NCBI RefSeq assembly: GCF_019059575.1 | Contig: NW_024881971.1 | Coordinates: 310,001-374,000 of the forward strand | Length of the DNA stretch: 64,000 nucleotides | Direction of reading: 5' to 3' | Source of the DNA: Amphibalanus amphitrite | Lineage: Eukaryota > Arthropoda > Thecostraca > Balanomorpha > Balanidae | Shown: in pieces, positions 1 to 64,000 of the stretch | Layout: every line of letters starts with the position of its first letter | Position numbering within the stretch: position 1 is the stretch's first letter | The notes under the pieces: model-generated | Seen by the model: only the letters and a program-made list of their open reading frames with translations | Told to the model about the DNA's origin: nothing | Database searches by the model: none | Made by a program: the position numbers and the translations under genes

Positions 1-890
1 TGGTCAGACTTTTTCTCGGGGGGCCCCCACCGGTGGGGGCCCCCAGGTGTCGAACGGCTTCCCAACGTACATTGGCCCCCGCGAGCCACAGCAGGGCACC
101 GCCTAGTCGAAAAAGTGGTCCGACTAGTCGGAAAAGTCGGACCGGTGTCGACGCCCCTGTTTGTATACGCATTCTCCTGCACCGTGCTAGTATTGTCTTA
201 TACCTACCTTTTCAGTGCCCGCTCATTCCGCGTCTCGTATTCAACAAAATGCTGCCACCAGGACTCACAGTTTTGTCTGATATGGTTTCCTTCATTAAGT
301 GAAGGAAATTGCGGTCATAACGCTGTAGAAACAAAAGGGAATGTCCAGGCTGAATAGTCGTCAAGTTCTGGTGTTTAGAGTATTTACCGGGTGGTAGGTA
401 CAGACAGACACTAAAGTCAGCAAAAAGTGGGGAGGGGGCAGTTAACATTGCTGCCCCCCCCCCAACCTCCGAAAGTGGAGGGGGTAGCCCCCCCCCCCTG
501 TTCCTACGCCTATGATTGTGCTTGCATGTTACCTACGTTTGATGGTTGAGTCTTCACTTCCAAGCAATTGCCAATCACCTTTCTACAAACGATGTTGAAT
601 CGTTAGTTTTCAGGATAGGTGTGAGCTGCGTGCCCCCCATCTCTAGCTCCCCCTCGCCCCCCCCCCCAGCAGACAGCAAAGGGTTCCAAGAAGTCGTTTA
701 TTTTAATACTTTTACACTGATGTTCCAGCATCACCGCACTCGGTGCTCATTGGACGTTCCAGTACGGACGGACGAGTCCATTATTTTGCTCATACAAACG
801 GGGGAGGTAGTTTCTATCCCCGTCGTGTATAAACAGCACGGAACAAGGCAATTATGTTTGTTGACAACTAACAAGGCTAAAAAATGATTT
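1..890. other. upstream flank without recognised gene
   Basis: I see no supported gene here. Positions 19-44 form a perfect palindrome of G5C5 blocks around ACCGGT, and C-runs occur near 455-500 and 650-670. The open frames present have no recognisable domain and look like chance. Confidence 0.5.
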
Positions 891-899
891 ATATTGTAA

Positions 900-1178
900 T
901 GAATAGATCGGCGCAGGTACCACCTCTGGTGTGTGGCCCCGCGCCGGCCCGGCTCGTCTCTGTGTTGGCCGTGACGCCGGCAGCCGGAGGTGGCCGCCGG
1001 CCGGCTCCAGTCGGCGCCGCGCGCCTGTCGCTGCCGGCGGCCGGCGGCTCTTATCGGGGCCGCCGCCGGCGGTCGGTATATCAGCAGCGGCGCCGGCCGG
1101 CACCGGCCAGTCCGCTTGTGACAGTGCCAGAGTGACTGTGTGATTTGCTACTTGCTAGTGACTTCTTACGGCAACAAG
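900..1178 (+). promoter_or_regulatory. GC/CpG-rich putative promoter and 5' leader
   Basis: A very GC- and CpG-rich tract with many GCCGGC motifs lies directly upstream of the sensor start codon, in contrast with the AT-richer sequence before 900. An in-frame TGA stop at 1119-1121 shows that coding does not extend further upstream in this frame. No convincing TATA box or initiator was identified, so the start of transcription is unknown. Confidence 0.4.
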
Positions 1179-3294
1179 ATGTCTAACATCCTTGACGCTA
1201 TCTCTGCCCTCAGGCTGGAGCAGGGGAGGAGGCTGGTGGGGACTCTGAGCCCCGCGGTGCAGCAGCTGGTGGAGAGGTGCGGGTCGGCGGCCCATCTGGT
1301 CGCCGACACGCTGCTGGTGGCCACCGACCTGGTGGACAACCACGGCCCGGGACGACAGGCCGCCATCACCAGCCAGGAGGTCGGTGACGCCGTCGGTGAT
1401 CTGTTGCGCCGCCCTCTGCTGTCGGCGCTGGCGGAGGTCGGGGCCGCCGCCGCCGCCGCCCGGTGTCGTCACTGCCAGCCCCGCCAGCCGCTCCGGCTGG
1501 TCACCTCTAACAGGTCGGGGAGCTCGGCTGAGGGGCTGTCTGACGGTATCATCGGTAAGGGGGGCACGTCGGATTTCGACATTATGTTGGAGTTTGACGG
1601 CCCCTTCCGCTGGGCGCCGCCGGGCGCGGAGAAGCCGGCCGACATCGAGCCGCGCTCTGCGCCGCAGCTGTGGGCCCGGCCGACCGACAACGCCGGCTTC
1701 GTGACGCTGCACTGGGTGCGGACGGACCGGTGCGGCCACGAGGAGCCGCTGGAGGCGCTGCCGGCCAACTCCGTCCGCAAACTAATATATGACTTCTGCC
1801 GGGTCACTCAGACAGGTGAGATCACCCCCACCGGCCCGGCAGTCAATGTCAAGTCTGATGACAAAGACGGCGGCATAGACTTCGTCTTCTGCCTGCTGGT
1901 GCGCGGCTGGTGGCCCGCGCCAGTCTGGCCCGACGGCGCCTCCTGGGAGACCAACTTCCCGTCGGCAGCGGCGCGGGACGATATCCCCCGGTACGGGGTC
2001 CACCTGGTGCCCACCGGCCGGCCGGGCAGTAAGACGGAGTCTATTGAGTACCGCATCTCGCTGTCTCGGGCGGAGCTGCCGGCCGTCCGTCAGCTCTGCC
2101 CGGGGCTGCGGGCTGCGGTTACAGCCCTAAAGGCCATTAAAAACATGCTGAAGGAGAGCGGGGTAGCCATCGGCGACTTATTAAAGTCGTACTTCATCAA
2201 GACGGCTGCGCTCTGGGTGGCCCAGGAGCCGCACGGTGGACCGCGGACGGGCGTCACGGACGGCGTCCACCGGCTCCTGGACTGGCTGGAGCGGCACCTC
2301 GATGACGGAGTGCTGCCCTGCTTCTTCTACCCGGCCATTAACGTGGCGGCGGAGCTGACCGCGGACCAGCGGCAGGCCATCATCGGCTCCCTCCGGCTGG
2401 TGAGGGAGCGCCTGACACCCATTCTGATGGCCTGCTGTGAGGAGCAGTGGTCCCTGGACATCCTGCTGGAGGGGCGGCCGACGGAGCCGCTCTTAGAGCG
2501 CCAGCTGCGGCTCCGTCTGGGACGGACGCTCCTCCGGCAGGCTGTGTATAATGGTATCAGGCTCCGCCCCACGGCTCCCTGCTGGGAGAGCTGGTGGAGT
2601 CACGCCATCCCCCGCCTGGCCGGCGCGGCCCCCCGCCTGCTCCAGTGGCTCCACCACAGGTGGTCGGGGACACACTTCCAGCAGTGTTACCTGCTCATGG
2701 CCTGGAGCGTGGTGGACCCGGCGGACCTGGCGGACGGCGAGCCGATGACGTCACCGGTCGGTGACGTCACCGTCACGCTCGACGTGACGCCGCTCACCCG
2801 GCTCCTCACCGAGTCTGACCTGGAGTTCCTGCTGGGTGAGCCGGCCGCGGTGTCCGCCTGGTGTCGCCGGGAGCGGCCGGCCGGCCTGACCGCCGAGCCG
2901 GACACGCCGCGGGGCCGGGCCGAGCTGCTGCTGCGGCCCGAGCTGCTGCTGCGGGCCCTCGGTGAGGCCGTGCCGCGGTGGATGGACTGGTGGCGAGAGG
3001 TGGACCGGGAGGTGAAGGAGGCCTTTGAGGGGAACTTCCAACCACCGGCCACCTACCAGCAGTGCCGGGAGGTGTTGGAGGAGGACCTCAGCTGTGACCT
3101 GCAGTACAACCTCCGTGACGATCTACCAGAGATGGACGGCCCGACGGTGGTCGCCACGGCCGGCCTCTGGCGCCGGCGGACGCAGCAGCTGCTGACCGGT
3201 GACCGGCTGCGCGCGGCCTACGACGCGGCCGTCGGCCGGTGGCCGGACCGGTGGCAGCTGCTGCAGCATTACCTGGCGGAGGACGACACAAAAG
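1179..3294 (+). CDS. cGAS-like receptor (Mab-21 nucleotidyltransferase), exon 1
   Basis: This exon encodes residues 1-705 of a probable cGAS-like receptor, an enzyme class that makes cyclic dinucleotides or related messengers on sensing nucleic acid. Visible are a Gly-Ser activation motif (SGSS at 113-116), the acidic pair D132/D134 in SDFDIM, and a third acidic residue D234 in GIDFVF followed by WWPAP. These match the cGAS/Mab-21 catalytic layout (E/DxD, then D). The Mab-21 C-terminal lobe is seen as EYRISLS (290-296) and LKSYFIKTAALW (335-346). No Cys/His zinc thumb of vertebrate cGAS type sits between these lobe motifs. ATG 1179 is the first Met after an in-frame stop at 1119 and has A at -3. 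The exon ends at ACAAAAG|GTAAGT, phase 1. About 275 residues beyond the core are unassigned. Ligand and product cannot be read from sequence; a catalytically dead homologue is possible but the triad argues against it. Confidence 0.82.
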
Positions 3295-3359
3295 GTAAGT
3301 CCGCCGCCGGCGCCGCCGCGCGGGTTTCGCTTCGGCAACCGAGTTACTGACTGAATAAA
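3295..3359 (+). promoter_or_regulatory. intron-retention stop and AATAAA polyadenylation signal
   Basis: If the donor at 3295 is not used, reading continues for 18 codons past the donor to TGA at 3348-3350, and AATAAA follows at 3354-3359. This would give a short nucleotidyltransferase without the downstream coiled coil. The donor (GTAAGT) is consensus, so both spliced and retained forms are plausible. The alternative is that this is a one-exon gene and the later exons belong elsewhere. Confidence 0.5.
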
Positions 3360-3880
3360 TGCTAATTAGAAACACAGGCAAAAGCAAATGGATGAACCTC
3401 GCCACGAACCCGCGACCTTTGGCTTGGGATGCAACTGCGCTAGCTATTACGCCACGCAGCCGCTTTGCGAAACCTGACTTATTAGTGAGTTATAATAAAA
3501 AGTGGATTATACTCCGGATGGCTCCTCCCCCTTCCGCTGACACACAGACACACACACACAAGTGGGCGGTGCACTCCGTCACCCGGTGGCCACAACACTG
3601 GACCGGATTGGTCATCACTGTACAGCGGCAATACGAGAGACCACCGACTGTTCAATGGCCGTGGTCCGATACTGAATCAGAATGTGACCCGTGGCATTGA
3701 TCAATTCTACATATATAAGTAAATTATATGATATAATGTTATGATCTTTATTTACTTATGATCGGACTCCAAGCTAGGAAGTGATTTCTGAAACAACTGC
3801 AAATGGGGCATTTTGCCCCAACCCCAGGGCAAAACGCCCCACGGCCTGGGGCAAGAAGCCCCATACTCTAAATTAAAGAT
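3360..3880. other. intron 1, unique-looking stretch
   Basis: No gene is seen. A short CA-rich run lies near 3540-3560. Hairpin-forming blocks of GGGGC/GCCCC around TTTT occur at about 3803-3863 and resemble the ones at 5210-5257. Confidence 0.4.
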
Positions 3881-4917
3881 TTAACCCTCGCCGGCCGAGG
3901 GGGGGGGCGGGTGCCGCCCCCCCCCATAGGGTTTTTTCGCGATAGCTCCGAACACGCTGGCGATAGAGAGCTGAAACTTGGCATACCTGACCTTTGATCC
4001 AAGCCGCATCTTTTGACACCAACCGCATTTTTGGGTCAGGTCAGGTCACTGACCTATGACGTCATAAGTGAACCTCTGCACGGTCTTCAGATGTCGCAAC
4101 TTCGCAACGCCCTCACTGCCAGAGGAGATGTCACAGGGAAATGAAACTTGCAGGATCTAGTATCCATTATGAGTTCCACAACTTGTATATCTCGGATTTT
4201 TCCTAAAGGTCATATGAGGTCAGGTCATTTTCGTGACCTCACCATTATAAGTCAATGGGGAAAAAATTCAAACTGCTATTCTGGCGCCGGGAACGATCTC
4301 CAACTATCTCAAGCACACAGAATCGTGATTTGATGCACTCCTTGCAAGGTTAGATGCCTCACTTTTGCAATGTTGACCTTGCGTGACGTCATTTATGACG
4401 TCATCAAGGTCAAATTAGTTTTTCGTCAATAACTCTTGATCAAATTGAGCTAGCGAGTCGCGGAAGGCACCAATGGACTCAGGAAGGCCTGCCGAATCGA
4501 ATGATATGCGACATGACCTCTTTCGACCAACTTCGTGACCTGGGGGTGCTGACCTGACCTTGACCTGAGGTCAACACCCCAAGTTGACCTGACCCGGACA
4601 AAAAGTATATCATTCGACGCGCCTGAGCGAGGCGAACACGATGCTGCCAAAATCGGCGCTCTGCGGCCGTTTTTTGCGAAGTTATTCACCAAAAACTGAA
4701 CCGTACCTTGGGGCACTTGACCTGACCTCAGAGGTCACCGGTTGACCTAGGACCTTAAAATCGGGTACCAATCTCTGCGTCTCGTAACGGCGCACACGCT
4801 CGTTTTTTCCGCGACGCGCTAGCTCTACCAGGGGCGAAACGGCGAGGGGGGGTCGTACCCGCCCCCCCCCCTCGGCCGGCGCGTATGTAGAAAACCAATA
4901 GGTCCGGCGAGGGCTAA
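3881..4917 (+). mobile_element. MITE, family A
   Basis: It begins TTAA then CCCTCGCCGGCC and ends GGCCGGCG...CCGGCGAGGG then CTAA, a 4-bp duplication with one change. Inside the left end is the hairpin GGGCGG-GTG-CCGCCC. The body has dense AGGTCA motifs. No transposase is present, so it is non-autonomous. Confidence 0.7.
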
Positions 4918-5199
4918 CATGGTAGTTGAATAAATCTTATATGAGAGGTTCGTTAGACCTCTGGAGGCACGGCACTGAAGTTAGCACCTTCTATCCTATC
5001 AGGTGTTCAGTTATGACGCTATTGTATGAGCAGGTTTTTCACCTGCCTCATAAGGCCAAATAATAAATAATTGCAATGCAAATGTTAACCAAATACTTTC
5101 TTTGCCATCCAGTTGCTGAGAAAAATGCATATAAATGCATAAGAACTTACCGTTCGCCAGCTACCGAACATTAAGAAGTGGGTAGTCCGAACAACACGT

Positions 5200-6440
5200 G
5201 AGGTAAAACGCCCCATGGGGCGTTTTGCCCCGCGACCTTCTGGGGCGTTTTACCCCATTACGTAGTTCGGTCAGAGAACAACGCCTTGCGCTCCAGCAAG
5301 ACATAATTTAACACGAACCAACCCGGCATTATAAGCGTTAGACAAAAATTGTTCAAAATACATAAAAGTCGTTAACCTGATGTGGACCACAAAAGAACGC
5401 CATGATGCATAATCAGACAACAAAACATAAAAATCACTAAAAACACATTTTTGGCTATATATTCCTAAAGAGTTATCACAATTTCTTTCCAGTCTGCTCA
5501 GATAATGATCATATAGTGCACGTTTTATTGAAGAGAGGATGTTTCCCCAGAACCTTGCCAGTTCCGAGAAACATCGGTGAGGCGTTTTACCTCGGCGGGG
5601 CGACTTGCCCCGGTCTACCCTACCTAGGTAGGTAGCCAGGATATTTGCAATAAAACCAGTAAAACGCCTTTTGGGCGGAGAACGAGCGAGCGAGATAGTG
5701 AGCCCTGCACGTGCAGAAGGGCGAGAGGGTACTTCCAACGGGCTTGTGCAAAGCACCCTTCTAACCGGTCGCTAGCGGTGTACCAAATTTGAACGCAATC
5801 GGCCCAGCCGTTCCTGAGATCTGGAAGCGGCATTCTGCACGTGCACACGTGCAAACGGGGTCCAAAATGACTTTTGCACGGCACCCTACTAACCGGTCCC
5901 CAACCGTGTACCAAATTTGAGCGCAATCGGCCCAGCCGTTCTCGAGATCTGGAAACGCCCCCTGCACGTGCGCACGTGCAGTAGCACCCTAACCGCAGCA
6001 CATGGGAATGCATTGCCTGGTGGGTGCCTACCTGTATGCCAAGTTTCAGCGAAATCGCCCCAGTAATTACCGAGTTACTGAAATGGGAACAAATTTGGCA
6101 CCTCTTATTGTTGTATTTTGCACGTGCAGTGGGGGTCACTCACATAGATGAAGAGTATCCGACCTTTGGTAGAAGGGATGCAGCTACCCTATAAAAATGA
6201 CCGCAAGACAATCGCTCAAGCCGCTGCTGAGATATGGGCCTCTCAAAATCATTACTTTTGCAAAACTGCTTGAACACCCTTGACTTTTCACGTGGCACGT
6301 GCCACGGCGGTCATTGAGATGTATCAAAAGTAGTCAATTACGGGGTAGAAGGGATGGGGCTACCCAGCAAAAAAGACCGCAGGCCATTCGGTCCAGCGGT
6401 TGCTGAGATATAAGCCTCTCAAAAGCGTTACAGGCCGGGC
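5200..6440. repeat. degenerate repeats with CACGTG palindromes and GGGGC hairpins
   Basis: Around 5210-5257 and 5580-5615 are inverted GGGGCG/CGCCCC blocks. From 5700 to 6300 the motif CACGTGCA or a close variant recurs. The segment near 5763-5850 is repeated near 5890-5965, and the segment from 6122 is repeated from about 6296. No coding potential was recognised. Confidence 0.5.
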
Positions 6441-6486
6441 CGGGCCGGGCCGGGCCGGGCCGGGCCGGGCCGGGCCGGGCCGGGCC
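6432..6486. repeat. (GGCCG)n microsatellite
   Basis: About eleven uninterrupted copies of the 5-mer GGCCG. Confidence 0.9.
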
Positions 6487-7246
6487 GCTCATACTGAGAT
6501 TTTTCCGTTATATTGAAAAGACTTCGCTTCGCTCGCTGCGCTCGCTCGCTCGTAATAAAATGGTTCAACGTAACTAGATTAAGCAGATGGAAAGTACATT
6601 CATTGTGCTAAATACAATTATAACGTATGAATAGATTCAGACTTGATCCAGAGATACCCATCTGCTGCCGTCGGTGCAGGAATATGCCGTGAGATGACAG
6701 GGCCGACATCACAATAGGAACCGATTGAAATGTCCACATCCGTCTCAGAAACACCAGAGTCGAGCTGCGAACAGAAACAACAAAAACATGTCAGAGTGAC
6801 CGAAACGTGCAGCTGAGTGAGCAATTATTGTCATTTCTGGGATGGACAAATAGGCACACAAAACAAGGAGGTCATCGTTACTCGAGGGCAGCGCTTTTCG
6901 AGGAGCGCTGTGGCCCGAAGGTTTGGACTTTGAATTGTGAAAAACGCCCGCCCGTCGTTAGCTCATGTTGAGGTCATCGTTATGGACAACTCAGAGTCTT
7001 GCATATCTCAAAGTGGTTTGACAAAAAATGACTATGGGACAACTTTGCACAGAAGGGCGATAGACCCCCCCTCCCCCTAGGATCTTGAAAACGATGGGAT
7101 ACATTCGGTTGATGTCTGCAATTTTTACACCGGGGTTTTTCAAGTCAGTGCAAAGATGACGTTGCAGGGGTGAAACTAATCAAAGTTGTGGCGTGTGAGG
7201 CCAAGAAAGTACAGGGTGTCCCAAAAGTAAGGTTATGATTTAAAAC
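6487..7246. other. intron 1, no feature recognised
   Basis: Apart from a GCTCGCT-rich run at about 6526-6552, nothing recognisable is seen. Confidence 0.4.
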
Positions 7247-7617
7247 TTAAACCTCGCCCTGGCAGGGGGGGGGGTCGATGCGACCCCCCCCCCCCCCTAA
7301 GGTTTTTCGAAGATAGCGTAAAAACGGCAGCGCGCTGCGCCGCCAAATTTGGCACAGCCTATGGGGCAACCTTTTTACATATGACCTAAAAAATTTCAGG
7401 TCCAGGTGACCTTGGGTCAGGTCACCAGGTCAGAAAAACCGGTACAGGGTCATGGTCAAATTTCAATTTTCTTTTTGCACCTGTTCTCACAGTTTTGGAC
7501 TGATTTCCTTCAAACTTTCAGGATGTGCTAAGTTCACCGAGTTGTATAACATATGGTTCGGGTTTTTTGAGGTCACTGACCTGAGGTCAGTTAGAGGTCA
7601 TTACGTCGTAATGTTAA
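7247..7617 (+). mobile_element. MITE, family N left end, truncated
   Basis: It begins TTAA, ACCTCGCCCTGGCAG, then the hairpin GGGGTCG-ATG-CGACCCC. It is cut where the family C element starts at 7614. The same left end occurs at 58072. Confidence 0.55.
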
Positions 7618-8602
7618 CCCGCGCACCGACGGGGGGGGGTGGATATCCGCCCCGCCCTGAGGTTTTCGCGAATAGCGGAAAAACCGCGGCGCGTAGCGCC
7701 GCGAAATTTAGTACGACTATTTTCTCATCAATTTTACACATGGTGTGCAAGTTTGAACCTCCTAACTTTCAAGGTCAGGTCACCAGGTCACTTTGAATGA
7801 CCCAACCTCAAGTCACTTTTTTGCAACTTTGTCACCGTGCCAGAGCTACAGTAGATGTCGGAGGCCTATGAAAGTCGCAGGATGTTATTACCTCGTTAGT
7901 AGCTACAATTTGTATATCTCGGAATTTTGATATCAGTGACCTAAGGTCAGGTCAATTTCGCGACCTCCCCATTATAAGTCAATGGGGGAAAAATCAACTC
8001 CCTGTTTTTACCACTAAAACGGGTCGGAATGGCCCCTTATACCATACATGACTTCATATACGATCAACCTTCACTACCTTGAGGTCTGTTTTGCTGTTGG
8101 GCAGCTGTAAGGTCATGTTACGTCATCAAAGGTCACCAAAGGTTTTTTGCCAATAACTCCGTACAGGAACAAGATACAGCCGCGCGGATGGTCTCATTGT
8201 GTTCAGCTCATCAAGACGCATCGAATGATATACATGATGACTTCGAGGTCACGTGACCTGAGGTCACCCTTTGACCTTGACCTTTCGAGGTCAACATATA
8301 TATCACCCGATGCGGATTGACGAGAGGATCACGATGCTGCCCTTAGTTTGTTCCTATCTTGACTAATTCGAAAGTTATTCGAGAAAAACTATCCATATCT
8401 AGCGCCGCCATTTTGACTTTCGACCCCTGTGACGTCATCTTTGACCTGACCTGAAAATGACCTTCATAAAAATTGTAGACCATGTCCGTGCGTATCCGAT
8501 GCCATTTACCGCTTGTCGCTATCTTGCTTCGTTCTCGAGATCTCAGGGAGGGGGGGGCGGTCATCCGCCCCCCCGTCGGTGCGAAGTCGGTGCGCGGGTT
8601 AA
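7614..8602 (+). mobile_element. MITE, family C
   Basis: It is flanked by TTAA on both sides, with termini CCCGCGCACCGACGGG and their inverted copy. Subterminal hairpins are GGTGGAT-ATCCGCC on the left and GGGCGG-TCAT-CCGCCC on the right. The body carries many GGTCA motifs. The inner right half is shared with family K. Confidence 0.75.
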
Positions 8603-9352
8603 TTAACCCTCGCCAGCCGAGGGGGGGGCGGGTGCCCCCCCGTAGTTTTTTTTCGCGATAGCTCCGAACACGCTGGCGATAGAGAGCTGAAACTTGGCAT
8701 ACCTGACCTTAGATCCAAGCCGGATCTTTTGACACCAACCGCGTTTTTGGGTCAGGTCAGGTCACGGGCCTATGACGTCATAAGTGGACCTCTGCACGGT
8801 CTTCAGATGTCGCAACTTCACAACGCCCTCACTGCCAGAGGAGATGTCACAGGGAAATGAAACTTGCAGGATCTAGTATCCATTATGAGTCCCACAACTT
8901 GTATAGGTATCTCGGATTTTTCCTAAAGGTCATATGAGGTCAGGTCATTTTCGTGACCTCACCATTATAAGTCAATTAGGAAAAATGTAAACTTATAAAA
9001 TATATTTTAAAACTTATATATATAAATAAAACTTATAAAAAAATACTTATATCATTCGACGCGCCTTGACGTGCTGAGGTCACTGGTGCTTTTCTTTTTT
9101 TTTCTATCCTAATTAGATCAAAAGTTATAAGCGAAAAAACTTTTGACCTGTTTTTAGCGAAATTTTTACATTTATACCCCCTAAAAATTGACCTAGAGCA
9201 ACGAAATTTGCACAGGGGCGAGAAATCCAGGGGGCCAGCCTACCTACCAAATTTGGTGTTTCTAGGTGCCATAGGAGCCAATCGCGAGGGGGGTCGCATC
9301 AACCATCTTGCTAGGCCGTGTTATGAAAAATGTACTGCCAGGGCGGGGTTAA
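8603..9352 (+). mobile_element. chimeric MITE, family A left half with family N right end
   Basis: The left end at TTAA 8603 repeats family A closely for about 380 bp. The right end (TGCCAGGGCGGGG then TTAA) is instead the inverse of the family N terminus, as seen at 58072. An AT-rich junction lies near 8990-9050. This looks like recombination or nested insertion. Confidence 0.5.
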
Positions 9353-10578
9353 CCCGCGCCCTGGGGGGTCTGTTTATAACACGACCTGGTGGGGGACTAT
9401 TTTCCCCCCCCCCTCATATCTCCGAAACTACTGGACGGATCCGCGAAATTCAAACGGCGTTCGAAAGGGCTGTCAAATTTGTCGAAGGAAACCAAATGTC
9501 ATTGACCTTAGTGTCACCGATGACGTCACAGGTCAGGTCAAAGATGAAATGTTTCACCGTTCACGGGTCATCTAGGGAATGCGCTATAACACCGAAGAAA
9601 ACGCATTTTGTCGAGAATCAGCGATAGGGCGTCAGTTGCCTAGTACATATGTTGCTATAACAGTTCACTGACATTACCAGGTCAGGTCACAGGTCAGGTC
9701 ACCAAGGGTCACAGGTCAGGTCACCATGGGTCACAGGTCAGGTCACATATGAACCCAACTTTAGGTACTAAGGTTGTGCGATGCATGTTTTATGGCCAAT
9801 TTTTCATTTCCAACTCAATGGTGTTGGTTATAAGACTATCAGGTAGGCTTAGGTCACTTTCTGGTGAAGGTCAGGTCAAGGTCAGGTCAAAGAAAGTCAA
9901 ATTTTAAAGTTGATAGTTTTGCTTAAAAGGGGTATTAATTCGATGCAGCTCGTCACGGGGAGTCTAATGGTGGTCTTTGTTTTGCGCTACGGGGTCTAGA
10001 ATTGCTAAAAATTGAGTTTGAAAATTTGACGTCATCAATTTTGAACCGTTTTTTCGCTATAACTTCGCCAAAAAAGAGATATCAATCTCAAATTTGGTAT
10101 GTGGATAGAAGGAGGTAAGGACTATCACATATAGGTATTCTGTTTTTGCGAATTTCAAAAAACTTTTTGGATTTTTTTGCTATTATATTCAAAAAAACTA
10201 TTTTTTGATTTTTGGGGGTCAAAATCCAACAATTTAAAAAAAAAAACCCGAGATAGTAGTTTTGTAGCCCTGTCAATTCTACAGCTTTTACGTCTTTATC
10301 GTTTTTCTCTATTTGCAAAGCTATAGGCCTGACAGCTCTTCCCGCGAAACCCTTTTTTGGGTCGAAAACGGCAGAACATGACGTCACTCTGACGTCATTT
10401 CCGGCCAACGTATCATAGCCTTTGGAAAAATTTTTGGTCACAATGTGTAAAATTGATGTCCGGGAGGGTACTGAAAGTTTGTTGACGATCGGCGCAGCGG
10501 TTCTGGAGATATATCAAAAAGTCTGGAGGGGGGGGGGGGGGGGCAAAAAATTCCCCCCCCCACCAGGGCGCGGGTTAA
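9349..10578 (+). mobile_element. MITE, family E
   Basis: TTAA stands at both ends, with CCCGCGCCCTGG and its inverse as termini. It shares TTAA with the preceding element. It contains AGGTCAGGTCA clusters at 9680-9750 and a body related to the copies at 16219 and 29320. Confidence 0.7.
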
Positions 10579-11993
10579 GGGGCGAAATAGCCCCCCCCCC
10601 CCTACGGGTGGCAGTGTCCTGCGATAGCCCCACGGCTCACGGGGCGTACCTACGGGTTATGAGAATCATTTAGATAGCTTACCTTCTGTCATGACGAAAT
10701 AGAAGTAGGTATTGGTTTTTTGTAACAAAAAAGTTGGAACTTGGACGAGCGGTCAGCATTACAAAAGAATCTAAGCAGGGGCGGCGCTGACCTATTGAAA
10801 GTAGGTAGGCACTTGGTAGGTAAGGCAGAAAAGCTGAATACGGAATAGGTAAACTAGGGGGGAAAAGACAGCCTTATTGCTCAGTCGGGATGCGTCAAGC
10901 AGCGACAGCAGCGTCATCTACAAAAACCATTAACTTAACTAGAGCTTACACGTCTGCCGCCAGAGGCAAGCTAGTCTCCCAGTAGGAGTCTAGTTCGTCC
11001 AATATAATTTTTAACAAACAATAGAATAACACAACAGACATAACAACGCTAGGTACCCTAAACTAATGATAAAAATTGATAACGTTAAATGTGTTTTATT
11101 TTATGATAAATGAACTTAATAAAAAGTTAAGTTTGAAAGTTAGAAGGTAGCACCTAGTCGATGTGCCGACCATCTAAACTTTTTCTACCAAAAGGCTCAA
11201 TAACCTCAACATGGCAATAGTCGATAATCTAGTAGGACGAGGTAGGCACAATTAGGCAAAGGTTTTTGTCAAGTTGTTGTTATAACACGATCTTTGTTTG
11301 ACATTTTTTGAAAAGTTTAGGCAATTCTCTTTCGTTTCAACCCATTTTGAAAAACGAAAAGAAAAAGATCTTTAACAAAAGCAATCAAACAATCAAAAGC
11401 CACAGTCTAGTGAGGGTGTAGACACAGGGGAGACGACAAATGACGTAGGCACTGCCTACCTTGCCTATATGGGAGAACCGCCCCTGAATCTAAGGCGGAA
11501 AAATAAAAAATAAATAGTACAAAATGCAGTAAAACAATTATTACACCTACAATGTATTAGATATTATTCAGAAGGATGAATGAAGCTATGAAGATTTTCG
11601 AGCATTTACTTTACCATTTACGTATCGTGACAGAGTTGTGACCCAAATTCCTGAAGGCCGTCTTTCTGATCTTCTCTCTCAATCACGTTCACATCTTCGA
11701 ATTGATGCCACATGAAAACACAAGAATCCGTTTTCGCCGGCATTTCCATCCGCTCCTTACCTCCGCTCTCCGATACAAGCCGTTGCCAGGCAACCGCTGT
11801 CATGACAACCAATGTGGGCATTCCAATCGGCCGAGTTTCCCGCCAAACCGGGATCCAAGATTGTGAAGGATGCATAGTTCACAGTTCCCATGTCGCATTG
11901 GCCGGGGGGGGGGGGGGGGACTTCCCTTTTCGTTGATTCACTATCCCCCCACAAAAATGCCTGTTTTTTGTTATATGGTGAGCTCAAATGGGG
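10579..11993. other. intron 1, mostly unique sequence
   Basis: AT-rich sequence without a recognised gene or repeat. A short G-run occurs at 11901-11920. Its lack of MITE structure makes it look like original intron. Confidence 0.4.
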
Positions 11994-12157
11994 TTAACCC
12001 GCCCCCTGTATGGCCGTCAACCGACCCTGCCACCCGTGACTCCCCCCCCCCTCCCAAAGATCTCGGAAAGTTACCGACCGATTTTCGAATTTCAAACGAC
12101 ATTCGATAGCCCCAGCGGAGAACTACCTCGTGACCAAATTTCATTGACCTAGTTTAA
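11994..12157 (+). mobile_element. MITE, family E-like left fragment
   Basis: It starts at TTAA with CCCGCCCCCTG and matches the first part of the 16219 copy (about 100 bp, ending near TTCATTGACCTAG). It is cut by the family F element at 12154. Confidence 0.5.
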
Positions 12158-13956
12158 CCCTCGCCGGCACGGGGGGGTGATGCAACCCCCCCTAAGTTTT
12201 TTTTTGCGAATAACTCGCGTAAAAAGCGGCCGATCGCGACGAAACTGTCAGTACCCTCGCATTGATCAATTTTACACTATCCCTGAAAATTTCATGACCC
12301 TGACCCCAATGACCTTTGACCTGTGACCTCTTTTCTGAGACCATGTTTGGCCGGAATCGCGATTCAGCGTATGTCGGCTCACATTAGCCGCGCGTTTGCA
12401 AGCTTTTTGTGGTTTCAAACGTTCAAACATGTAATTTGATGTCGCTCCCATACATTAGGGTGGGTGTCAAGGTCACCTGAAGGTCAGGTCAGGTCATTGA
12501 CCTTTGGTGACCTCGGGTGACCTCGGTTCACTTTTTCGAGTTTTACATGTTTCTAGGCTAGTTTTTGGAGCTGAATTCGAATTTGGCAACCATTTGAACA
12601 TTTACGAAGTAGTTTTGTTGCCTTCGTAACATGTTACGAAGCTGTCAGAGACGGTTGACACGTATTACGAATACCCATCACAACCCCTACCGGTTGACCT
12701 GACCTGACCTGACCCGACCTGGTCTAAATGCTTAAAGACATCATCTCTGATCAAAACTAAAACGATATTCGTGATCAGCACCCCGGAAAACCACATAGCA
12801 GCCACAATTTACGACTTTCTAACAGGTCCCGATTTTCCCAGTTTTCGGGTCATTAACCTGACCTGGGAGGTCACCCGATGACCTAGGACCTTAACCCGCG
12901 AGTTGCTGGGGGGGGGGCGTTAAACGCCCCCACTTTTTTCGCCGGGCCATAGCATAAATTTTGGGTACCTGTAGGGAATTGATTGAAGTTTATTGTGACA
13001 AAGTTTCAAAAAAATCGGTCGTAAAATTTTTGAGATATCGAGGTTTTAGTGACGTCATGATTTCTGAGTTTTCGACCAAAAACGGCATATGTTCAAAAAA
13101 TCATATAAAATCACAGAATAGACATACAGACATGCCGTAAATGTCATTAGACTGCCAATACCTTGAACAAGCAAATGGCTATCTTCGATTATTGATTATC
13201 GTTCCGAATTTTCCAAAATCTTGAACTGAACCTTGGCAATTTCTCGTGACTACCTCACGACCAGCATACATGCATTTCTTAAATTGAACTTTTTTAGCCA
13301 AACACGTACACATATGATAAAATGAATGTCACCATCGTGTTCTACGCCCCAAATTACCTATAAAACATGTGTCACAGGCTGCGAATATCAGTTTTGATTT
13401 TCGGGGATATGTGCCTACCCGGTTGACCTGTCCTTGACCCTGACCTATGCATGACTGACCCCTACATGGAGCTGACACTCTTGTAGGCCTTATATAATGG
13501 ATTGTGCACCGTTTTGACAGAGTTTATGACGAGAGGCGCCCATTGCGAACTCCTGAAGTCCATGCTACTGAAAGCCCGATTTCAGGTGTTTGACCTGACC
13601 TTGACCCGACCTGTGACCTCAAAATTGAACTTTAAAGTACTCATCTGAAGCGTCTCGTCGCGTTCTTTCGTTTGCCGCCTCGTGCGTTTCGCTGCGCCTA
13701 TTGGTTCTCGAGTTATCGGCTGGGGGCGTTTAACGCCCCCCCCCCCCCAGCAAACGGTGGGTGGCGAAATACCCCAGCAACTGCCGGGTTAAAATTGGGT
13801 ATCATTGGCTTCGTCTCGTGACGGGCAACACGCTCATTTTTTCCGCGAAGCTCTAGCTCGATCAGGGGCCAAACGCGAGGGGGGGGGGGTCGTAGCACAC
13901 CCCCCCCCCCCTGTGCCGTCGAAGGACGCAAAATGGCCTGTGCCGGCGAGGGTTAA
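12154..13956 (+). mobile_element. MITE, family F, interrupted by family G
   Basis: The element starts TTAA-CCCTCGCCGGCACGG and ends GTGCCGGCGAGGG-TTAA. It is split by a family G insertion at 12891-13792. Uninterrupted copies at 35510 and 38515 show the intact junction (GACCTTAAAATTGGG), confirming insertion at TTAA. Confidence 0.8.
12891..13792 (+). mobile_element. MITE, family G, nested in family F
   Basis: TTAA flanks both sides. The subterminal hairpins are the cleanest in the window: GGGGGCGTT-AACGCCCCC occurs near both ends. Confidence 0.8.
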
Positions 13957-15057
13957 CCCTCGCCCGTATTGGTGTTTTCGCAGCCGCGAACGTAAAAGGG
14001 GGCTGGGGGGAGCTCCGTTGGACCCAACCCTTGCCGTTTCGCCCCTGATCAAGCTAGAGCGTCGCGGAAAAACGAGCGTGTTGCATGTGACGACTGACGA
14101 GAGAAAGCCGATCATACCCAACTTTAAGGTCCTAGGTCATTGTTTGACATTCCAGGTCAGGTCAATGACCCAAAAGTCGCGAAAATCGGGACCTGTTAGA
14201 ACGTCGTTAAGTGTGGCTTCTATGAGTTATTCGGGGTGCTGATCACGAATATCATGTTAGTTTTTGATCAAAGATAATGTCTTCATGCATTTAGGCCTGG
14301 TCGGGTCAGGTCAGGTCAGGTCAGGTCAGGTCAGGTCAGGTCAATCAGTAGGGGTTCTGCCGGGTATTCGTTGTAGGAGTCAACCGCCTCTGACAGCTTC
14401 GTAACATGTAACGAAGGCACCAAAACTACTTCGTAAATCTTCATATGGTTGCTAAATTCAAATTCAACTCTAAAAACTGGCCTTGAGGCATGTAAAATTT
14501 GAAGAGTAAACCGAGGTCATCTAAGGTCAATGAAACGATGTACCTAAAGATGTCAGGGTCAGGTTCAAGGTCAACCTAGGTCATCTAAAACATTGCGTTT
14601 TAGGCAAGCTGAATTTACTTTTCGTTAAGTTTTTTTGACTGCATTTTTGGTAAAAGCTTCTCAATTCATGATCTCATGTAACAGGGACACACAAACCAAT
14701 CGGTGCACACACCACTATACACAGACACAAACACAGACATACAAACACATATCATTGACCCTGACCTAAGCTGACCTAAGACCCCAGTCAGTAAAAACTT
14801 AGTCGGATAGTGTAACAAAGAGCTGTTCTAGCTGGCTTGGCACCAATACTGCAGCGTCATTGGTATATGATGGGCACTGCACGTGATATTCCAACGGTGA
14901 CCCCATACAGCAACATTTTTTAGTTTGACCTGACCTGGAAGGTCAATGACTGCACATTGAGGTAAAATTGGATACCATTGGATTTGTCTCTTCCAAAAGA
15001 ATCTGTTGGTTTTTACAGCGAAGCTCTATCTCTAGCAGGAACGAAATGGCGCGGGGG
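13953..15057. mobile_element. chimeric MITE, F interior reversed then I interior
   Basis: It begins at TTAA 13953 with CCCTCGCCCGTATTGG. Roughly 14110-14520 is the inverse of the family F interior. Then about 14540-15057 follows family I in the forward direction, stopping just before its right hairpin. The right end is lost. Confidence 0.55.
14300..14342. repeat. (AGGTC)n tandem run
   Basis: Eight consecutive copies of a 5-bp unit give overlapping AGGTCA half-site-like motifs. It is an expanded form of the motif scattered through all the MITEs. Confidence 0.85.
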
Positions 15058-15461
15058 TCCGACTGCCGTCTTGTGTTCTTATCAAACATCATGGGCTAGA
15101 TGGCGATAGTAATGACGCTGATACTGAACAGTTTTAGTCATGTACAGTACCGCGAGTCAGTGTCTTATTTGTTACATTATCACCGCGAGGCACGATGCAG
15201 TGTTCATTATTGGAATACATCGTAAAAATAAAAAAATCATTTTTTGAACAAATCGCAACAAATCGTAAAAATAAATGCATAAAAAAATGTTGAGCGAAGT
15301 AACTAGATTTTGTAACTCTCTTGCCCATGCTGATAAATGGCATGCCATAACACATGGTCTTTTACCTTGTACTGTGAATAGTGATCCAGTTTTCTTTCGA
15401 TTTGGTCGCCTATCGACCTTCCTCCCAGCGTGTGACTTCTGTCTTACATGCTGTGTTCTAG
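15058..15461. other. end of intron 1
   Basis: No feature is seen until the pyrimidine-rich tract and the CTAG acceptor ending at 15461. An open frame from 15275 reads through the acceptor but its first 62 codons look like intron. Confidence 0.5.
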
Positions 15462-16151
15462 ACTCGCCGCAGGGTGACCGCGACGGAGAGATCGAAGACG
15501 AGGAGCAGCACTGCGATGAGGAGGAGCAGCCATCAGAGGGTCCGCCTCACCCACACCGGCAGAAGTGGCGGCAGATTGAACAGCAACATCAGCAGCGGTG
15601 GAAGGAGCTGGAACTACAACATCAGCAGCTATGGCAGGAGCTGGAGGATCCAGGTCATGAAGAAAGAGTGAGGATGGGCAAAGAGCATGAAGAGGAGCGT
15701 CGACATCTGGAGCAGAAACACGGTACGGAGTGGCAGAACCTGGCCGAACGTCACTATGAGGAGCGTATTGAGCTTCATCAGAAGCACAAAGAGGACACTG
15801 GATGCCTGAACATGCCGAATGAGGACCAGTTAAGGCAGCTGGATTGCTCCCACCAACAGCAGTGGGAAAATCTCCAGCACACACTACAGCAGCAGTGGCA
15901 AGAGCTGGAGCAGAGACACCAGAGAGAGTCACGAGAGCTGGAGAAGAGGAACCCGAATACAGGCTCTGAAGAGAAGAAGATTCGGCTGCTGGAGGAGTGC
16001 AGTAGCAGACGACATCAGCTGGAGAAGGAGCTGCAGAAGGAAATGCAGGAGGAACTGGATAAGGAGCGAATGCAGCATCTAAACAAAGTGCTGGATGAGG
16101 TGGAAAATGAGTTGAAGGAGCTGCTACAGAAGCAACAGTGCCTTGAAAGAG
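15462..16151 (+). CDS. cGAS-like receptor, exon 2: hendecad coiled coil
   Basis: The exon is 690 nt, bounded by CTGTGTTCTAG| and GAAAGAG|GTGAGT, and is phase 1 at both ends, so it joins exon 1 in frame (split codon G|AC). It adds residues 706-935. An acidic start (DGEIEDEEQ) is followed by about 190 residues rich in E, Q, H, R and W. They fall into 11-residue repeats with His at the first position and Trp near the sixth, for example QHQQRWKELEL then QHQQLWQELED. The C-terminal third becomes a conventional Glu/Lys coiled coil (ELQKEMQEEL). A role in oligomerising the sensor or in binding a partner is inference. The nearest alternative is that it belongs to another, unseen gene. Confidence 0.6.
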
Positions 16152-16542
16152 GTGAGTGACAGGCAAAGATGTCAGATTTGTTTTTCTCAGCAGTGCTTCA
16201 GACGGGAAACAGTTGTCCTTAACACGCGTCCAGTATGGCTATCGGCGGACCCTACCACACGTAGGGGGGGGGGGGCGTTTCGGCCCCCCTAAGATTTCGG
16301 AAATTTACCGGCTGATTTTCAAAATTCAAACGGCGTTCGATAGTCCCACCGGGGAACTACCTAGTGACCAAATTTCATTGACCTAGGTCAAAGTTCAAAC
16401 CGATGACGTCACAGGTCAGGTCAAAGGTCGGATTTGCACCGTTCACAGGCATTTCAAGAAATGTGTTGTGAAATCGAGTAAATTGGTAAATTATTGAAAA
16501 CCATCGATGCTACATTGTTCGCCAAAAACAAACTTTGCTATC

Positions 16543-16769
16543 TGTTATGTAATGGGCCGTGTGCACACCTGTGCAGACCCCTGCCTGGGCATTGGCGGTG
16601 GCCGATATGTGAGTTGCCTGCTACTGTGTGTGTGATACCTGGGTCGGTCCCTGCCCAGGTCAGGGACTGCCTGAGGGGACGACCCTCCTGTCGTCCCCAC
16701 CACCGTGCTACAATACAGTCAGTCGGAACCGAGCGGTGGTGTGTCGATGGTGGGCCGCGAGACATAACA
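16543..16769 (+). repeat. 5' LTR
   Basis: 227 bp, TG...CA ends with 8-bp terminal inverted repeats. It matches 20988-21214 without visible differences. Confidence 0.95.
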
Positions 16770-16783
16770 TTGGCGACGAGCGG
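16770..16783 (+). promoter_or_regulatory. putative tRNA primer binding site
   Basis: TTGGCGACGAGCGG lies immediately 3' of the 5' LTR. The leading TGG is complementary to a tRNA CCA end. Which tRNA is used was not determined. Confidence 0.6.
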
Positions 16784-16798
16784 AGTGAGGACGGAGCC

Positions 16799-19700
16799 AT
16801 GCCGTTGGGGAAGATTGAAGAATTTCACCAAGGACAAGATAACTGGGAAGAGTATGCGGAAAGGTTGGATCAATTCTTCGTGGCTAATGACATCCAGGAC
16901 GATGCTAAGAAGAGGGCCATTCTCCTCAGCAGTATGGGAGCTCGGACATACGGTACGGTAAGATCGCTGTTGTCACCGAAAAAACCAAATGAGGTGACGT
17001 ATGTCATGATTGTTGAAACATTGAGCAAGCAATTTTGTCCGCCCACATCGGTAACTGTCGCAAGATATCGGTTCTTTTCCTGTTGTCGAGTACAGTCAGA
17101 GTCTGTTCAGGAGTTTGTGGCGCGCCTGCGACAGCTGTCACGGGACTGCAAATTCGAATCGTTTCTTGATCAAATGATCAGAGACCGGCTGGTGTGTGGA
17201 GTTAACTCTGACCCCATTCAGCGCAGGTTGCTGGCAGAAGCTGAGCTGACTTTGCCGCAGGCAATCAAGATTGCTGTGGCAACGGAAACAGCAGGTCAAA
17301 ACCTACAGGAGCTGGCGGGAGCTGGCCAGCCGGTGGTGTCCGCTACGGGGGAGACGGCAGTGAACCGTGTCCGGACGGGCCCGTCAGCCTCACAGCGGAC
17401 CAGCCAGGAGCGACACAACGCCAGTAAGCAAGCGCGGCATGAAGGTGAGAGATGCTGGCGCTGTTTGAACAGAACGCACTCTGAATCCGAATGCTACTTT
17501 AAACGTAAGCGCTGCTTCCAGTGTTCCAAGTACGGGCATACATCGGCCGCTCACCGGGCAGGGACGGTGAAACATGTTGGGTCGGAGGTGGTCCGTCAGG
17601 AGGAGGGCGATGGTGCAGGATCTGGGGAAGAGCAGAGGGTGATGGAGGCAGACACTGAAGAATGTGACTTTATCGGGGAGGTTTTTCAGTGTCGGGAGCG
17701 GATTCATGTGGTGAAGAGCCGGCCTCCGATCATGCTGGACATGTCGCTGGATGGGCGTGATGTCAGGATGGAGCTTGACACGGGTGCATCTGTATCCGTC
17801 TGTTCGTTCAGCAGGTTTCAAGAGCTCTGGCCGGAGAAGAAACGCCGTCTGCAGCCGTGCAGCCTCATCCTACACACCTTCTCAGGCGAGCCTCTGAAGG
17901 TCCGAGGTGAGGTACAGATGGACGTGGTGTACCGCGGAGAGTCGTTTAGCCTGCCCCTGGTAGTAGTTGATGGGACAGGGCCGCTGCTCTTCGGCAGGAA
18001 CTGGTTGGAGAGCATCAGACTGGACTGGAGAACCATCTGCATGGTGACGACGCAGACGCTGGGAAGCGGAGTTGAGTCTGTGCTGCATAAGCACTCTGAT
18101 GTGTTTGCGGATGAGTTGGGATGTGCGAAGGGGATTGTGGTAGATATCCCGATTGACCCAGACACACGTCCCATCTTCTACAAGCCCAGGCCGGTACCGC
18201 TGGCGTACCGTGCTGCTGTCGACGCCGAGCTGGACCGTCAGATCCAGGCCGGGCTGCTGGAACCGGTGAAACACTGCACGTGGGCTGCACCGATCGTCAC
18301 TGCACTGAAGGCGTCAGGTGAGGTCCGTCTCTGTGGTGATTATCGGTTAACGGTCAACAAAGTAACGCCGCTAGAGAGGTACCCGATGCCCAAGACTGAG
18401 GAGCTATTCACGCTGTTTCAGGGTGCCAGAATTTTCACGAAACTAGATCTGAAAAGCGCATATAATCAGATTCAGCTAGATAAAAACAGCAGGAAGTACA
18501 TGGCTATCAATACGCACAAGGGAATATTGGTACCGACTAGGCTGGGTTTTGGATATGCCTCAGCCCCGGCGATTTTCCAGAGATACATGGAATCGCTGCT
18601 CGCTGGAATCCCAGGAGTTGGTGTGCTGATCGATGACGTCATTGTCTCAGCAGGATCCGAACAGGAACATCTGCAGCGGCTGGAGGAGGTTCTGAGACGT
18701 CTGTCGGAGGCAGGACTGCGACTGCAGCGGAAGAAGTGTCAGTTCGCGGCATCAGAAGTGGTGTATCTGGGACACCACATCACGGCAGATGGTATCAAAC
18801 CAACAGCAGACAAGGTCAGTGCCATTGAAAAAGCCCCAGAGCCCAAAAACTTGAAAGAGCTTCAGGCATGGCTCGGCCTGGTCAACTATTACGCGAAGTT
18901 CCTGAAAAACCTCGCCACAGAACTGGCACCGCTGTATCAGCTGCTGAAAAAGGAGCAGAAGTGGGAATGGGGCCCAGCTCAGAGGAAGGCGTTTCAGAGT
19001 ACGAAAGGTATGCTGAAATCAACCCTGACTTTAGCGCACTTTGACGAGACAGCTCCAGTCATTTTGGCTTGTGATGCCAGCCCGGTGGGGGTAGGATGTG
19101 TCCTAAGTATCATGGACAGGAACCATGTTGAGAGGCCAGTTGCGTTCTACTCGCGGTCTCTGTCGGAGACTGAGAGACGGTATTCCCAGACCGATCGCGA
19201 GGGCCTGGCAGTGATTGCTGGCCTGGCCAGGTTCAATTTTTACTTGGCAGGTCGTGAATTCTTGATCCGGACAGATCATAAGCCGCTGCTGGGTATGCTT
19301 GGAGGAAATAAGCCGGTATCACTGATGGCCTCTCCCCGGGTGACACGATGGGCTATGCTGCTCTCGGGGTACAAGTATAAGATGGAATATGTGCCGGGTA
19401 TCAAGCAGGGACACTGTGATGGATTGAGCCGACTTCCTGTGTCTGCAGGATCGCCCCAGCTGCCCGTTCCAGCTGAGACGGTGCACCTGATGCAGTTCTT
19501 CGACTCGTCACCGGTCACCGCTGAGTCCATCCGTCTGTTCACCGCCAGGGATCCTGTGCTGAGTGCCGTTCTGCGCTTCACCAGAGAGGGCTGGCCATCG
19601 GGCGACCTCGTGATGCCAGAGCTGGTACAGTACCGAAGCAAGGAAGGTGAGCTGAGCATTCAGGATGGATGTTTGCTGTGGGGGTCACGGGTGGTGGTAC

Positions 19701-20977
19701 CCCCCAAGATTCGGCCTAGAATTCTGTCTATGCTGCATGAGGGACATCTGGGAGAGAGTCACACGAAAAGTTTCGCTCGTATGTATGTCTGGTGGCCTGG
19801 GATAGACAGGGAAGTCTCTGAACTGGTGCGTCACTGCCCGACATGTCAGCAGTATCGCCGACAGGCACCCGTGACGCCACTCAGTCCGTGGGCTTGGCCG
19901 AAAAATCCCTGGGACCGAGTGCATATTGATCACTGCCAGTTCGATGGCCACTTGCTCTTGATTGTTGTCGATGCGTACTCAAAATGGATTGACGTGCACT
20001 TGGCCCGTTCAACGACAGCCGAGAATACCATGGAGCTGCTGCGCAAGTCATTTGCATATTTTGGAATCCCGCGGACCCTGGTCAGTGATAACGCAACATG
20101 TTTCACAGCGCCAGCGTTCGAGACGTTCTGCAAGCAGCTGGGCATGCGCCACTTGCTGACCGCACCCCTGTCGGCCAAAAGTAACGGTCTAGCGGAGCGT
20201 TGTGTGCAGACGGTGAAGCAGGGCCTGAGAAAGCAGAAACATGGCAGCATGGACACGAAAATCTGCCGGTTTCTGTTTGCCTACCGTACCTCTCCTCACA
20301 GCACAACGGCGCAGACTCCAGCAGAGCTGATGATGGGCCGACGTTTGCGGACTCGTATGGATTGTTTACTGCCTGACCTACAGGACCGTGTGTCAGCCGC
20401 ACAGCAGCAGATGAAGGAGAGATATGACCGTCGGTCACAGGATCGTGTTCTAACCCCTGGAATGCGTGTCTGGGTGTCACAGGTCTCCGGACTGGCCGGC
20501 GTCGGACGGGGAACACGCTGGCTCCCGGGACACTGCGTGAGCCGCTCTGGATCCAAGATCACTGTTCGTCTGGAGGACGGCCGCGTGATACAGCGCCACC
20601 TAGACTTCGTGGTGCCCAGCGGTTCTAGCCGTCAGATGGAGCTGACCGATGAGCCGACGCCGTCCATGCCGCCGGGTTGGATGCAGCCGCCTCCGCCTGG
20701 GACACCGCTTTCCGAGGAGGGAAGAGGACGACTCGCCGCACCAGCGGAGAGGGATCCCGCGGCCGGGGGGCCGCCGGGGACCAGGGCCGCATCCGCGGCG
20801 CCGCTGCCGTCGCCGCCGCCGTCTGCGGATCCAGGGACCACTCAGCCCGGGGACGCCGAGACGCCGCCGCCGTCCCCGCCGCGGCCGCCGTCTGCGGCTC
20901 AGTGTACCACTCAGCCGCAGCCTGATGATCCGCCGCGTCGCTATAACTTGAGGCCGAGGCCGATACTAAGAAAATAG
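16799..20977 (+). CDS. gypsy Gag-Pol polyprotein
   Basis: One frame of about 1392 residues from ATG 16799; the same frame is open back into the LTR, but this is the first Met after the primer site. Gag ends in two zinc knuckles (from 17453): CX2CX4HX4C, then CX2CX4HX4H. The protease has LDTGAS (17777). Reverse transcriptase shows LKSAYNQ and IDDV at the active site (18632), a variant of the usual Y-x-DD. RNase H has LACDAS. Integrase has an HHCC finger and D (19928), D (20087), E (20195), a DD35E spacing. The C-terminal tail is Pro-rich. No frameshift separates gag from pol and no env is present. It looks coding-competent. Confidence 0.93.
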   Translation: MPLGKIEEFHQGQDNWEEYAERLDQFFVANDIQDDAKKRAILLSSMGARTYGTVRSLLSPKKPNEVTYVMIVETLSKQFCPPTSVTVARYRFFSCCRVQSESVQEFVARLRQLSRDCKFESFLDQMIRDRLVCGVNSDPIQRRLLAEAELTLPQAIKIAVATETAGQNLQELAGAGQPVVSATGETAVNRVRTGPSASQRTSQERHNASKQARHEGERCWRCLNRTHSESECYFKRKRCFQCSKYGHTSAAHRAGTVKHVGSEVVRQEEGDGAGSGEEQRVMEADTEECDFIGEVFQCRERIHVVKSRPPIMLDMSLDGRDVRMELDTGASVSVCSFSRFQELWPEKKRRLQPCSLILHTFSGEPLKVRGEVQMDVVYRGESFSLPLVVVDGTGPLLFGRNWLESIRLDWRTICMVTTQTLGSGVESVLHKHSDVFADELGCAKGIVVDIPIDPDTRPIFYKPRPVPLAYRAAVDAELDRQIQAGLLEPVKHCTWAAPIVTALKASGEVRLCGDYRLTVNKVTPLERYPMPKTEELFTLFQGARIFTKLDLKSAYNQIQLDKNSRKYMAINTHKGILVPTRLGFGYASAPAIFQRYMESLLAGIPGVGVLIDDVIVSAGSEQEHLQRLEEVLRRLSEAGLRLQRKKCQFAASEVVYLGHHITADGIKPTADKVSAIEKAPEPKNLKELQAWLGLVNYYAKFLKNLATELAPLYQLLKKEQKWEWGPAQRKAFQSTKGMLKSTLTLAHFDETAPVILACDASPVGVGCVLSIMDRNHVERPVAFYSRSLSETERRYSQTDREGLAVIAGLARFNFYLAGREFLIRTDHKPLLGMLGGNKPVSLMASPRVTRWAMLLSGYKYKMEYVPGIKQGHCDGLSRLPVSAGSPQLPVPAETVHLMQFFDSSPVTAESIRLFTARDPVLSAVLRFTREGWPSGDLVMPELVQYRSKEGELSIQDGCLLWGSRVVVPPKIRPRILSMLHEGHLGESHTKSFARMYVWWPGIDREVSELVRHCPTCQQYRRQAPVTPLSPWAWPKNPWDRVHIDHCQFDGHLLLIVVDAYSKWIDVHLARSTTAENTMELLRKSFAYFGIPRTLVSDNATCFTAPAFETFCKQLGMRHLLTAPLSAKSNGLAERCVQTVKQGLRKQKHGSMDTKICRFLFAYRTSPHSTTAQTPAELMMGRRLRTRMDCLLPDLQDRVSAAQQQMKERYDRRSQDRVLTPGMRVWVSQVSGLAGVGRGTRWLPGHCVSRSGSKITVRLEDGRVIQRHLDFVVPSGSSRQMELTDEPTPSMPPGWMQPPPPGTPLSEEGRGRLAAPAERDPAAGGPPGTRAASAAPLPSPPPSADPGTTQPGDAETPPPSPPRPPSAAQCTTQPQPDDPPRRYNLRPRPILRK

Positions 20978-20987
20978 GGTGGAGAGG

Positions 20988-21214
20988 TGTTATGTAATGG
21001 GCCGTGTGCACACCTGTGCAGACCCCTGCCTGGGCATTGGCGGTGGCCGATATGTGAGTTGCCTGCTACTGTGTGTGTGATACCTGGGTCGGTCCCTGCC
21101 CAGGTCAGGGACTGCCTGAGGGGACGACCCTCCTGTCGTCCCCACCACCGTGCTACAATACAGTCAGTCGGAACCGAGCGGTGGTGTGTCGATGGTGGGC
21201 CGCGAGACATAACA
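20988..21214 (+). repeat. 3' LTR
   Basis: 227 bp, preceded by the purine tract AGGGTGGAGAGG. It is followed by the CTATC target duplication. Confidence 0.95.
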
Positions 21215-22156
21215 CTATCTGAGGTCACTGATACCAGGTCAGGTCACAAAAGTCAGGTCACTGGGGGTCACAATATGAAAGTGTCGTGTGATACATGTTT
21301 TATGGTCCATTTTACATGAAAAATGCGATCATGTGGGTCAGGCAGCCTTTAGGGCAAGCTTAGGTCACGTTTTGGTGAAGGTCAGGTCAAGGTCAGGTCA
21401 AATCAGGTCAAATTTCAAAGTTGATATTTTTGCATAACATGGGAACCTATCGATTCGATGCAGCTCGTCACGGGGAGTCTAATGGTGGTCTTTTGTTTGC
21501 CATACGTGGTCTAGAATTGACAAAAAAAAATGATTTTGAAAATTTGACGTCATCATTTTTGAACAATTTTTTTCGCTATAACTTGGCCAAAAAACGAAAT
21601 ATCGATCTGAAATTTGGTATGCAGATGGCAGACGGTAGTTACTATCACATAAATTCCGTTTTTTATTAATCTCGTACAACGTTTTAGATTTTGTGGCTAA
21701 TATATCCAAAAAATGTTTCTTTTATCTTTAGGGGTCAAAACTCAAAAAATTCAAAAATCCGAGATAAAGTTGTGTAGCCCTATCAATTCTACACCTTTTA
21801 TGTAGGGTCATTTTTTTGTATCTTCAAAGCTGTAGGCGTGACAGCTCTTCTTGCGAAGGTCTTTTTCGGTCGAAAATGGCAGAACATGACGTCATTCTGA
21901 CGTCATTTGTGGCCAACCTATCATAGCCTCTGGAAAAAAAATTGGTCACAATGTGTAAAATTGATGCCCGGAGGGGTCCCAAAAGCGTGGTGGTGATATC
22001 TCCAGCCGTTTAGCAGCTATCGACGGAAAGGGACAGGGGGGCGTTTCGCACCCCCCCCCCCTACGGGGCGCGGTGCTCTGAGCATGAAATGACTCTGTCC
22101 TTATCTCTGACTGACCCGGCCTGGGCCTAACCTCTGCCTGACCCGTCACATTGCAG

Positions 22157-22356
22157 ACCAGGAACCGAGGGCCGTCGGAGGCGAGGCCAGTGGCGATCAG
22201 CGGCGCGGCTCCGACCTCCGTCCCACCCCCCGGACGGAGGCGTGTCCACCCCGTCCGGCCGGCAAGCGGCGGCACCAGGAGCCGCCGCCGGCGGACGCCG
22301 GCCAGCCGCCGGACGCCAAGCGGGCCCGTCCGGACGTGTCGGACGGCCGGCAGTGA
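22157..22356 (+). CDS. cGAS-like receptor, exon 3: basic C-terminal tail
   Basis: After acceptor CACATTGCAG| the exon accepts phase 1 (G|AC, Asp936) and reads 65 further codons to TGA at 22354-22356, giving a 1001-residue protein. The tail is Pro/Arg-rich with basic clusters GKRRHQ and DAKRARPD, which resemble nuclear localisation signals. Codon third positions are very GC-rich, as in exon 1. A competing reading exists: in phase 0 the exon has no stop and runs to a donor at 22415 (GACACTGAC|GTGAGT). It is therefore uncertain which frame, and which transcript, the exon serves. Confidence 0.48.
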
Positions 22357-22390
22357 CGGGGCCGAGGCGGCGAGCCGATGTGTCGGCCAG

Positions 22391-23398
22391 CTGAGCGGCG
22401 CCATGGACACTGACGTGAGTATAGCCGCTGAAACAAACGGTATGCGGTAAATGACGTGTTATTTGTTGGTCAGTCACTGAGCGGCGCCATGCACACTGAC
22501 CGCCCCGTGAGTACAGGCTCTGAAACAAACGGTATACGGTAAATGACGTGTTATTAGTTGGTCAGTCTCTGAGCGGCGCCATGGACACTGACCGCCCCGT
22601 GAGTATAGGCTCTGAAACATACGGTATACGGTAAATGACGTGTTATTTGTTGGTCAGTCACTGAGCGGCGCCATGGACACTGACCGCCCCGTGAGTATAG
22701 GCTCTGAAACAAACGGTATGCGGTAAATGACGTGTTATTTGTTGGTCAGTCACTGAGCGGCGCCATGGACACTGACCACCCCGTGAGTATAGGCTCTGAA
22801 ACAAACGGTATACGGTAAATGACGTGTTATTAGTTGGTCAGTCTCTGAGCGGCGCCATGGACACTGACCGCCCCGTGAGTATAGGCTCTGAAACATACGG
22901 TATACGGTAAATGACGTGTTATTTGTTGGTCAGTCACTGAGCGGCGCCATGGACACTGACCGCCCCGTGAGTATAGGCTCTAAAACAAACGGTATACGGT
23001 AAAGGACGTGTTATTAGTTGGTCAGTCACTGAGCGGCGCCATGGACACTGACCGCCCCGTGAGTATAGGCTCTGAAACATACGATATGCGGTAAATGACG
23101 TGTTATTAGTTGGTCAGTCACTGAGTGGCGCCATGGACACTGACCGCCCCGTGAGTATAGGCTCTGAAACAAACGGTATGCGGTAAATGACGTGTTATTT
23201 GTTGGTCAGTCACTGAGCGGCGCCATGGACACTGACCGCCCCGTGAGTATAGGCTCTGAAACATACGGTATGCGGTAAATGACGTGTTATTAGTTGGTCA
23301 GTCACTGAGCGGCGCCATGGACACTGACCGCCCCGTGAGTATAGGCTCTGAAACATACGGTATACGGTAAATGACGTGTTATTTGTTGGTCAGTCTCT
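22391..23398 (+). repeat. 92-bp minisatellite with a donor-like site in every unit
   Basis: About 11 units; starts of GAGCGGCGCC are spaced 92 bp from 22479 to 23307. The first unit coincides with the 3' end of exon 3 and its donor. Each unit contains TTGGTCAG|TCA...CCCC|GTGAGTAT, which could bound a 33-nt exon that is open in one frame (SLSGAMDTDRP). Units are highly similar, so the array expanded recently. Confidence 0.85.
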
Positions 23399-23465
23399 GT
23401 GGCGGGTAGAGCGATACTGAATGGCCGGTCCGGACCTGGCTGTTTACTCGGTCGGACCAACAGTT

Positions 23466-24030
23466 CGGGTGTGGGAGTGACGTCACACCACTGTCAGACC
23501 CGGTGTGGGAGCGGTAGCGACACGGCGGGTGTGGGAGTGACGTCACACCACTGTCAGACCCGGTGTGGGATAGCGGTAGCGACACGGCGGGTGTGGGAGT
23601 GACGTCACACCACTGTCAGACCCGGTGTGGGATAGCGGTAGCGACACGGCGGGTGTGGGAGTGACGTCACACCACTGTCAGACCCGGTGGGGGATAGCGG
23701 TAGCGACACGGCGGGTGTGGGAGTGACGTCACACCACTGTCAGACCCGGTGGGGGATAGCGGTAGCGACACGGCGGGTGTGGGAGTGACGTCACACCACT
23801 GTCAGACCCGGTGTGGGATAGCGGTAGCGACACGGCGGGTGTGGGAGTGACGTCACACCACTGTCAGACCCGGTGTGGGATAGCGGTAGCGACACGGCGG
23901 GTGTGGGAGTGACGTCACACCACTGTCAGACCCGGCGTGGGATAGCGGTAGCGACACGGCGGGTGTGGGAGTGACGTCACACCACTGTCAGACCCGGTGT
24001 GGGATAGCGGTAGCGACGCGGCGGGTGTGG
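23466..24030 (+). repeat. 62-bp minisatellite with TGACGTCA in every unit
   Basis: Nine units (first 60 bp, later 62 bp) of GTGGGAGTGACGTCACACC and following sequence, at 23470, 23530, 23592 and onward to 23964. Each carries the full 8-bp palindrome TGACGTCA, the CREB/ATF consensus. Confidence 0.9.
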
Positions 24031-24073
24031 CTGTCAATATCAGGGGACCTAAAACTGGACACTGGTGTTTCAG

Positions 24074-24131
24074 ATCACCACAGACGTCACCATCACCAGC
24101 AGTGACAGCACCACCAGCACCACCGGCAGGC
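24074..24131 (+). CDS. low-complexity exon module 1
   Basis: 58 nt between TGTTTCAG| and GGCAGGC|GTGAGT. It is open as ITTDVTITSSDSTTSTTGR or as SPQTSPSPAVTAPPAPPAG; the third frame has a TGA. It is the most divergent module and the first of the array. Confidence 0.35.
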
Positions 24132-24380
24132 GTGAGTACACCCGCGGCAGTCGGGTCCAGCTTCACGGCTTCCGAAACCACTATCAAGTGAACTGCCATT
24201 GACTTAGAGTTACCGGAAATGATAACACAGCTATTATACTTTATAAGACAATTAATATTGTCATTTTTACAATTTGTCTGCTAACTCAAAATATTTGTGG
24301 TTGTGATTTCGCTTCTTTAGCGCTGTATCTAAGATATAAACATCAAAGACCACATTAATAACTAGCGCCTTGTATTTCAG

Positions 24381-24489
24381 CTCCACCATCACCACCGTCT
24401 CCAGCATGGCCATCACCATCACCATCACCATCACCATCACCATCACCAGCACCACCGGCTCCGGGAACAAACCCGTCACCAGCATGTCC
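24381..24489 (+). CDS. low-complexity exon module 2
   Basis: 109 nt between TATTTCAG| and ATGTCC|GTAAGT. It contains a CATCAC hexamer run, read as Ser-Pro, Ile-Thr or His-His depending on frame. Confidence 0.4.
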
Positions 24490-24640
24490 GTAAGTGTCAA
24501 ATCATAAAATGACAATGAACATGGAAAACTCAAAACCTTTTTCCAATCGTCATAATTTTGACCAATTTCCTCAGTTTGTCTTACTGTTTGTTCTTACAGT
24601 GTGTAACACGCTGATCTAAAAACCTACTGACTGCTTTCAG

Positions 24641-24735
24641 ATCATCTACCATCACCACCACCAGCACCATCTACCAGCACCACCACCAGCACCAGCACCA
24701 CCGGCTCCGGGATCAAACCCGTCACCAGCGTGTCC
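24641..24735 (+). CDS. low-complexity exon module 3
   Basis: 95 nt between CTTTCAG| and GTGTCC|GTAAGT. All three frames are open. Flanking intron sequence is nearly identical to that around module 4, showing a local duplication. Confidence 0.4.
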
Positions 24736-24888
24736 GTAAGTGTCGAATCATAAAATGGCAATGAACATGTAATACTCAAAAGTTTTTTTCCAATCGTTCT
24801 AATTTTGACCAAATTCCTCTGTTTGTCTTACTGCTTGTTCTTACTGAGCATAACACGCTGATCTAAAAACCTACTGACTGCTTTCCAG

Positions 24889-24975
24889 ATCATCTACCAT
24901 CACCACCACCAGCACCATCTACCAGCACCACCACCAGCACCACCGGCTCCGGAACCAGGCCCGCCACCAGCCTCC
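24889..24975 (+). CDS. low-complexity exon module 4
   Basis: 87 nt, a multiple of three, between TTTCCAG| and CCTCC|GTGAGT. It ends in the common PGPPPAS motif in the proline frame. Confidence 0.4.
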
Positions 24976-25420
24976 GTGAGTACAGACGTGATATCGGCGG
25001 CCACTGTTGCCTGTTGCTTGTCTCTGAAAAAAAAATATTTGGCGTTGCTGAATGATGCAGAAAATATAAAAAACTAAAAATAAAAATAAGAATAAAACCA
25101 GTGAAATATTTGATTTTTTCCATTGTCTTCGTTGGGTACATTGATATTTTTTTGGTCTACCAAACTGTCAGTTCCGACTCTTCTTTGATCTTACCAATAA
25201 ATACCTAGTCCTTTACTTGGCATGAAAAACACCATGAATGTATTTTTTCAGTTATATATTTCACGGTCTTGCTATATGCTATCGATACTTTTTGTATTGA
25301 ATGTACTTGTCCGAACATTTTTGTTTATTTTGCCGTAGACATTGCTACCGCTCTGTCTGCATGACAAGGTGATCGTTTCGTCTGTCATATAGAATGATTC
25401 AATGGTTTATATTATTTCAG

Positions 25421-25518
25421 GTCCGCCATCACCACCATCACCGTCACCATCACGGTCACCATCACCAGCACCACCACCAGCACCACCGGCCTCAGGATCA
25501 AGACCTCCACCAGCCTCT
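25421..25518 (+). CDS. low-complexity exon module 5
   Basis: 98 nt between ATTTCAG| and CCTCT|GTGAGT. In the proline frame it is phase 1 at the start and phase 0 at the end (PPSPPSPSPSRS...PPPAS). Confidence 0.4.
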
Positions 25519-25777
25519 GTGAGTGTGTAATCGTTGAATGCAACCTGAAGCGTAAAACTTGTTCTTCTCTCAATGTTACATAGGATTTGTGGTCCATATT
25601 TTTTTTCATAATCAGATCGATAGGAATAACAAATAGTAATATTGATATAATACATAAAACAATGATAACGGATTCCGTCAGGACCTTTCTGACCGTAGGA
25701 CACGTTGAGAGTTGAATCCACTGTATTTTATAGGAGTTCTATCGGTTTGTGGTCAATTTGTATTATCTCCCTTTCAG

Positions 25778-25907
25778 GTCATCTGCCAGCACCACCACCA
25801 GCACCACCGGTCTCAGCACCAAGCCACCACCAGCACCACCGGCCTCAGCACCATGCCCGCCACCACCAGCACCACCGGCCTCAGCACCAAGCCCGCCACC
25901 AGCCTCC
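25778..25907 (+). CDS. low-complexity exon module 6
   Basis: 130 nt between CTTTCAG| and CCTCC|GTGAGT. It holds three internal repeats with small length differences, so one continuous reading passes from Pro-rich to His/Gln-rich within the exon. Confidence 0.4.
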
Positions 25908-25987
25908 GTGAGTATCTTATCACAAATTGACTATAAAAGCAAATATCTTTCATTTAAGTCGTAAGTTTGAGACACATTCATAGTTTG

Positions 25988-27149
25988 TTAACCTGCGCCG
26001 GGCCTAGAATAGAAAGGGGTGTTTGAACACCCCCTTGCGGTTTTTTGCAGATATCTAAAAAACGGCAGCGCGGAGCGCCGCCGTTTTTGCACACCTGTTC
26101 GTGAATCTTTTCCGCACATGTTGTTAAAATTTCAGACCCAGGTCGTCTTAGGTCAGGTCACCAGGTCACGCCAAGTGACCTCACCTCATAAAAAATAAGA
26201 ATGTTCATCATAGCTACACCGATTGATCGATTGCCTCAAAACTTTTAGCGATTAATTAGAGCAACCTTATCTATAAAATTTCTATCTCGGAATTTCGATA
26301 TCGGTGACCTAAGGTCAGGTCAATTTTGCGGCCTCTCCATTATAAGTCAACGGGAGAAAATTGAAAAGCGTCTGTTTTGCACGAACGCTATTCTAGACAC
26401 CCTCATACATCGAGATGTAGATTAGATAACATTGACACACTGAACCGGAAAATGGCAACTGTGACCCCGCTTTATGTCCCCGAGGTCATCTCAGGTCACT
26501 TACAGAATCGAACAGTTTTTCACTAATAACTTCTGATAAAGGCGTGCTAGAGCGCTGAAAACGCCTTAGATGTGTTCAGCTCGACGTTGGGGATCGACTG
26601 ATATGCAACATGACCTTTTCCGGTCAGGTCATGACCTTGACCTAAGGTCAAATTTTTAAATTGACCTTTCAAGGTCAAATTATAATTCATTCGACGCGAG
26701 GAACACGATGCTGGCAAAAGTAATGTCATGGCTCTTTTGAGTCAAAAGCTATTGCTTTTCGTAAAAACGACTATTTTTGGAGTTTTTGCCCTCTGGAGGC
26801 TAAACCGTTGACCTGAGGTCAAATCTGAGAGCATTACTCAGAAAGGTCTGTAAAAGGGCTATCGAATGCGCTTTTCCACGGCGCTGTAGCTCTATCGGTT
26901 CCCGAGATAGCCGTTGGAAGTTTCCAAAATGTTGAAATAGTCAACATTTTACCTTTGGTGAGCTCTGGTGACCTGACCTTTGACCTGACCCCAAAAATGA
27001 CCGAAGTGTTTTCGTCCTTATTTTGGACGTTCTTTCGATTGCCGCTTACCGCGTGTCGCTACGTGGCCCAGGAGCCGAGTTAGAAGGGGGGTGTTCAGAC
27101 CCCCGCGACCCGGCGCGGAATCTCAGAGCACAGGCCCGGCGCGGGTTAA
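25988..27149 (+). mobile_element. MITE, family J, forward copy
   Basis: TTAA at both ends, termini C(C/T)(G)CGCCGGGCC and inverse. The left hairpin is GGGGTGTT-TG-AACACCCC. It inserted between exon modules 6 and 7. A reverse copy lies at 33121. Confidence 0.75.
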
Positions 27150-27310
27150 TCATCACTAAGTTTTATATCGATCAACCATACATCATATTGTAACAAATAT
27201 TCCACTAGGAATGCTTATGAGCGCAAAACGTGTTAAGAAAAAAGTGAACGCAATATTTTTCTTACATTGAAGAACAATTTGAACTCAATGTGTGCTGATT
27301 CTTTTTTTAG

Positions 27311-27372
27311 GTCATCTACCATCACCACCACCAGTACCACCGGCCTCAGCACCAAGCCCGCCACCAGCCTCC
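27311..27372 (+). CDS. low-complexity exon module 7
   Basis: 62 nt between TTTTTAG| and CCTCC|GTGAGT. It is a single PSPPPVPPASAPSPPPAS unit in the proline frame, the basic size of the array. Confidence 0.4.
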
Positions 27373-27421
27373 GTGAGTACAGACAAGATATCGGCGGGCA
27401 CACTGTCGCTCGCTGTACTCG

Positions 27422-28409
27422 TTAACCCTCGCCCGCACATGGGGGGGGGGGTGGTTGCCACCCCCCCAGGTAGTCTTTCTGCTATGCACTCAACATTTTT
27501 AGAGCTAGAAGGCTGATTTTTCGTATAGCTGCTCCTCTATCCTTTCTTGATGTCCACTGAAAATTTCAAGTTTCTGTAATTTTTGGTTTTGGAGATATGA
27601 CCTTGTTTTTCAGGTCATGTCATGACCCAAATGGCCAATACTCAACATCTTGCGTTTACCATGGCCCTTATGAGCTTTTGACACCCTGATTTCGGCCTTT
27701 TTTGCCAGTCTTACCTCCCACCTATCATGGAACATGTTGTTCGACGTGCGAGTATGAAAAGCCACAGTGTACTGTGGATTATTCGTGAATACACATCTGT
27801 ATCTGTATCTGTTCGACGATGTACAGGGGTCAAGGTCAGGGTCAAGGTCAACCTAGGTCATCTAAGATAATTGCGTTTTAAGCAAGCTGAATTTACTTTT
27901 TTGAAGTTTGTTTGACTGCATTTTTGGTAAAAGCTTCTCAGATCATTATTTCATGTAATATGGACCCAAAAACAATCGGTGCACACATCAGTATACACAC
28001 AGACACACACAGACATACAAACACATATAATTGACCTTGACCTAACTTGACCTGAAATGACCTCAGCAGCAAAATTTTGGTCGGGTAGTGTGACAAAGAG
28101 GTTCTAGCTGGCTTGGCACCAGAAAACAGCATCGTCATCGGTATTTGATAAGCAGCACACTTGATATCCAACGATGACCCAAAACAGCAACATTTTTAGT
28201 TTGACCTGACCTGGAAGGTCAATGACTGACCTGAGAAGGTAAAGCTGGGTATCATTGGATTCGTCTCTTCCCAAAGAATCTTTTTGGTCTTTACTGCTAA
28301 GCTCTATCTCCAACAGGAACGAAATGGCGCGGGGGGGGGTGGCAACCGCCCCCCCCCCCCCCCATGTGCGTTCTAGGATGGGAAAATGGCATGTGCGGGC
28401 GAGGGTTAA
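27422..28409 (+). mobile_element. MITE, family I, forward copy
   Basis: It begins TTAA-CCCTCGCCCGCACATG with hairpin GGTGG-TTG-CCACC, and ends in the inverse. A (CA)-rich run lies near 27995-28020. It abuts an inverted copy and shares one TTAA with it. Confidence 0.85.
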
Positions 28410-29323
28410 CCCTCGCCCGCACATGCTATTTTCCCATCCTAGAACGCACATGGGGGGGGGGTTGCCACCCCCCGCGCCGTTTCGTTCCTGTTGGAGATAG
28501 AGCTAAGCAGTAAAGACCAAAAAGATTCTTTGGGAAGAGACGAATCCAATGATACCCAGTTTTACCTTCTCAGGTCAGTCATTGACCTTCCTGGTCAGGT
28601 CAAACTAAAAAATATTGCTGTTTTGGGTCACCGTTGGATATCAAGTGCGCTGCTTATCAAATACCGATGACGATGCTGTTTTCTGGTGCCAAGCCAGCTA
28701 GAACCTCTTTGTCACACTACCCGACCAGAATTTTGCTGCTGAGGTCATTTCAGGTCAAGTTAGGTCAAGGTCAATTATATGTGTTTGTAGGTCTGTGTGT
28801 GTCTGTGTTTATACTGATGTGTGCACCGATTGTTTTTGGGTCCATATTACATGAAATCATGATCTGAGAAGCTTTTACCAAAAATGCAGTCAAAAAAAAC
28901 TTCACAAAAAGTAAATTCAGCTTGCCTAAAACGCAATTATCTTAGATGACCTAGGTTGACCTTGACCCTGACCTTGACCCCTGTACATCGTCGAACAACA
29001 TGTTCCATGATAGGTGGGAGGTAAGACTGGCAAAAAAGGCCGAAATCAAGGTGTCAAAAGCTCACAAGGCCCATGGCAAGCGAAAGATGTTGAGAATGGG
29101 CCATTTGGGTCATGACATGACCTGAAAAACAAGGTCATATCTCCGAAACCAATAATCACAGAAACTTGAAATTTTCAGTGGACATCAAGAAAGGATAGAG
29201 GAGCAGCTATACAAAAAAATCAGCCTTCTAGCTTTAAAAATGTTGAGTGCAGAGCAGAAAGACTACCTGGGGGGGGGGGGGGGGTTGGCAACCACCCCCC
29301 TCCCATGTGCGGGCGAGGGTTAA
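28406..29323 (-). mobile_element. MITE, family I, inverted copy
   Basis: Close inverse of 27422-28409. Together they form a palindrome of about 1.9 kb centred on TTAA 28406-28409. Confidence 0.85.
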
Positions 29324-30519
29324 CCCGCGCCCCGTTGGGCTCTGCCGAGCAACGCGCCCGGTTGGGGGGGGGGCCATTTTGGCCCCCCCTAAGATCTCGA
29401 GAACCACGCAACATAGCGACAAGCGGTAAACGGCGTTGGATAGCCCCAACGGGGAACTACCTTGTGACCCAATTTTATTGACCTAGGTCAAACCGATGAC
29501 GTCACAGGTCAGGTCAAAGGTCCAATTTTCACCGTTTACAGGCACTTCAAGAAATGCGTTGTAAAATCGAGTAAAATGCATTTCATTGAAAATCATCGAT
29601 GGGGAAATGTTCTTCAAACACATATTTTGCTATTTGAGGTCACTGATACCAGGTCAGGTCACAGAGGTCAGGTCACGGGGGGGTCACAATATGAAAGTGT
29701 CGTGTGATACATGTTTTATGGTCCATTTTACATGACAAATGCGATTATATGGGTCAGGCAGCCTTTGGGGCCAGCTTAGATCACGTTTTGGTCAAGGTCA
29801 GGTCAAGGTCAGGTCAAGGTCAGGTCAAGGTCAGGTCAAGGTCAGGTCAAATTAGGTCAAATTTCAAAGTTAATATTTTTGCATAAAATGGGTATCGAAT
29901 CGATGCAGCTCGTCACGGGGAGTTCAATGGTGGTCTTTGTTTTGCCGTACGTGGTCTAGAATTGCTAAAAATTGAGTTCAAAAATTTGACGTCATCATTT
30001 TTGAAGTTTTTTCGCTATAACTTGGCCAAAAAACGAGATATCGATCTGAAATTTGGTATGTATATGGAAGAGCGCTGGGACTATCACTAATATTCCGGTT
30101 TTTCGAAATTCGGAAATCTTTTGAATTTTTTCAAAGTTTTTCTAAAAAAATCAATTTTTTGATTTTTTTTTTGGTCAAAAACCAAAAATTTTGAAAATCC
30201 GAGATTGCAGTTTTGTAGCGCCGCTTTTTGTCTACTAGACCATATAAAGAACTTTGAAATTGCTTGATAACTGTAGATTTGGTGAGCGTTTCAAGATTGC
30301 ATGTTTTTTGCTCATTTTTGCTCGAACATGACCTCAGTTTGACCTCAATAACTCCTGACCTAAGGTGACCTAAGACTTGAAATTTGGTGTGAAGGTGTCA
30401 AATTGATGCCCGGGAAGGTACTGAAAATTTGGCGGCGCTGCGCGCCGCCGTTTTCTTGCTATTCAGGAAAAACCACAGGGGGGGCCAAAATGCCCCCCCC
30501 CCAACGGGGCGAGGGTTAA
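29320..30519 (+). mobile_element. MITE, family E, most complete copy
   Basis: TTAA at both ends, sharing the left one with the family I copy. Hairpins are GGGGCCA-TTT-TGGCCCC on the left and GGC...GCC on the right. It has a GGTCA run at 29790-29848, and its sequence shows the empty site of the gypsy insertion (GCTATTTGAGGTCA). Confidence 0.8.
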
Positions 30520-30869
30520 TAGGAAATAAAATATTTGGCAATTGTAATGTTTGCAGATAATAGAAAACATGAATAGGGATTTTTTAATTCAGTTGATCTT
30601 TGTTAGCTACAATAACAACAGTACTGACTTTATTTTGTCATGAATGATCGCGGTTCCACGTCAAATAACCACGGTCATCGTTTTTTTATACCATTTGTAG
30701 TATGGTTTTCATCGAATTATAATGAGCGAGCAATTGATACAATTTAGGCACCGCCAAAACAATTGTTGTGATATCTCTTATGTGGTTAGCAGCTGTATTG
30801 TATTTGTATTATATACGGCGCAAATTGGTCTCTAAGAACCTAACAAATAAAACGTTTGTATAATTTCAG

Positions 30870-30970
30870 GTCCACCACCATCACCAGCACTCCCACCAGC
30901 ACCACCGGCTCCGGGATCAAGTCCTCCACCAGCACCACCGGCTCCGGGATCAAGTCCTCCACCAGCCTCC
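30870..30970 (+). CDS. low-complexity exon module 8
   Basis: 101 nt between AATTTCAG| and CCTCC|GTGAGT. It has two internal APPAPGSSPPP units; proline-frame phases 1 to 0. Confidence 0.4.
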
Positions 30971-31229
30971 GTGAGTGGCTGATCTTTGAACCTGAAAACG
31001 AAAAACTGATTTTGTATTTTAAACAGGAGATTTAGTGACTAGTGAGTAATTTCCTCTTCATAATCAGATAAAGTGAAGTACTGTAGTAGGTATTATATTT
31101 ATTCAAATACTGATGACGGATTCTGTCAGGAAGCTTCTAATCGTAAGATGTGGTAAGGAAAGAAACCACCGTAATGTATTATATATGCAGCAATCGGGCT
31201 CAATTTATAATTTTATTCCTTCCTTTCAG

Positions 31230-31291
31230 ACCATCAACCAGCACCACCACCAGCACCACTGGCCTCAGCACCAAGCCCGTCACCAGCGTCC
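31230..31291 (+). CDS. low-complexity exon module 9
   Basis: 62 nt between CTTTCAG| and GCGTCC|GTGAGT. Single-unit module; all three frames are open. Confidence 0.4.
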
Positions 31292-31542
31292 GTGAGTGTT
31301 TTATAACATATATTGGCCATAAAAGCGTAAACATTTTATTTTATTCGTAATTTCGAGACACATTCGTAGTTCATTTCTCATCACAAAATGTAGATAGATG
31401 GGCCATACATTGTAGGTGTTGTGGCAAATAGTTTGTCAGAAATGCCCTAAAACGTAAGACGTGTTTAGAAAAGAAATTAGCGATGCTTTTTCTTACAGTG
31501 TACCTATCACAATTATAATAAAATGTGCTGATTCTTTTCCAG

Positions 31543-31627
31543 TCATCTACCATCACCACCACCAGCACCACCACCAGCACCACCACCAGCACCACCGGCT
31601 CCGGGACCAGGCCCGCAACCAGCCTCC
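31543..31627 (+). CDS. low-complexity exon module 10
   Basis: 85 nt between TTTTCCAG| and CCTCC|GTGAGT. Compared with its relatives it lacks the first G after the acceptor, which changes its phase by one. Confidence 0.4.
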
Positions 31628-31659
31628 GTGAGTACAGACGCGATATCGGCGGGCACACT

Positions 31660-32455
31660 GTTTCCTCCTGTACCGCACGTCTCAGTAGTTTGATATTTAG
31701 CCAACATATGGCGCTAGTATATAGCGCCTGAAACATGCTGTACCGCTCGACTCAGTAGTTATTCATCTCGACAACAGATGGCTCTGGCATACAGCGCCTG
31801 AAGCATGCTGTACCGCACGACTCAGTAGTTTCTTATGTCGACAACAGATGGCTCTGGCATACAGCGCCTGAAGCATGCTGTACTTCACGACTCAGTAGTT
31901 TCAGCCAACAGATGGCTCTGGCATACAGCACCTGAAGCATGTTGTACCTTACGACTCAATAGTTTCTTATGTCGGCAACAGATGGCTCTGGCATATGGCG
32001 CCTGAAGCATGCTGTACCGCACGACTCAGTAGTTTCAGTGTTAGCCAACAGATGGCTCTGTCATACAGCACCTGAAGCATGCTGTACCGCACGACTCAGT
32101 AGTTTCAGCGCTAGCCAGCAGATGGCTCTAGCATACAGCGCCTGAAGCATGCTGCACCGCACGACTCAGTAGTTTCTTATGTCGGCAACAGATGGCTCTG
32201 GCATACAGCACCTGAAGATTGCTGCGCCGCACGGCTCAGCAGTTTCTGATGTCGACAACAGATGACTCTGGCATACAGCGCCTGAAGCATGCTGTACCGC
32301 ACGACTCAGTAGTTTCTTATGTCGACAACAGATGACTCTGGCATACAGCGCCTGAAGCATGCTGTACCGCACGACTCAGTAGTTTCTTATGTCGACAACA
32401 GATGGCTCTGGCATACAGCACCTGAAGATTGCTGCGCCGCAGGTCTCAGTAAATA
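31660..32455 (+). repeat. about 70-bp minisatellite
   Basis: About eleven units containing CGACTCAGTAG, CAACAGATGGCTCTGGCAT and GCGCCTGAAGCATGCTG, spaced about 64-70 bp. It starts in the intron after module 10. At 32465 a decayed module remnant (ACCACCAGCCTCTGAGAG) follows. Confidence 0.85.
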
Positions 32456-32874
32456 CATAGGGAAGACCACCACCAGCCTCTGAGAGCTCGGACACGATGT
32501 CATTGGGCACACTGTCGTCCGTGGCTAGTTTCTAGCAAAGGAACGCTTGATGTTGATAATTGATACACACGCGAAACAAATGGAATAATTTGATCCGTCA
32601 AAGTCATGGAAACACTTATTTAGATTCGATATACGAAACTGTAAATTGTGACTCTTCTTTGCTGTGTCCAATAGCCCTCTATCTGTGTGAAATTCACCAT
32701 GCACTTTTTAGTTACAGATTTCACAGTTTTGTTACATGATGTCGAAGCTTTTTGTATTGTATATTAGTGTCATACCAATTTTGTTCATTTTGCCGTAGAC
32801 ATTGCTACCGCTCTGTCTGTATGATAAGGTGGTCATGTCAAATACAATAAATGAATCGTTTTTTTATTTTTCAG
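32456..32874. other. intron between modules 10 and 11
   Basis: After the decayed module remnant, the sequence matches the intron before module 5 (TTTGCCGTAGACATTGCTACC at 32790), showing that modules were duplicated together with their introns. Confidence 0.5.
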
Positions 32875-32963
32875 GTCCGCCATCACCACCGTCCCCAGCA
32901 TCACCATCACCAGCATCAGCACCAGCACCACCGGCTCCGGGATCAAGCCCGCCACCAGCCTCC
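32875..32963 (+). CDS. low-complexity exon module 11
   Basis: 89 nt between ATTTTTCAG| and CCTCC|GTGAGT. Closest relative is module 5; proline-frame phases 1 to 0. Confidence 0.4.
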
Positions 32964-33120
32964 GTGAGTGTCTGTTTTTTTTTTTATTGAAACCTGAAAA
33001 CGTAAAACTTGTTCTTCTCGCTATGTTACATACGATATTTTTTTCCGGTAATTTCTTCTTCATAATCAGATCATGGAAGAATATGTGTATGATAAAATAA
33101 AACACTAATAATGAAATATA

Positions 33121-34301
33121 TTAACCCGCGCCGGGCCGGTGCTCTGAAATTCCGCGCCGGGCCGCGGGGGGTGTTTGAACACCCCCCCTTCTAACTCGGC
33201 TCCTGGGCCACGTAGCGACACGCGGTAAGCGGCAATCGAAAGAACGTCAAAAATAAGGACGAAAACACTTCGGTCATTTTTTGGGTCAGGTCAAAGGTCA
33301 GGTCACCAGAGGTCACCAAAGGTAAAATGTTGACTATTTCAACATTTTGGAAACTGCCAACGGCTATCTCGGGAACCAATAGAGCTACAGCGCCGCAAAA
33401 AAGCGCATTCGATAGCCCTTTTACAGACCTTTCTGAGTAATGCTCTCAGATTTGACCTCAGGTCAACGGTTTAGCCTCCAGAGGGCAAAAACTCCAAAAA
33501 TAGCCGTTTTTACGAAAAACGTTTTTTCGGCAATAACTTTTGACTCAAAAGAGCTATGACATTTCTTTTGCCAGCATCGTGTTCCTCTTGTCGAGACGCG
33601 TCGAATGAACTATAATTTGACCTTGAAAGGTCAACTTGAAAATTTGACCTCAGGTCAAGGTCATGACCTGACCGGAAAAGGTCATGTTGCATATCAGTCG
33701 ATCTGCAACGTCGAGCCGAACACATCTAAGGCGTTTGCAGCGCTCTAGCACGCCTCTATCAGAAGTTATCATCGAAAAACTGTTAGATTCTGTTCGTGAC
33801 CTGAGATGACCTCGGGGACATAACGAGGGGTCACAGTTGCCATTTTCTGGTTCAGTGTGTCTATTTTACCTACATCTCGATGTTTGAGAGTGTCTAGAAT
33901 AGCGTTCGTGCAAAACAGGCGCTTTTCAATTTTCTCCCCTTGACTTATAATGGAGAGGCCGCAAAATTGACCTGACCTTAGGTCACCGATATCAAAATTC
34001 CGAGATATACATTTTATAGATAGTGTTGCTCTAATCAATCGCTGAAGGTTTCAAGGCAATCGTTCAGTCGGTGTAGCTATGACGAGCATTCTTATTTTTT
34101 CTGAGGTGAGGTCACTTGGCGTGACCTGGTGACCTGACCTAAGGTGACCTGGGTCTGAAATTTTTACAACATGTGCGGAAAAAATGCACGAACAGGTGTG
34201 CCAAAAACGGCGGCGCTCCGCGCCGCCGTTTTTGAGATATCTGCGAAAAACCGCAAGAGGGGGTGTTCAAACACCCCCCCCCCCGGCCCGGCGCGGGTTA
34301 A
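33121..34301 (-). mobile_element. MITE, family J, reverse copy
   Basis: Inverse of 25988-27149 along most of its length, flanked by TTAA. Hairpins are GTGTTT-GAACAC and GTGTT-CA-AACAC within G/C runs. Confidence 0.75.
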
Positions 34302-34424
34302 TAAAACGCTGACAACGGATTCCGTCAGGATTTTGCTGACCGTTGGACTGGTTGAGAGGTGAATCAACCGTATTTTATAACAGTTTCATCGGTTTGCGGT
34401 TAATTTGTATTTCTTCCCCTTCAG

Positions 34425-34486
34425 GTCATCAACTATCACCACCACCAGCACCACCGGCCTCAGCACCAAGCCCGCCACTAGCGTCC
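34425..34486 (+). CDS. low-complexity exon module 12
   Basis: 62 nt between CCTTCAG| and GCGTCC|GTAAGT. Single-unit module, preceded by intron sequence similar to that before modules 6 and 15. Confidence 0.4.
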
Positions 34487-34694
34487 GTAAGTGTCTTATT
34501 ACAAATTGAATATTAGGGTGGATATATTTTATTTTGGTCGTTAGTTCGAGGCACATTTTTAGTTTTTTTATCACTAAATCTATAACAATAGGCTATACAT
34601 TGTATTGTTACAAATATTCAATCAGGAATGCTACTGAGCGTAAAACAAAGAAGTGAACGCTATATTTTCTTACAATGAATAGCAATTTGAACTT

Positions 34695-35165
34695 AAAGGG
34701 ACCCTCCCACCTTCAAAAAAGTTAATGAATTGGCATGAAAGTGATGTCGCTCGGTTCAGAAAGAGCAAAAACGAATATCTACCAAATTTCATCGAAAAAT
34801 ATTCACCGGTTTTCAAGATATTAGACTTTTACTTTTGTTTACTTTTTGGGATCTCCGCTGTTCCTAGCGACTTTATTTGAAAGTGCGGCATTTGCTGCGC
34901 GCAAAGCAGCATATACCACCGCGTGCTACAAAACGTTTTAGTCAAACATTTAACGGACGTTCGAAAGCCTGATGACGTCATCAGATTTCCGTAATGGTTA
35001 AGAGATAGGGACCACGCTGGTCCCACCCTGCAAGTAAAAGGAAGAAATTTCTTGAACACCATAAAGCTGCGGGGGTTGCGACCAGGATAAATGGTGGTTT
35101 CTGAGCCTGGCCGCAAACTTGGCTATCTCAACTCAAAACTAATGTTAAGGTGGGAGGGTCCCTTT
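34695..35165. mobile_element. MITE with AAGGGACCCTCCCACCTT ends
   Basis: Inverted termini AAGGGACCCTCCCACCTT (34696 on) and AAGGTGGGAGGGTCCCTT (to 35164), flanked by TA on both sides, suggest a Tc1/mariner-type non-autonomous element in the intron between modules 12 and 13. Confidence 0.65.
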
Positions 35166-35187
35166 AAATGTGCTGATTCTATTTCAG

Positions 35188-35249
35188 GTCATCTACCAGC
35201 ACCACCACCAGCACCACCGGCTCCGGAACCAAGCCCGCCACCAGCCTCC
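35188..35249 (+). CDS. low-complexity exon module 13
   Basis: 62 nt between ATTTCAG| and CCTCC|GTGAGT. The intron after it repeats that after modules 4, 7 and 10 (ACAGACGTGATATCGGCGG). Confidence 0.4.
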
Positions 35250-35509
35250 GTGAGTACAGACGTGATATCGGCGGGCACACTGTCACCCGTTTTACTCGTC
35301 TATAGGAAATAAAATATTTGGTAGTTGTAATGAATGTTGATAGAATACAAGTTTCATCTTAGATGATTTTTTCAACTGCAAGACGATCAGTTCTGACTTC
35401 ATTTTGTTATGAATGGTCGTGTTTTTGCGTCAAATAACCGCAATTATCATCTTGTGTTCCTTTTTCTTACAAGATTTTATCAAACTATAAGAAGAAATTG
35501 GTACATTAT

Positions 35510-36396
35510 CCCTCGCCGGCACAGTTGATGCAACCCCCCTAAGGTTTTTCGCGAATAACTCGCGTAAAAAGCGGCCGATCGCGACGAAACTTTCAGTACC
35601 TTGAACCTTCGCATTGATCAATTTTACACCTACCCTGAAAATTTCATGACCCTGACCCCAATGACCTTTGACCTGTGACCTCATTTCTGTGATCATGTTT
35701 GGCCGAAATCGCGGTTCGGCGCATGTCGGCTCGCATTAGCCACGCGTTTGCAAGCTTTTCGTGGTTTCAAACGTTCAAACATGTGATTTGATGTTGCTCC
35801 CATGCATTAGGGTGGGTGTCAAGGTCACCCGAAGGTCAGGTCAGGTCATTGACCTTTGGTGACCTCGGGTGACCTCGGTTCACTTTTTCGAGTTTTACAT
35901 GTATCTAGGCTAGTTTTTGGAGCTGAATTCGAATTTAGCAACCATTTGAACATTTACGAAGCAGTTTTGGTGCCTTCGTAACATGTTACGAAGCTGTCCG
36001 AGGCGGTTGACACGTATTACGAATACCCGTCACAACCCCTACCGGTTGACCTGACCTGACCTGACCCGACCTGGTTTAAATGCTTAAAGACATCATCTCT
36101 GATCAAAACTAACACGATATTCGTGATCAGCACCCCGGAAAACCACATAGCAGCCACACTACGACTTTCTAACAGGTCCCGATTTTCCCGGTTTTCGGGT
36201 CATTGACCTGACCTGGAAGGTCACCCGATGACCTAGGACCTTAAAATTGGGTATCATCGGCTTCGTCTTGTGACGGGCAACACGCTCGTTTTTTCCGCGA
36301 AGCTCTAGCTCGATCAGGGGCCAAACGCGAGGGGGGGGTCGTACCCCCCCCCCCTTGTGCCGTCGAAGGACTCAAAATGGCCTGTGCCGGCGAGGG
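35510..36396 (+). mobile_element. MITE, family F, uninterrupted
   Basis: CCCTCGCCGGCAC ... GTGCCGGCGAGGG. Flanks are TTAT and AAAC, so no clear duplication remains. The G-run of the left hairpin is mostly deleted. Confidence 0.7.
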
Positions 36397-36540
36397 AAAC
36401 CTAGCCCTGCGTAGTGCGTATGTAACGTCAAGCCAATTTCAGTAATATTTGTTGTGTGGTTAGCAGTTTTATATCTGTATTATATGCGGCGCTAATTGGT
36501 CTCTGCGTACATAGTAATTATAACATTTGTATTATTTCAG

Positions 36541-36674
36541 GTCCACCACCATCACCAGCACCATCACCAGCACCACCGGCTCCGGGATCAAGTCCTCCAC
36601 CAGCACCACCGGCTCCGGGATCAAGTCCTCCACCAGCACCACCGGGTCCGGGATCAAGTCCTCCACCAGCCTCC
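36541..36674 (+). CDS. low-complexity exon module 14
   Basis: 134 nt between TATTTCAG| and CCTCC|GTGAGT. It has three internal APPAPGSSPPP units, one more than module 8, whose flanks it shares. Confidence 0.4.
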
Positions 36675-36937
36675 GTGAGTGGCTGATCTTTGATTGAGAC
36701 TGAAAACGAAAAACTTTTTTTTTTTTGCTCTGCTGCACATGATATTTTGTCAGTAATTTCTGCTTCATGATCAATGCAATGGAAAAACTGCAGTACCATC
36801 CTCACTCAAATATTGATAACGGACTCCGTCATGATTTTTTTCTGACCATTAGACTGGTTCAGAGGTGAACACTGAACCCATTGTATTTCTGAACAGTTGC
36901 ATCTATTTGCGGTTAATTTGTATTTATTTCCTTTCAG

Positions 36938-36997
36938 GTCATCTACCAGTAGCACCACCAGCACCACCGGCCTCAGCACCAAGTCCACCATCAGCAG
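36938..36997 (+). CDS. low-complexity exon module 15
   Basis: 60 nt between CTTTCAG| and TCAGCAG|GTAGGT. It keeps phase 1 at both ends in the proline frame and has an in-frame TAG in one of the other frames, so it restricts the usable frame. Confidence 0.4.
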
Positions 36998-37099
36998 GTA
37001 GGTACGGCTCCAGAAATATTCCCCTTTTCCAAACCTTTGACGTTTGTGTTGTTTCAATTTGTATGTTTCAACTAACGTTGAAATATCGATGGCGTGTTT

Positions 37100-37105
37100 G
37101 TTTGT

Positions 37106-37144
<39 letters not shown>

Positions 37145-37148
37145 TTTG
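37100..37148. repeat. (TTTA)n microsatellite
   Basis: About eleven TTTA units, followed by a short TTTG run. Confidence 0.9.
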
Positions 37149-37355
37149 ATTGATTGTTTGTTTGTTTGTTTGCGTGTTTGTTTTTTATAGCAGGCTGAGG
37201 CTCGTTACGACGAAACAAACACATCCTCATAAATGTTTGGCTGTTACGTCAAAACTGAGGTCATTTATATCCAGACTGTTAAGTTGTCTACAAAACCTCA
37301 GGAAATAGAAATAAAAATATGATCAAGTATTGATGAGAATTACCATTTATTTTAG

Positions 37356-37430
37356 GTCCACCATCACCACCAGCCATCACCAGCACCAGCACCAGCACCA
37401 CCGGCTCCGGAATCACCACCACCAGCCTCC
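37356..37430 (+). CDS. low-complexity exon module 16
   Basis: 75 nt, a multiple of three, between ATTTTAG| and CCTCC|GTGAGT. A small internal shift takes the reading from Pro-rich to Ser/Thr-rich. Confidence 0.4.
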
Positions 37431-37703
37431 GTGAGTGTTTTAGTATTGTACTGACAGTGGACAGACACGCATGAATTGTGTATGTGTTATCAATACATTG
37501 ATAAATGATTTGATAGTTATCTCAAACAGCTTTGTATATGCTTAGTATTAGTTTATTTCTACCTTCATCTTAGAAATATTGTGAGGAATCTTGCAAGCGA
37601 TACCTAACTCAGTTTTCATGTCGTCAGAGAAAAAAAAACTGTACGAGTTACGATGCATAGGTACCTACAAATGGTGTAAGTGCTAAATATTTATCTATTT
37701 CAG

Positions 37704-37775
37704 ATCCCCTGCCCAGCATTGGTAGCACCACCACCAGCACCGCCGGCCTCAGGACCAAGCCCACCACCTGCGGGC
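37704..37775 (+). CDS. low-complexity exon module 17
   Basis: 72 nt between TATTTCAG| and GCGGGC|GTGAGT. It is open in phase 0 (IPCPALVAPPPAPPASGPS...) and in phase 1 (Ser/Thr-rich), with TAG in the third frame. It was duplicated with the next exon to 39799-40256. Confidence 0.4.
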
Positions 37776-37982
37776 GTGAGTTTACCAGCGGAATCTGCTT
37801 ATGATATACACATATTTTCCTGTGTCAATGTCCTGTGTTCCGTTCCCCGTGTCCCGTCCCCGTGTGCCTTTTTTATTTAGTCCCCTTTATGTGAAAAATA
37901 AATAAATACAACTAGGAACATGCCGATCATATCATAGATACATCTGCTGGAGTAACCACCTGTCCATTTACTACACTGGCAG

Positions 37983-38107
37983 GTTGACGGAGTCGGATGT
38001 GCGGCTCTGGCGCAGCTGAGCTGTCGACCGCCGGAGCCAATCCGGCAGTCCGGCATTTCAGCTGCCGCACACTCGCCCGTCACAGGATCAGAGGCCTCCC
38101 GAGACAG
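37983..38107 (+). CDS. non-repetitive exon of the array, copy 1
   Basis: 125 nt between CACTGGCAG| and CCGAGACAG|GTTAGT. Only phase 0 is open (VDGVGCAALAQLSCRPPEPI...SEASRD); phase 1 meets TGA at once. It follows on from a module that ends in phase 0 in the proline frame. Confidence 0.4.
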
Positions 38108-38257
38108 GTTAGTCTGGGGGACGCTTCTTGTGTGATCCATATTTGTGATTCAACCTTTGTAGTTGCACTTCATGGGAGGTGAATGTGTTTTTCATCATTT
38201 ACCGGTTAGACCTTTGTATTGTCTCTATTTATTTTTGATGGCGGCCCTCAATTTCAG

Positions 38258-38425
38258 CTTCCCGTTTCCGACCGGCTGAGACGGGTGAGCGGCGGCAGCG
38301 CAGCTGAGACGGTGAAATACAACACACCGCTCTGGTGGTCAGAGACCAATGTGACGCTCTGTTCAGTCGTTTGTGGCGCAGTTTGACGGTTTTAGTTCAA
38401 AATTAAATAAGTTTCTATTGTGCGT
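38258..38425 (+). CDS. possible terminal exon of the array
   Basis: After CAATTTCAG|, phase 2 from the previous exon gives Ser-Phe-Pro-Phe-Pro-Thr-Gly and then TGA at 38277-38279. An ATTAAA lies at 38402-38407. The 3' boundary is a guess. Confidence 0.25.
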
Positions 38426-38514
38426 TTGGCATAAGCTTTACTCTTCTGCATTTCCAATATTGATTCAATGATAGGATCTCAAGGGCCCAATCTTATAAAA
38501 TGACGTACTATATC

Positions 38515-39414
38515 CCTCGCCGGCACAGGGGGGGGGGGGTGATGCAACCCCCCCCTAAGGTTTTTCGCGAATAACTCGCGTAAAAAGCAGCCGATCGCGA
38601 CGAAACTTCCAGTACCCTCGCATTGATCAATTTTACACCTACCCTGAAAATTTCATGACCCTGACTCCAATGACCTTTGACCTGTGACCTCTTTTCTGTG
38701 ACCATGTTTGGCCGAAATCGCGGTTCGGCGTATGTCGGCTCGCATTAGCCGCGCGTTTGCAAGCTTTTCGTGGTTTCAAACGTTCAAACATGTGATTTGA
38801 TGTTGCTCCCATGAATTAGGGTGGGTGTCAAGGTCACCTGAAGGTCAGGTCAGGTCATTGACCTTTAGTGACCTCGGGTGACCTCGGTTCACTTTTTCGA
38901 GTTTTACATGTTTCTAGGCTAGTTTTTCGAGCTGAATTCGAATTTAGCAACCATTTGAACATTTACGAAGTAGTTTTGGTGCCTTCGTAACATGTTACGA
39001 AGCTGTCCGAGGCGGTTGACACGTATTACGAATACCCGTCACAACCCCTACCGGTTGACCTGACCTGACCTGACCCGACCTGGTCTAAATGCTTAAAGAC
39101 ATCATCTGTGATCAAAACTAACACGATATTCGTGATCAGCACCCCGGAAAACCACATAGCAGCCACACTTAACGACTTTCTAACAGGTCCCGATTTTCCC
39201 GGTTTTCGGGTCATTGACCTGACCTGGAAGGTCACCCGATGACCTAGGACCTTAAAATTGGGTATCATCGGCTTCCTCTCGTGACGGGCAACACGCTCGT
39301 TTTTTCCGCGAAGCTCTAGCTCGATCAGGGGCCAAACGCGAGGGGGGGGTCGTACCAACCCCCCCCCCCCTCTTGTGCCGTCGAAGGACTCAAAATGGCC
39401 TGTGCCGGCGAGGG
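38515..39414 (+). mobile_element. MITE, family F, with ATAT duplication
   Basis: Near-complete copy, CCCTCGCCGGCAC ... GTGCCGGCGAGGG. It is flanked by ATAT on both sides, showing that the 4-bp target is not always TTAA. It separates the two copies of the duplicated exon pair. Confidence 0.75.
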
Positions 39415-39798
39415 ATATTCTATTCACGGCATTTGGTAGCATTGACAGTGATACCAGTGCGGACAAACGTTTATCCGAGTCGACAAAATGATTCCTTGGA
39501 CTGGCAACATACGATGGACTGAAGTGCGTGAAAACTATTTTGCATTTGATAGCCGTTTTCTGCAGCTGAACTTCAGCCAGTGCTGCCATATCCATTCCAC
39601 GGCGTTTATAAGTTGGAGCCCAGGATAGGATATCTCGTAGACGTCCTGTACTTTGTAGATTACTCAAAACTTTGTAGATTGTGTGACAGATAACGAACTA
39701 TACATCGATATGCGATTTTTGGCTCGGTACTAAATTGTAACTGACAAACAATCAACTGTCAATAGCTAGGTGCTGGATATTTATCTCTGGTCTTTCAG
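39415..39798. other. intron stretch
   Basis: No feature recognised; the last part repeats the sequence before module 17 (GTGCTGGATATTTATCTC). Confidence 0.4.
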
Positions 39799-39869
39799 CT
39801 CCCGTCCCAGCATTGGCAAAACCGCCACCAGCACCGCCGGCCTCAGGACCAAGCCCACCACCAGCGGGC
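39799..39869 (+). CDS. low-complexity exon module 18
   Basis: 71 nt between GTCTTTCAG| and GCGGGC|GTGAGT. It is the duplicate of module 17 but one base shorter, so its proline frame begins in phase 1 and ends in phase 0. Confidence 0.4.
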
Positions 39870-39904
39870 GTGAGTTCACCAGCGGAATCTGCTTATTGGG
39901 TTTT

Positions 39905-40010
39905 TACAAACTGTCCGGTTTCCGTGTCCGGTTTCCGTGTCCCGTTTCCGTGTCCCCTTTTCGTGTCCCGTTCCCTTGTTTCGTTCCCGTATCCCGTTTC
40001 CCGGGTCCCT
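39905..40010. repeat. CCGTGTCCCGTTT short tandem run
   Basis: A degenerate run of about 12-bp units of TTTCCGTGTCCCG. A shorter version lies at 37835-37865 after module 17. Confidence 0.7.
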
Positions 40011-40131
40011 TTTAAGTTTTGTGCCTTATCAAGTCCACCTTACGTTGATTCTATTTAATTGTGACTACATGAATCTAAAAACATTCATAAGTCATCTGGG
40101 ATAATCACCTGTCCATTTACTACACTGGCAG

Positions 40132-40256
40132 GTTGACGGAGGCGGGTGTGCGGCTCTGGCGCAGCTGAGCCGTCGACCGCCGGAGCCAATCCGGCACTCC
40201 GGCATTTCAGCTGCCGCACACTCGCCCGTCACAGCATCAGAGGCCTCCCGAGACAG
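40132..40256 (+). CDS. non-repetitive exon of the array, copy 2
   Basis: 125 nt, near-identical to 37983-38107, with the same acceptor and the donor GACAG|GTTAGT. Phase 0 is open (VDGGGCAALAQLSRRPPEPI...). Joined to module 18 it stays in the proline frame. No terminal exon was found after it. Confidence 0.38.
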
Positions 40257-40303
40257 GTTAGTTTGGTGGGCGATTTTTGCATGATGCATACCTGTTTATG
40301 TTA

Positions 40304-42295
40304 CAGTGGCGGATCTAGGATTTGAGTTTAGGGGGGGCAAACATTGCGCCGCCAGGCAAGTCGGCGAGAATTTCAAATGTCCAGTCTTAGGAACAAAAAA
40401 AAAAACGAGCTACCCCTATTTTTCTCCTCGGATTTCGGGAATTACTATTTTTTTATTTTTTACATTTTTGTCAGTCCGGCCAAGCCAGGGCAGCGCAAAA
40501 AAAATTGCAGCCACCCTGACTCCGGGAGATAGTTAGAGAATAGCTCACCGGCGCTATGGACGGTCCGTCCTCTACCTCCCGCATCACCTCGGCAAGACCT
40601 CGTCCGAAAGGTCCGCCCGCGCCGGTTCTCAAGGGCTTCTGTATCCGGAGACCGATAAGGGTGGCAGCAGCAGGTTCATGTGTAAATGCCCACGAGTACG
40701 ACCAAAGGCCACATCAGCGTACGTACCTGCGATACTATACGCAGTCAGGGTTGCCACGTAGTTAAACGTATTAACAGTTGTTTCCGGTAATAGAAAATGA
40801 GATCAGTCGATTAAGAATCCCAACAAGAAATAGACGAACAGCGCATTTGTTTTCGGTCCTGCATTTATTGATGCAATTACAATGAACATTCCTTAACTTT
40901 GGGACTAAACTTCGCGAGCTAGCAAAATTATACAATAAGTGTTACTTTCGAGAGGAGATAAACGATGCTTCTACAGACTACATAGGACCACAGCGCAACA
41001 GCCAACGGAATCACACTGAACAGCGTTAAGTTCCCACAACATACTGAGCTTCTCGAACACCTCGCAAACCAAAAGCTCTGACTGAGCCCTTCTGTGTTTG
41101 TCCCCGTTACACGGCCTTTACACTGCCGAATTTTGGTACACGAGTGTGCACGAATATGCAAGTCATCCTATGTCGCGGACCGATTCGGGATCTTTCTTCC
41201 ACGGTCTTGGCATTTCGCAGACCAGTCGGTGTCCACCGCGCGACTTTTACGGTTCGTCACGACCGCCACGAATATTTCATGAAAAATGAAAATTTCGTGG
41301 CCGTTCGCCGAATTTATAATAAACGAACATGATCGCCAAACAGTCGCCGAGTCGCCGCCGACATGTCGCTGCGTGCGTCGACTTGTTGCCAAGGTATCGC
41401 CGACTATTCGCAACAGATTCGCCATTCATTCGCGATGTTCGCCGAATCATGGATCAGCTTCGACCCGCGCACGATTAGGGGGGCCCCCCACCCGTTTTCT
41501 GCAAATCGGGCTCTGTCGGCGAACTGTTCGCCTCTGTCGGTAAACTGTTCGCCGATTTCCTACACGACGTGATTCGGCGACAGGGTCGTGGCCAAAATTC
41601 GGCAGTGTAACACGGCCTTTAGATAACGGTATGGCTCATGAAAAAGCCGCGATTGGTAATCTTCTTTACGTTATTCCTCTCAGAAACCTATCTCGCACTT
41701 GTTCTCAAAGGCACGCAGTACACCGTTCTTTCTGGCCATCACTGAGTGACACAGCGGCAGTAGCTCAACCATATCGTTCAGTGGAAATGCTAGGTACTAA
41801 TGGATATTTAGACCCACCAATATTTTTTCAGCTCCTACGACCTACACCCATGCTATCTAGCAATAAAATATTATGCAAACACTTCTTATATACCCATGCA
41901 AACCCACCACTGTCCAACCGCTCACCAGTTGTGGTGACCCCTGACCCCACTGGCGTCTGGCGGTCTGCTGTTGACGGTTTGTTTACTTGGTTCAAGGTTT
42001 CAATAAATCGCGTTATTTTTTTTATTTTTTTTTTGGTAGCAGTAGCAGTAGTAGCACTGCTGATGGATGATGGACTGACATTCATGGGGCGGAGGACTTT
42101 TTTCAGCTCACAACTTAATATCACGAATATGACAACCTTCTAGTCCTCCATTTATTTCACATTTTCTTTTCAAACACCATATTTTTAGTATTCAAGTTGT
42201 AGTTTTTTAGGGGGGGCAAAAAGATATGTTTGCCCAGAGGTTTTCCGTTTAGGGGGGGCAATTGCCCATTTTGCCCCAACGTAGATCCGCCACTG
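40304..42295. mobile_element. element with CAGTGGCGGATCTA ends
   Basis: Starts CAGTGGCGGATCTAGG and ends TAGATCCGCCACTG, with GGGGGGGCAA blocks inside both ends. The termini resemble hAT elements, but I find no matching flanking duplication. No transposase is recognisable, and a second element sits inside. Confidence 0.55.
41118..41610. mobile_element. nested MITE with TTACACTGCCGAATTTTGG ends
   Basis: Inverted termini TTACACTGCCGAATTTTGG at 41118 and its inverse ending 41610, with ACGGCC outside both. The interior has many CGCCGA/TCGGCGA motifs. Confidence 0.7.
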
Positions 42296-42728
42296 CCAAC
42301 GTTTGTGAATGTACTTGCTACGAGGCGATTTGTAGTTAGCAGCATTCACAAATGACACCAGACCCATAATTATTGCATTACCATCCCCCGTGATGACGCG
42401 TTTCCTTCCGCTGTTAGCGTCTCCAGCTCCCCGTGAGGCCAGCTCTCTCCATACCGGTGAACAAAGCCCACACGGAGAAAAATAATTACTCCCCCCGGGA
42501 ATCACGATCCCCTATTTGGGAATCAACTGACACCCATGGTGTAATCCGATTCTGAAAAACAGTGTCCATACACCGTTTTTTAGTGTAAATTGATCTCGGT
42601 CAGAATCACACACCGAAGGGTCATTTGACTCCCAAAATTTTGACTCCCATTTTAGGTGTCGTGTCAAAAAAGATCCTGCAAGGTGTCAGTGTAAAATGAC
42701 ACATCTAAGCGTTTTTGACGCTATCACG

Positions 42729-43033
42729 AGGAGTTTTTATATCCTATAGGTGTCATTTCACACAGTTGAGCGTTTTCGCAATCCGCGACTCCCTTATTAG
42801 GTGTAATTTGATCCTCAGTGGTGTCATAATATTCCGTTCAAATGACTTATTGAGTGTAATTTGACCCTCGGTAGTGTCATAATATTCCGGTGTCATTTGA
42901 GCCCCATTGGGTTCAAATGACACCGGAATATTATGGCACCACTGAGGGTCAAATTACACCTAATAAGCGAGTCACGGATTACGAAAACGCTCAACTGAGT
43001 GAAATGACACCTATAGGGTTCAAAAACTCCACA
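42729..43033. mobile_element. foldback element
   Basis: Two long inverted arms (GGTGTCATTTCAC... and ...GTGAAATGACACC) meet near 42890. The surrounding 42500-43080 repeats the motif GGTGTCATTTG. Confidence 0.6.
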
Positions 43034-43229
43034 TGATAGTATCAAAAAACACTAGATTATTACAGAAATTGTTTTGACGTCACTGGTGGTATAGGTCCAG
43101 TAATTTGAATCAATGCCCCGAGTGACGTCATGTGTGTGCTAGCCATGGCTGGTCCGCTACGAAGATGAAATAGGCAATATCCCAATCAGCAGGCTGCACT
43201 GTCAATTTACGGACGATGATTTGCGGAAA

Positions 43230-43690
43230 AAATGCGAGACGAAGAAATGCGGAGACGAAGAAATGTGCGGACGAAGAAATGCGAGACGAAAAAATACGAA
43301 AACGATGAAATGCGAGACGAAGAAATGCGAGACGAAGAAATGCGAGACGAAGAAATGCGAGACGAAGAAATGCGAGACGAAGAAATGCGAGACGAAGAAA
43401 TGCGAGACGAAGAAATGCGAGACGAAGAAATGCGAGACGAAGAAATGCGAGACGAAGAAATGCGAGACGAAGAAATGCGAGACGAAGAAATGCGAGACAA
43501 AGAAATGCGCGGACGAAGAAATGCGCGGATGAAGAAATGCGGAGACGAAGAAATGCTCGGACAAAGAAATGCGAGACGAAGGAATGCGAGACGAAGAATG
43601 CAAGACGAAGAAAGGCGGAGACGAAGAAATGCGCGGACGAAGAAATGAGCGGACGAAGTTTTGCGGACGAAGAATTGCGCGACGAAGAAA
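43230..43690. repeat. 15-bp satellite GCGAGACGAAGAAAT
   Basis: A perfect 15-bp core array (about 43300-43500) with degenerate edges. Because 15 is a multiple of three it gives long artificial frames on both strands (MRDEE and its antisense). Confidence 0.95.
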
Positions 43691-43979
43691 TGTCATGCAA
43701 AGATTTGCCCGGATACGCTGCGGTATCAATTGATTTTCGGTGACCCAGACTCCGACTCCAGCTCCGGCTTCCAAAGTCGACTCCGACTCTGACTCCGGCC
43801 ACAACTGTCAACTCCACCCGACTCTGACTCTGACTCTGTAACCCTGGTGCGAACCACAGCTCAGGTCCAGTGGTTTGAGTCAATGCCCGGCCAATCAGCA
43901 AGCTGCATTGTCGTGTGACGTCATTTGTGTTCTAGCCATGCCGGTCCGCCACCGGAAGATGAAATAGCTCGACCTTGCA

Positions 43980-44245
43980 GGAAAACCGTTAGGAAAGCCG
44001 TTGACTTCAGTTGCCGGAAGTGTGCCCACGTGGGTGCGTGTGGTGTGAGCGGGGAGAGGAACTTATTTGAATTAACGCGCTTGTAATGTCGCCAAACGTT
44101 GTTTAAAGTGTAGATTTACTTCAAGTGATAGTGCTTTAGCGATAAACTTCAGATTTTATTTGTAGTTTGCTCAACATGCGTATTTAAATAACGAGGCGCC
44201 CTGTACTCGGCGAAATTTTGAAGTAGGACAAGATAGCAACGCACC
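43980..44245 (+). promoter_or_regulatory. putative promoter and 5' leader
   Basis: CCGGAAGT (ETS-like) near 44014 and CACGTG near 44027 precede a leader that ends at a well-placed ATG. The context suggests a transcription start. No TATA box was seen. Confidence 0.3.
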
Positions 44246-44257
44246 ATGGAGACGGAG
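44246..44257 (+). CDS. possible minimal first coding exon
   Basis: CACCATGGAGACGGAG|GTAAGT: a strong Kozak start, four codons (Met-Glu-Thr-Glu) and a consensus donor in phase 0. The next candidate exon at 45525 does not fit this phase, so the partner exon may lie beyond the window. Confidence 0.3.
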
Positions 44258-44940
44258 GTAAGTTTTTATGTCATTAAGCTGCAGAATAACTCTACCTAAG
44301 TAAGAAGCAATAATCACCGTTTGATGGAACATTGTTGAAATGTGAGCAATTCCTTACGGCGAATGGAGTCACGGACCCATGAGCCTTACGATAAGTTTTC
44401 ATTAGATTTCGCCATACATTTCGTGCCCAAATGTTTTGGAATTTATTTTTGCATATAAAATAAAGAATGACATGCATGTATTGTTAATTTACGTCACGTG
44501 GTTAACAACTGCAATTATGACTCTGTTGGAGAGTGTATTTTGATCCCATAAGGTGTATGATTCCGAGAATCATTTGGCAATATCTGGTATAAAGACCGAT
44601 TGGAAAGAAGACATCATCGTCAATAGATAAAATTGTAGCTGCAAGGGTGAAGACACATGTAAGCTACATTTAAAGTCTCGTTGCAGTCTGGCTAATCGTT
44701 CCTATAAGCTTCAGAAGCAGAACATACCCATGGGTATGTTGGTTAGTTGTACCATACTATTGGTCTCAAGATAAGGGCCCAGGCGACCTGTTTTTCTGAT
44801 GCGATGAATATACCCTTTATACCCTCGCCGCAGCTCGGTTCGAGTGCATCCCTCACCCCTGCACACAACCCAATCCCCGCACTCGAATATTACCGGTATT
44901 TCTTATATAGGAGACCAACAGTACCGATATTGATATTAGC
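44258..44940. other. possible intron
   Basis: No repeat or gene is recognised except a short fragment near 44530-44590 related to the foldback element at 45224. Confidence 0.35.
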
Positions 44941-45223
44941 TGATGTATGACTCTAACAGGAACAGGCTCTGAACCGCGGTATAGAAAAACCATCCCAAGA
45001 GTCATTTGACACCGTTGAGGTGACACCTACGAGGGGTGTTTTTTGAAGCGTACCAAAAACGCGCAGTTTCCAGGAGTCCGATTACACCCGGAATCAGACA
45101 CCCCCCGAGGTAATCTGACTCTGGTTGGGAGTGTATTTTATACCACATGTCGTCAAATGATTCCCGGAATCATACACCGTGTGGGATCAAAATACACCCT
45201 CAAAATCCGATTACTCCCTGAAG

Positions 45224-45511
45224 TGACACCTAAAAGGGGTGTTTTTTGAAGCGTACCAAAAACGCGCAGTTTCCAGGAGTCAGACTACACCTGGAATCAG
45301 ACACTTCCTAGAGTATTATGACTCTGATTTGGGGTGTATTTTTATTCCATAAGGCGTATGATTCCGGGAATCATTTGACGCCGTACGGTATAAAAATACA
45401 CCCTCAACCAGTGTCATAATACCCTAGAAAGTGTCTGATTCCGGGTGTAATCGGACTCCAGAAAACTGCGCGTTTTTGGTACGCTTCAAAAAACACCCCT
45501 TTTAGGTGTCA
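45224..45511. mobile_element. foldback element
   Basis: Long inverted arms: TGACACCTAAAAGGGGTG ... CACCCCTTTTAGGTGTCA, with the paired GCGTACCAAAAACGCGCAGT inside. A partial copy precedes it at 45014-45130. The right arm ends just before a possible acceptor at 45524. Confidence 0.7.
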
Positions 45512-45524
45512 TTATTTTTTTCAG

Positions 45525-45984
45525 TGCCGCTCAGTCGTTATACAGCAGTGTCCCTGACTGCTGGGTATCCTTTCAGCCCCCACGGTCACCTGGTCCGGCC
45601 GTCCGGAGCCAGTCGAGTTCTCGACAACCGGCTGCCGTCCGCCGTGTGGTGTGTAGCTGTCTGTCACCCAGTGGCAGTCCGTCTACGGTGGGTAGCTGTC
45701 TGTCACCCAGTGGCAGTCCGTCGGCCGTCTGGTGGGTAGCTGTCTGTCACCCGGTGGCAGTCTGTCTGCGGTGGGTAGCTGTCTGTCACCCAGTGGCAGT
45801 CTGTCTACGAGCAGCACACACCGAGATGGGATGCTCGGGGCCGGATGGCCGCCGTGTCTTCCCTCAGGACATGGTGGGCTCTGCACTACCTGAGGGGTCT
45901 CGGGCGATAATAGAGACGCAGTCCGATGTGGCAGCCTCCACGTGGCGGATTGCGGGTCATGCTAATAGCCACACAGAGCCACAC
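45525..45984 (+). CDS. possible exon, unknown protein
   Basis: 460 nt bounded by ATTTTTTTCAG| and GAGCCACAC|GTAAGT, open throughout in one frame (phase 2 in, phase 0 out). The central part is a tandem repeat (GGTAGCTGTCTGTCACCCAGTGG), so openness is weak evidence there. The last 55 codons (HTEMGCSGPDGRR ... HANSHTEPH) are non-repetitive. No domain was recognised. Confidence 0.3.
45640..45812. repeat. minisatellite, GTGGGTAGCTGTCTGTCACC units
   Basis: Four copies of a unit of about 36-47 bp containing AGCTGTCTGTCACCCAGTGGCAGT. Confidence 0.8.
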
Positions 45985-46029
45985 GTAAGTATTGCACTGT
46001 ATTATTCACCAGATTTGAGTGTGTTGCAG

Positions 46030-46267
46030 GAACCTGACATGTGACGTCACCTGTACCGCTGTTTCCGCTTCTAATGACGACGTGGTCAGGTGTCGGCTCT
46101 GCTGCAGTGTCAAGAGGACGCACGGGTTCTCCGACAGCATCATCTTGGTCGTGGTGGCGACTGTATCCGCCAGTGGGGGTGGTATTCAGGAGATCACTAA
46201 CCTCTCGTCCTATTCTCCTCTCCATGCGGTGTACTCGGTAACCACAGGTTCCGGACCAGACCGGTAG
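46030..46267 (+). CDS. possible exon, Cys-rich reading
   Basis: After GTGTTGCAG| one frame stays open to TAG at 46265-46267 (NLTCDVTCTAVSAS ... TTGSGPDR), with several Cys and a hydrophobic SIILVVVATV stretch. The phase does not match the preceding candidate exon. It may be chance. Confidence 0.2.
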
Positions 46268-46572
46268 GCGGCGCTAGTGTCGCTGACGTGCTCTGTCTGC
46301 GGCTCTGTGCTCCCCTCCTCTGCCCGCTGCTCCTGTTGCTCTACCCAGACCTCACAGGTGGGTCCCCCTCTTCTGGTGGTGTCTACTACACACATTGTCA
46401 GATGGCTGGTACAGTGATAAGTAATGGACAGTGCACAGTGGACCGTGGTGCAATATATATTGACGATAAACCAGTCTGTGTTGTTTGTCACGTCGATGTT
46501 GTTTACTATTTATGGCGACTCCGTGTGCTGTGTAATGTGTGTGTGTCACACATATCATCTATGGTGCGTTAG

Positions 46573-47289
46573 GCGGCACGGGCGGACATCGGCGAAGCTC
46601 GGCGAAGCTCACGCGCTTCTTGTTCGTCGCTCACCGCGAGTGATTTTGAACTACATTTCCGCCGTATCTACAGGGATGGCGATAAACTATCCACAGAGCA
46701 AGAGGAAGTGCGTGAGCGAGTAGCAGGCTTGTTGGCCCAGGCCCAGGCGAACCCGGGGCCCGCCAGAGTCGTCTCAGCTAATGAAGTTGATGGCCTCGTT
46801 TCCAAGTTGAACCGCAACGCTGCCCCTGGTCTTGACGGAATCACTGTCGAGCACCTGCTTCACGGCTCCTCTCGGATACTGCATGAGGTCATTGCCGGCT
46901 TACTGACGGCCTGCTTAACCGAGATGCGAGTCCCTGATAGCTTCACGTACAGTGCGGTGGTGCCAATCATGAAGAAAAGGGGACTGGATTCCAATTGCGC
47001 CGATAACTACCGACCAATCTCATTAGTAGGTACATTATCGAAGCTGTTAGAGCTTATTTTGCTGGATGATATCAGCAAATCATTTAGACCTTCAGGGCTG
47101 CAATTTGGCTTTCTTGGTCACAGGGGCACACGAGAGGCTTCTATCCTTATTCATGAGACAGCGCAGCATTTCCTGTCGCATAGGGTTCCATTGTTTGTGG
47201 CCAATTTAGACGCTCGGAAGTGCTTCGACCGGCTCTGGCACTCAGCTGTTCTGCTCCGTGCACACGAACACTTACCTAAGAGAAGCTGA
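46573..47289 (+). pseudogene. non-LTR retrotransposon reverse transcriptase fragment
   Basis: An open stretch of 238 codons with the N-terminal half of a LINE reverse transcriptase: AAPGLDGI, NYRPISL, QFGFLGHRGT and LDARKCFDRLW. The catalytic YxDD box and everything after it are missing. A stop at 47287-47289 follows, and then a TTAA MITE is inserted at 47317. Beyond that element (48311) no clear continuation is seen. A dead, truncated copy; the clade was not determined. Confidence 0.85.
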
Positions 47290-47316
47290 GCCCTCTTGAC
47301 TAAATGGTACGCTCAT

Positions 47317-48310
47317 TTAACCCTATTCCTGGCGGGCTCCGCCGGGACAAGAAACTGGCGGGGGGGCCGATTCGCCCCCCCCCCCTGAGATCTCGAGAAC
47401 GAAGCAAGATAGCGACAAACGGTAAACGGCATCGGATACGCACGGTCAAGATCTACAATTTTTACTAAGGTCATTTTCAGGTCAGGTCAAAGATGACGTC
47501 ACAGGGGTCGAAAAAGTCAAAATGGCGGCGCTAGATATGGAGAGAGTTTTTCTCGAATAACTCTCGAATTAGTCAAGATAGGAACAAACTAAGGGCATCA
47601 TCGTGATCCTCTCGTCAATCCGCATCGAAAGATATATATGTTGACCTCGCAAGGTCAAGGTCAAAGGTTGACCTCAGGTCACGTGACCTCGAGGTCATCA
47701 TGTATATCATTCGATGCGTCTTGACGAGCTGAACACAATGAGACCATCCACGCGTCTGTATCTTGTTCCTGTACGGAGTTATTGGCCAAAAACCTTTGGT
47801 GACCTTTGATGACTTCACATGACCTCACAGCTGCCCAACAGCAAAACAGACCTCAAGGTAGTGAAGGTTGATCGTATATGAAGTCATGTATGGTATATGG
47901 GGCCATTCCGACCCGTTTTAGTGGTAAAAACAGGGAGTTGATTTTTCCCCCGTTGACTTATAATGGGGAGGTCGCGAAACTGACCTGACCTTAGGTCACC
48001 GATATCAAAATTCCGAGATATACAAATTGCACATACTGGTACCCTAACTAAAGCCTGAAGAGAAGAAATTGATCGGTCAAAAACTCTAGCTCTGGCGTGA
48101 TTGCAAACTTTTCTGAGGTAGGGTCACCAAACCGCCTCTGGTGACCTGACCTGAGGTCAGATCAACTCAAAATTTTCAGACATGTTGCGTAGAAGCCTTT
48201 TAGGAAAAGTCAGAAAATTTGAGCTTCCTAGCTCAACGCGTTTGGGAGAAATAACCAAAAAACCTCAGGGGGGGCTCCTGAGGCCCCCCCCCCGCCAGGA
48301 ATAGGGTTAA
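47317..48310 (+). mobile_element. MITE, family K, in the LINE remnant
   Basis: TTAA at both ends, termini CCCTATTCCTGGCGGG and inverse. Hairpins are GGGCCGATTCGCCC (left) and GGGGCTC-CT-GAGGCCCC (right). A reverse copy lies at 62669. Confidence 0.85.
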
Positions 48311-48631
48311 GGACTTATGTTTGTATGCTCTTTGAAACCCCTTCCGTGACCGCGTTTTCAGCCGCTAGCTTATAATGGGGGGGATTCTGTTGGATCCCCA
48401 ATCGTTCAGTCCCTAACCGAACTATAGCTTCGCGAAAACATGAACGTCCTACCCGTAACTAAAGGAAGCCGATTATACCCGATTTTAACATCGCCGGTCA
48501 TTAGTTGGCCTTTCAATTCGGGTAAATGACTTAAAAAGTCAGGGAAATCGTGGCCTATTTTAAAACCAGTGTCAACCAGTGTAAATGTAGCGAAATTTTG
48601 AGCTATATGCTGACGGCGGCGGCGCCATTTT

Positions 48632-48935
48632 CGCAATCTGTTAGTTGTGCGCCGGGGACCGCGGGGGCCGGCGGGGGAGTGTTGTGGCTGCAGTGCGCAG
48701 AGTGGGTTTGCCCATTCTTGTGCGATCAGTGAGATAAAACAGTGCTGTGGTGCTTATCTAGTTCGATAATAAGCTGAGTAATGAGTGACTAAGTGAATAA
48801 TAAGTGAAATACTGCATTGTGGTCATCGTCCGATAACTGCAATCAAGACCGAGTCTGAAATCTGAAGCGGAGCGACATTGGAGGAGCTGCTGGAAATTAG
48901 CCAGCTTTGTCGGAGTGCTAAGGTGGGCTTGTAAT
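48632..48935 (+). other. possible first exon, copy 1
   Basis: TTAGTTGTGCGCCGGGG ... TTTGTCGGAGTGCTAAG|GTGGGC. About 300 bp repeated with many changes at 60286-60590, including GAGTCTG...CTGAA..CGGAGCGACA. Conservation as a GC-rich block ending in a donor-like site suggests a duplicated promoter with non-coding first exon. Confidence 0.3.
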
Positions 48936-49264
48936 TTTTCAACTGAACTGCTGTCGTGTTATGAAAATAATGGATGCGCTTTCATGCTTTTCTAGGGTTA
49001 ATTAGGTATAGGTATGGTAATATTTTGCCAGATAGGCAACAGAGAGCCGATGGCTAATTAAATGAACGATAATTTTGGCACAGTGAAGTAGTGCGTACAG
49101 ATGATATATTTTTTATTTATTAATTAATTACGGGCAGTTGACGGGAGACGGGCGGTGGCTGCGACCTGTAGCGGCGCCCATGCGTTGTGAAATATCAGCT
49201 TATATACATGATAAGGTATATACGCTAATCTAACTTTTATTTCCGTCAGATGTGATGTCGATTC
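48936..49264. other. AT-rich flank
   Basis: No feature recognised. Confidence 0.4.
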
Positions 49265-50179
49265 TTAACCCTCGCCCGCACATGGGGGGTGGGGGTGGTT
49301 GCCACCCCCCCAGGTAGTCTTTCTGCTCTGCACTCAACATTTTTAGCGCTAGAACGCTGATTTTTCGTATAGCTGCTCCTCTATCCTTTCTTGATGTCCA
49401 CTGAAAATTTCAAGTTTCTGTGATTTTTGGTTTCGGAGATATGACCTTGTTTTTCAGGTCATGTCATGACCCAAATGGCCAATTCTCAACATCTTGCGTT
49501 TGCCATGGGTCTTGCGAGCTTTTGACACCCTGATTTCGGCCTTTTTTGCCAGTATTACCTCCCACCTATCATGGAACATGTTGTTCGACGATGTACAGGG
49601 GTCAAGGTCAGGGTCAAGGTCAACCTAGGTCATCTAAGATAATTACGTTTTAGGCAAGCTGAATTTACTTTTTTTGAATTTTTTTGACTGCATTTTTGGT
49701 AAAAGCTTCTCAGAGCATGATTTCATGTAATATGGACCCAAAAACAATCGGTGCACACATCAGTATGCACACAGACACACACAGACATACAAACACATAT
49801 AATTGACCTTGACCTAACTTGACCTGAAATGACCTCAGCCGCAAAATTCTGGTCGGGTAGTGTGACAAAGAGGTTCTAGCTGGCCTGGCACCAGAAAACA
49901 GCATCGTCATCGGTATTTGATAAGCAGCGCACTTGATATCCAACGGTGACCCAAAACAGCAACATTTTTTAGTTTGACCTGACCTGGAAGGTCAATGACT
50001 GACCTGAGAAGGTAAAACTGGGTATCATTGGATTCGTCTCTTCCCAAAGAATCTTTTTGGTCTTTACCGCTAAGCTCTATCTCCAACAGGAACGAAATGG
50101 CGCGGGGGGGGGTGGCAACCACCCCCCCCCCCCATGTGCGTTCTAGGATGGCAAAATGGCATGTGCGGGCGAGGGTTAA
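49265..50179 (+). mobile_element. MITE, family I, third copy
   Basis: TTAA at both ends. Very similar to 27422-28409; right hairpin GGTGG-CAA-CCACC is perfectly paired here. Confidence 0.85.
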
Positions 50180-51453
50180 CAATAAACGACAAACAAACAA
50201 ACGTGTTTGCAGCATGGGGTAGGCATTGAGCATCACAATGTTTCGTTGCATTTAGCTAGGCTCGCGGCTGGCGACAACGTCCCGCCGCGTGTCGCTTGCG
50301 TTACAAATTTTGCGGGCCCAACATTAGCTTTACCAAAAAAAAATCGTTATAATAACCGTCATATTTGTGTAAATTTACCGTCATGAATTTGTGTACGATT
50401 ACCACGCGAGTGTTCCTTTTGGTACTTTTTACCAAAAACACATATTTGTGCGTAAATGTAACGCGAGATCCGCGGTAAAGTTACACTGAAAGCGGTTCTC
50501 CTACACAATAGTGAAGCACTCCGAAGCTAGCAAAACACACATATAAGTGTTCTTTTACCCAGAAAACAGAGTAATTTTACACCAAAAAAATGTTCCTTTT
50601 GGTACTTTCAATTACACCGTTTTTCCGCTCAATATTTCTGTGTGTGTACCAACACAACGAATGAAGCGAACGAGAGCTTGTAATACGGGCGGCTTTACTG
50701 GCCAGTGGTCGGCCGCCGAAGGTCTGCAGAGGAGGAGCCCGGGTCCGTCCGTGGATCCCCGGGGATCCGGACCCCGTGTCCGTACCTCCGTCTGTGTCCG
50801 CACCATCATCAGGTCCACCTGCAGCTGGAGCCACTTGACCAGCGCCAGCGGGGCGGTCAGCACGGGGCTGGCTGCCTGAGGGCCCGCCTGCCGACCAGGT
50901 GGTTTACAGGCTGACAGGTTTACAGACTTGCAGGTTTACAGGTTTGGACTTACTTCGGTGTTTGTTTAACATGATTTTGGGCTTTTCAATAGGCAATGTC
51001 AATGAGGGGTGAGGGAGTGAATCGATAGCGCTTTTGATAATGCAGTACGGATCATGGGCCGTTCGGTGACTGAGCGCCGCCTACCGGCGTGATTCAAATC
51101 TGACCGGGAGCTGCAGCGTTCACGGAACACTTGCAGGCTCGGCTCGCTGTATACAAAGTAGCCTTATACATGCGACATGTTGATGGCCCATGTCAGCGCG
51201 GCCGCCGGCTTGTCGCGGCGCGGCTCGCCATCAGATGTGTACTGAGATTCACCATTGCCGGCCGAGCCTGCATTATCCATGAGTGGCGCTCGCCTCCCGA
51301 GTCCTGGGCCTCCCAGGTGTCAGGGGGCCGGGCCATGAGTTGGCCTCCGAGGTGCCCCGGATGGAGCCTCGGCAGTGCGCAGTGAATTACCATCCGGACG
51401 GTCGACTGAGAGGCCAAGAGGATCTTCTGTTGCGGCAGATTCTACCTCCCCTG
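50180..51453. other. unassigned stretch
   Basis: 50330-50640 has several TTTACC/GGTAAA and TTTTTGGTACTTT inverted motifs, perhaps another foldback element. The GC-rich part at 50690-51440 has short open frames without recognisable domains. Confidence 0.35.
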
Positions 51454-51853
51454 CAGTGGCGTATCCAGGATCTTGAAAAGGGGGAGGCCAAACCTGCTCA
51501 AGGGGCCCCACCCTTACCTTAGGGGCCCCAGTGATAGCATACTTAACCCACGCACAGGTGCGGTTCTTTGCCACTTTCGCCATGTGAGGGAGCCTTTTTA
51601 GGCACACTTGGCAATCTAAAAACTCTGAAGGCTCATTCTGGCCTCTGAAAGTCCCTCTTCGGCAACAGAGTGAACGACTCTGGCCTCAGCCGGCCCCATA
51701 ATGGCCTCAGGAGACCCATGCTATTGCTGACCTCCCAGGGCCTCACGCTGGCTCTTTGGAGCCTTTGAGTCAGTCTGATGGCCCTATGCCGCTCTATAAC
51801 CCACGCCGGTCTCTAGAAGCCCATGCTGCCCTCTGAGGGTTCCGCGCCGGCTT

Positions 51854-52800
51854 CTAGCCCTAGAACGCCTAGGGGGGGGGGGGTTGTATCAACCCCCCCT
51901 GAGGTTTTTTTCGAAGTGCACGCTAAACGGCTTGTCGTAGCGGGCTGAAATTTTCAATACCCTCTGGGGCAACCTTTGCGCATCTTTTGCCGAAAAAAAT
52001 TGATCGGGTCATGTCAGGTCACGGAGTTATGACGTCATAAGAGGTACAGCCTCCGGCCGACAGTTACCAAACGTGTGCGCCGAATCCCTAGGTTTTCTGC
52101 CGGTGATACCCACATTGTTTGATGGATCATGATGAAACTTCCCATGCATGTTGGGGCAAGCATTGGCTATCGTGTGGTGCAAGAAAATTGACCGGGTCAG
52201 GTCAGGTCACGGAGCTATGACGTCACAAGAGGAACAGCGTCCGGTACTATTTTTGAAAAGCGCCCGAACCACTATTTTGCTAATTCTTGTCACCTCAATG
52301 GGAATATGCAGCAATATTAGCTTCTATAGGGAGCAAATGGACCTCCCAAATCCAAAAATACAATCAGATTTCAAAAATTTAAATTTTGATTTTTCGAATT
52401 TCTGCCGCCGACTGTGACCTTGCCGACTTCCGGCGCTCCCAACGCGCCATTTTTAGAGCTAGGGAAACGAAATACATACCAAACGATAGAGAATTGATCA
52501 AGGAACACGATAGTGAAGGTTTCAAGTCGATATCTCCCACTGTTTTGCCGCAATCGCCGCGGAAAGTTGAAAAAGTTTGATTTTTTCGGAAAATTTGACC
52601 TTTGACCGGTCATAAGTAGGTCAAATGTTGACCTAGGACCAAAAAATATACCACCAATCGCGAGATCTCGTTGAGAGCAATCCGTTGGTTTTTTCCGCTA
52701 AGCTCTACGACCTTCCGTTTCGAAACGCCAGGGGGGGTCGTAACAACCCCCCCCCCTGGTCGTTCGTGTATGAGAAATGGCCTGGTCGTGCGAGGGCTAG
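51854..52800 (+). mobile_element. MITE, family M, with CTAG duplication
   Basis: Flanked by CTAG on both sides (51854-51857, 52797-52800), a 4-bp target other than TTAA. Termini are CCCTAGAACG and TCGTGCGAGGG. The left hairpin is GGGGTTG-TAT-CAACCCC, perfectly paired. Nested in the hAT-like element. Confidence 0.75.
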
Positions 52801-52854
52801 GGGCCACTCCTACCTCAGGGGGCTCAAACATGCATAAGATCTGAAGTATGGCTG

Positions 52855-53430
52855 CCGAGGCCCTCGAAGTGGCCTCTAATGGCCCGACGCCAGCCTATGA
52901 AGACCCCGTGCTGGCTTCTGAGGGTCCGGCACCAGCGCCTGAAATCAGATGACAGCTGGCCCCACGCTGGCCTGAGAGGGCCTCACCTTGGCCTCAGAGG
53001 GCTCCACATTGTCTTCAGAGGGCCCCAAGCTGGTCTCAGTGGCCAGTGGGCCTCAAACTGACTTCAGAAGGCCCCACGCCGCTGGGCTTAGAAGACCCCA
53101 AGCTGGACATAGACAGCCCCACACTGAACATGAGGGTCCCACACTGGCCTTAGAAGGCCCCACACTGTCCTTAGAAAGCCCCACAATGAACTTAGAGGGC
53201 TCCACGCTGGCCTTAGAGGGCTCCTCGGCTGGCCTTAGAGGGCTACGCGCTGGCTCCTTAGGGTTCCACACCAGCGTCAAATAGTCCCACGCCCAAGTCT
53301 AAGCTTCTGTAGGACCGCTGAAGTGGCCTCTGAGGGCCCCTACGCTTAGCCTCTGGGGCTCGGCCTAAACCTCTGAGGGCCCTGAGACGGCCTATGAGGG
53401 CCCTACGCCGGCCTCTGAGGGCCATCAAAC
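52855..53430. repeat. degenerate minisatellite, GAGGGCCCCACGCTGGCCT units
   Basis: About twenty diverged units of 20-30 bp built on CTTAGAGGGCCCCACACTGG. First repeat block of the hAT-like element. Confidence 0.75.
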
Positions 53431-53859
53431 GGCAAATTTAAGATAATTTGACGTAGTTGACTTTATTTAATGACATAATGTCATAATGACTTTATTTAAA
53501 TTTGGGCCAGTACTTCGGATAAGGCCCTGAATGTCGTTCTCTTGGGACACCCAAGCATGCACGTACCCAGGATTTCACTCAGGAGGGGGCAACTTGCTCT
53601 CGAAGGGCCCCGGGTTACCTGGGGGCCACTGAGTGTCAACCCAGGCAGGGACGTATCTAGAACATTTCGATGGGGGGGGGGATTGGGCACAGTGGGTCCG
53701 GTCCCCTTGCGGACGGGCCCCTCTGCCTGTCTGTCTCACTGTCTGCCTGTCTGTCTGTCTGTCTGTCTAAGCCCTGAGAAAATGTAGGAAATTGGCAGGT
53801 AAAAGTATCATTTTGCCTGAGAAATGTGCATAAAATGCACGGTCTTTTATAAAGAAGCG

Positions 53860-54400
53860 AAGCGAGCGAGCCCCTCAGACTCGCCGGTGTTGGTCCCTCA
53901 GACGTGTCTGTGAAAGGCCGTCAGATGCGCTGGTGCGGGGTTCACACAGGCGTCGTTGTGGGGGTCTTAGGGCTTAGAGACGCTGGTAGGGGCCGTCATA
54001 GGCATGTATGTGGCCCTGAAAGTTACTAGTGGCCCTTCATAGGCCGGCAAGGGAACCTCAGATGCCGGTAAGAGGCCCTTAGAGTCGCTGGTAAGTGGCC
54101 GTTAGATGCGCTGGTATAAGGCCCTCGGAGACGCCGGTGAGCGGGCCTTCAGATCCACCGATGTAGGCCGTTAAGAGGCGCTGGTGTGGGGCCCTTACAG
54201 GTGGCGGTGAGGGCCCTCCCAGGCGCCATTGTGAGGGCCCTCAGAAACACTGGTGTGGGCCGTGGGGGCACAACAAACACGTGTGGGGGCCTTACAGCTG
54301 ATCCCTCATTAGCCTTCAAGGACTCTCAGAGGCCGGCAAGGTCTTTCAGAATCTGGGGTGGGGCCCTTCTGGATATAAGTGTGGCTACATAAGAGCCCAT
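53860..54400. repeat. degenerate minisatellite, GGCCCTCAGAGACGCTGGTG units
   Basis: Units of about 25-35 bp, related to but distinct from the block at 52855. Confidence 0.65.
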
Positions 54401-54569
54401 GACGTGTTCTCAAAAGCCCCGTGATGTCCTTTCACTCCTTTCCAGTTGAAGCGTGGCCAGGGCGGTCCCTCTGATGTCAATTGGCACCGTAGGGCCCCTC
54501 GGGCCCGAGGAAACCCTAAACCATATAACGGACACGTGTCCCCTCGCCCCCTGGCTATGCCATTGAACC

Positions 54570-55245
54570 CAAGTGATCAGGGGCCCTTTAGGTAATCAGG
54601 GACCTCTCAGGTGACTGCAGGGGCTTTTCAATTGATCAGGGGCCCACCAGGTTACCGTGACCATGGGACCCTCTGATAATCAGGGGCCGGTTAAACCAGG
54701 GGCTCCTCGGGCAACTAAGGGCCTTCATGTGACTGCAGAGGCCCTTCAGATAACCAGGTACTCCCTGGGTGAACATGGGCCCTCAGGTGACCAGGGCTTC
54801 TTCAGATGACTGGCCAGGGGGCCATCTAGGGGATCAGGGACCCCCTTGGGTAACTACGGGCCTCTCAGATAACCAGGGCCCCTCAGGTAACCAGAGGCCC
54901 CTCGGGTAACCAGGGGCCCCTCAGAACCAGGGGCCCTCGTAACCAGGGGTTCTTTACCAGGAGTTCTTCAGATAACCAGGGGCCCTCAGGTAACCAGGGG
55001 CCCCTCAGGTAAACAGGGGTCCCGTGACCAGGGCCTCTCAGGTAACCAGAGCCCCTCAGATAACCAGGGGCCCCTCAGGTGACCAGGGGCCCCTCGGGTA
55101 GCCAGGGGGTCCATTAGACAACCAGGCACCTCTCAGACAACCAGAGGACCCTCAGATAATCAGAGGCCCCTCAGGTAACTAGGGGCTCGTCAGATGACCA
55201 GGGGGCCCCTCAAGTAGCCAGAGGCTCTCAGGTAGTTAGGGGCCC
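54570..55245. repeat. degenerate minisatellite, CCAGGGGCCCCTCAGGTAA units
   Basis: About thirty units of roughly 18-22 bp. Third repeat block in the hAT-like element. Confidence 0.85.
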
Positions 55246-55719
55246 TCTGTATTCGTCACTGTGATATATATCGCTCTTTGATATTAGGTTTTCTTCCGAG
55301 TAAAAGACGTTCTGTCTAGTACTGGAATTAAGGCAGGGAGACCCAGAACGCCTTCGTCACGCTGGTCCCCCTGAGTTATCCTTCGACCTCAGGGGCCCCC
55401 GTGGCCCCCCTTGGGTACGTACGTCACTGCACTCAAGTGACCCAAAGGGCCCACTTGCATGTCTGATCCCAAAGGGGGAGGCCATGGCCTCTTGGCCTCC
55501 CCCCTGGATACGCCACTGCTCCCCTGGCTCACTTCACAACATTGAACATAAGTACCTACTCTATGGAAAACAGGACAACAGCTACTTGAAAAAGTCTAAA
55601 AGATATCAATCTTCTATTTTTGTTATTCCATAGATCACCAGTTAGGTCAAGGTCACGGTCACGTAAACTGATGTCAAATTTTCAAATTGGTCTTTTAGAA
55701 AAGAATAGGCCTACGCCTG

Positions 55720-55745
55720 TTAACCCTCGCCCGACCATCTTCCAA
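55720..55745 (+). mobile_element. orphan MITE left end
   Basis: TTAA-CCCTCGCCCGACCATC with no matching right end nearby. Confidence 0.35.
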
Positions 55746-55880
55746 CGTCAAACATATAGGGGGAGGGGCGTAGGAGTTAGGACCACCTGTCGTTAGGACC
55801 ACCCTGCTCGGGCTAATGCGTGCCACAAAATCGTTCCAAGTGTCCGCCTGGCTTAGCTCCGCCTGACACGTGCTCTCCGT

Positions 55881-56170
55881 GTCAGCGGTGTCAGTGTTCG
55901 GTCGGTGTCACTGTGTCAGCGGTGTCAGTGTTCGGTCGGTGTCACTGTGTCAGCGGTGTCAGTGTTCGGTCGGTGTCACCGTGTCAGCGGTGTCAGTGTT
56001 CGGTCGGTGTCACTGTGTCAGCAGTGTCAGTGTTCGGTCGGTGTCACTGTGTCAGCGGTGTCAGTGTTCGGTCGGTGTCACTGTGTCAGCGGTGTCAGTG
56101 TTCGGTCGGTGTCACTTTGTCAGCGGTGTCGCTGTTCGGTCGGTGTCACTGTGTCACCGGTGTCGGGGTG
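55881..56170. repeat. 34-bp minisatellite
   Basis: About eight units of GTCAGCGGTGTCAGTGTTC plus GGTCGGTGTCACTGT. Since 34 is not a multiple of three, each long frame reads all three phases in turn (CQRCQCSVGVT...). Confidence 0.92.
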
Positions 56171-56954
56171 TCACCACGGTCCGTGTCACCGTCCGTCGTC
56201 GCTGCCCGGGTCGCAGTACCAACCACACCACGGCCGCAGTCCCGTCCGTCCGTCCGGCCGCCGGCTGATTGACACCACTGGCTCTGGCCGCACCTACAGC
56301 CGTGCATGGGGCCGCATTGCCGTGTCGGCGAGAGGTGCCGTCAATGGCAGCCGGACGAAGCCTCCGATGCGCACAAAGAATAACAATGAGCTCCACCGCT
56401 GCCCGGCAGGAAAGGGAATCCTCCGGAACCGCCCAGCCCGACCTCCGGTCTCCGACCTAATCAAAGCTCACATGTTGACCTCCAACTGACCTGACCTCTA
56501 CTCCCCGGTGAGTGCGCTGCCGCCGCTGCCGCCATGGAGTCAGGGGCCCCCTGGCCTCCCCAGCGGTATCTGATCGGAGGCCAGGACCAGCTCTGTCCGG
56601 CCGCGTGTCGACATGGACGGCACTGGGCCGGTCGGTGAGACCCGACGCCACTGACACGGCTCGGCTCCGGCAATGGACAGCAGACAGCGGTCCGGCGCGG
56701 CTCTCCAGCGGCCGGCGCCCGCGCGCTATGCAGGCGACGCCAGATGAGCCGATTGTGTTTGCATTCGGTATAATGTGCAGGTGGTGAAGCATTGATCAAT
56801 GTGCAAATGTTAGTTCCCGAGGGGCACAAGCGTTGCAATGGAAAACATACATGGTGATTGGTACCTAGCTCAGTGACGGTGACACAGACAGTAAGTTTAA
56901 AATAGTCCACTGAGATGCTGTCTCCCAAGTAGTCCCGGATCAACCATCGTCCGG
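56171..56954. other. GC-rich stretch, coding uncertain
   Basis: A frame reading ...LIDTTGSGRTYSRAWGRIA... continues to TGA at 56487-56489, followed by a donor-like GGTGAGTGC at 56508. It has no recognisable domain and begins in the minisatellite, so I do not call it a gene. Confidence 0.3.
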
Positions 56955-58075
56955 CTAGAGAGGGTGATGCAACCCCCTTCCAAGGTTTTCGCCAATAGCA
57001 TAAAAACGGCGGCGCGCATACCCTCTGGGGTAGCATATCGACAATTTTTTTTTTTTAAGTTCAGGTCTGAGTCGTTTCAGGTCTGAGGTCAGGTCACCAA
57101 TTCACATAAAAAATTATCAATGTTTGGCTTGCTCACATTTTGGGCTCTGGCCGCAGACTTCTAAGTCAGATCAGACTTATTTTTGGTTTTCGCACTCGTG
57201 AATAGATGCTTTACATAGATGCCATAATAATACTAAACTTGTAGGTACTTTGATTTTCAGGTCAGTGCCAGGTCATCACAGTTCACGGAAATCTTTTATC
57301 GCGCATCGGTCACGTGGCACATGTTTTATGGTATATTTAGACCATAGATTTCAAATTCTGTGTCGGTTATGTCATTAGAGGTTATTTTGAGTTGAATTTA
57401 GCTGAGGTCAGGTAAAACAAGGTCGAATTTTAAAGTTAAAAAAAATGAACAAAAGTTGGCTATCGGATGTAGTTTGAACTCAAGAACACGTTGGTCCTAT
57501 TTATATTCGTGTACGATGTCAAATGCGTGCTGAAAAAAATTGAAACAAAGTTATGATAGTATTTTTTACAATGATGCGTATAACCTTGTTATTTTTGAAG
57601 ATATTTGGCTAAAACTTGGTAGAATACCTATATCATGGGCATGCCTTCAATAACGTATTTTTTTTTTCGAAAAGTCAAAAACTTTTGGAATGAAAGATAA
57701 AAATAAAATTTTTATAAACTTATGATTTTCAATTTTTTTTTTAATTTTTGAAATCCGAGATAGCAGTTTCATGGCACAGTGTATTCTGAGTCCCCCAATG
57801 AAAAAAAAATTGATAAACTGTAAAAAAAACTGAGCTTTTGAGAGCGATTGCCGTAGTTCAATGTTTTGCGTTGAAATCGTACGAACATGACGTCATGCTG
57901 ACGTGATTCCCGGCCGACCTGTGGCAGCTACGAAGCTCACATTCAGATACGAGATGTCAAATTGATGAAGGTGAAGGTATTGCAAGTTTCGCGCTGATAA
58001 GTCTACATAGTGGTTTAGAAGTTATTGCATTAAAACGAGACAGGGGCTATAAACCCCCCGTAGGGCGCGGGTTAA
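56955..58075 (+). mobile_element. MITE, family E-like, degraded
   Basis: The left end is eroded (GGGTGATGCAACCCCC hairpin remains). The right end is GTAGGGCGCGGG-TTAA. The body shares the family E order of motifs with many changes, so it is an older copy. Confidence 0.5.
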
Positions 58076-58840
58076 CCCTCGCCCTGGCAGGGCATTTTTC
58101 ATAACGCGGCCTGGCAAGGAGGGTCGATGTGCCCCCCCCCCCCCCCCCGGCGTCTCGAAACTAAGCGTCGTAGCGGTTCGCAACAAAGACCAGTCGATTT
58201 CTCTCAACGAGTATTCGCGATTGGTGGTATATTTGTTTGACCGTAGGTCAATATTTGACCAAGTTATGGCAGGTAAAACGTCAAATTTCGGGGAAAAGCT
58301 GTAATTTTCCAAATTCCTTAGCCAATATTGGCGAATATATGAAAGATAGCGACATGAAACTTTAACGACCGTGTTTCTTAACGAATTGGCAACAAAATGA
58401 TGTAGGTATAGGTAGTTGAATGCATTTCAGTCAGTACCTACGGTCGTGACGTATTCCCCGGGAACACGGGAGGTCACACCCGCCGCCGGCGAGGACGGTC
58501 GCGAATATCCGGAGCTTTCCAACTAACCAAGTCAACATTGGCGCATCTATGAAAGATAGAGGCTTGCAACTTTGAAGAGCGTATTCCTCAGTCAATTAGC
58601 TGCAAAATGACATATCGTTGACTGAATTTGCTCTTTGACTGACGCTAGGTATCCCCGCCAGGTCACATCCGCCGGCTTGGTGAAAACCGAGAGTTTGCAA
58701 CTAATGGAGCCGATACTGGTGTATCTATGATAGAAAGCGGCATGTATTTTTTACGATCATGTTCCTCAGACTCATCGACTAACGGGCTCCGCCACTGGTG
58801 GGTCAACGGGGTCCGCCCCTCCCAATAATTTACCGATCCC
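58072..58840 (+). mobile_element. MITE, family N left end and M-like body
   Basis: TTAA-CCCTCGCCCTGGCAGGGC, followed by CATAACGCGGCCTGG and a body like the element at 63664. The right boundary is not clear. Confidence 0.45.
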
Positions 58841-58917
58841 CCCCCCCATTGAATTATAACGGGCAGGTCAAGAAATTGACCTGACCTTAGGTCATTGATA
58901 TACAAATTCCGAGAAAT

Positions 58918-59876
58918 CAGGGTGTTTCACTAAAAGTGTCAAAAAGTAAATGCTTATTAAAGATATATAAAATACGCAAAGCACGTAGTTGCGCACGTAG
59001 CTATGTTGCAAATTTTTGGACATTTATGCTTTGGCCACTCAAGATATATTTTACACTCATGCGGAGCGAGGGCAGGTGGCCAAAGTTACTAGTCGTTTTT
59101 GTTCCTTATGCAGAACAAGAACAGGTTATTTACACCGCAACAGGAGGGGTGGATTACACTTACATTTGGTGCTATTAGAAACATTGAAACCGTACGCCGA
59201 CTTTTCAAGAAACGTTTCACTCTCTCACCTCGCTACGACCCAAATTATAAAAGTTTCACAGGGCTTCTTGAGAGGTTTAAAAGGGATCCTTTGATGCCGG
59301 TTCCAGTCCAAAAAAGGCGGGTCGCCCCCACCTCTCGGCGGAAATCGTTGAAAAGGTCAGGGTCTTTTTTAGGGCCTTTTAAGATAAAAAGAAGCTTATT
59401 TCAAAATCAGAAATAGCCAAGCCCCCAAGTTATCAAAACAACCACTGTAACGGCTGTAGCCACCAAGAACTGGCTGGACCAGAAGTTCCCGGGCCGAATA
59501 ATCAGCTGCCTCACCGCCCGCCCCTGGTCAGCGCGAGGCCCCGATCTGTTACGCTTTACTTCTGGTTTTGGTCAGTAGCTCTCGCAGAGCTGAGGAAGAC
59601 TCAAGTCGCATCACTTTGGGAGCTGAAGAGCACAATGCAAGGCTTTGCCGACAGTCTGGACGCTGAAGATGAAAACGGGTTGTGAGGCACCTCCGAACAC
59701 GTGCCGAAACGGTGCATGAAAAGAAGGGGTGGATATGTGGAATAGGTTTGAGTGACGGTGATATCATTTTTATATGTTTAAATGTCCAACAATCGCGGAT
59801 GAAGTGTCCATAGAAAACATTGTTATTATGTGCATTAGGACCTTTTACTTTTTGACACTTTTAGTGAAACACCCTG
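58918..59876 (+). mobile_element. mariner-like remnant
   Basis: Inverted termini CAGGGTGTTTCACTAAAAGT and its inverse at 59857-59876, paired for about 32 bp. It is an internally deleted element that keeps part of a transposase-like reading. The target duplication could not be defined with confidence. Confidence 0.75.
59105..59416 (+). pseudogene. N-terminal fragment of a mariner-like transposase
   Basis: About 100 residues (LFTPQQEGWITLTFGAIR ... VRRLFKKRF ... LLERFKRD) with the look of the helix-turn-helix N-terminus found before DDE domains in mariner-like elements (DUF4817-type). No DDE catalytic domain follows. Resemblance was judged by eye only. Confidence 0.4.
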
Positions 59877-60285
59877 TAGGTACAAGTTGTAGCTACCAAT
59901 GACCTCATTACCTCATTACATCCTGCAACTTTCAAAGGACCCCTCATCTACTGTAACTCTGACACGGTGACAAATTTGCAAAGAAGTGATTTGAGGTCGG
60001 GTCATTCGGAAAGACCTGGTGACCTCACCTTGAAAGTTAGGAGGTTTAAAATTGCACACAATGTGTAAAATGGATAGGAAATAGTCATGCTAAATTTCGC
60101 GGCGCTATGCCCCGCGGTTTTTCCGCTATTTACGAAAAACTCGGCAGTGGGCGGATATCCACCCCCCCCCCGTCGGTGCGCGGGTTTATGTTTTATATGC
60201 AGAGCACCGTTCGTCTACGTCGGCCCGTGTAAATTCAGCGTAATTGTGAGCTCACTGCGTACGGGCGGCGACCATCTCTACGGTC

Positions 60286-60590
60286 TCGTCAGTTGTGCGC
60301 CGGGGCCGCGGCGGCCGGCAGCGGAGTGCTGGGCTGCAACTGACATAGTCGGTTTACCCATTCCCGTGCGGTCATTGAGAGAGAAATAACAGTGTCATTG
60401 TGTATTTCTAGCTATAACAATAAGCTAGCTTGTGAGTGAAGTGCTGCATGCTGGTCGTCGTGTTATAGCTGCACTCAAAACCGAGTCTGTGCTCTGAAAC
60501 GGAGCGACAACGGAGGAGCTGCATGGAAACTATCCAGTTTTGTCGGAGTACTGAGAGGTCGGTATGTAGCTTTCAACTGGCTTCTTGTCG
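60286..60590 (+). other. possible first exon, copy 2
   Basis: Diverged duplicate of 48632-48935: GTTGTGCGCCGGGGCCGCGG ... TTTTGTCGGAGTACTGAGAG|GTCGGT. Sits directly before a TTAA MITE. Confidence 0.3.
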
Positions 60591-60593
60591 TGT

Positions 60594-61880
60594 TAACCCG
60601 CGCCGGCACATGGAGGGGGGTTGATGCCAACCCCCCTTTAACCCTATTAGTGGCAGGGGGGGGGTTGTTTTTATCCACCCCTCAGGTTTTTCGGGAAAAT
60701 CTGCGAAACCGCTGAAGCTACGATGCTGAAATTTTCTGACTTTTCCTAAAACTAAATTGGGCACATTCCCTGAAAATTTCAAGTTCATAACTTTACCAGG
60801 GGCGGCTCCAGAGCACTGGGAATTGGGGGTCCTATTCGTGAAGCGAGTCATTTGGGCGAAGATCACGATGCTGCACCAGTTTTACGAACAGTGAATGAAA
60901 GGTATCATGTGATAACATATACAAAGTTATTGTGCATCCTCTTTTGACACGTTTTTGCTATAATAGGCGGATCCAGGCGTCCAAAAAGGGGGGTTATTTT
61001 TACCTCCCAACATAGGTGCCCTGACACCGCCTATGCGTGACCAATACAATTTTAGTCGTTCTCTCATAAGAAAATTGTAACATAACAAGACCATTGCCAC
61101 CCTTTTTAGAAACAGTACCAACAAAAACCTTATTTACTATACTTTTTGTGTACCCCCAATCTCAATGATCTGTATCCGCCTATGATTTTTGAAAATGCAT
61201 ATTTTTAGGATCCATGTGAATTCCTGGTTCATTCTCTATCGATCGGCAAGAGTTACGTTAAGATTGGTTCAGAAACCTGGCCGTGATAAACAGTCTAAAA
61301 TGTATCTGCAATTTGCCCGTTTTTACCCCCCTCTACCCCCCTATTGACATTTCTTAATTTTATTTTTTTTTTAGAAATGTAGATCTCGTTGAGCCAAATC
61401 GAATGCCGTTTGAATTTTGAAAATCGGCCAGTTAGATCTCGAGATATCAAGGGGGGTCGTAAACAGCCCCCCCCCCCCTGCCACTAATATGGGGTAGCCA
61501 GGAGCCTGCCACTAATAGGGTTTAGGTTTTTCGCAAATAACTCGCGTAAAAAGCGGCTGATCGCGGCGAAACTTTTAGTACCCTCGCGTTGATCAATTTT
61601 CACCTACCCTATAGAATTCATGACCCTAACCCAAATAACCTTTGACCTGTGACCTACTTTTCTAGACCATGTTTGGCCGGGCCGGAATCGCGATTCGGCG
61701 TATGTCGGCTCACATTAGCCGCGCGTTTGCAGTCTTTTCGTGGTTTCAAGCGTTCAAACATGTGATATGATGTTGGTCCCATGCATTAGGGTGGATGTCA
61801 AGGTCACCTAAAGGTCAGGTCAGGTCATTGACCTTCGATGACCTTGATTCCCTTTTTTAGTTTTACTTGTTTCTATAGCT
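60594..61880 (+). mobile_element. MITE, family F, split by family L
   Basis: Left end TTAA-CCCGCGCCGGCACATGG to 60637. The body resumes after family L at about 61525 (GGTTTTTCGCAAATAACTCGC) and decays near 61860. The right end is missing. Confidence 0.65.
60638..61526 (+). mobile_element. MITE, family L, nested in family F
   Basis: Starts TTAA-CCCTATTAGTGGCAGG and ends CCTGCCACTAATAGGG-TTTA. The left G-run is present but the left hairpin is poorly paired. It contains CTATGATT/AATAGGCGGATCC sequences that may be a further insertion. Confidence 0.65.
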
Positions 61881-61910
61881 ACGTTTACATAGGGATACAC
61901 TAAAAAATAT

Positions 61911-62290
61911 TTAGAACCTAAGGTGGTTGTAGGGTGGCTGGATCTACACCTAGTATCAATATAGTTATAATATAAGTCGATATTTTAAATAGATGGATAA
62001 CGTACACCTTGGTTAGAACAAGACTACTGGCCGCACCATTTCAGTACACATTGCATACTTCTCGAAGCATACGAAACAAAATAGCACCTTTCACTGATAA
62101 ACATAATTAGAACCCAAGGGGGTTGCAGGGTGGCTGGATCTGCACCTAGTATCAATATCGTTCTAATAGATTGATGTCGTACACCTTGGTTAGAACAGGA
62201 CTACTAGCCGCACCACTTGAGTATGCAATGCATACTACTCGAAGTATATTAACGCAAAATAACACCTTTCGCGAAAATCGCAATTCGCCA
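61911..62290. repeat. 195-bp tandem duplication
   Basis: Two diverged copies starting TTAGAACC(T/C)AAGG at 61911 and 62106, each with GGTGGCTGGATCT and CACCTTGGTTAGAACA. Confidence 0.8.
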
Positions 62291-62668
62291 GCGGGTGTTT
62301 AGAACGCTTCTGGGGTGTAATCGCGTGTTTCAGTCACACGGCGGTTTTCGCGCCCTTTTCAAACACAGTGGTGACGTAACATCGCTTACAGCCAATCAGC
62401 GACCCGGGTCCCGACGCCAGCGGCGTGGGCGAGGCCGCCGCCGGCTGTCAGTTGGCTCTGGTGCGCGCCATGTGTCAGGGTGCCGACGAGGGGTGCCGCC
62501 GAATTTGAGTGCTGACAGTGCAAAAATCGAGTGCTACGGTATTGACAATGCGAGTGTATCAGTGTAGAGTAGCCGCCCCCGTCCGCGGCTCGCAGGACAC
62601 ACGGTAGCGGGTAGTGCCCACCTGCGGCCGGCTGCTCTTCTTTTCCGGTGTCGCATGTGGGGCGCGGT
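62291..62668. other. GC-rich stretch, promoter-like
   Basis: The part from 62400 is CpG-rich (GCCGCCGCCGGC and similar), unlike its surroundings. No open frame with a recognisable domain was found. Confidence 0.3.
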
Positions 62669-63667
62669 TTAACCCTATTCCTGGCGGGGGGGGGGGGCCT
62701 CAGGAGCCCCCCCCTGAGGTTTTTTGGTTATATCTCCCAAACGCGTTGAGCTAGGAAGCTCAAATTTTCTGACTTTTCCTAAAAGGCTTCTACGCAACAT
62801 GTCTGAAAATTTTGAGTTGATCTGACCTCAGGTCAGGTCACCAGAGGCGGTTTGGTGACGCTACCTCAGAAAAGTTTGCAATCACGCCAGAGCTAGAGTT
62901 TTTGACCGATCAATTTCTTCTCTTCAGGGTTTAGTTAGGGTACCAGTATGTGCAATTTGTATATCTCGGAATTTTGATATCGGTGACCTAAGGTCAGGTC
63001 AATTTCGCGACCTCCCCATTATAAGTCAATGGGGGAAAAATCAACTCCCTGTTTTTACCACTAAAACGGGTCGGAATGGCCCCATATACCATACCTGACT
63101 TCATATACGATCAACCTTCACTACCTTGAGGTCTGTTTTGCTGTTGGGCAGCTGTGAGGTCATGTGACATCATCAAAGGTCACCAAAGGTTTTTGGCCAA
63201 TAACTCCGTACAGGAACAAGATACAGACGCGTGGATGGTCTCATTGTGTTCAGCTCGTCAAGACGCATCGAATGATATACATGATGACCTCGAGGTCACG
63301 TGACCTGAGGTCAACCTTTGACCTTGACCTTTCGAGGTCAACATATATATCATTCGATGCGGATTGACGAGAGGATCACGATGGTGCCCTTAGTTTGTTC
63401 CTATCTTGACTAATTCGAAAGTTTTACGAGAAAAACTCTCCATATCTAGTGCCGCCATTTTGACTTTTTCGACCCCTGTGACGTCATCTTTGACCTGACC
63501 TGAAAATGACCTTAGTAAAAATTGTAGATCTTGGCAGTGCGTATCCGATGCCGTTTACCGCTTGTCGCTATCTTGCTTCGTTCTCGAGATCTCAGGGGGG
63601 GGGGGCCGAATCGGCCCCCCCCCCGCCAGTTTCTTGTCCCGGCGGAGCCCGCCAGGAATAGGGTTAA
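62669..63667 (-). mobile_element. MITE, family K, reverse copy
   Basis: TTAA at both ends; close inverse of 47317-48310. Its hairpin GGGGGCCGA-ATCGGCCCCC is perfectly paired. Confidence 0.85.
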
Positions 63668-64000
63668 CCCTCGCCCGTAAACGGTGTTTTGCCAACTTCG
63701 CCCATGCAGGGGGGGGGTTGGTGCGACCCACCCTGGCGTTTGAAAACGGAGCATCGTAGAGCTTAGCGGAAAAGACAAACGGATTGCTCTCAACGAGATC
63801 TCGCGATTGGTGGTATATTTTTTGGTCCTAGGTCAACATTTGACCTACTTATGACCGGTGAAAGGTCAAATTTTCGGAAAAATCCAACTTTTTCAGATTT
63901 CCGCGCCGATTGCGGCAAAACGGTAAGAGATATCGACTTTAAACCTTCACTATCGTGATCCTTGATCAAATCTCTATCGTTTGGTGTATATTTCGATGTC
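63664..64000 (+). mobile_element. MITE, family M-like, runs off the window
   Basis: Starts TTAA-CCCTCGCCCGTAAACGG, sharing TTAA with the previous element. It matches the inverse of the right half of 51854-52800 (GCGAGATCTCGTTGAGAGC). Truncated by the window end. Confidence 0.6.

Follow-up and report, generated by a model that had tools for sequence, protein, structure and literature searches.

Can a cGAS-type nucleotidyltransferase be built so that several copies are held together before a ligand arrives? The locus described here raises that question. It lies in a 64,000-nucleotide stretch of an Amphibalanus amphitrite contig (the whole of the DNA analysed, hereafter the window), where a first-pass annotation had read a Mab-21 nucleotidyltransferase spliced to a coiled coil and a basic tail. 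The cGAS-like receptors (cGLRs) are a large family of animal sensors, many of which seem to show no activity in vitro, probably because their ligand is missing, according to PMC9980059. A cGAS fold with a conserved hendecad coiled coil attached would let one ask directly whether such sensors pre-assemble without ligand. We delineated the gene as follows.

1077..1111, + strand: candidate core promoter about 70 bases upstream of the ATG, with a TATA at 1077 and an initiator-like CCAGT at 1107 (consensus match only)
1179..3294, + strand: exon 1, which encodes residues 1-705 with a cGAS/Mab-21 nucleotidyltransferase and an extra helical region (ORF, Pfam, relatives, AlphaFold2)
3348..3359, + strand: in-frame stop reached when exon 1 is left unspliced, with AATAAA at 3354; they may end a short form lacking the coiled coil
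15462..16151, + strand: exon 2, an acidic linker and the coiled coil (tblastn with P0004, 80% over 230 residues; junction residues)
16543..21214, + strand: Ty3/gypsy-type retroelement within intron 2, outside the protein (reverse transcriptase, RNase H and integrase domains)
22157..22356, + strand: exon 3, a basic tail with KRR...KRAR, then a stop (P0004 residues 951-1010, 95% identity; a single supporting model)

Exon 1 is open without interruption from the ATG at 1179 through the donor AAAG/GTAAGT at 3294/3295 to the stop at 3348-3350, which bears out the open first exon with a phase-1 donor originally proposed. The first join is in phase 1 on both sides, at the end of exon 1 and the start of exon 2, and reads ...DDTK-D-SPQGDRDGE; tblastn with the A. 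amphitrite protein P0004 gave matches at 1179-3302 and then at 15461-16135. For alignment A2 we chose 17 A. amphitrite models extending into the coiled coil, 16 of which have letters at the junction. Exon 2 begins with Asp-Ser in 15 of these 16 and with Asn-Ser in the remaining one, and the join is direct in 14, with P0007 and P0032 carrying intervening extra sequence. Of the 34 A. amphitrite matches, the 17 not chosen are fragments or models without exon 2. The open frame of exon 2, 294 residues long with 62 residues upstream of the exon included, was reached in none of 500 shuffles in two-base blocks. An alternative acceptor at 15472 was rejected, as it meets a stop at the second codon. Within 3200-22400, GTRAGT strings occur at 3295, 3485 and 16152, and twice more within the retroelement LTRs.

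The second join has narrower backing. P0004, the sole model having exon 3, matches 22165-22344 at 95% identity through its residues 951-1010, and ends in ...PDAKRARPDVSDGQQ versus ...PDAKRARPDVSDGRQ in the window gene. Thus, of the two splice joins first drawn from phase and consensus sites, one recurs directly across gene models and the other depends on P0004; the exon order itself, which had been proposed as something to seek in relatives, was found in A. amphitrite gene models. The tail is mildly basic (pI 9.3, net +2 over 66 residues) and may direct the protein to the nucleus. The nuclear-signal-like motif noted in it at first is indeed there, as KRR...KRAR, in the window copy and P0004 only. 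The retroelement in intron 2 has identical 227-base LTRs and a 5-base target duplication. A retroelement origin of exon 1 was rejected, because Pfam shows Mab-21 domains only and the exon recurs in dozens of models. NCBIfam and ARAGORN searches gave no matches, Rfam gave none at gathering scores, and a pattern scan of 22357-25000 found neither AATAAA nor ATTAAA.

The locus might also, or mainly, yield a short protein ending at 3350, with polyadenylation after 3354 and the long form minor or regulated. The AATAAA at 3354 would suit such a transcript, and four annotated paralogue models (P0003, P0006, P0010, P0029) continue through the donor in the same frame; however, the donor is near-perfect, exon 2 is joined directly in the 14 models above, and the core of the coiled coil is conserved. 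We regard a predominant or additional short product as improbable, and turn to the spliced, coiled-coil form.

15566..15961, + strand: 12 in-register 11-residue repeats, W-x-x-L-E-x-x-H-x-x-x (lag periodicity, pattern positions)

In the coiled coil's first 131 residues, lag-11 identity was 0.30, compared with 0.106 in shuffles (0 of 2000 as high), and the z score was 7.3 at lag 11 and -0.1 at lag 7, indicating a hendecad without heptad periodicity. The spectral signal at period 3.667 in this segment was matched by 0 of 500 shuffles. Over all 199 residues, lags 11 (z 6.1) and 22 (z 3.0) were prominent and the same spectral test was not significant (0.24); the last 68 residues of exon 2 are charged and predicted helical, with the 11-residue register lost. 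Among the 23 proteins scored, 15 had a lag-11 z above 4. Core positions a/d/e/h were less variable than the others (entropy 0.80 versus 1.26; 9 of 20000 permutations), with P0007, P0032, P0061 and columns with too few letters left out. The periodicity and the conserved core positions support the C-terminal hendecad coiled coil that had been proposed, through which the protein may oligomerise.

The catalytic half of the protein is built from the following parts.

1293..2441, + strand: cGAS-fold part, residues 39-421 (AlphaFold2 model; cGAS best structural match)
1464..1475, + strand: C96-x2-C99, the first half of a putative zinc site (59 of 60 lettered rows have Cys at each position; 9 of 69 gapped)
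1518..1580, + strand: G114-S115 loop and catalytic D132 and D134 (D132/D134 in 61 of 61 lettered rows; 8 of 69 gapped)
1731..1739, + strand: C185-x-H187, second half of the candidate zinc site (65 of 65 lettered rows per position; 4 of 69 gapped)
1878..1880, + strand: third catalytic acid, D234 (63 of 63 lettered rows; 6 of 69 gapped)
2454..3248, + strand: extra helical region following the cGAS-fold part, residues 426-690 (predicted helices; many hypervariable positions)

AlphaFold2 modelled exon 1 well (pLDDT 86.8, pTM 0.88), with cGAS as the best structural match in a comparison covering residues 39-422. The full-length model was weak (pLDDT 64.0, pTM 0.57), and the coiled-coil blocks scored about 39-76 in this single-chain prediction. 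Profile searches of the PDB matched cGAS-like receptor 1 (8gjy, E 2.5e-14), MB21D2 (E 1.3e-7) and cGAS over profile positions 213-419; residues 426-690, searched as a single sequence, had no PDB match better than E 0.21. In the window protein, Pfam Mab-21_C scored 23.8 bits (E 4.9e-5), just below the 24.1-bit cut-off, and at E 0.01 Mab-21_C was found in 46 and Mab-21 in 21 of the 49 members of alignment A1. Pfam domains in most relatives and the agreeing predicted fold place the protein in the Mab-21/cGAS superfamily, and it has the predicted structural homology to cGLR/CD-NTase enzymes used as a criterion in PMC9980059. The acid triad is intact in all 60 rows having all three columns, among them the window protein; of the 69 rows, 9 have a gap in at least one of these columns. 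The predicted nucleotidyltransferase fold and the residues D132, D134 and D234 are thus as first described.

Vertebrate cGAS proper has an H-C-C-C zinc thumb in its C-lobe. By eye, no such cluster was seen in residues 349-381, and the conserved Cys/His residues sit elsewhere: the near-invariant Cys-x2-Cys and Cys-x-His pairs, absent from the first-pass annotation, suggest a zinc site.

The label "cGAS-like receptor" needs more care. The cGLR active-site motif is given as h[QT]GS X8-20 [DE]h[DE]h X50-90 h[DE]h in PMC9980059. With hydrophobicity required at the first position alone, none of 71 proteins fitted the strict form; 61 of 71 fitted a relaxed form, in which S may precede GS, the first residue is free and the spacer may reach 110. 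Fragments account for some of the 10 misses. The window protein reads R-S-G-S with spacers of 16 and 97, and so fails by S for Q/T and by 97 against 50-90. Because the strict motif is missed in these two details, the label is only likely.

A cGAS fold alone is also no proof of catalysis, given how relatives behave. MAB21L1 is monomeric in solution and its crystal structure has an inactive conformation (PMC4897736, in the text available), and shrimp Mab21 proteins are described in the accessible part of PMC12928593 as binding neither dsDNA nor dsRNA, making no cGAMP and acting on IKK-epsilon. The barnacle protein could likewise be a non-catalytic scaffold, its fold and coiled coil assembling partners such as an IKK-epsilon-type kinase and its triad only binding nucleotide or metal. 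The unseen zinc thumb would fit this, as would the slightly acidic nucleotidyltransferase part (pI 6.0, net -5), which also means that a nucleic-acid ligand is not favoured. However, the same portion of PMC12928593 reports the shrimp proteins to lack essential nucleotidyltransferase residues, whereas the barnacle triad is present in all lettered rows. We consider a pure scaffold rather unlikely and continue with a catalytically equipped enzyme.

Sequence comparison places the gene in a barnacle family of cGAS-fold nucleotidyltransferases. We aligned 48 relatives of exon 1, at 39-89% identity. There were 68 protein matches, scored among the 7997 candidates sharing most words, and the best identity among those scored was 89%; the 34 that are named are all from A. 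amphitrite, and the other 34 lie on ENA contigs. Because both FJT64 and LOC122 names occur among the A. amphitrite matches, the count may include certain loci twice. The closest members (84-89% identical) look recently duplicated. Several annotated paralogue models have no exon 2 coiled coil, and some end at exon 1. Retroelement-type domains appear by name or Pfam in P0032 and P0070, and by eye in P0005. As the coiled-coil gene is one among many barnacle paralogues, we take its architecture to be a family trait. Pattern scans of viral and prokaryote collections confirmed no relative, and in the literature on cGAS-like receptors, Mab-21, barnacles and hendecads, covered in part, we found no report of the family; the PMC9980059 list may include A. 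amphitrite sequences.

Comparison of the paralogues brought out a feature outside the first-pass annotation: about 21 positions of exon 1 are hypervariable and the remainder of the protein is near-constant. In clade A, 479 of 687 usable positions showed no variation at all (the more distant P0011 was dropped). Each of the 21 sites differs in 70% of pairs or more, against a clade mean of 11.8%, and a split-half control gave 0.68 versus 0.10. The same columns were also more variable in clade B (0.66 versus 0.22) and clade C (0.73 versus 0.27), each with 0 of 20000 permutations. They lie in the long N-terminal helix, in the loop that follows G-S, immediately ahead of the third catalytic acid and in the extra helical region, and include residues 49, 59, 66, 73, 110, 121, 233, 475, 479, 495, 500, 550, 601, 612, 636 and 647; a face preference was evident on its own in only 2 of 7 helices. 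In the six pairs of four paralogues, the fraction differing was 0.76-0.94 for hot sites, 0.09-0.13 for the remainder of exon 1 and 0-0.08 for intronic codons, where the hot sites were chosen from the same sequences and the yardstick is 13 codons adjoining the splice site (P0029, too short, was dropped).

Such variation looks like diversifying selection. It could also reflect an ordinary lineage-specific expansion under relaxed constraint, the hot sites being free surface positions and many copies decaying. Column variability does correlate across clades (Spearman 0.38-0.44), as free positions would, and the three models with retroelement-type domains could be decaying copies, but the excess over the intronic codons in the same pairs, the invariant majority of clade A positions, the invariant triad and the nearly invariant Cys/His pairs all argue otherwise. 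We hold relaxed constraint to be distinctly unlikely.

We put at about an even chance the reading that the gene encodes a cGAS-like enzyme that is active in making a second messenger, is assembled through its coiled coil and bears a diversified recognition surface; catalysis, ligand sensing, pre-assembly and nuclear targeting are the parts of it that we infer. Exon 1 would supply a catalytically equipped core, with triad and candidate zinc site, plus the extra helical region, and the coiled coil would keep several enzymes together before ligand arrives. Ligand would bind a surface that varies among paralogues and is formed jointly by the long N-terminal helix, the loop following G-S and the extra helical region, and this would turn the nucleotidyltransferase on to make a cyclic or linear nucleotide signal. 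More tentatively, the family may be a repertoire of pre-assembled cGAS-type sensors, multimeric without ligand, with few hypervariable positions under diversifying selection and copies differing in ligand or signal. If so, a second-messenger synthase would have been diversified in the germline in the manner of receptors. Strong variation at few positions is as seen in immune receptors; it would point to where the sensors touch what they sense, and the hot positions would be the residues to swap.

Among known systems, MB21D2 and MAB21L1 have the Mab-21 fold in common with the barnacle protein, and neither is known to have a coiled coil. The shrimp proteins LvMab21-1/2/3, reported to lack essential nucleotidyltransferase residues, are likewise crustacean Mab-21 proteins, with an immune role in shrimp, and the main text of PMC12928593 never uses the word "coiled". 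Of cGLRs, 87% are reported to stand alone in the available text of PMC9980059; the fusions named there are with TPR, ankyrin or death domains or of multiple cGLRs, and a C-terminal hendecad coiled coil, which sets the barnacle protein apart from invertebrate cGLRs such as Cv-cGLR1 (8gjw) and cGLR1 (8gjy), is not among them. Compared with human and mouse cGAS, to which it is about 16% identical, the barnacle protein has Cys/His pairs of its own and adds both an extra helical region and a C-terminal coiled coil.

The gene in the window is best read as a member of a barnacle gene family, encoding a signalling enzyme of the cGAS type that carries its own assembly rod and has a diversified surface. 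Sequence inspection bore out the three exons proposed by the first-pass annotation (1179-3294, 15462-16151 and 22157-22356): their splice sites are usable and in phase 1, and joined together they would encode a protein of 1001 residues. Its relatives mark the window as barnacle sequence: the exon-1 protein has 68 matches, 34 from A. amphitrite and the other 34 from ENA contigs, with identity up to 89% and no near-identical match among 7997 candidates scored. Domain architecture and conservation are apparent from these sequences, and the fold from structure prediction.

The exon joins had been drawn from splice phase and consensus sites. We selected 17 A. amphitrite models for extending into the coiled coil, 16 of which have letters at the first junction: exon 2 starts with Asp-Ser in 15/16 and Asn-Ser in 1/16, and exon 1 joins it directly in 14/16, with extra intervening sequence in P0007 and P0032. 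The remaining 17 of the 34 A. amphitrite matches are fragments or models without exon 2. The proposed exon order recurs in gene models, with the second join and tail matched in one model, P0004 (1013 residues, aligning to 1179-3302, 15461-16135 and 22165-22344; annotated as 'Reticulocyte-binding protein 2 a'). Because exon 3 and its junction match P0004 only (60 residues at 95%) and no polyadenylation hexamer lies within 2.6 kb downstream, exon 3 is the weaker part of the gene. In models P0003, P0006, P0010 and P0029 the same frame stays open past the first donor, and P0005 and P0009 continue elsewhere after exon 1. Since there are read-through models and an AATAAA at 3354, in intron 1, a short form ending in that intron is possible. 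The ENA proteins terminate near exon 1, probably because they are gene calls made without splicing.

Repeats and mobile elements occupy intron 2 and the region 3' of the gene:
16543-21214, intron 2, sense direction of the gene: Ty3/gypsy-type element with identical 227-base LTRs and target duplication CTATC, which probably inserted very recently
22391-23399 and 23466-24030: tandem arrays of 92- and 62-base units, immediately 3' of exon 3
24410-24942: CACCAT-type repeat array
27311-27373, 30808-31032 and 36593-36724: matches to the repetitive C-terminus of paralogue model P0007, a model that probably translates such repeats by mistake
31668-32451, 43226-43692 and 55879-56164: tandem arrays of 70-, 15- and 34-base units, respectively
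46573-47289: reverse transcriptase fragment (Pfam RVT_1 5e-6, slightly below the cut-off), probably from a non-LTR element

Each of the 92-base units listed contains GGTCAG and CGTGAGT, resembling a small exon flanked by splice sites. Three A. amphitrite models of the family carry sequence resembling retroelements: P0032 is named CCHC-type, P0070 has a Pfam RNase H match, and P0005 was judged by eye. They are either broken gene copies or chimeras of annotation.

In exon 2 an acidic linker comes first, followed by 12 unbroken 11-residue units, in which position d is Leu/Ile/Met in 12/12, a is Trp in 6/12 and h is His in 8/12. The 11-residue periodicity noticed at first reading was upheld (lag-11 self-identity 0.30 vs. 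0.106, z 7.3, 0/2000 shuffles; lag 7, z -0.1). Positions a, d, e and h, which we take to be the core of the repeat, show less variation than the remaining positions (0.80 vs. 1.26 bits, 9/20000 permutations) over 121 columns of 14 related models, three of the 17 aligned rows being excluded. Of the 23 proteins that continue for 100 residues or more beyond the anchor motif used for scoring, 15 exceed a lag-11 z of 4; the eight at or below it include P0054 (3.3), P0065 (2.8), P0061 (1.5) and P0005 (1.1), and four of the eight are ENA proteins with the anchor placed early. Searching with the P0004 coiled coil, among proteins 0.55-1.75 times the query length, returned seven proteins, all from A. 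amphitrite; six carry the Mab-21 exon and the seventh, P0070, is a model with an RNase H region attached. The full-length P0004 structure model has long helices across the coiled coil, at modest confidence (pLDDT about 39-76). We infer that the coiled coil oligomerises the protein, and the basic tail may direct it to the nucleus.

We compared the window protein with 11 close A. amphitrite paralogues (12 in all; mean pairwise difference 11.8%). While 479 of 687 usable exon-1 positions are invariant, 21 differ in 70% of pairs or more, in many cases between unlike residues; position 500 is F, Y, R, S, D, H or W.
Residues 11, 49-73, 110-121, 212-233, 458-500, 550 and 601-647 of exon 1 (1179-3294): 21 hypervariable sites, common to three clades

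Position 233 immediately precedes the third catalytic acid, and positions 226-233 adjoin an indel. Two further clades, one of 7 A. amphitrite and one of 15 ENA proteins, differ at these columns in 66% and 73% of pairs, vs. 22% and 27% elsewhere (0/20000 permutations each); for columns that vary in the first clade without being hot, the figures are only 39% and 42%. Hot sites chosen in one random half predict the other (0.68 vs. 0.10). Sites that vary in half of the pairs or more tend to lie on one face of their helix (seven helices; mean resultant 0.60, p 0.009 by permutation). Taken singly, only two helices show this, 56-93 (p 0.013) and 599-619 (p 0.031), and helices 2-21 and 196-210 have no face preference. 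Free surface positions would also be common to the clades. Four paralogues continue into intron 1, and their 13 intronic codons differ by 0-8% per pair, against 9-13% for the remainder of exon 1 and 76-94% for the hot sites. This comparison is distinct from a dN/dS test: its yardstick is short and adjoins the splice site, and the sequences compared are those in which the hot sites were selected. The pattern suggests diversifying selection or targeted mutation.

Two conserved pairs may form a zinc site:
1464-1475: C-x2-C pair (C96, C99), Cys in 59/60 rows with letters
1731-1739: C-x-H pair (C185, H187), kept in 65/65 rows with letters

This set is unlike the zinc thumb of cGAS and lies at a different place.

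The apparent catalytic triad reported at first reading (D132, D134, D234) is kept in 60/60 rows with all three columns, among them the window protein; the alignment has 69 rows, and in the remaining 9 at least one of these columns is a gap. None of 71 proteins satisfies the strict cGLR motif of PMC9980059: the residue preceding Gly-Ser is mostly Ser instead of Gln/Thr and, in the window protein, the second spacer is 97; a relaxed form fits 61/71. With the triad kept and the strict motif missed, the protein is likely, though not certain, to be an active enzyme, with a putative ligand and product. A scaffold role instead of catalysis is a real alternative, as shrimp Mab21 proteins demonstrate (PMC12928593). 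In design the window protein works like a cGLR, and it may formally be one, although it misses one stated cGLR criterion and its activity is a prediction. Literature searches on cGLR/Mab-21 and barnacles found no comparable coiled-coil fusion. PMC9980059 reports that 87% of cGLRs stand alone, and the fusions it names are TPR, ankyrin, death-domain and multi-cGLR.
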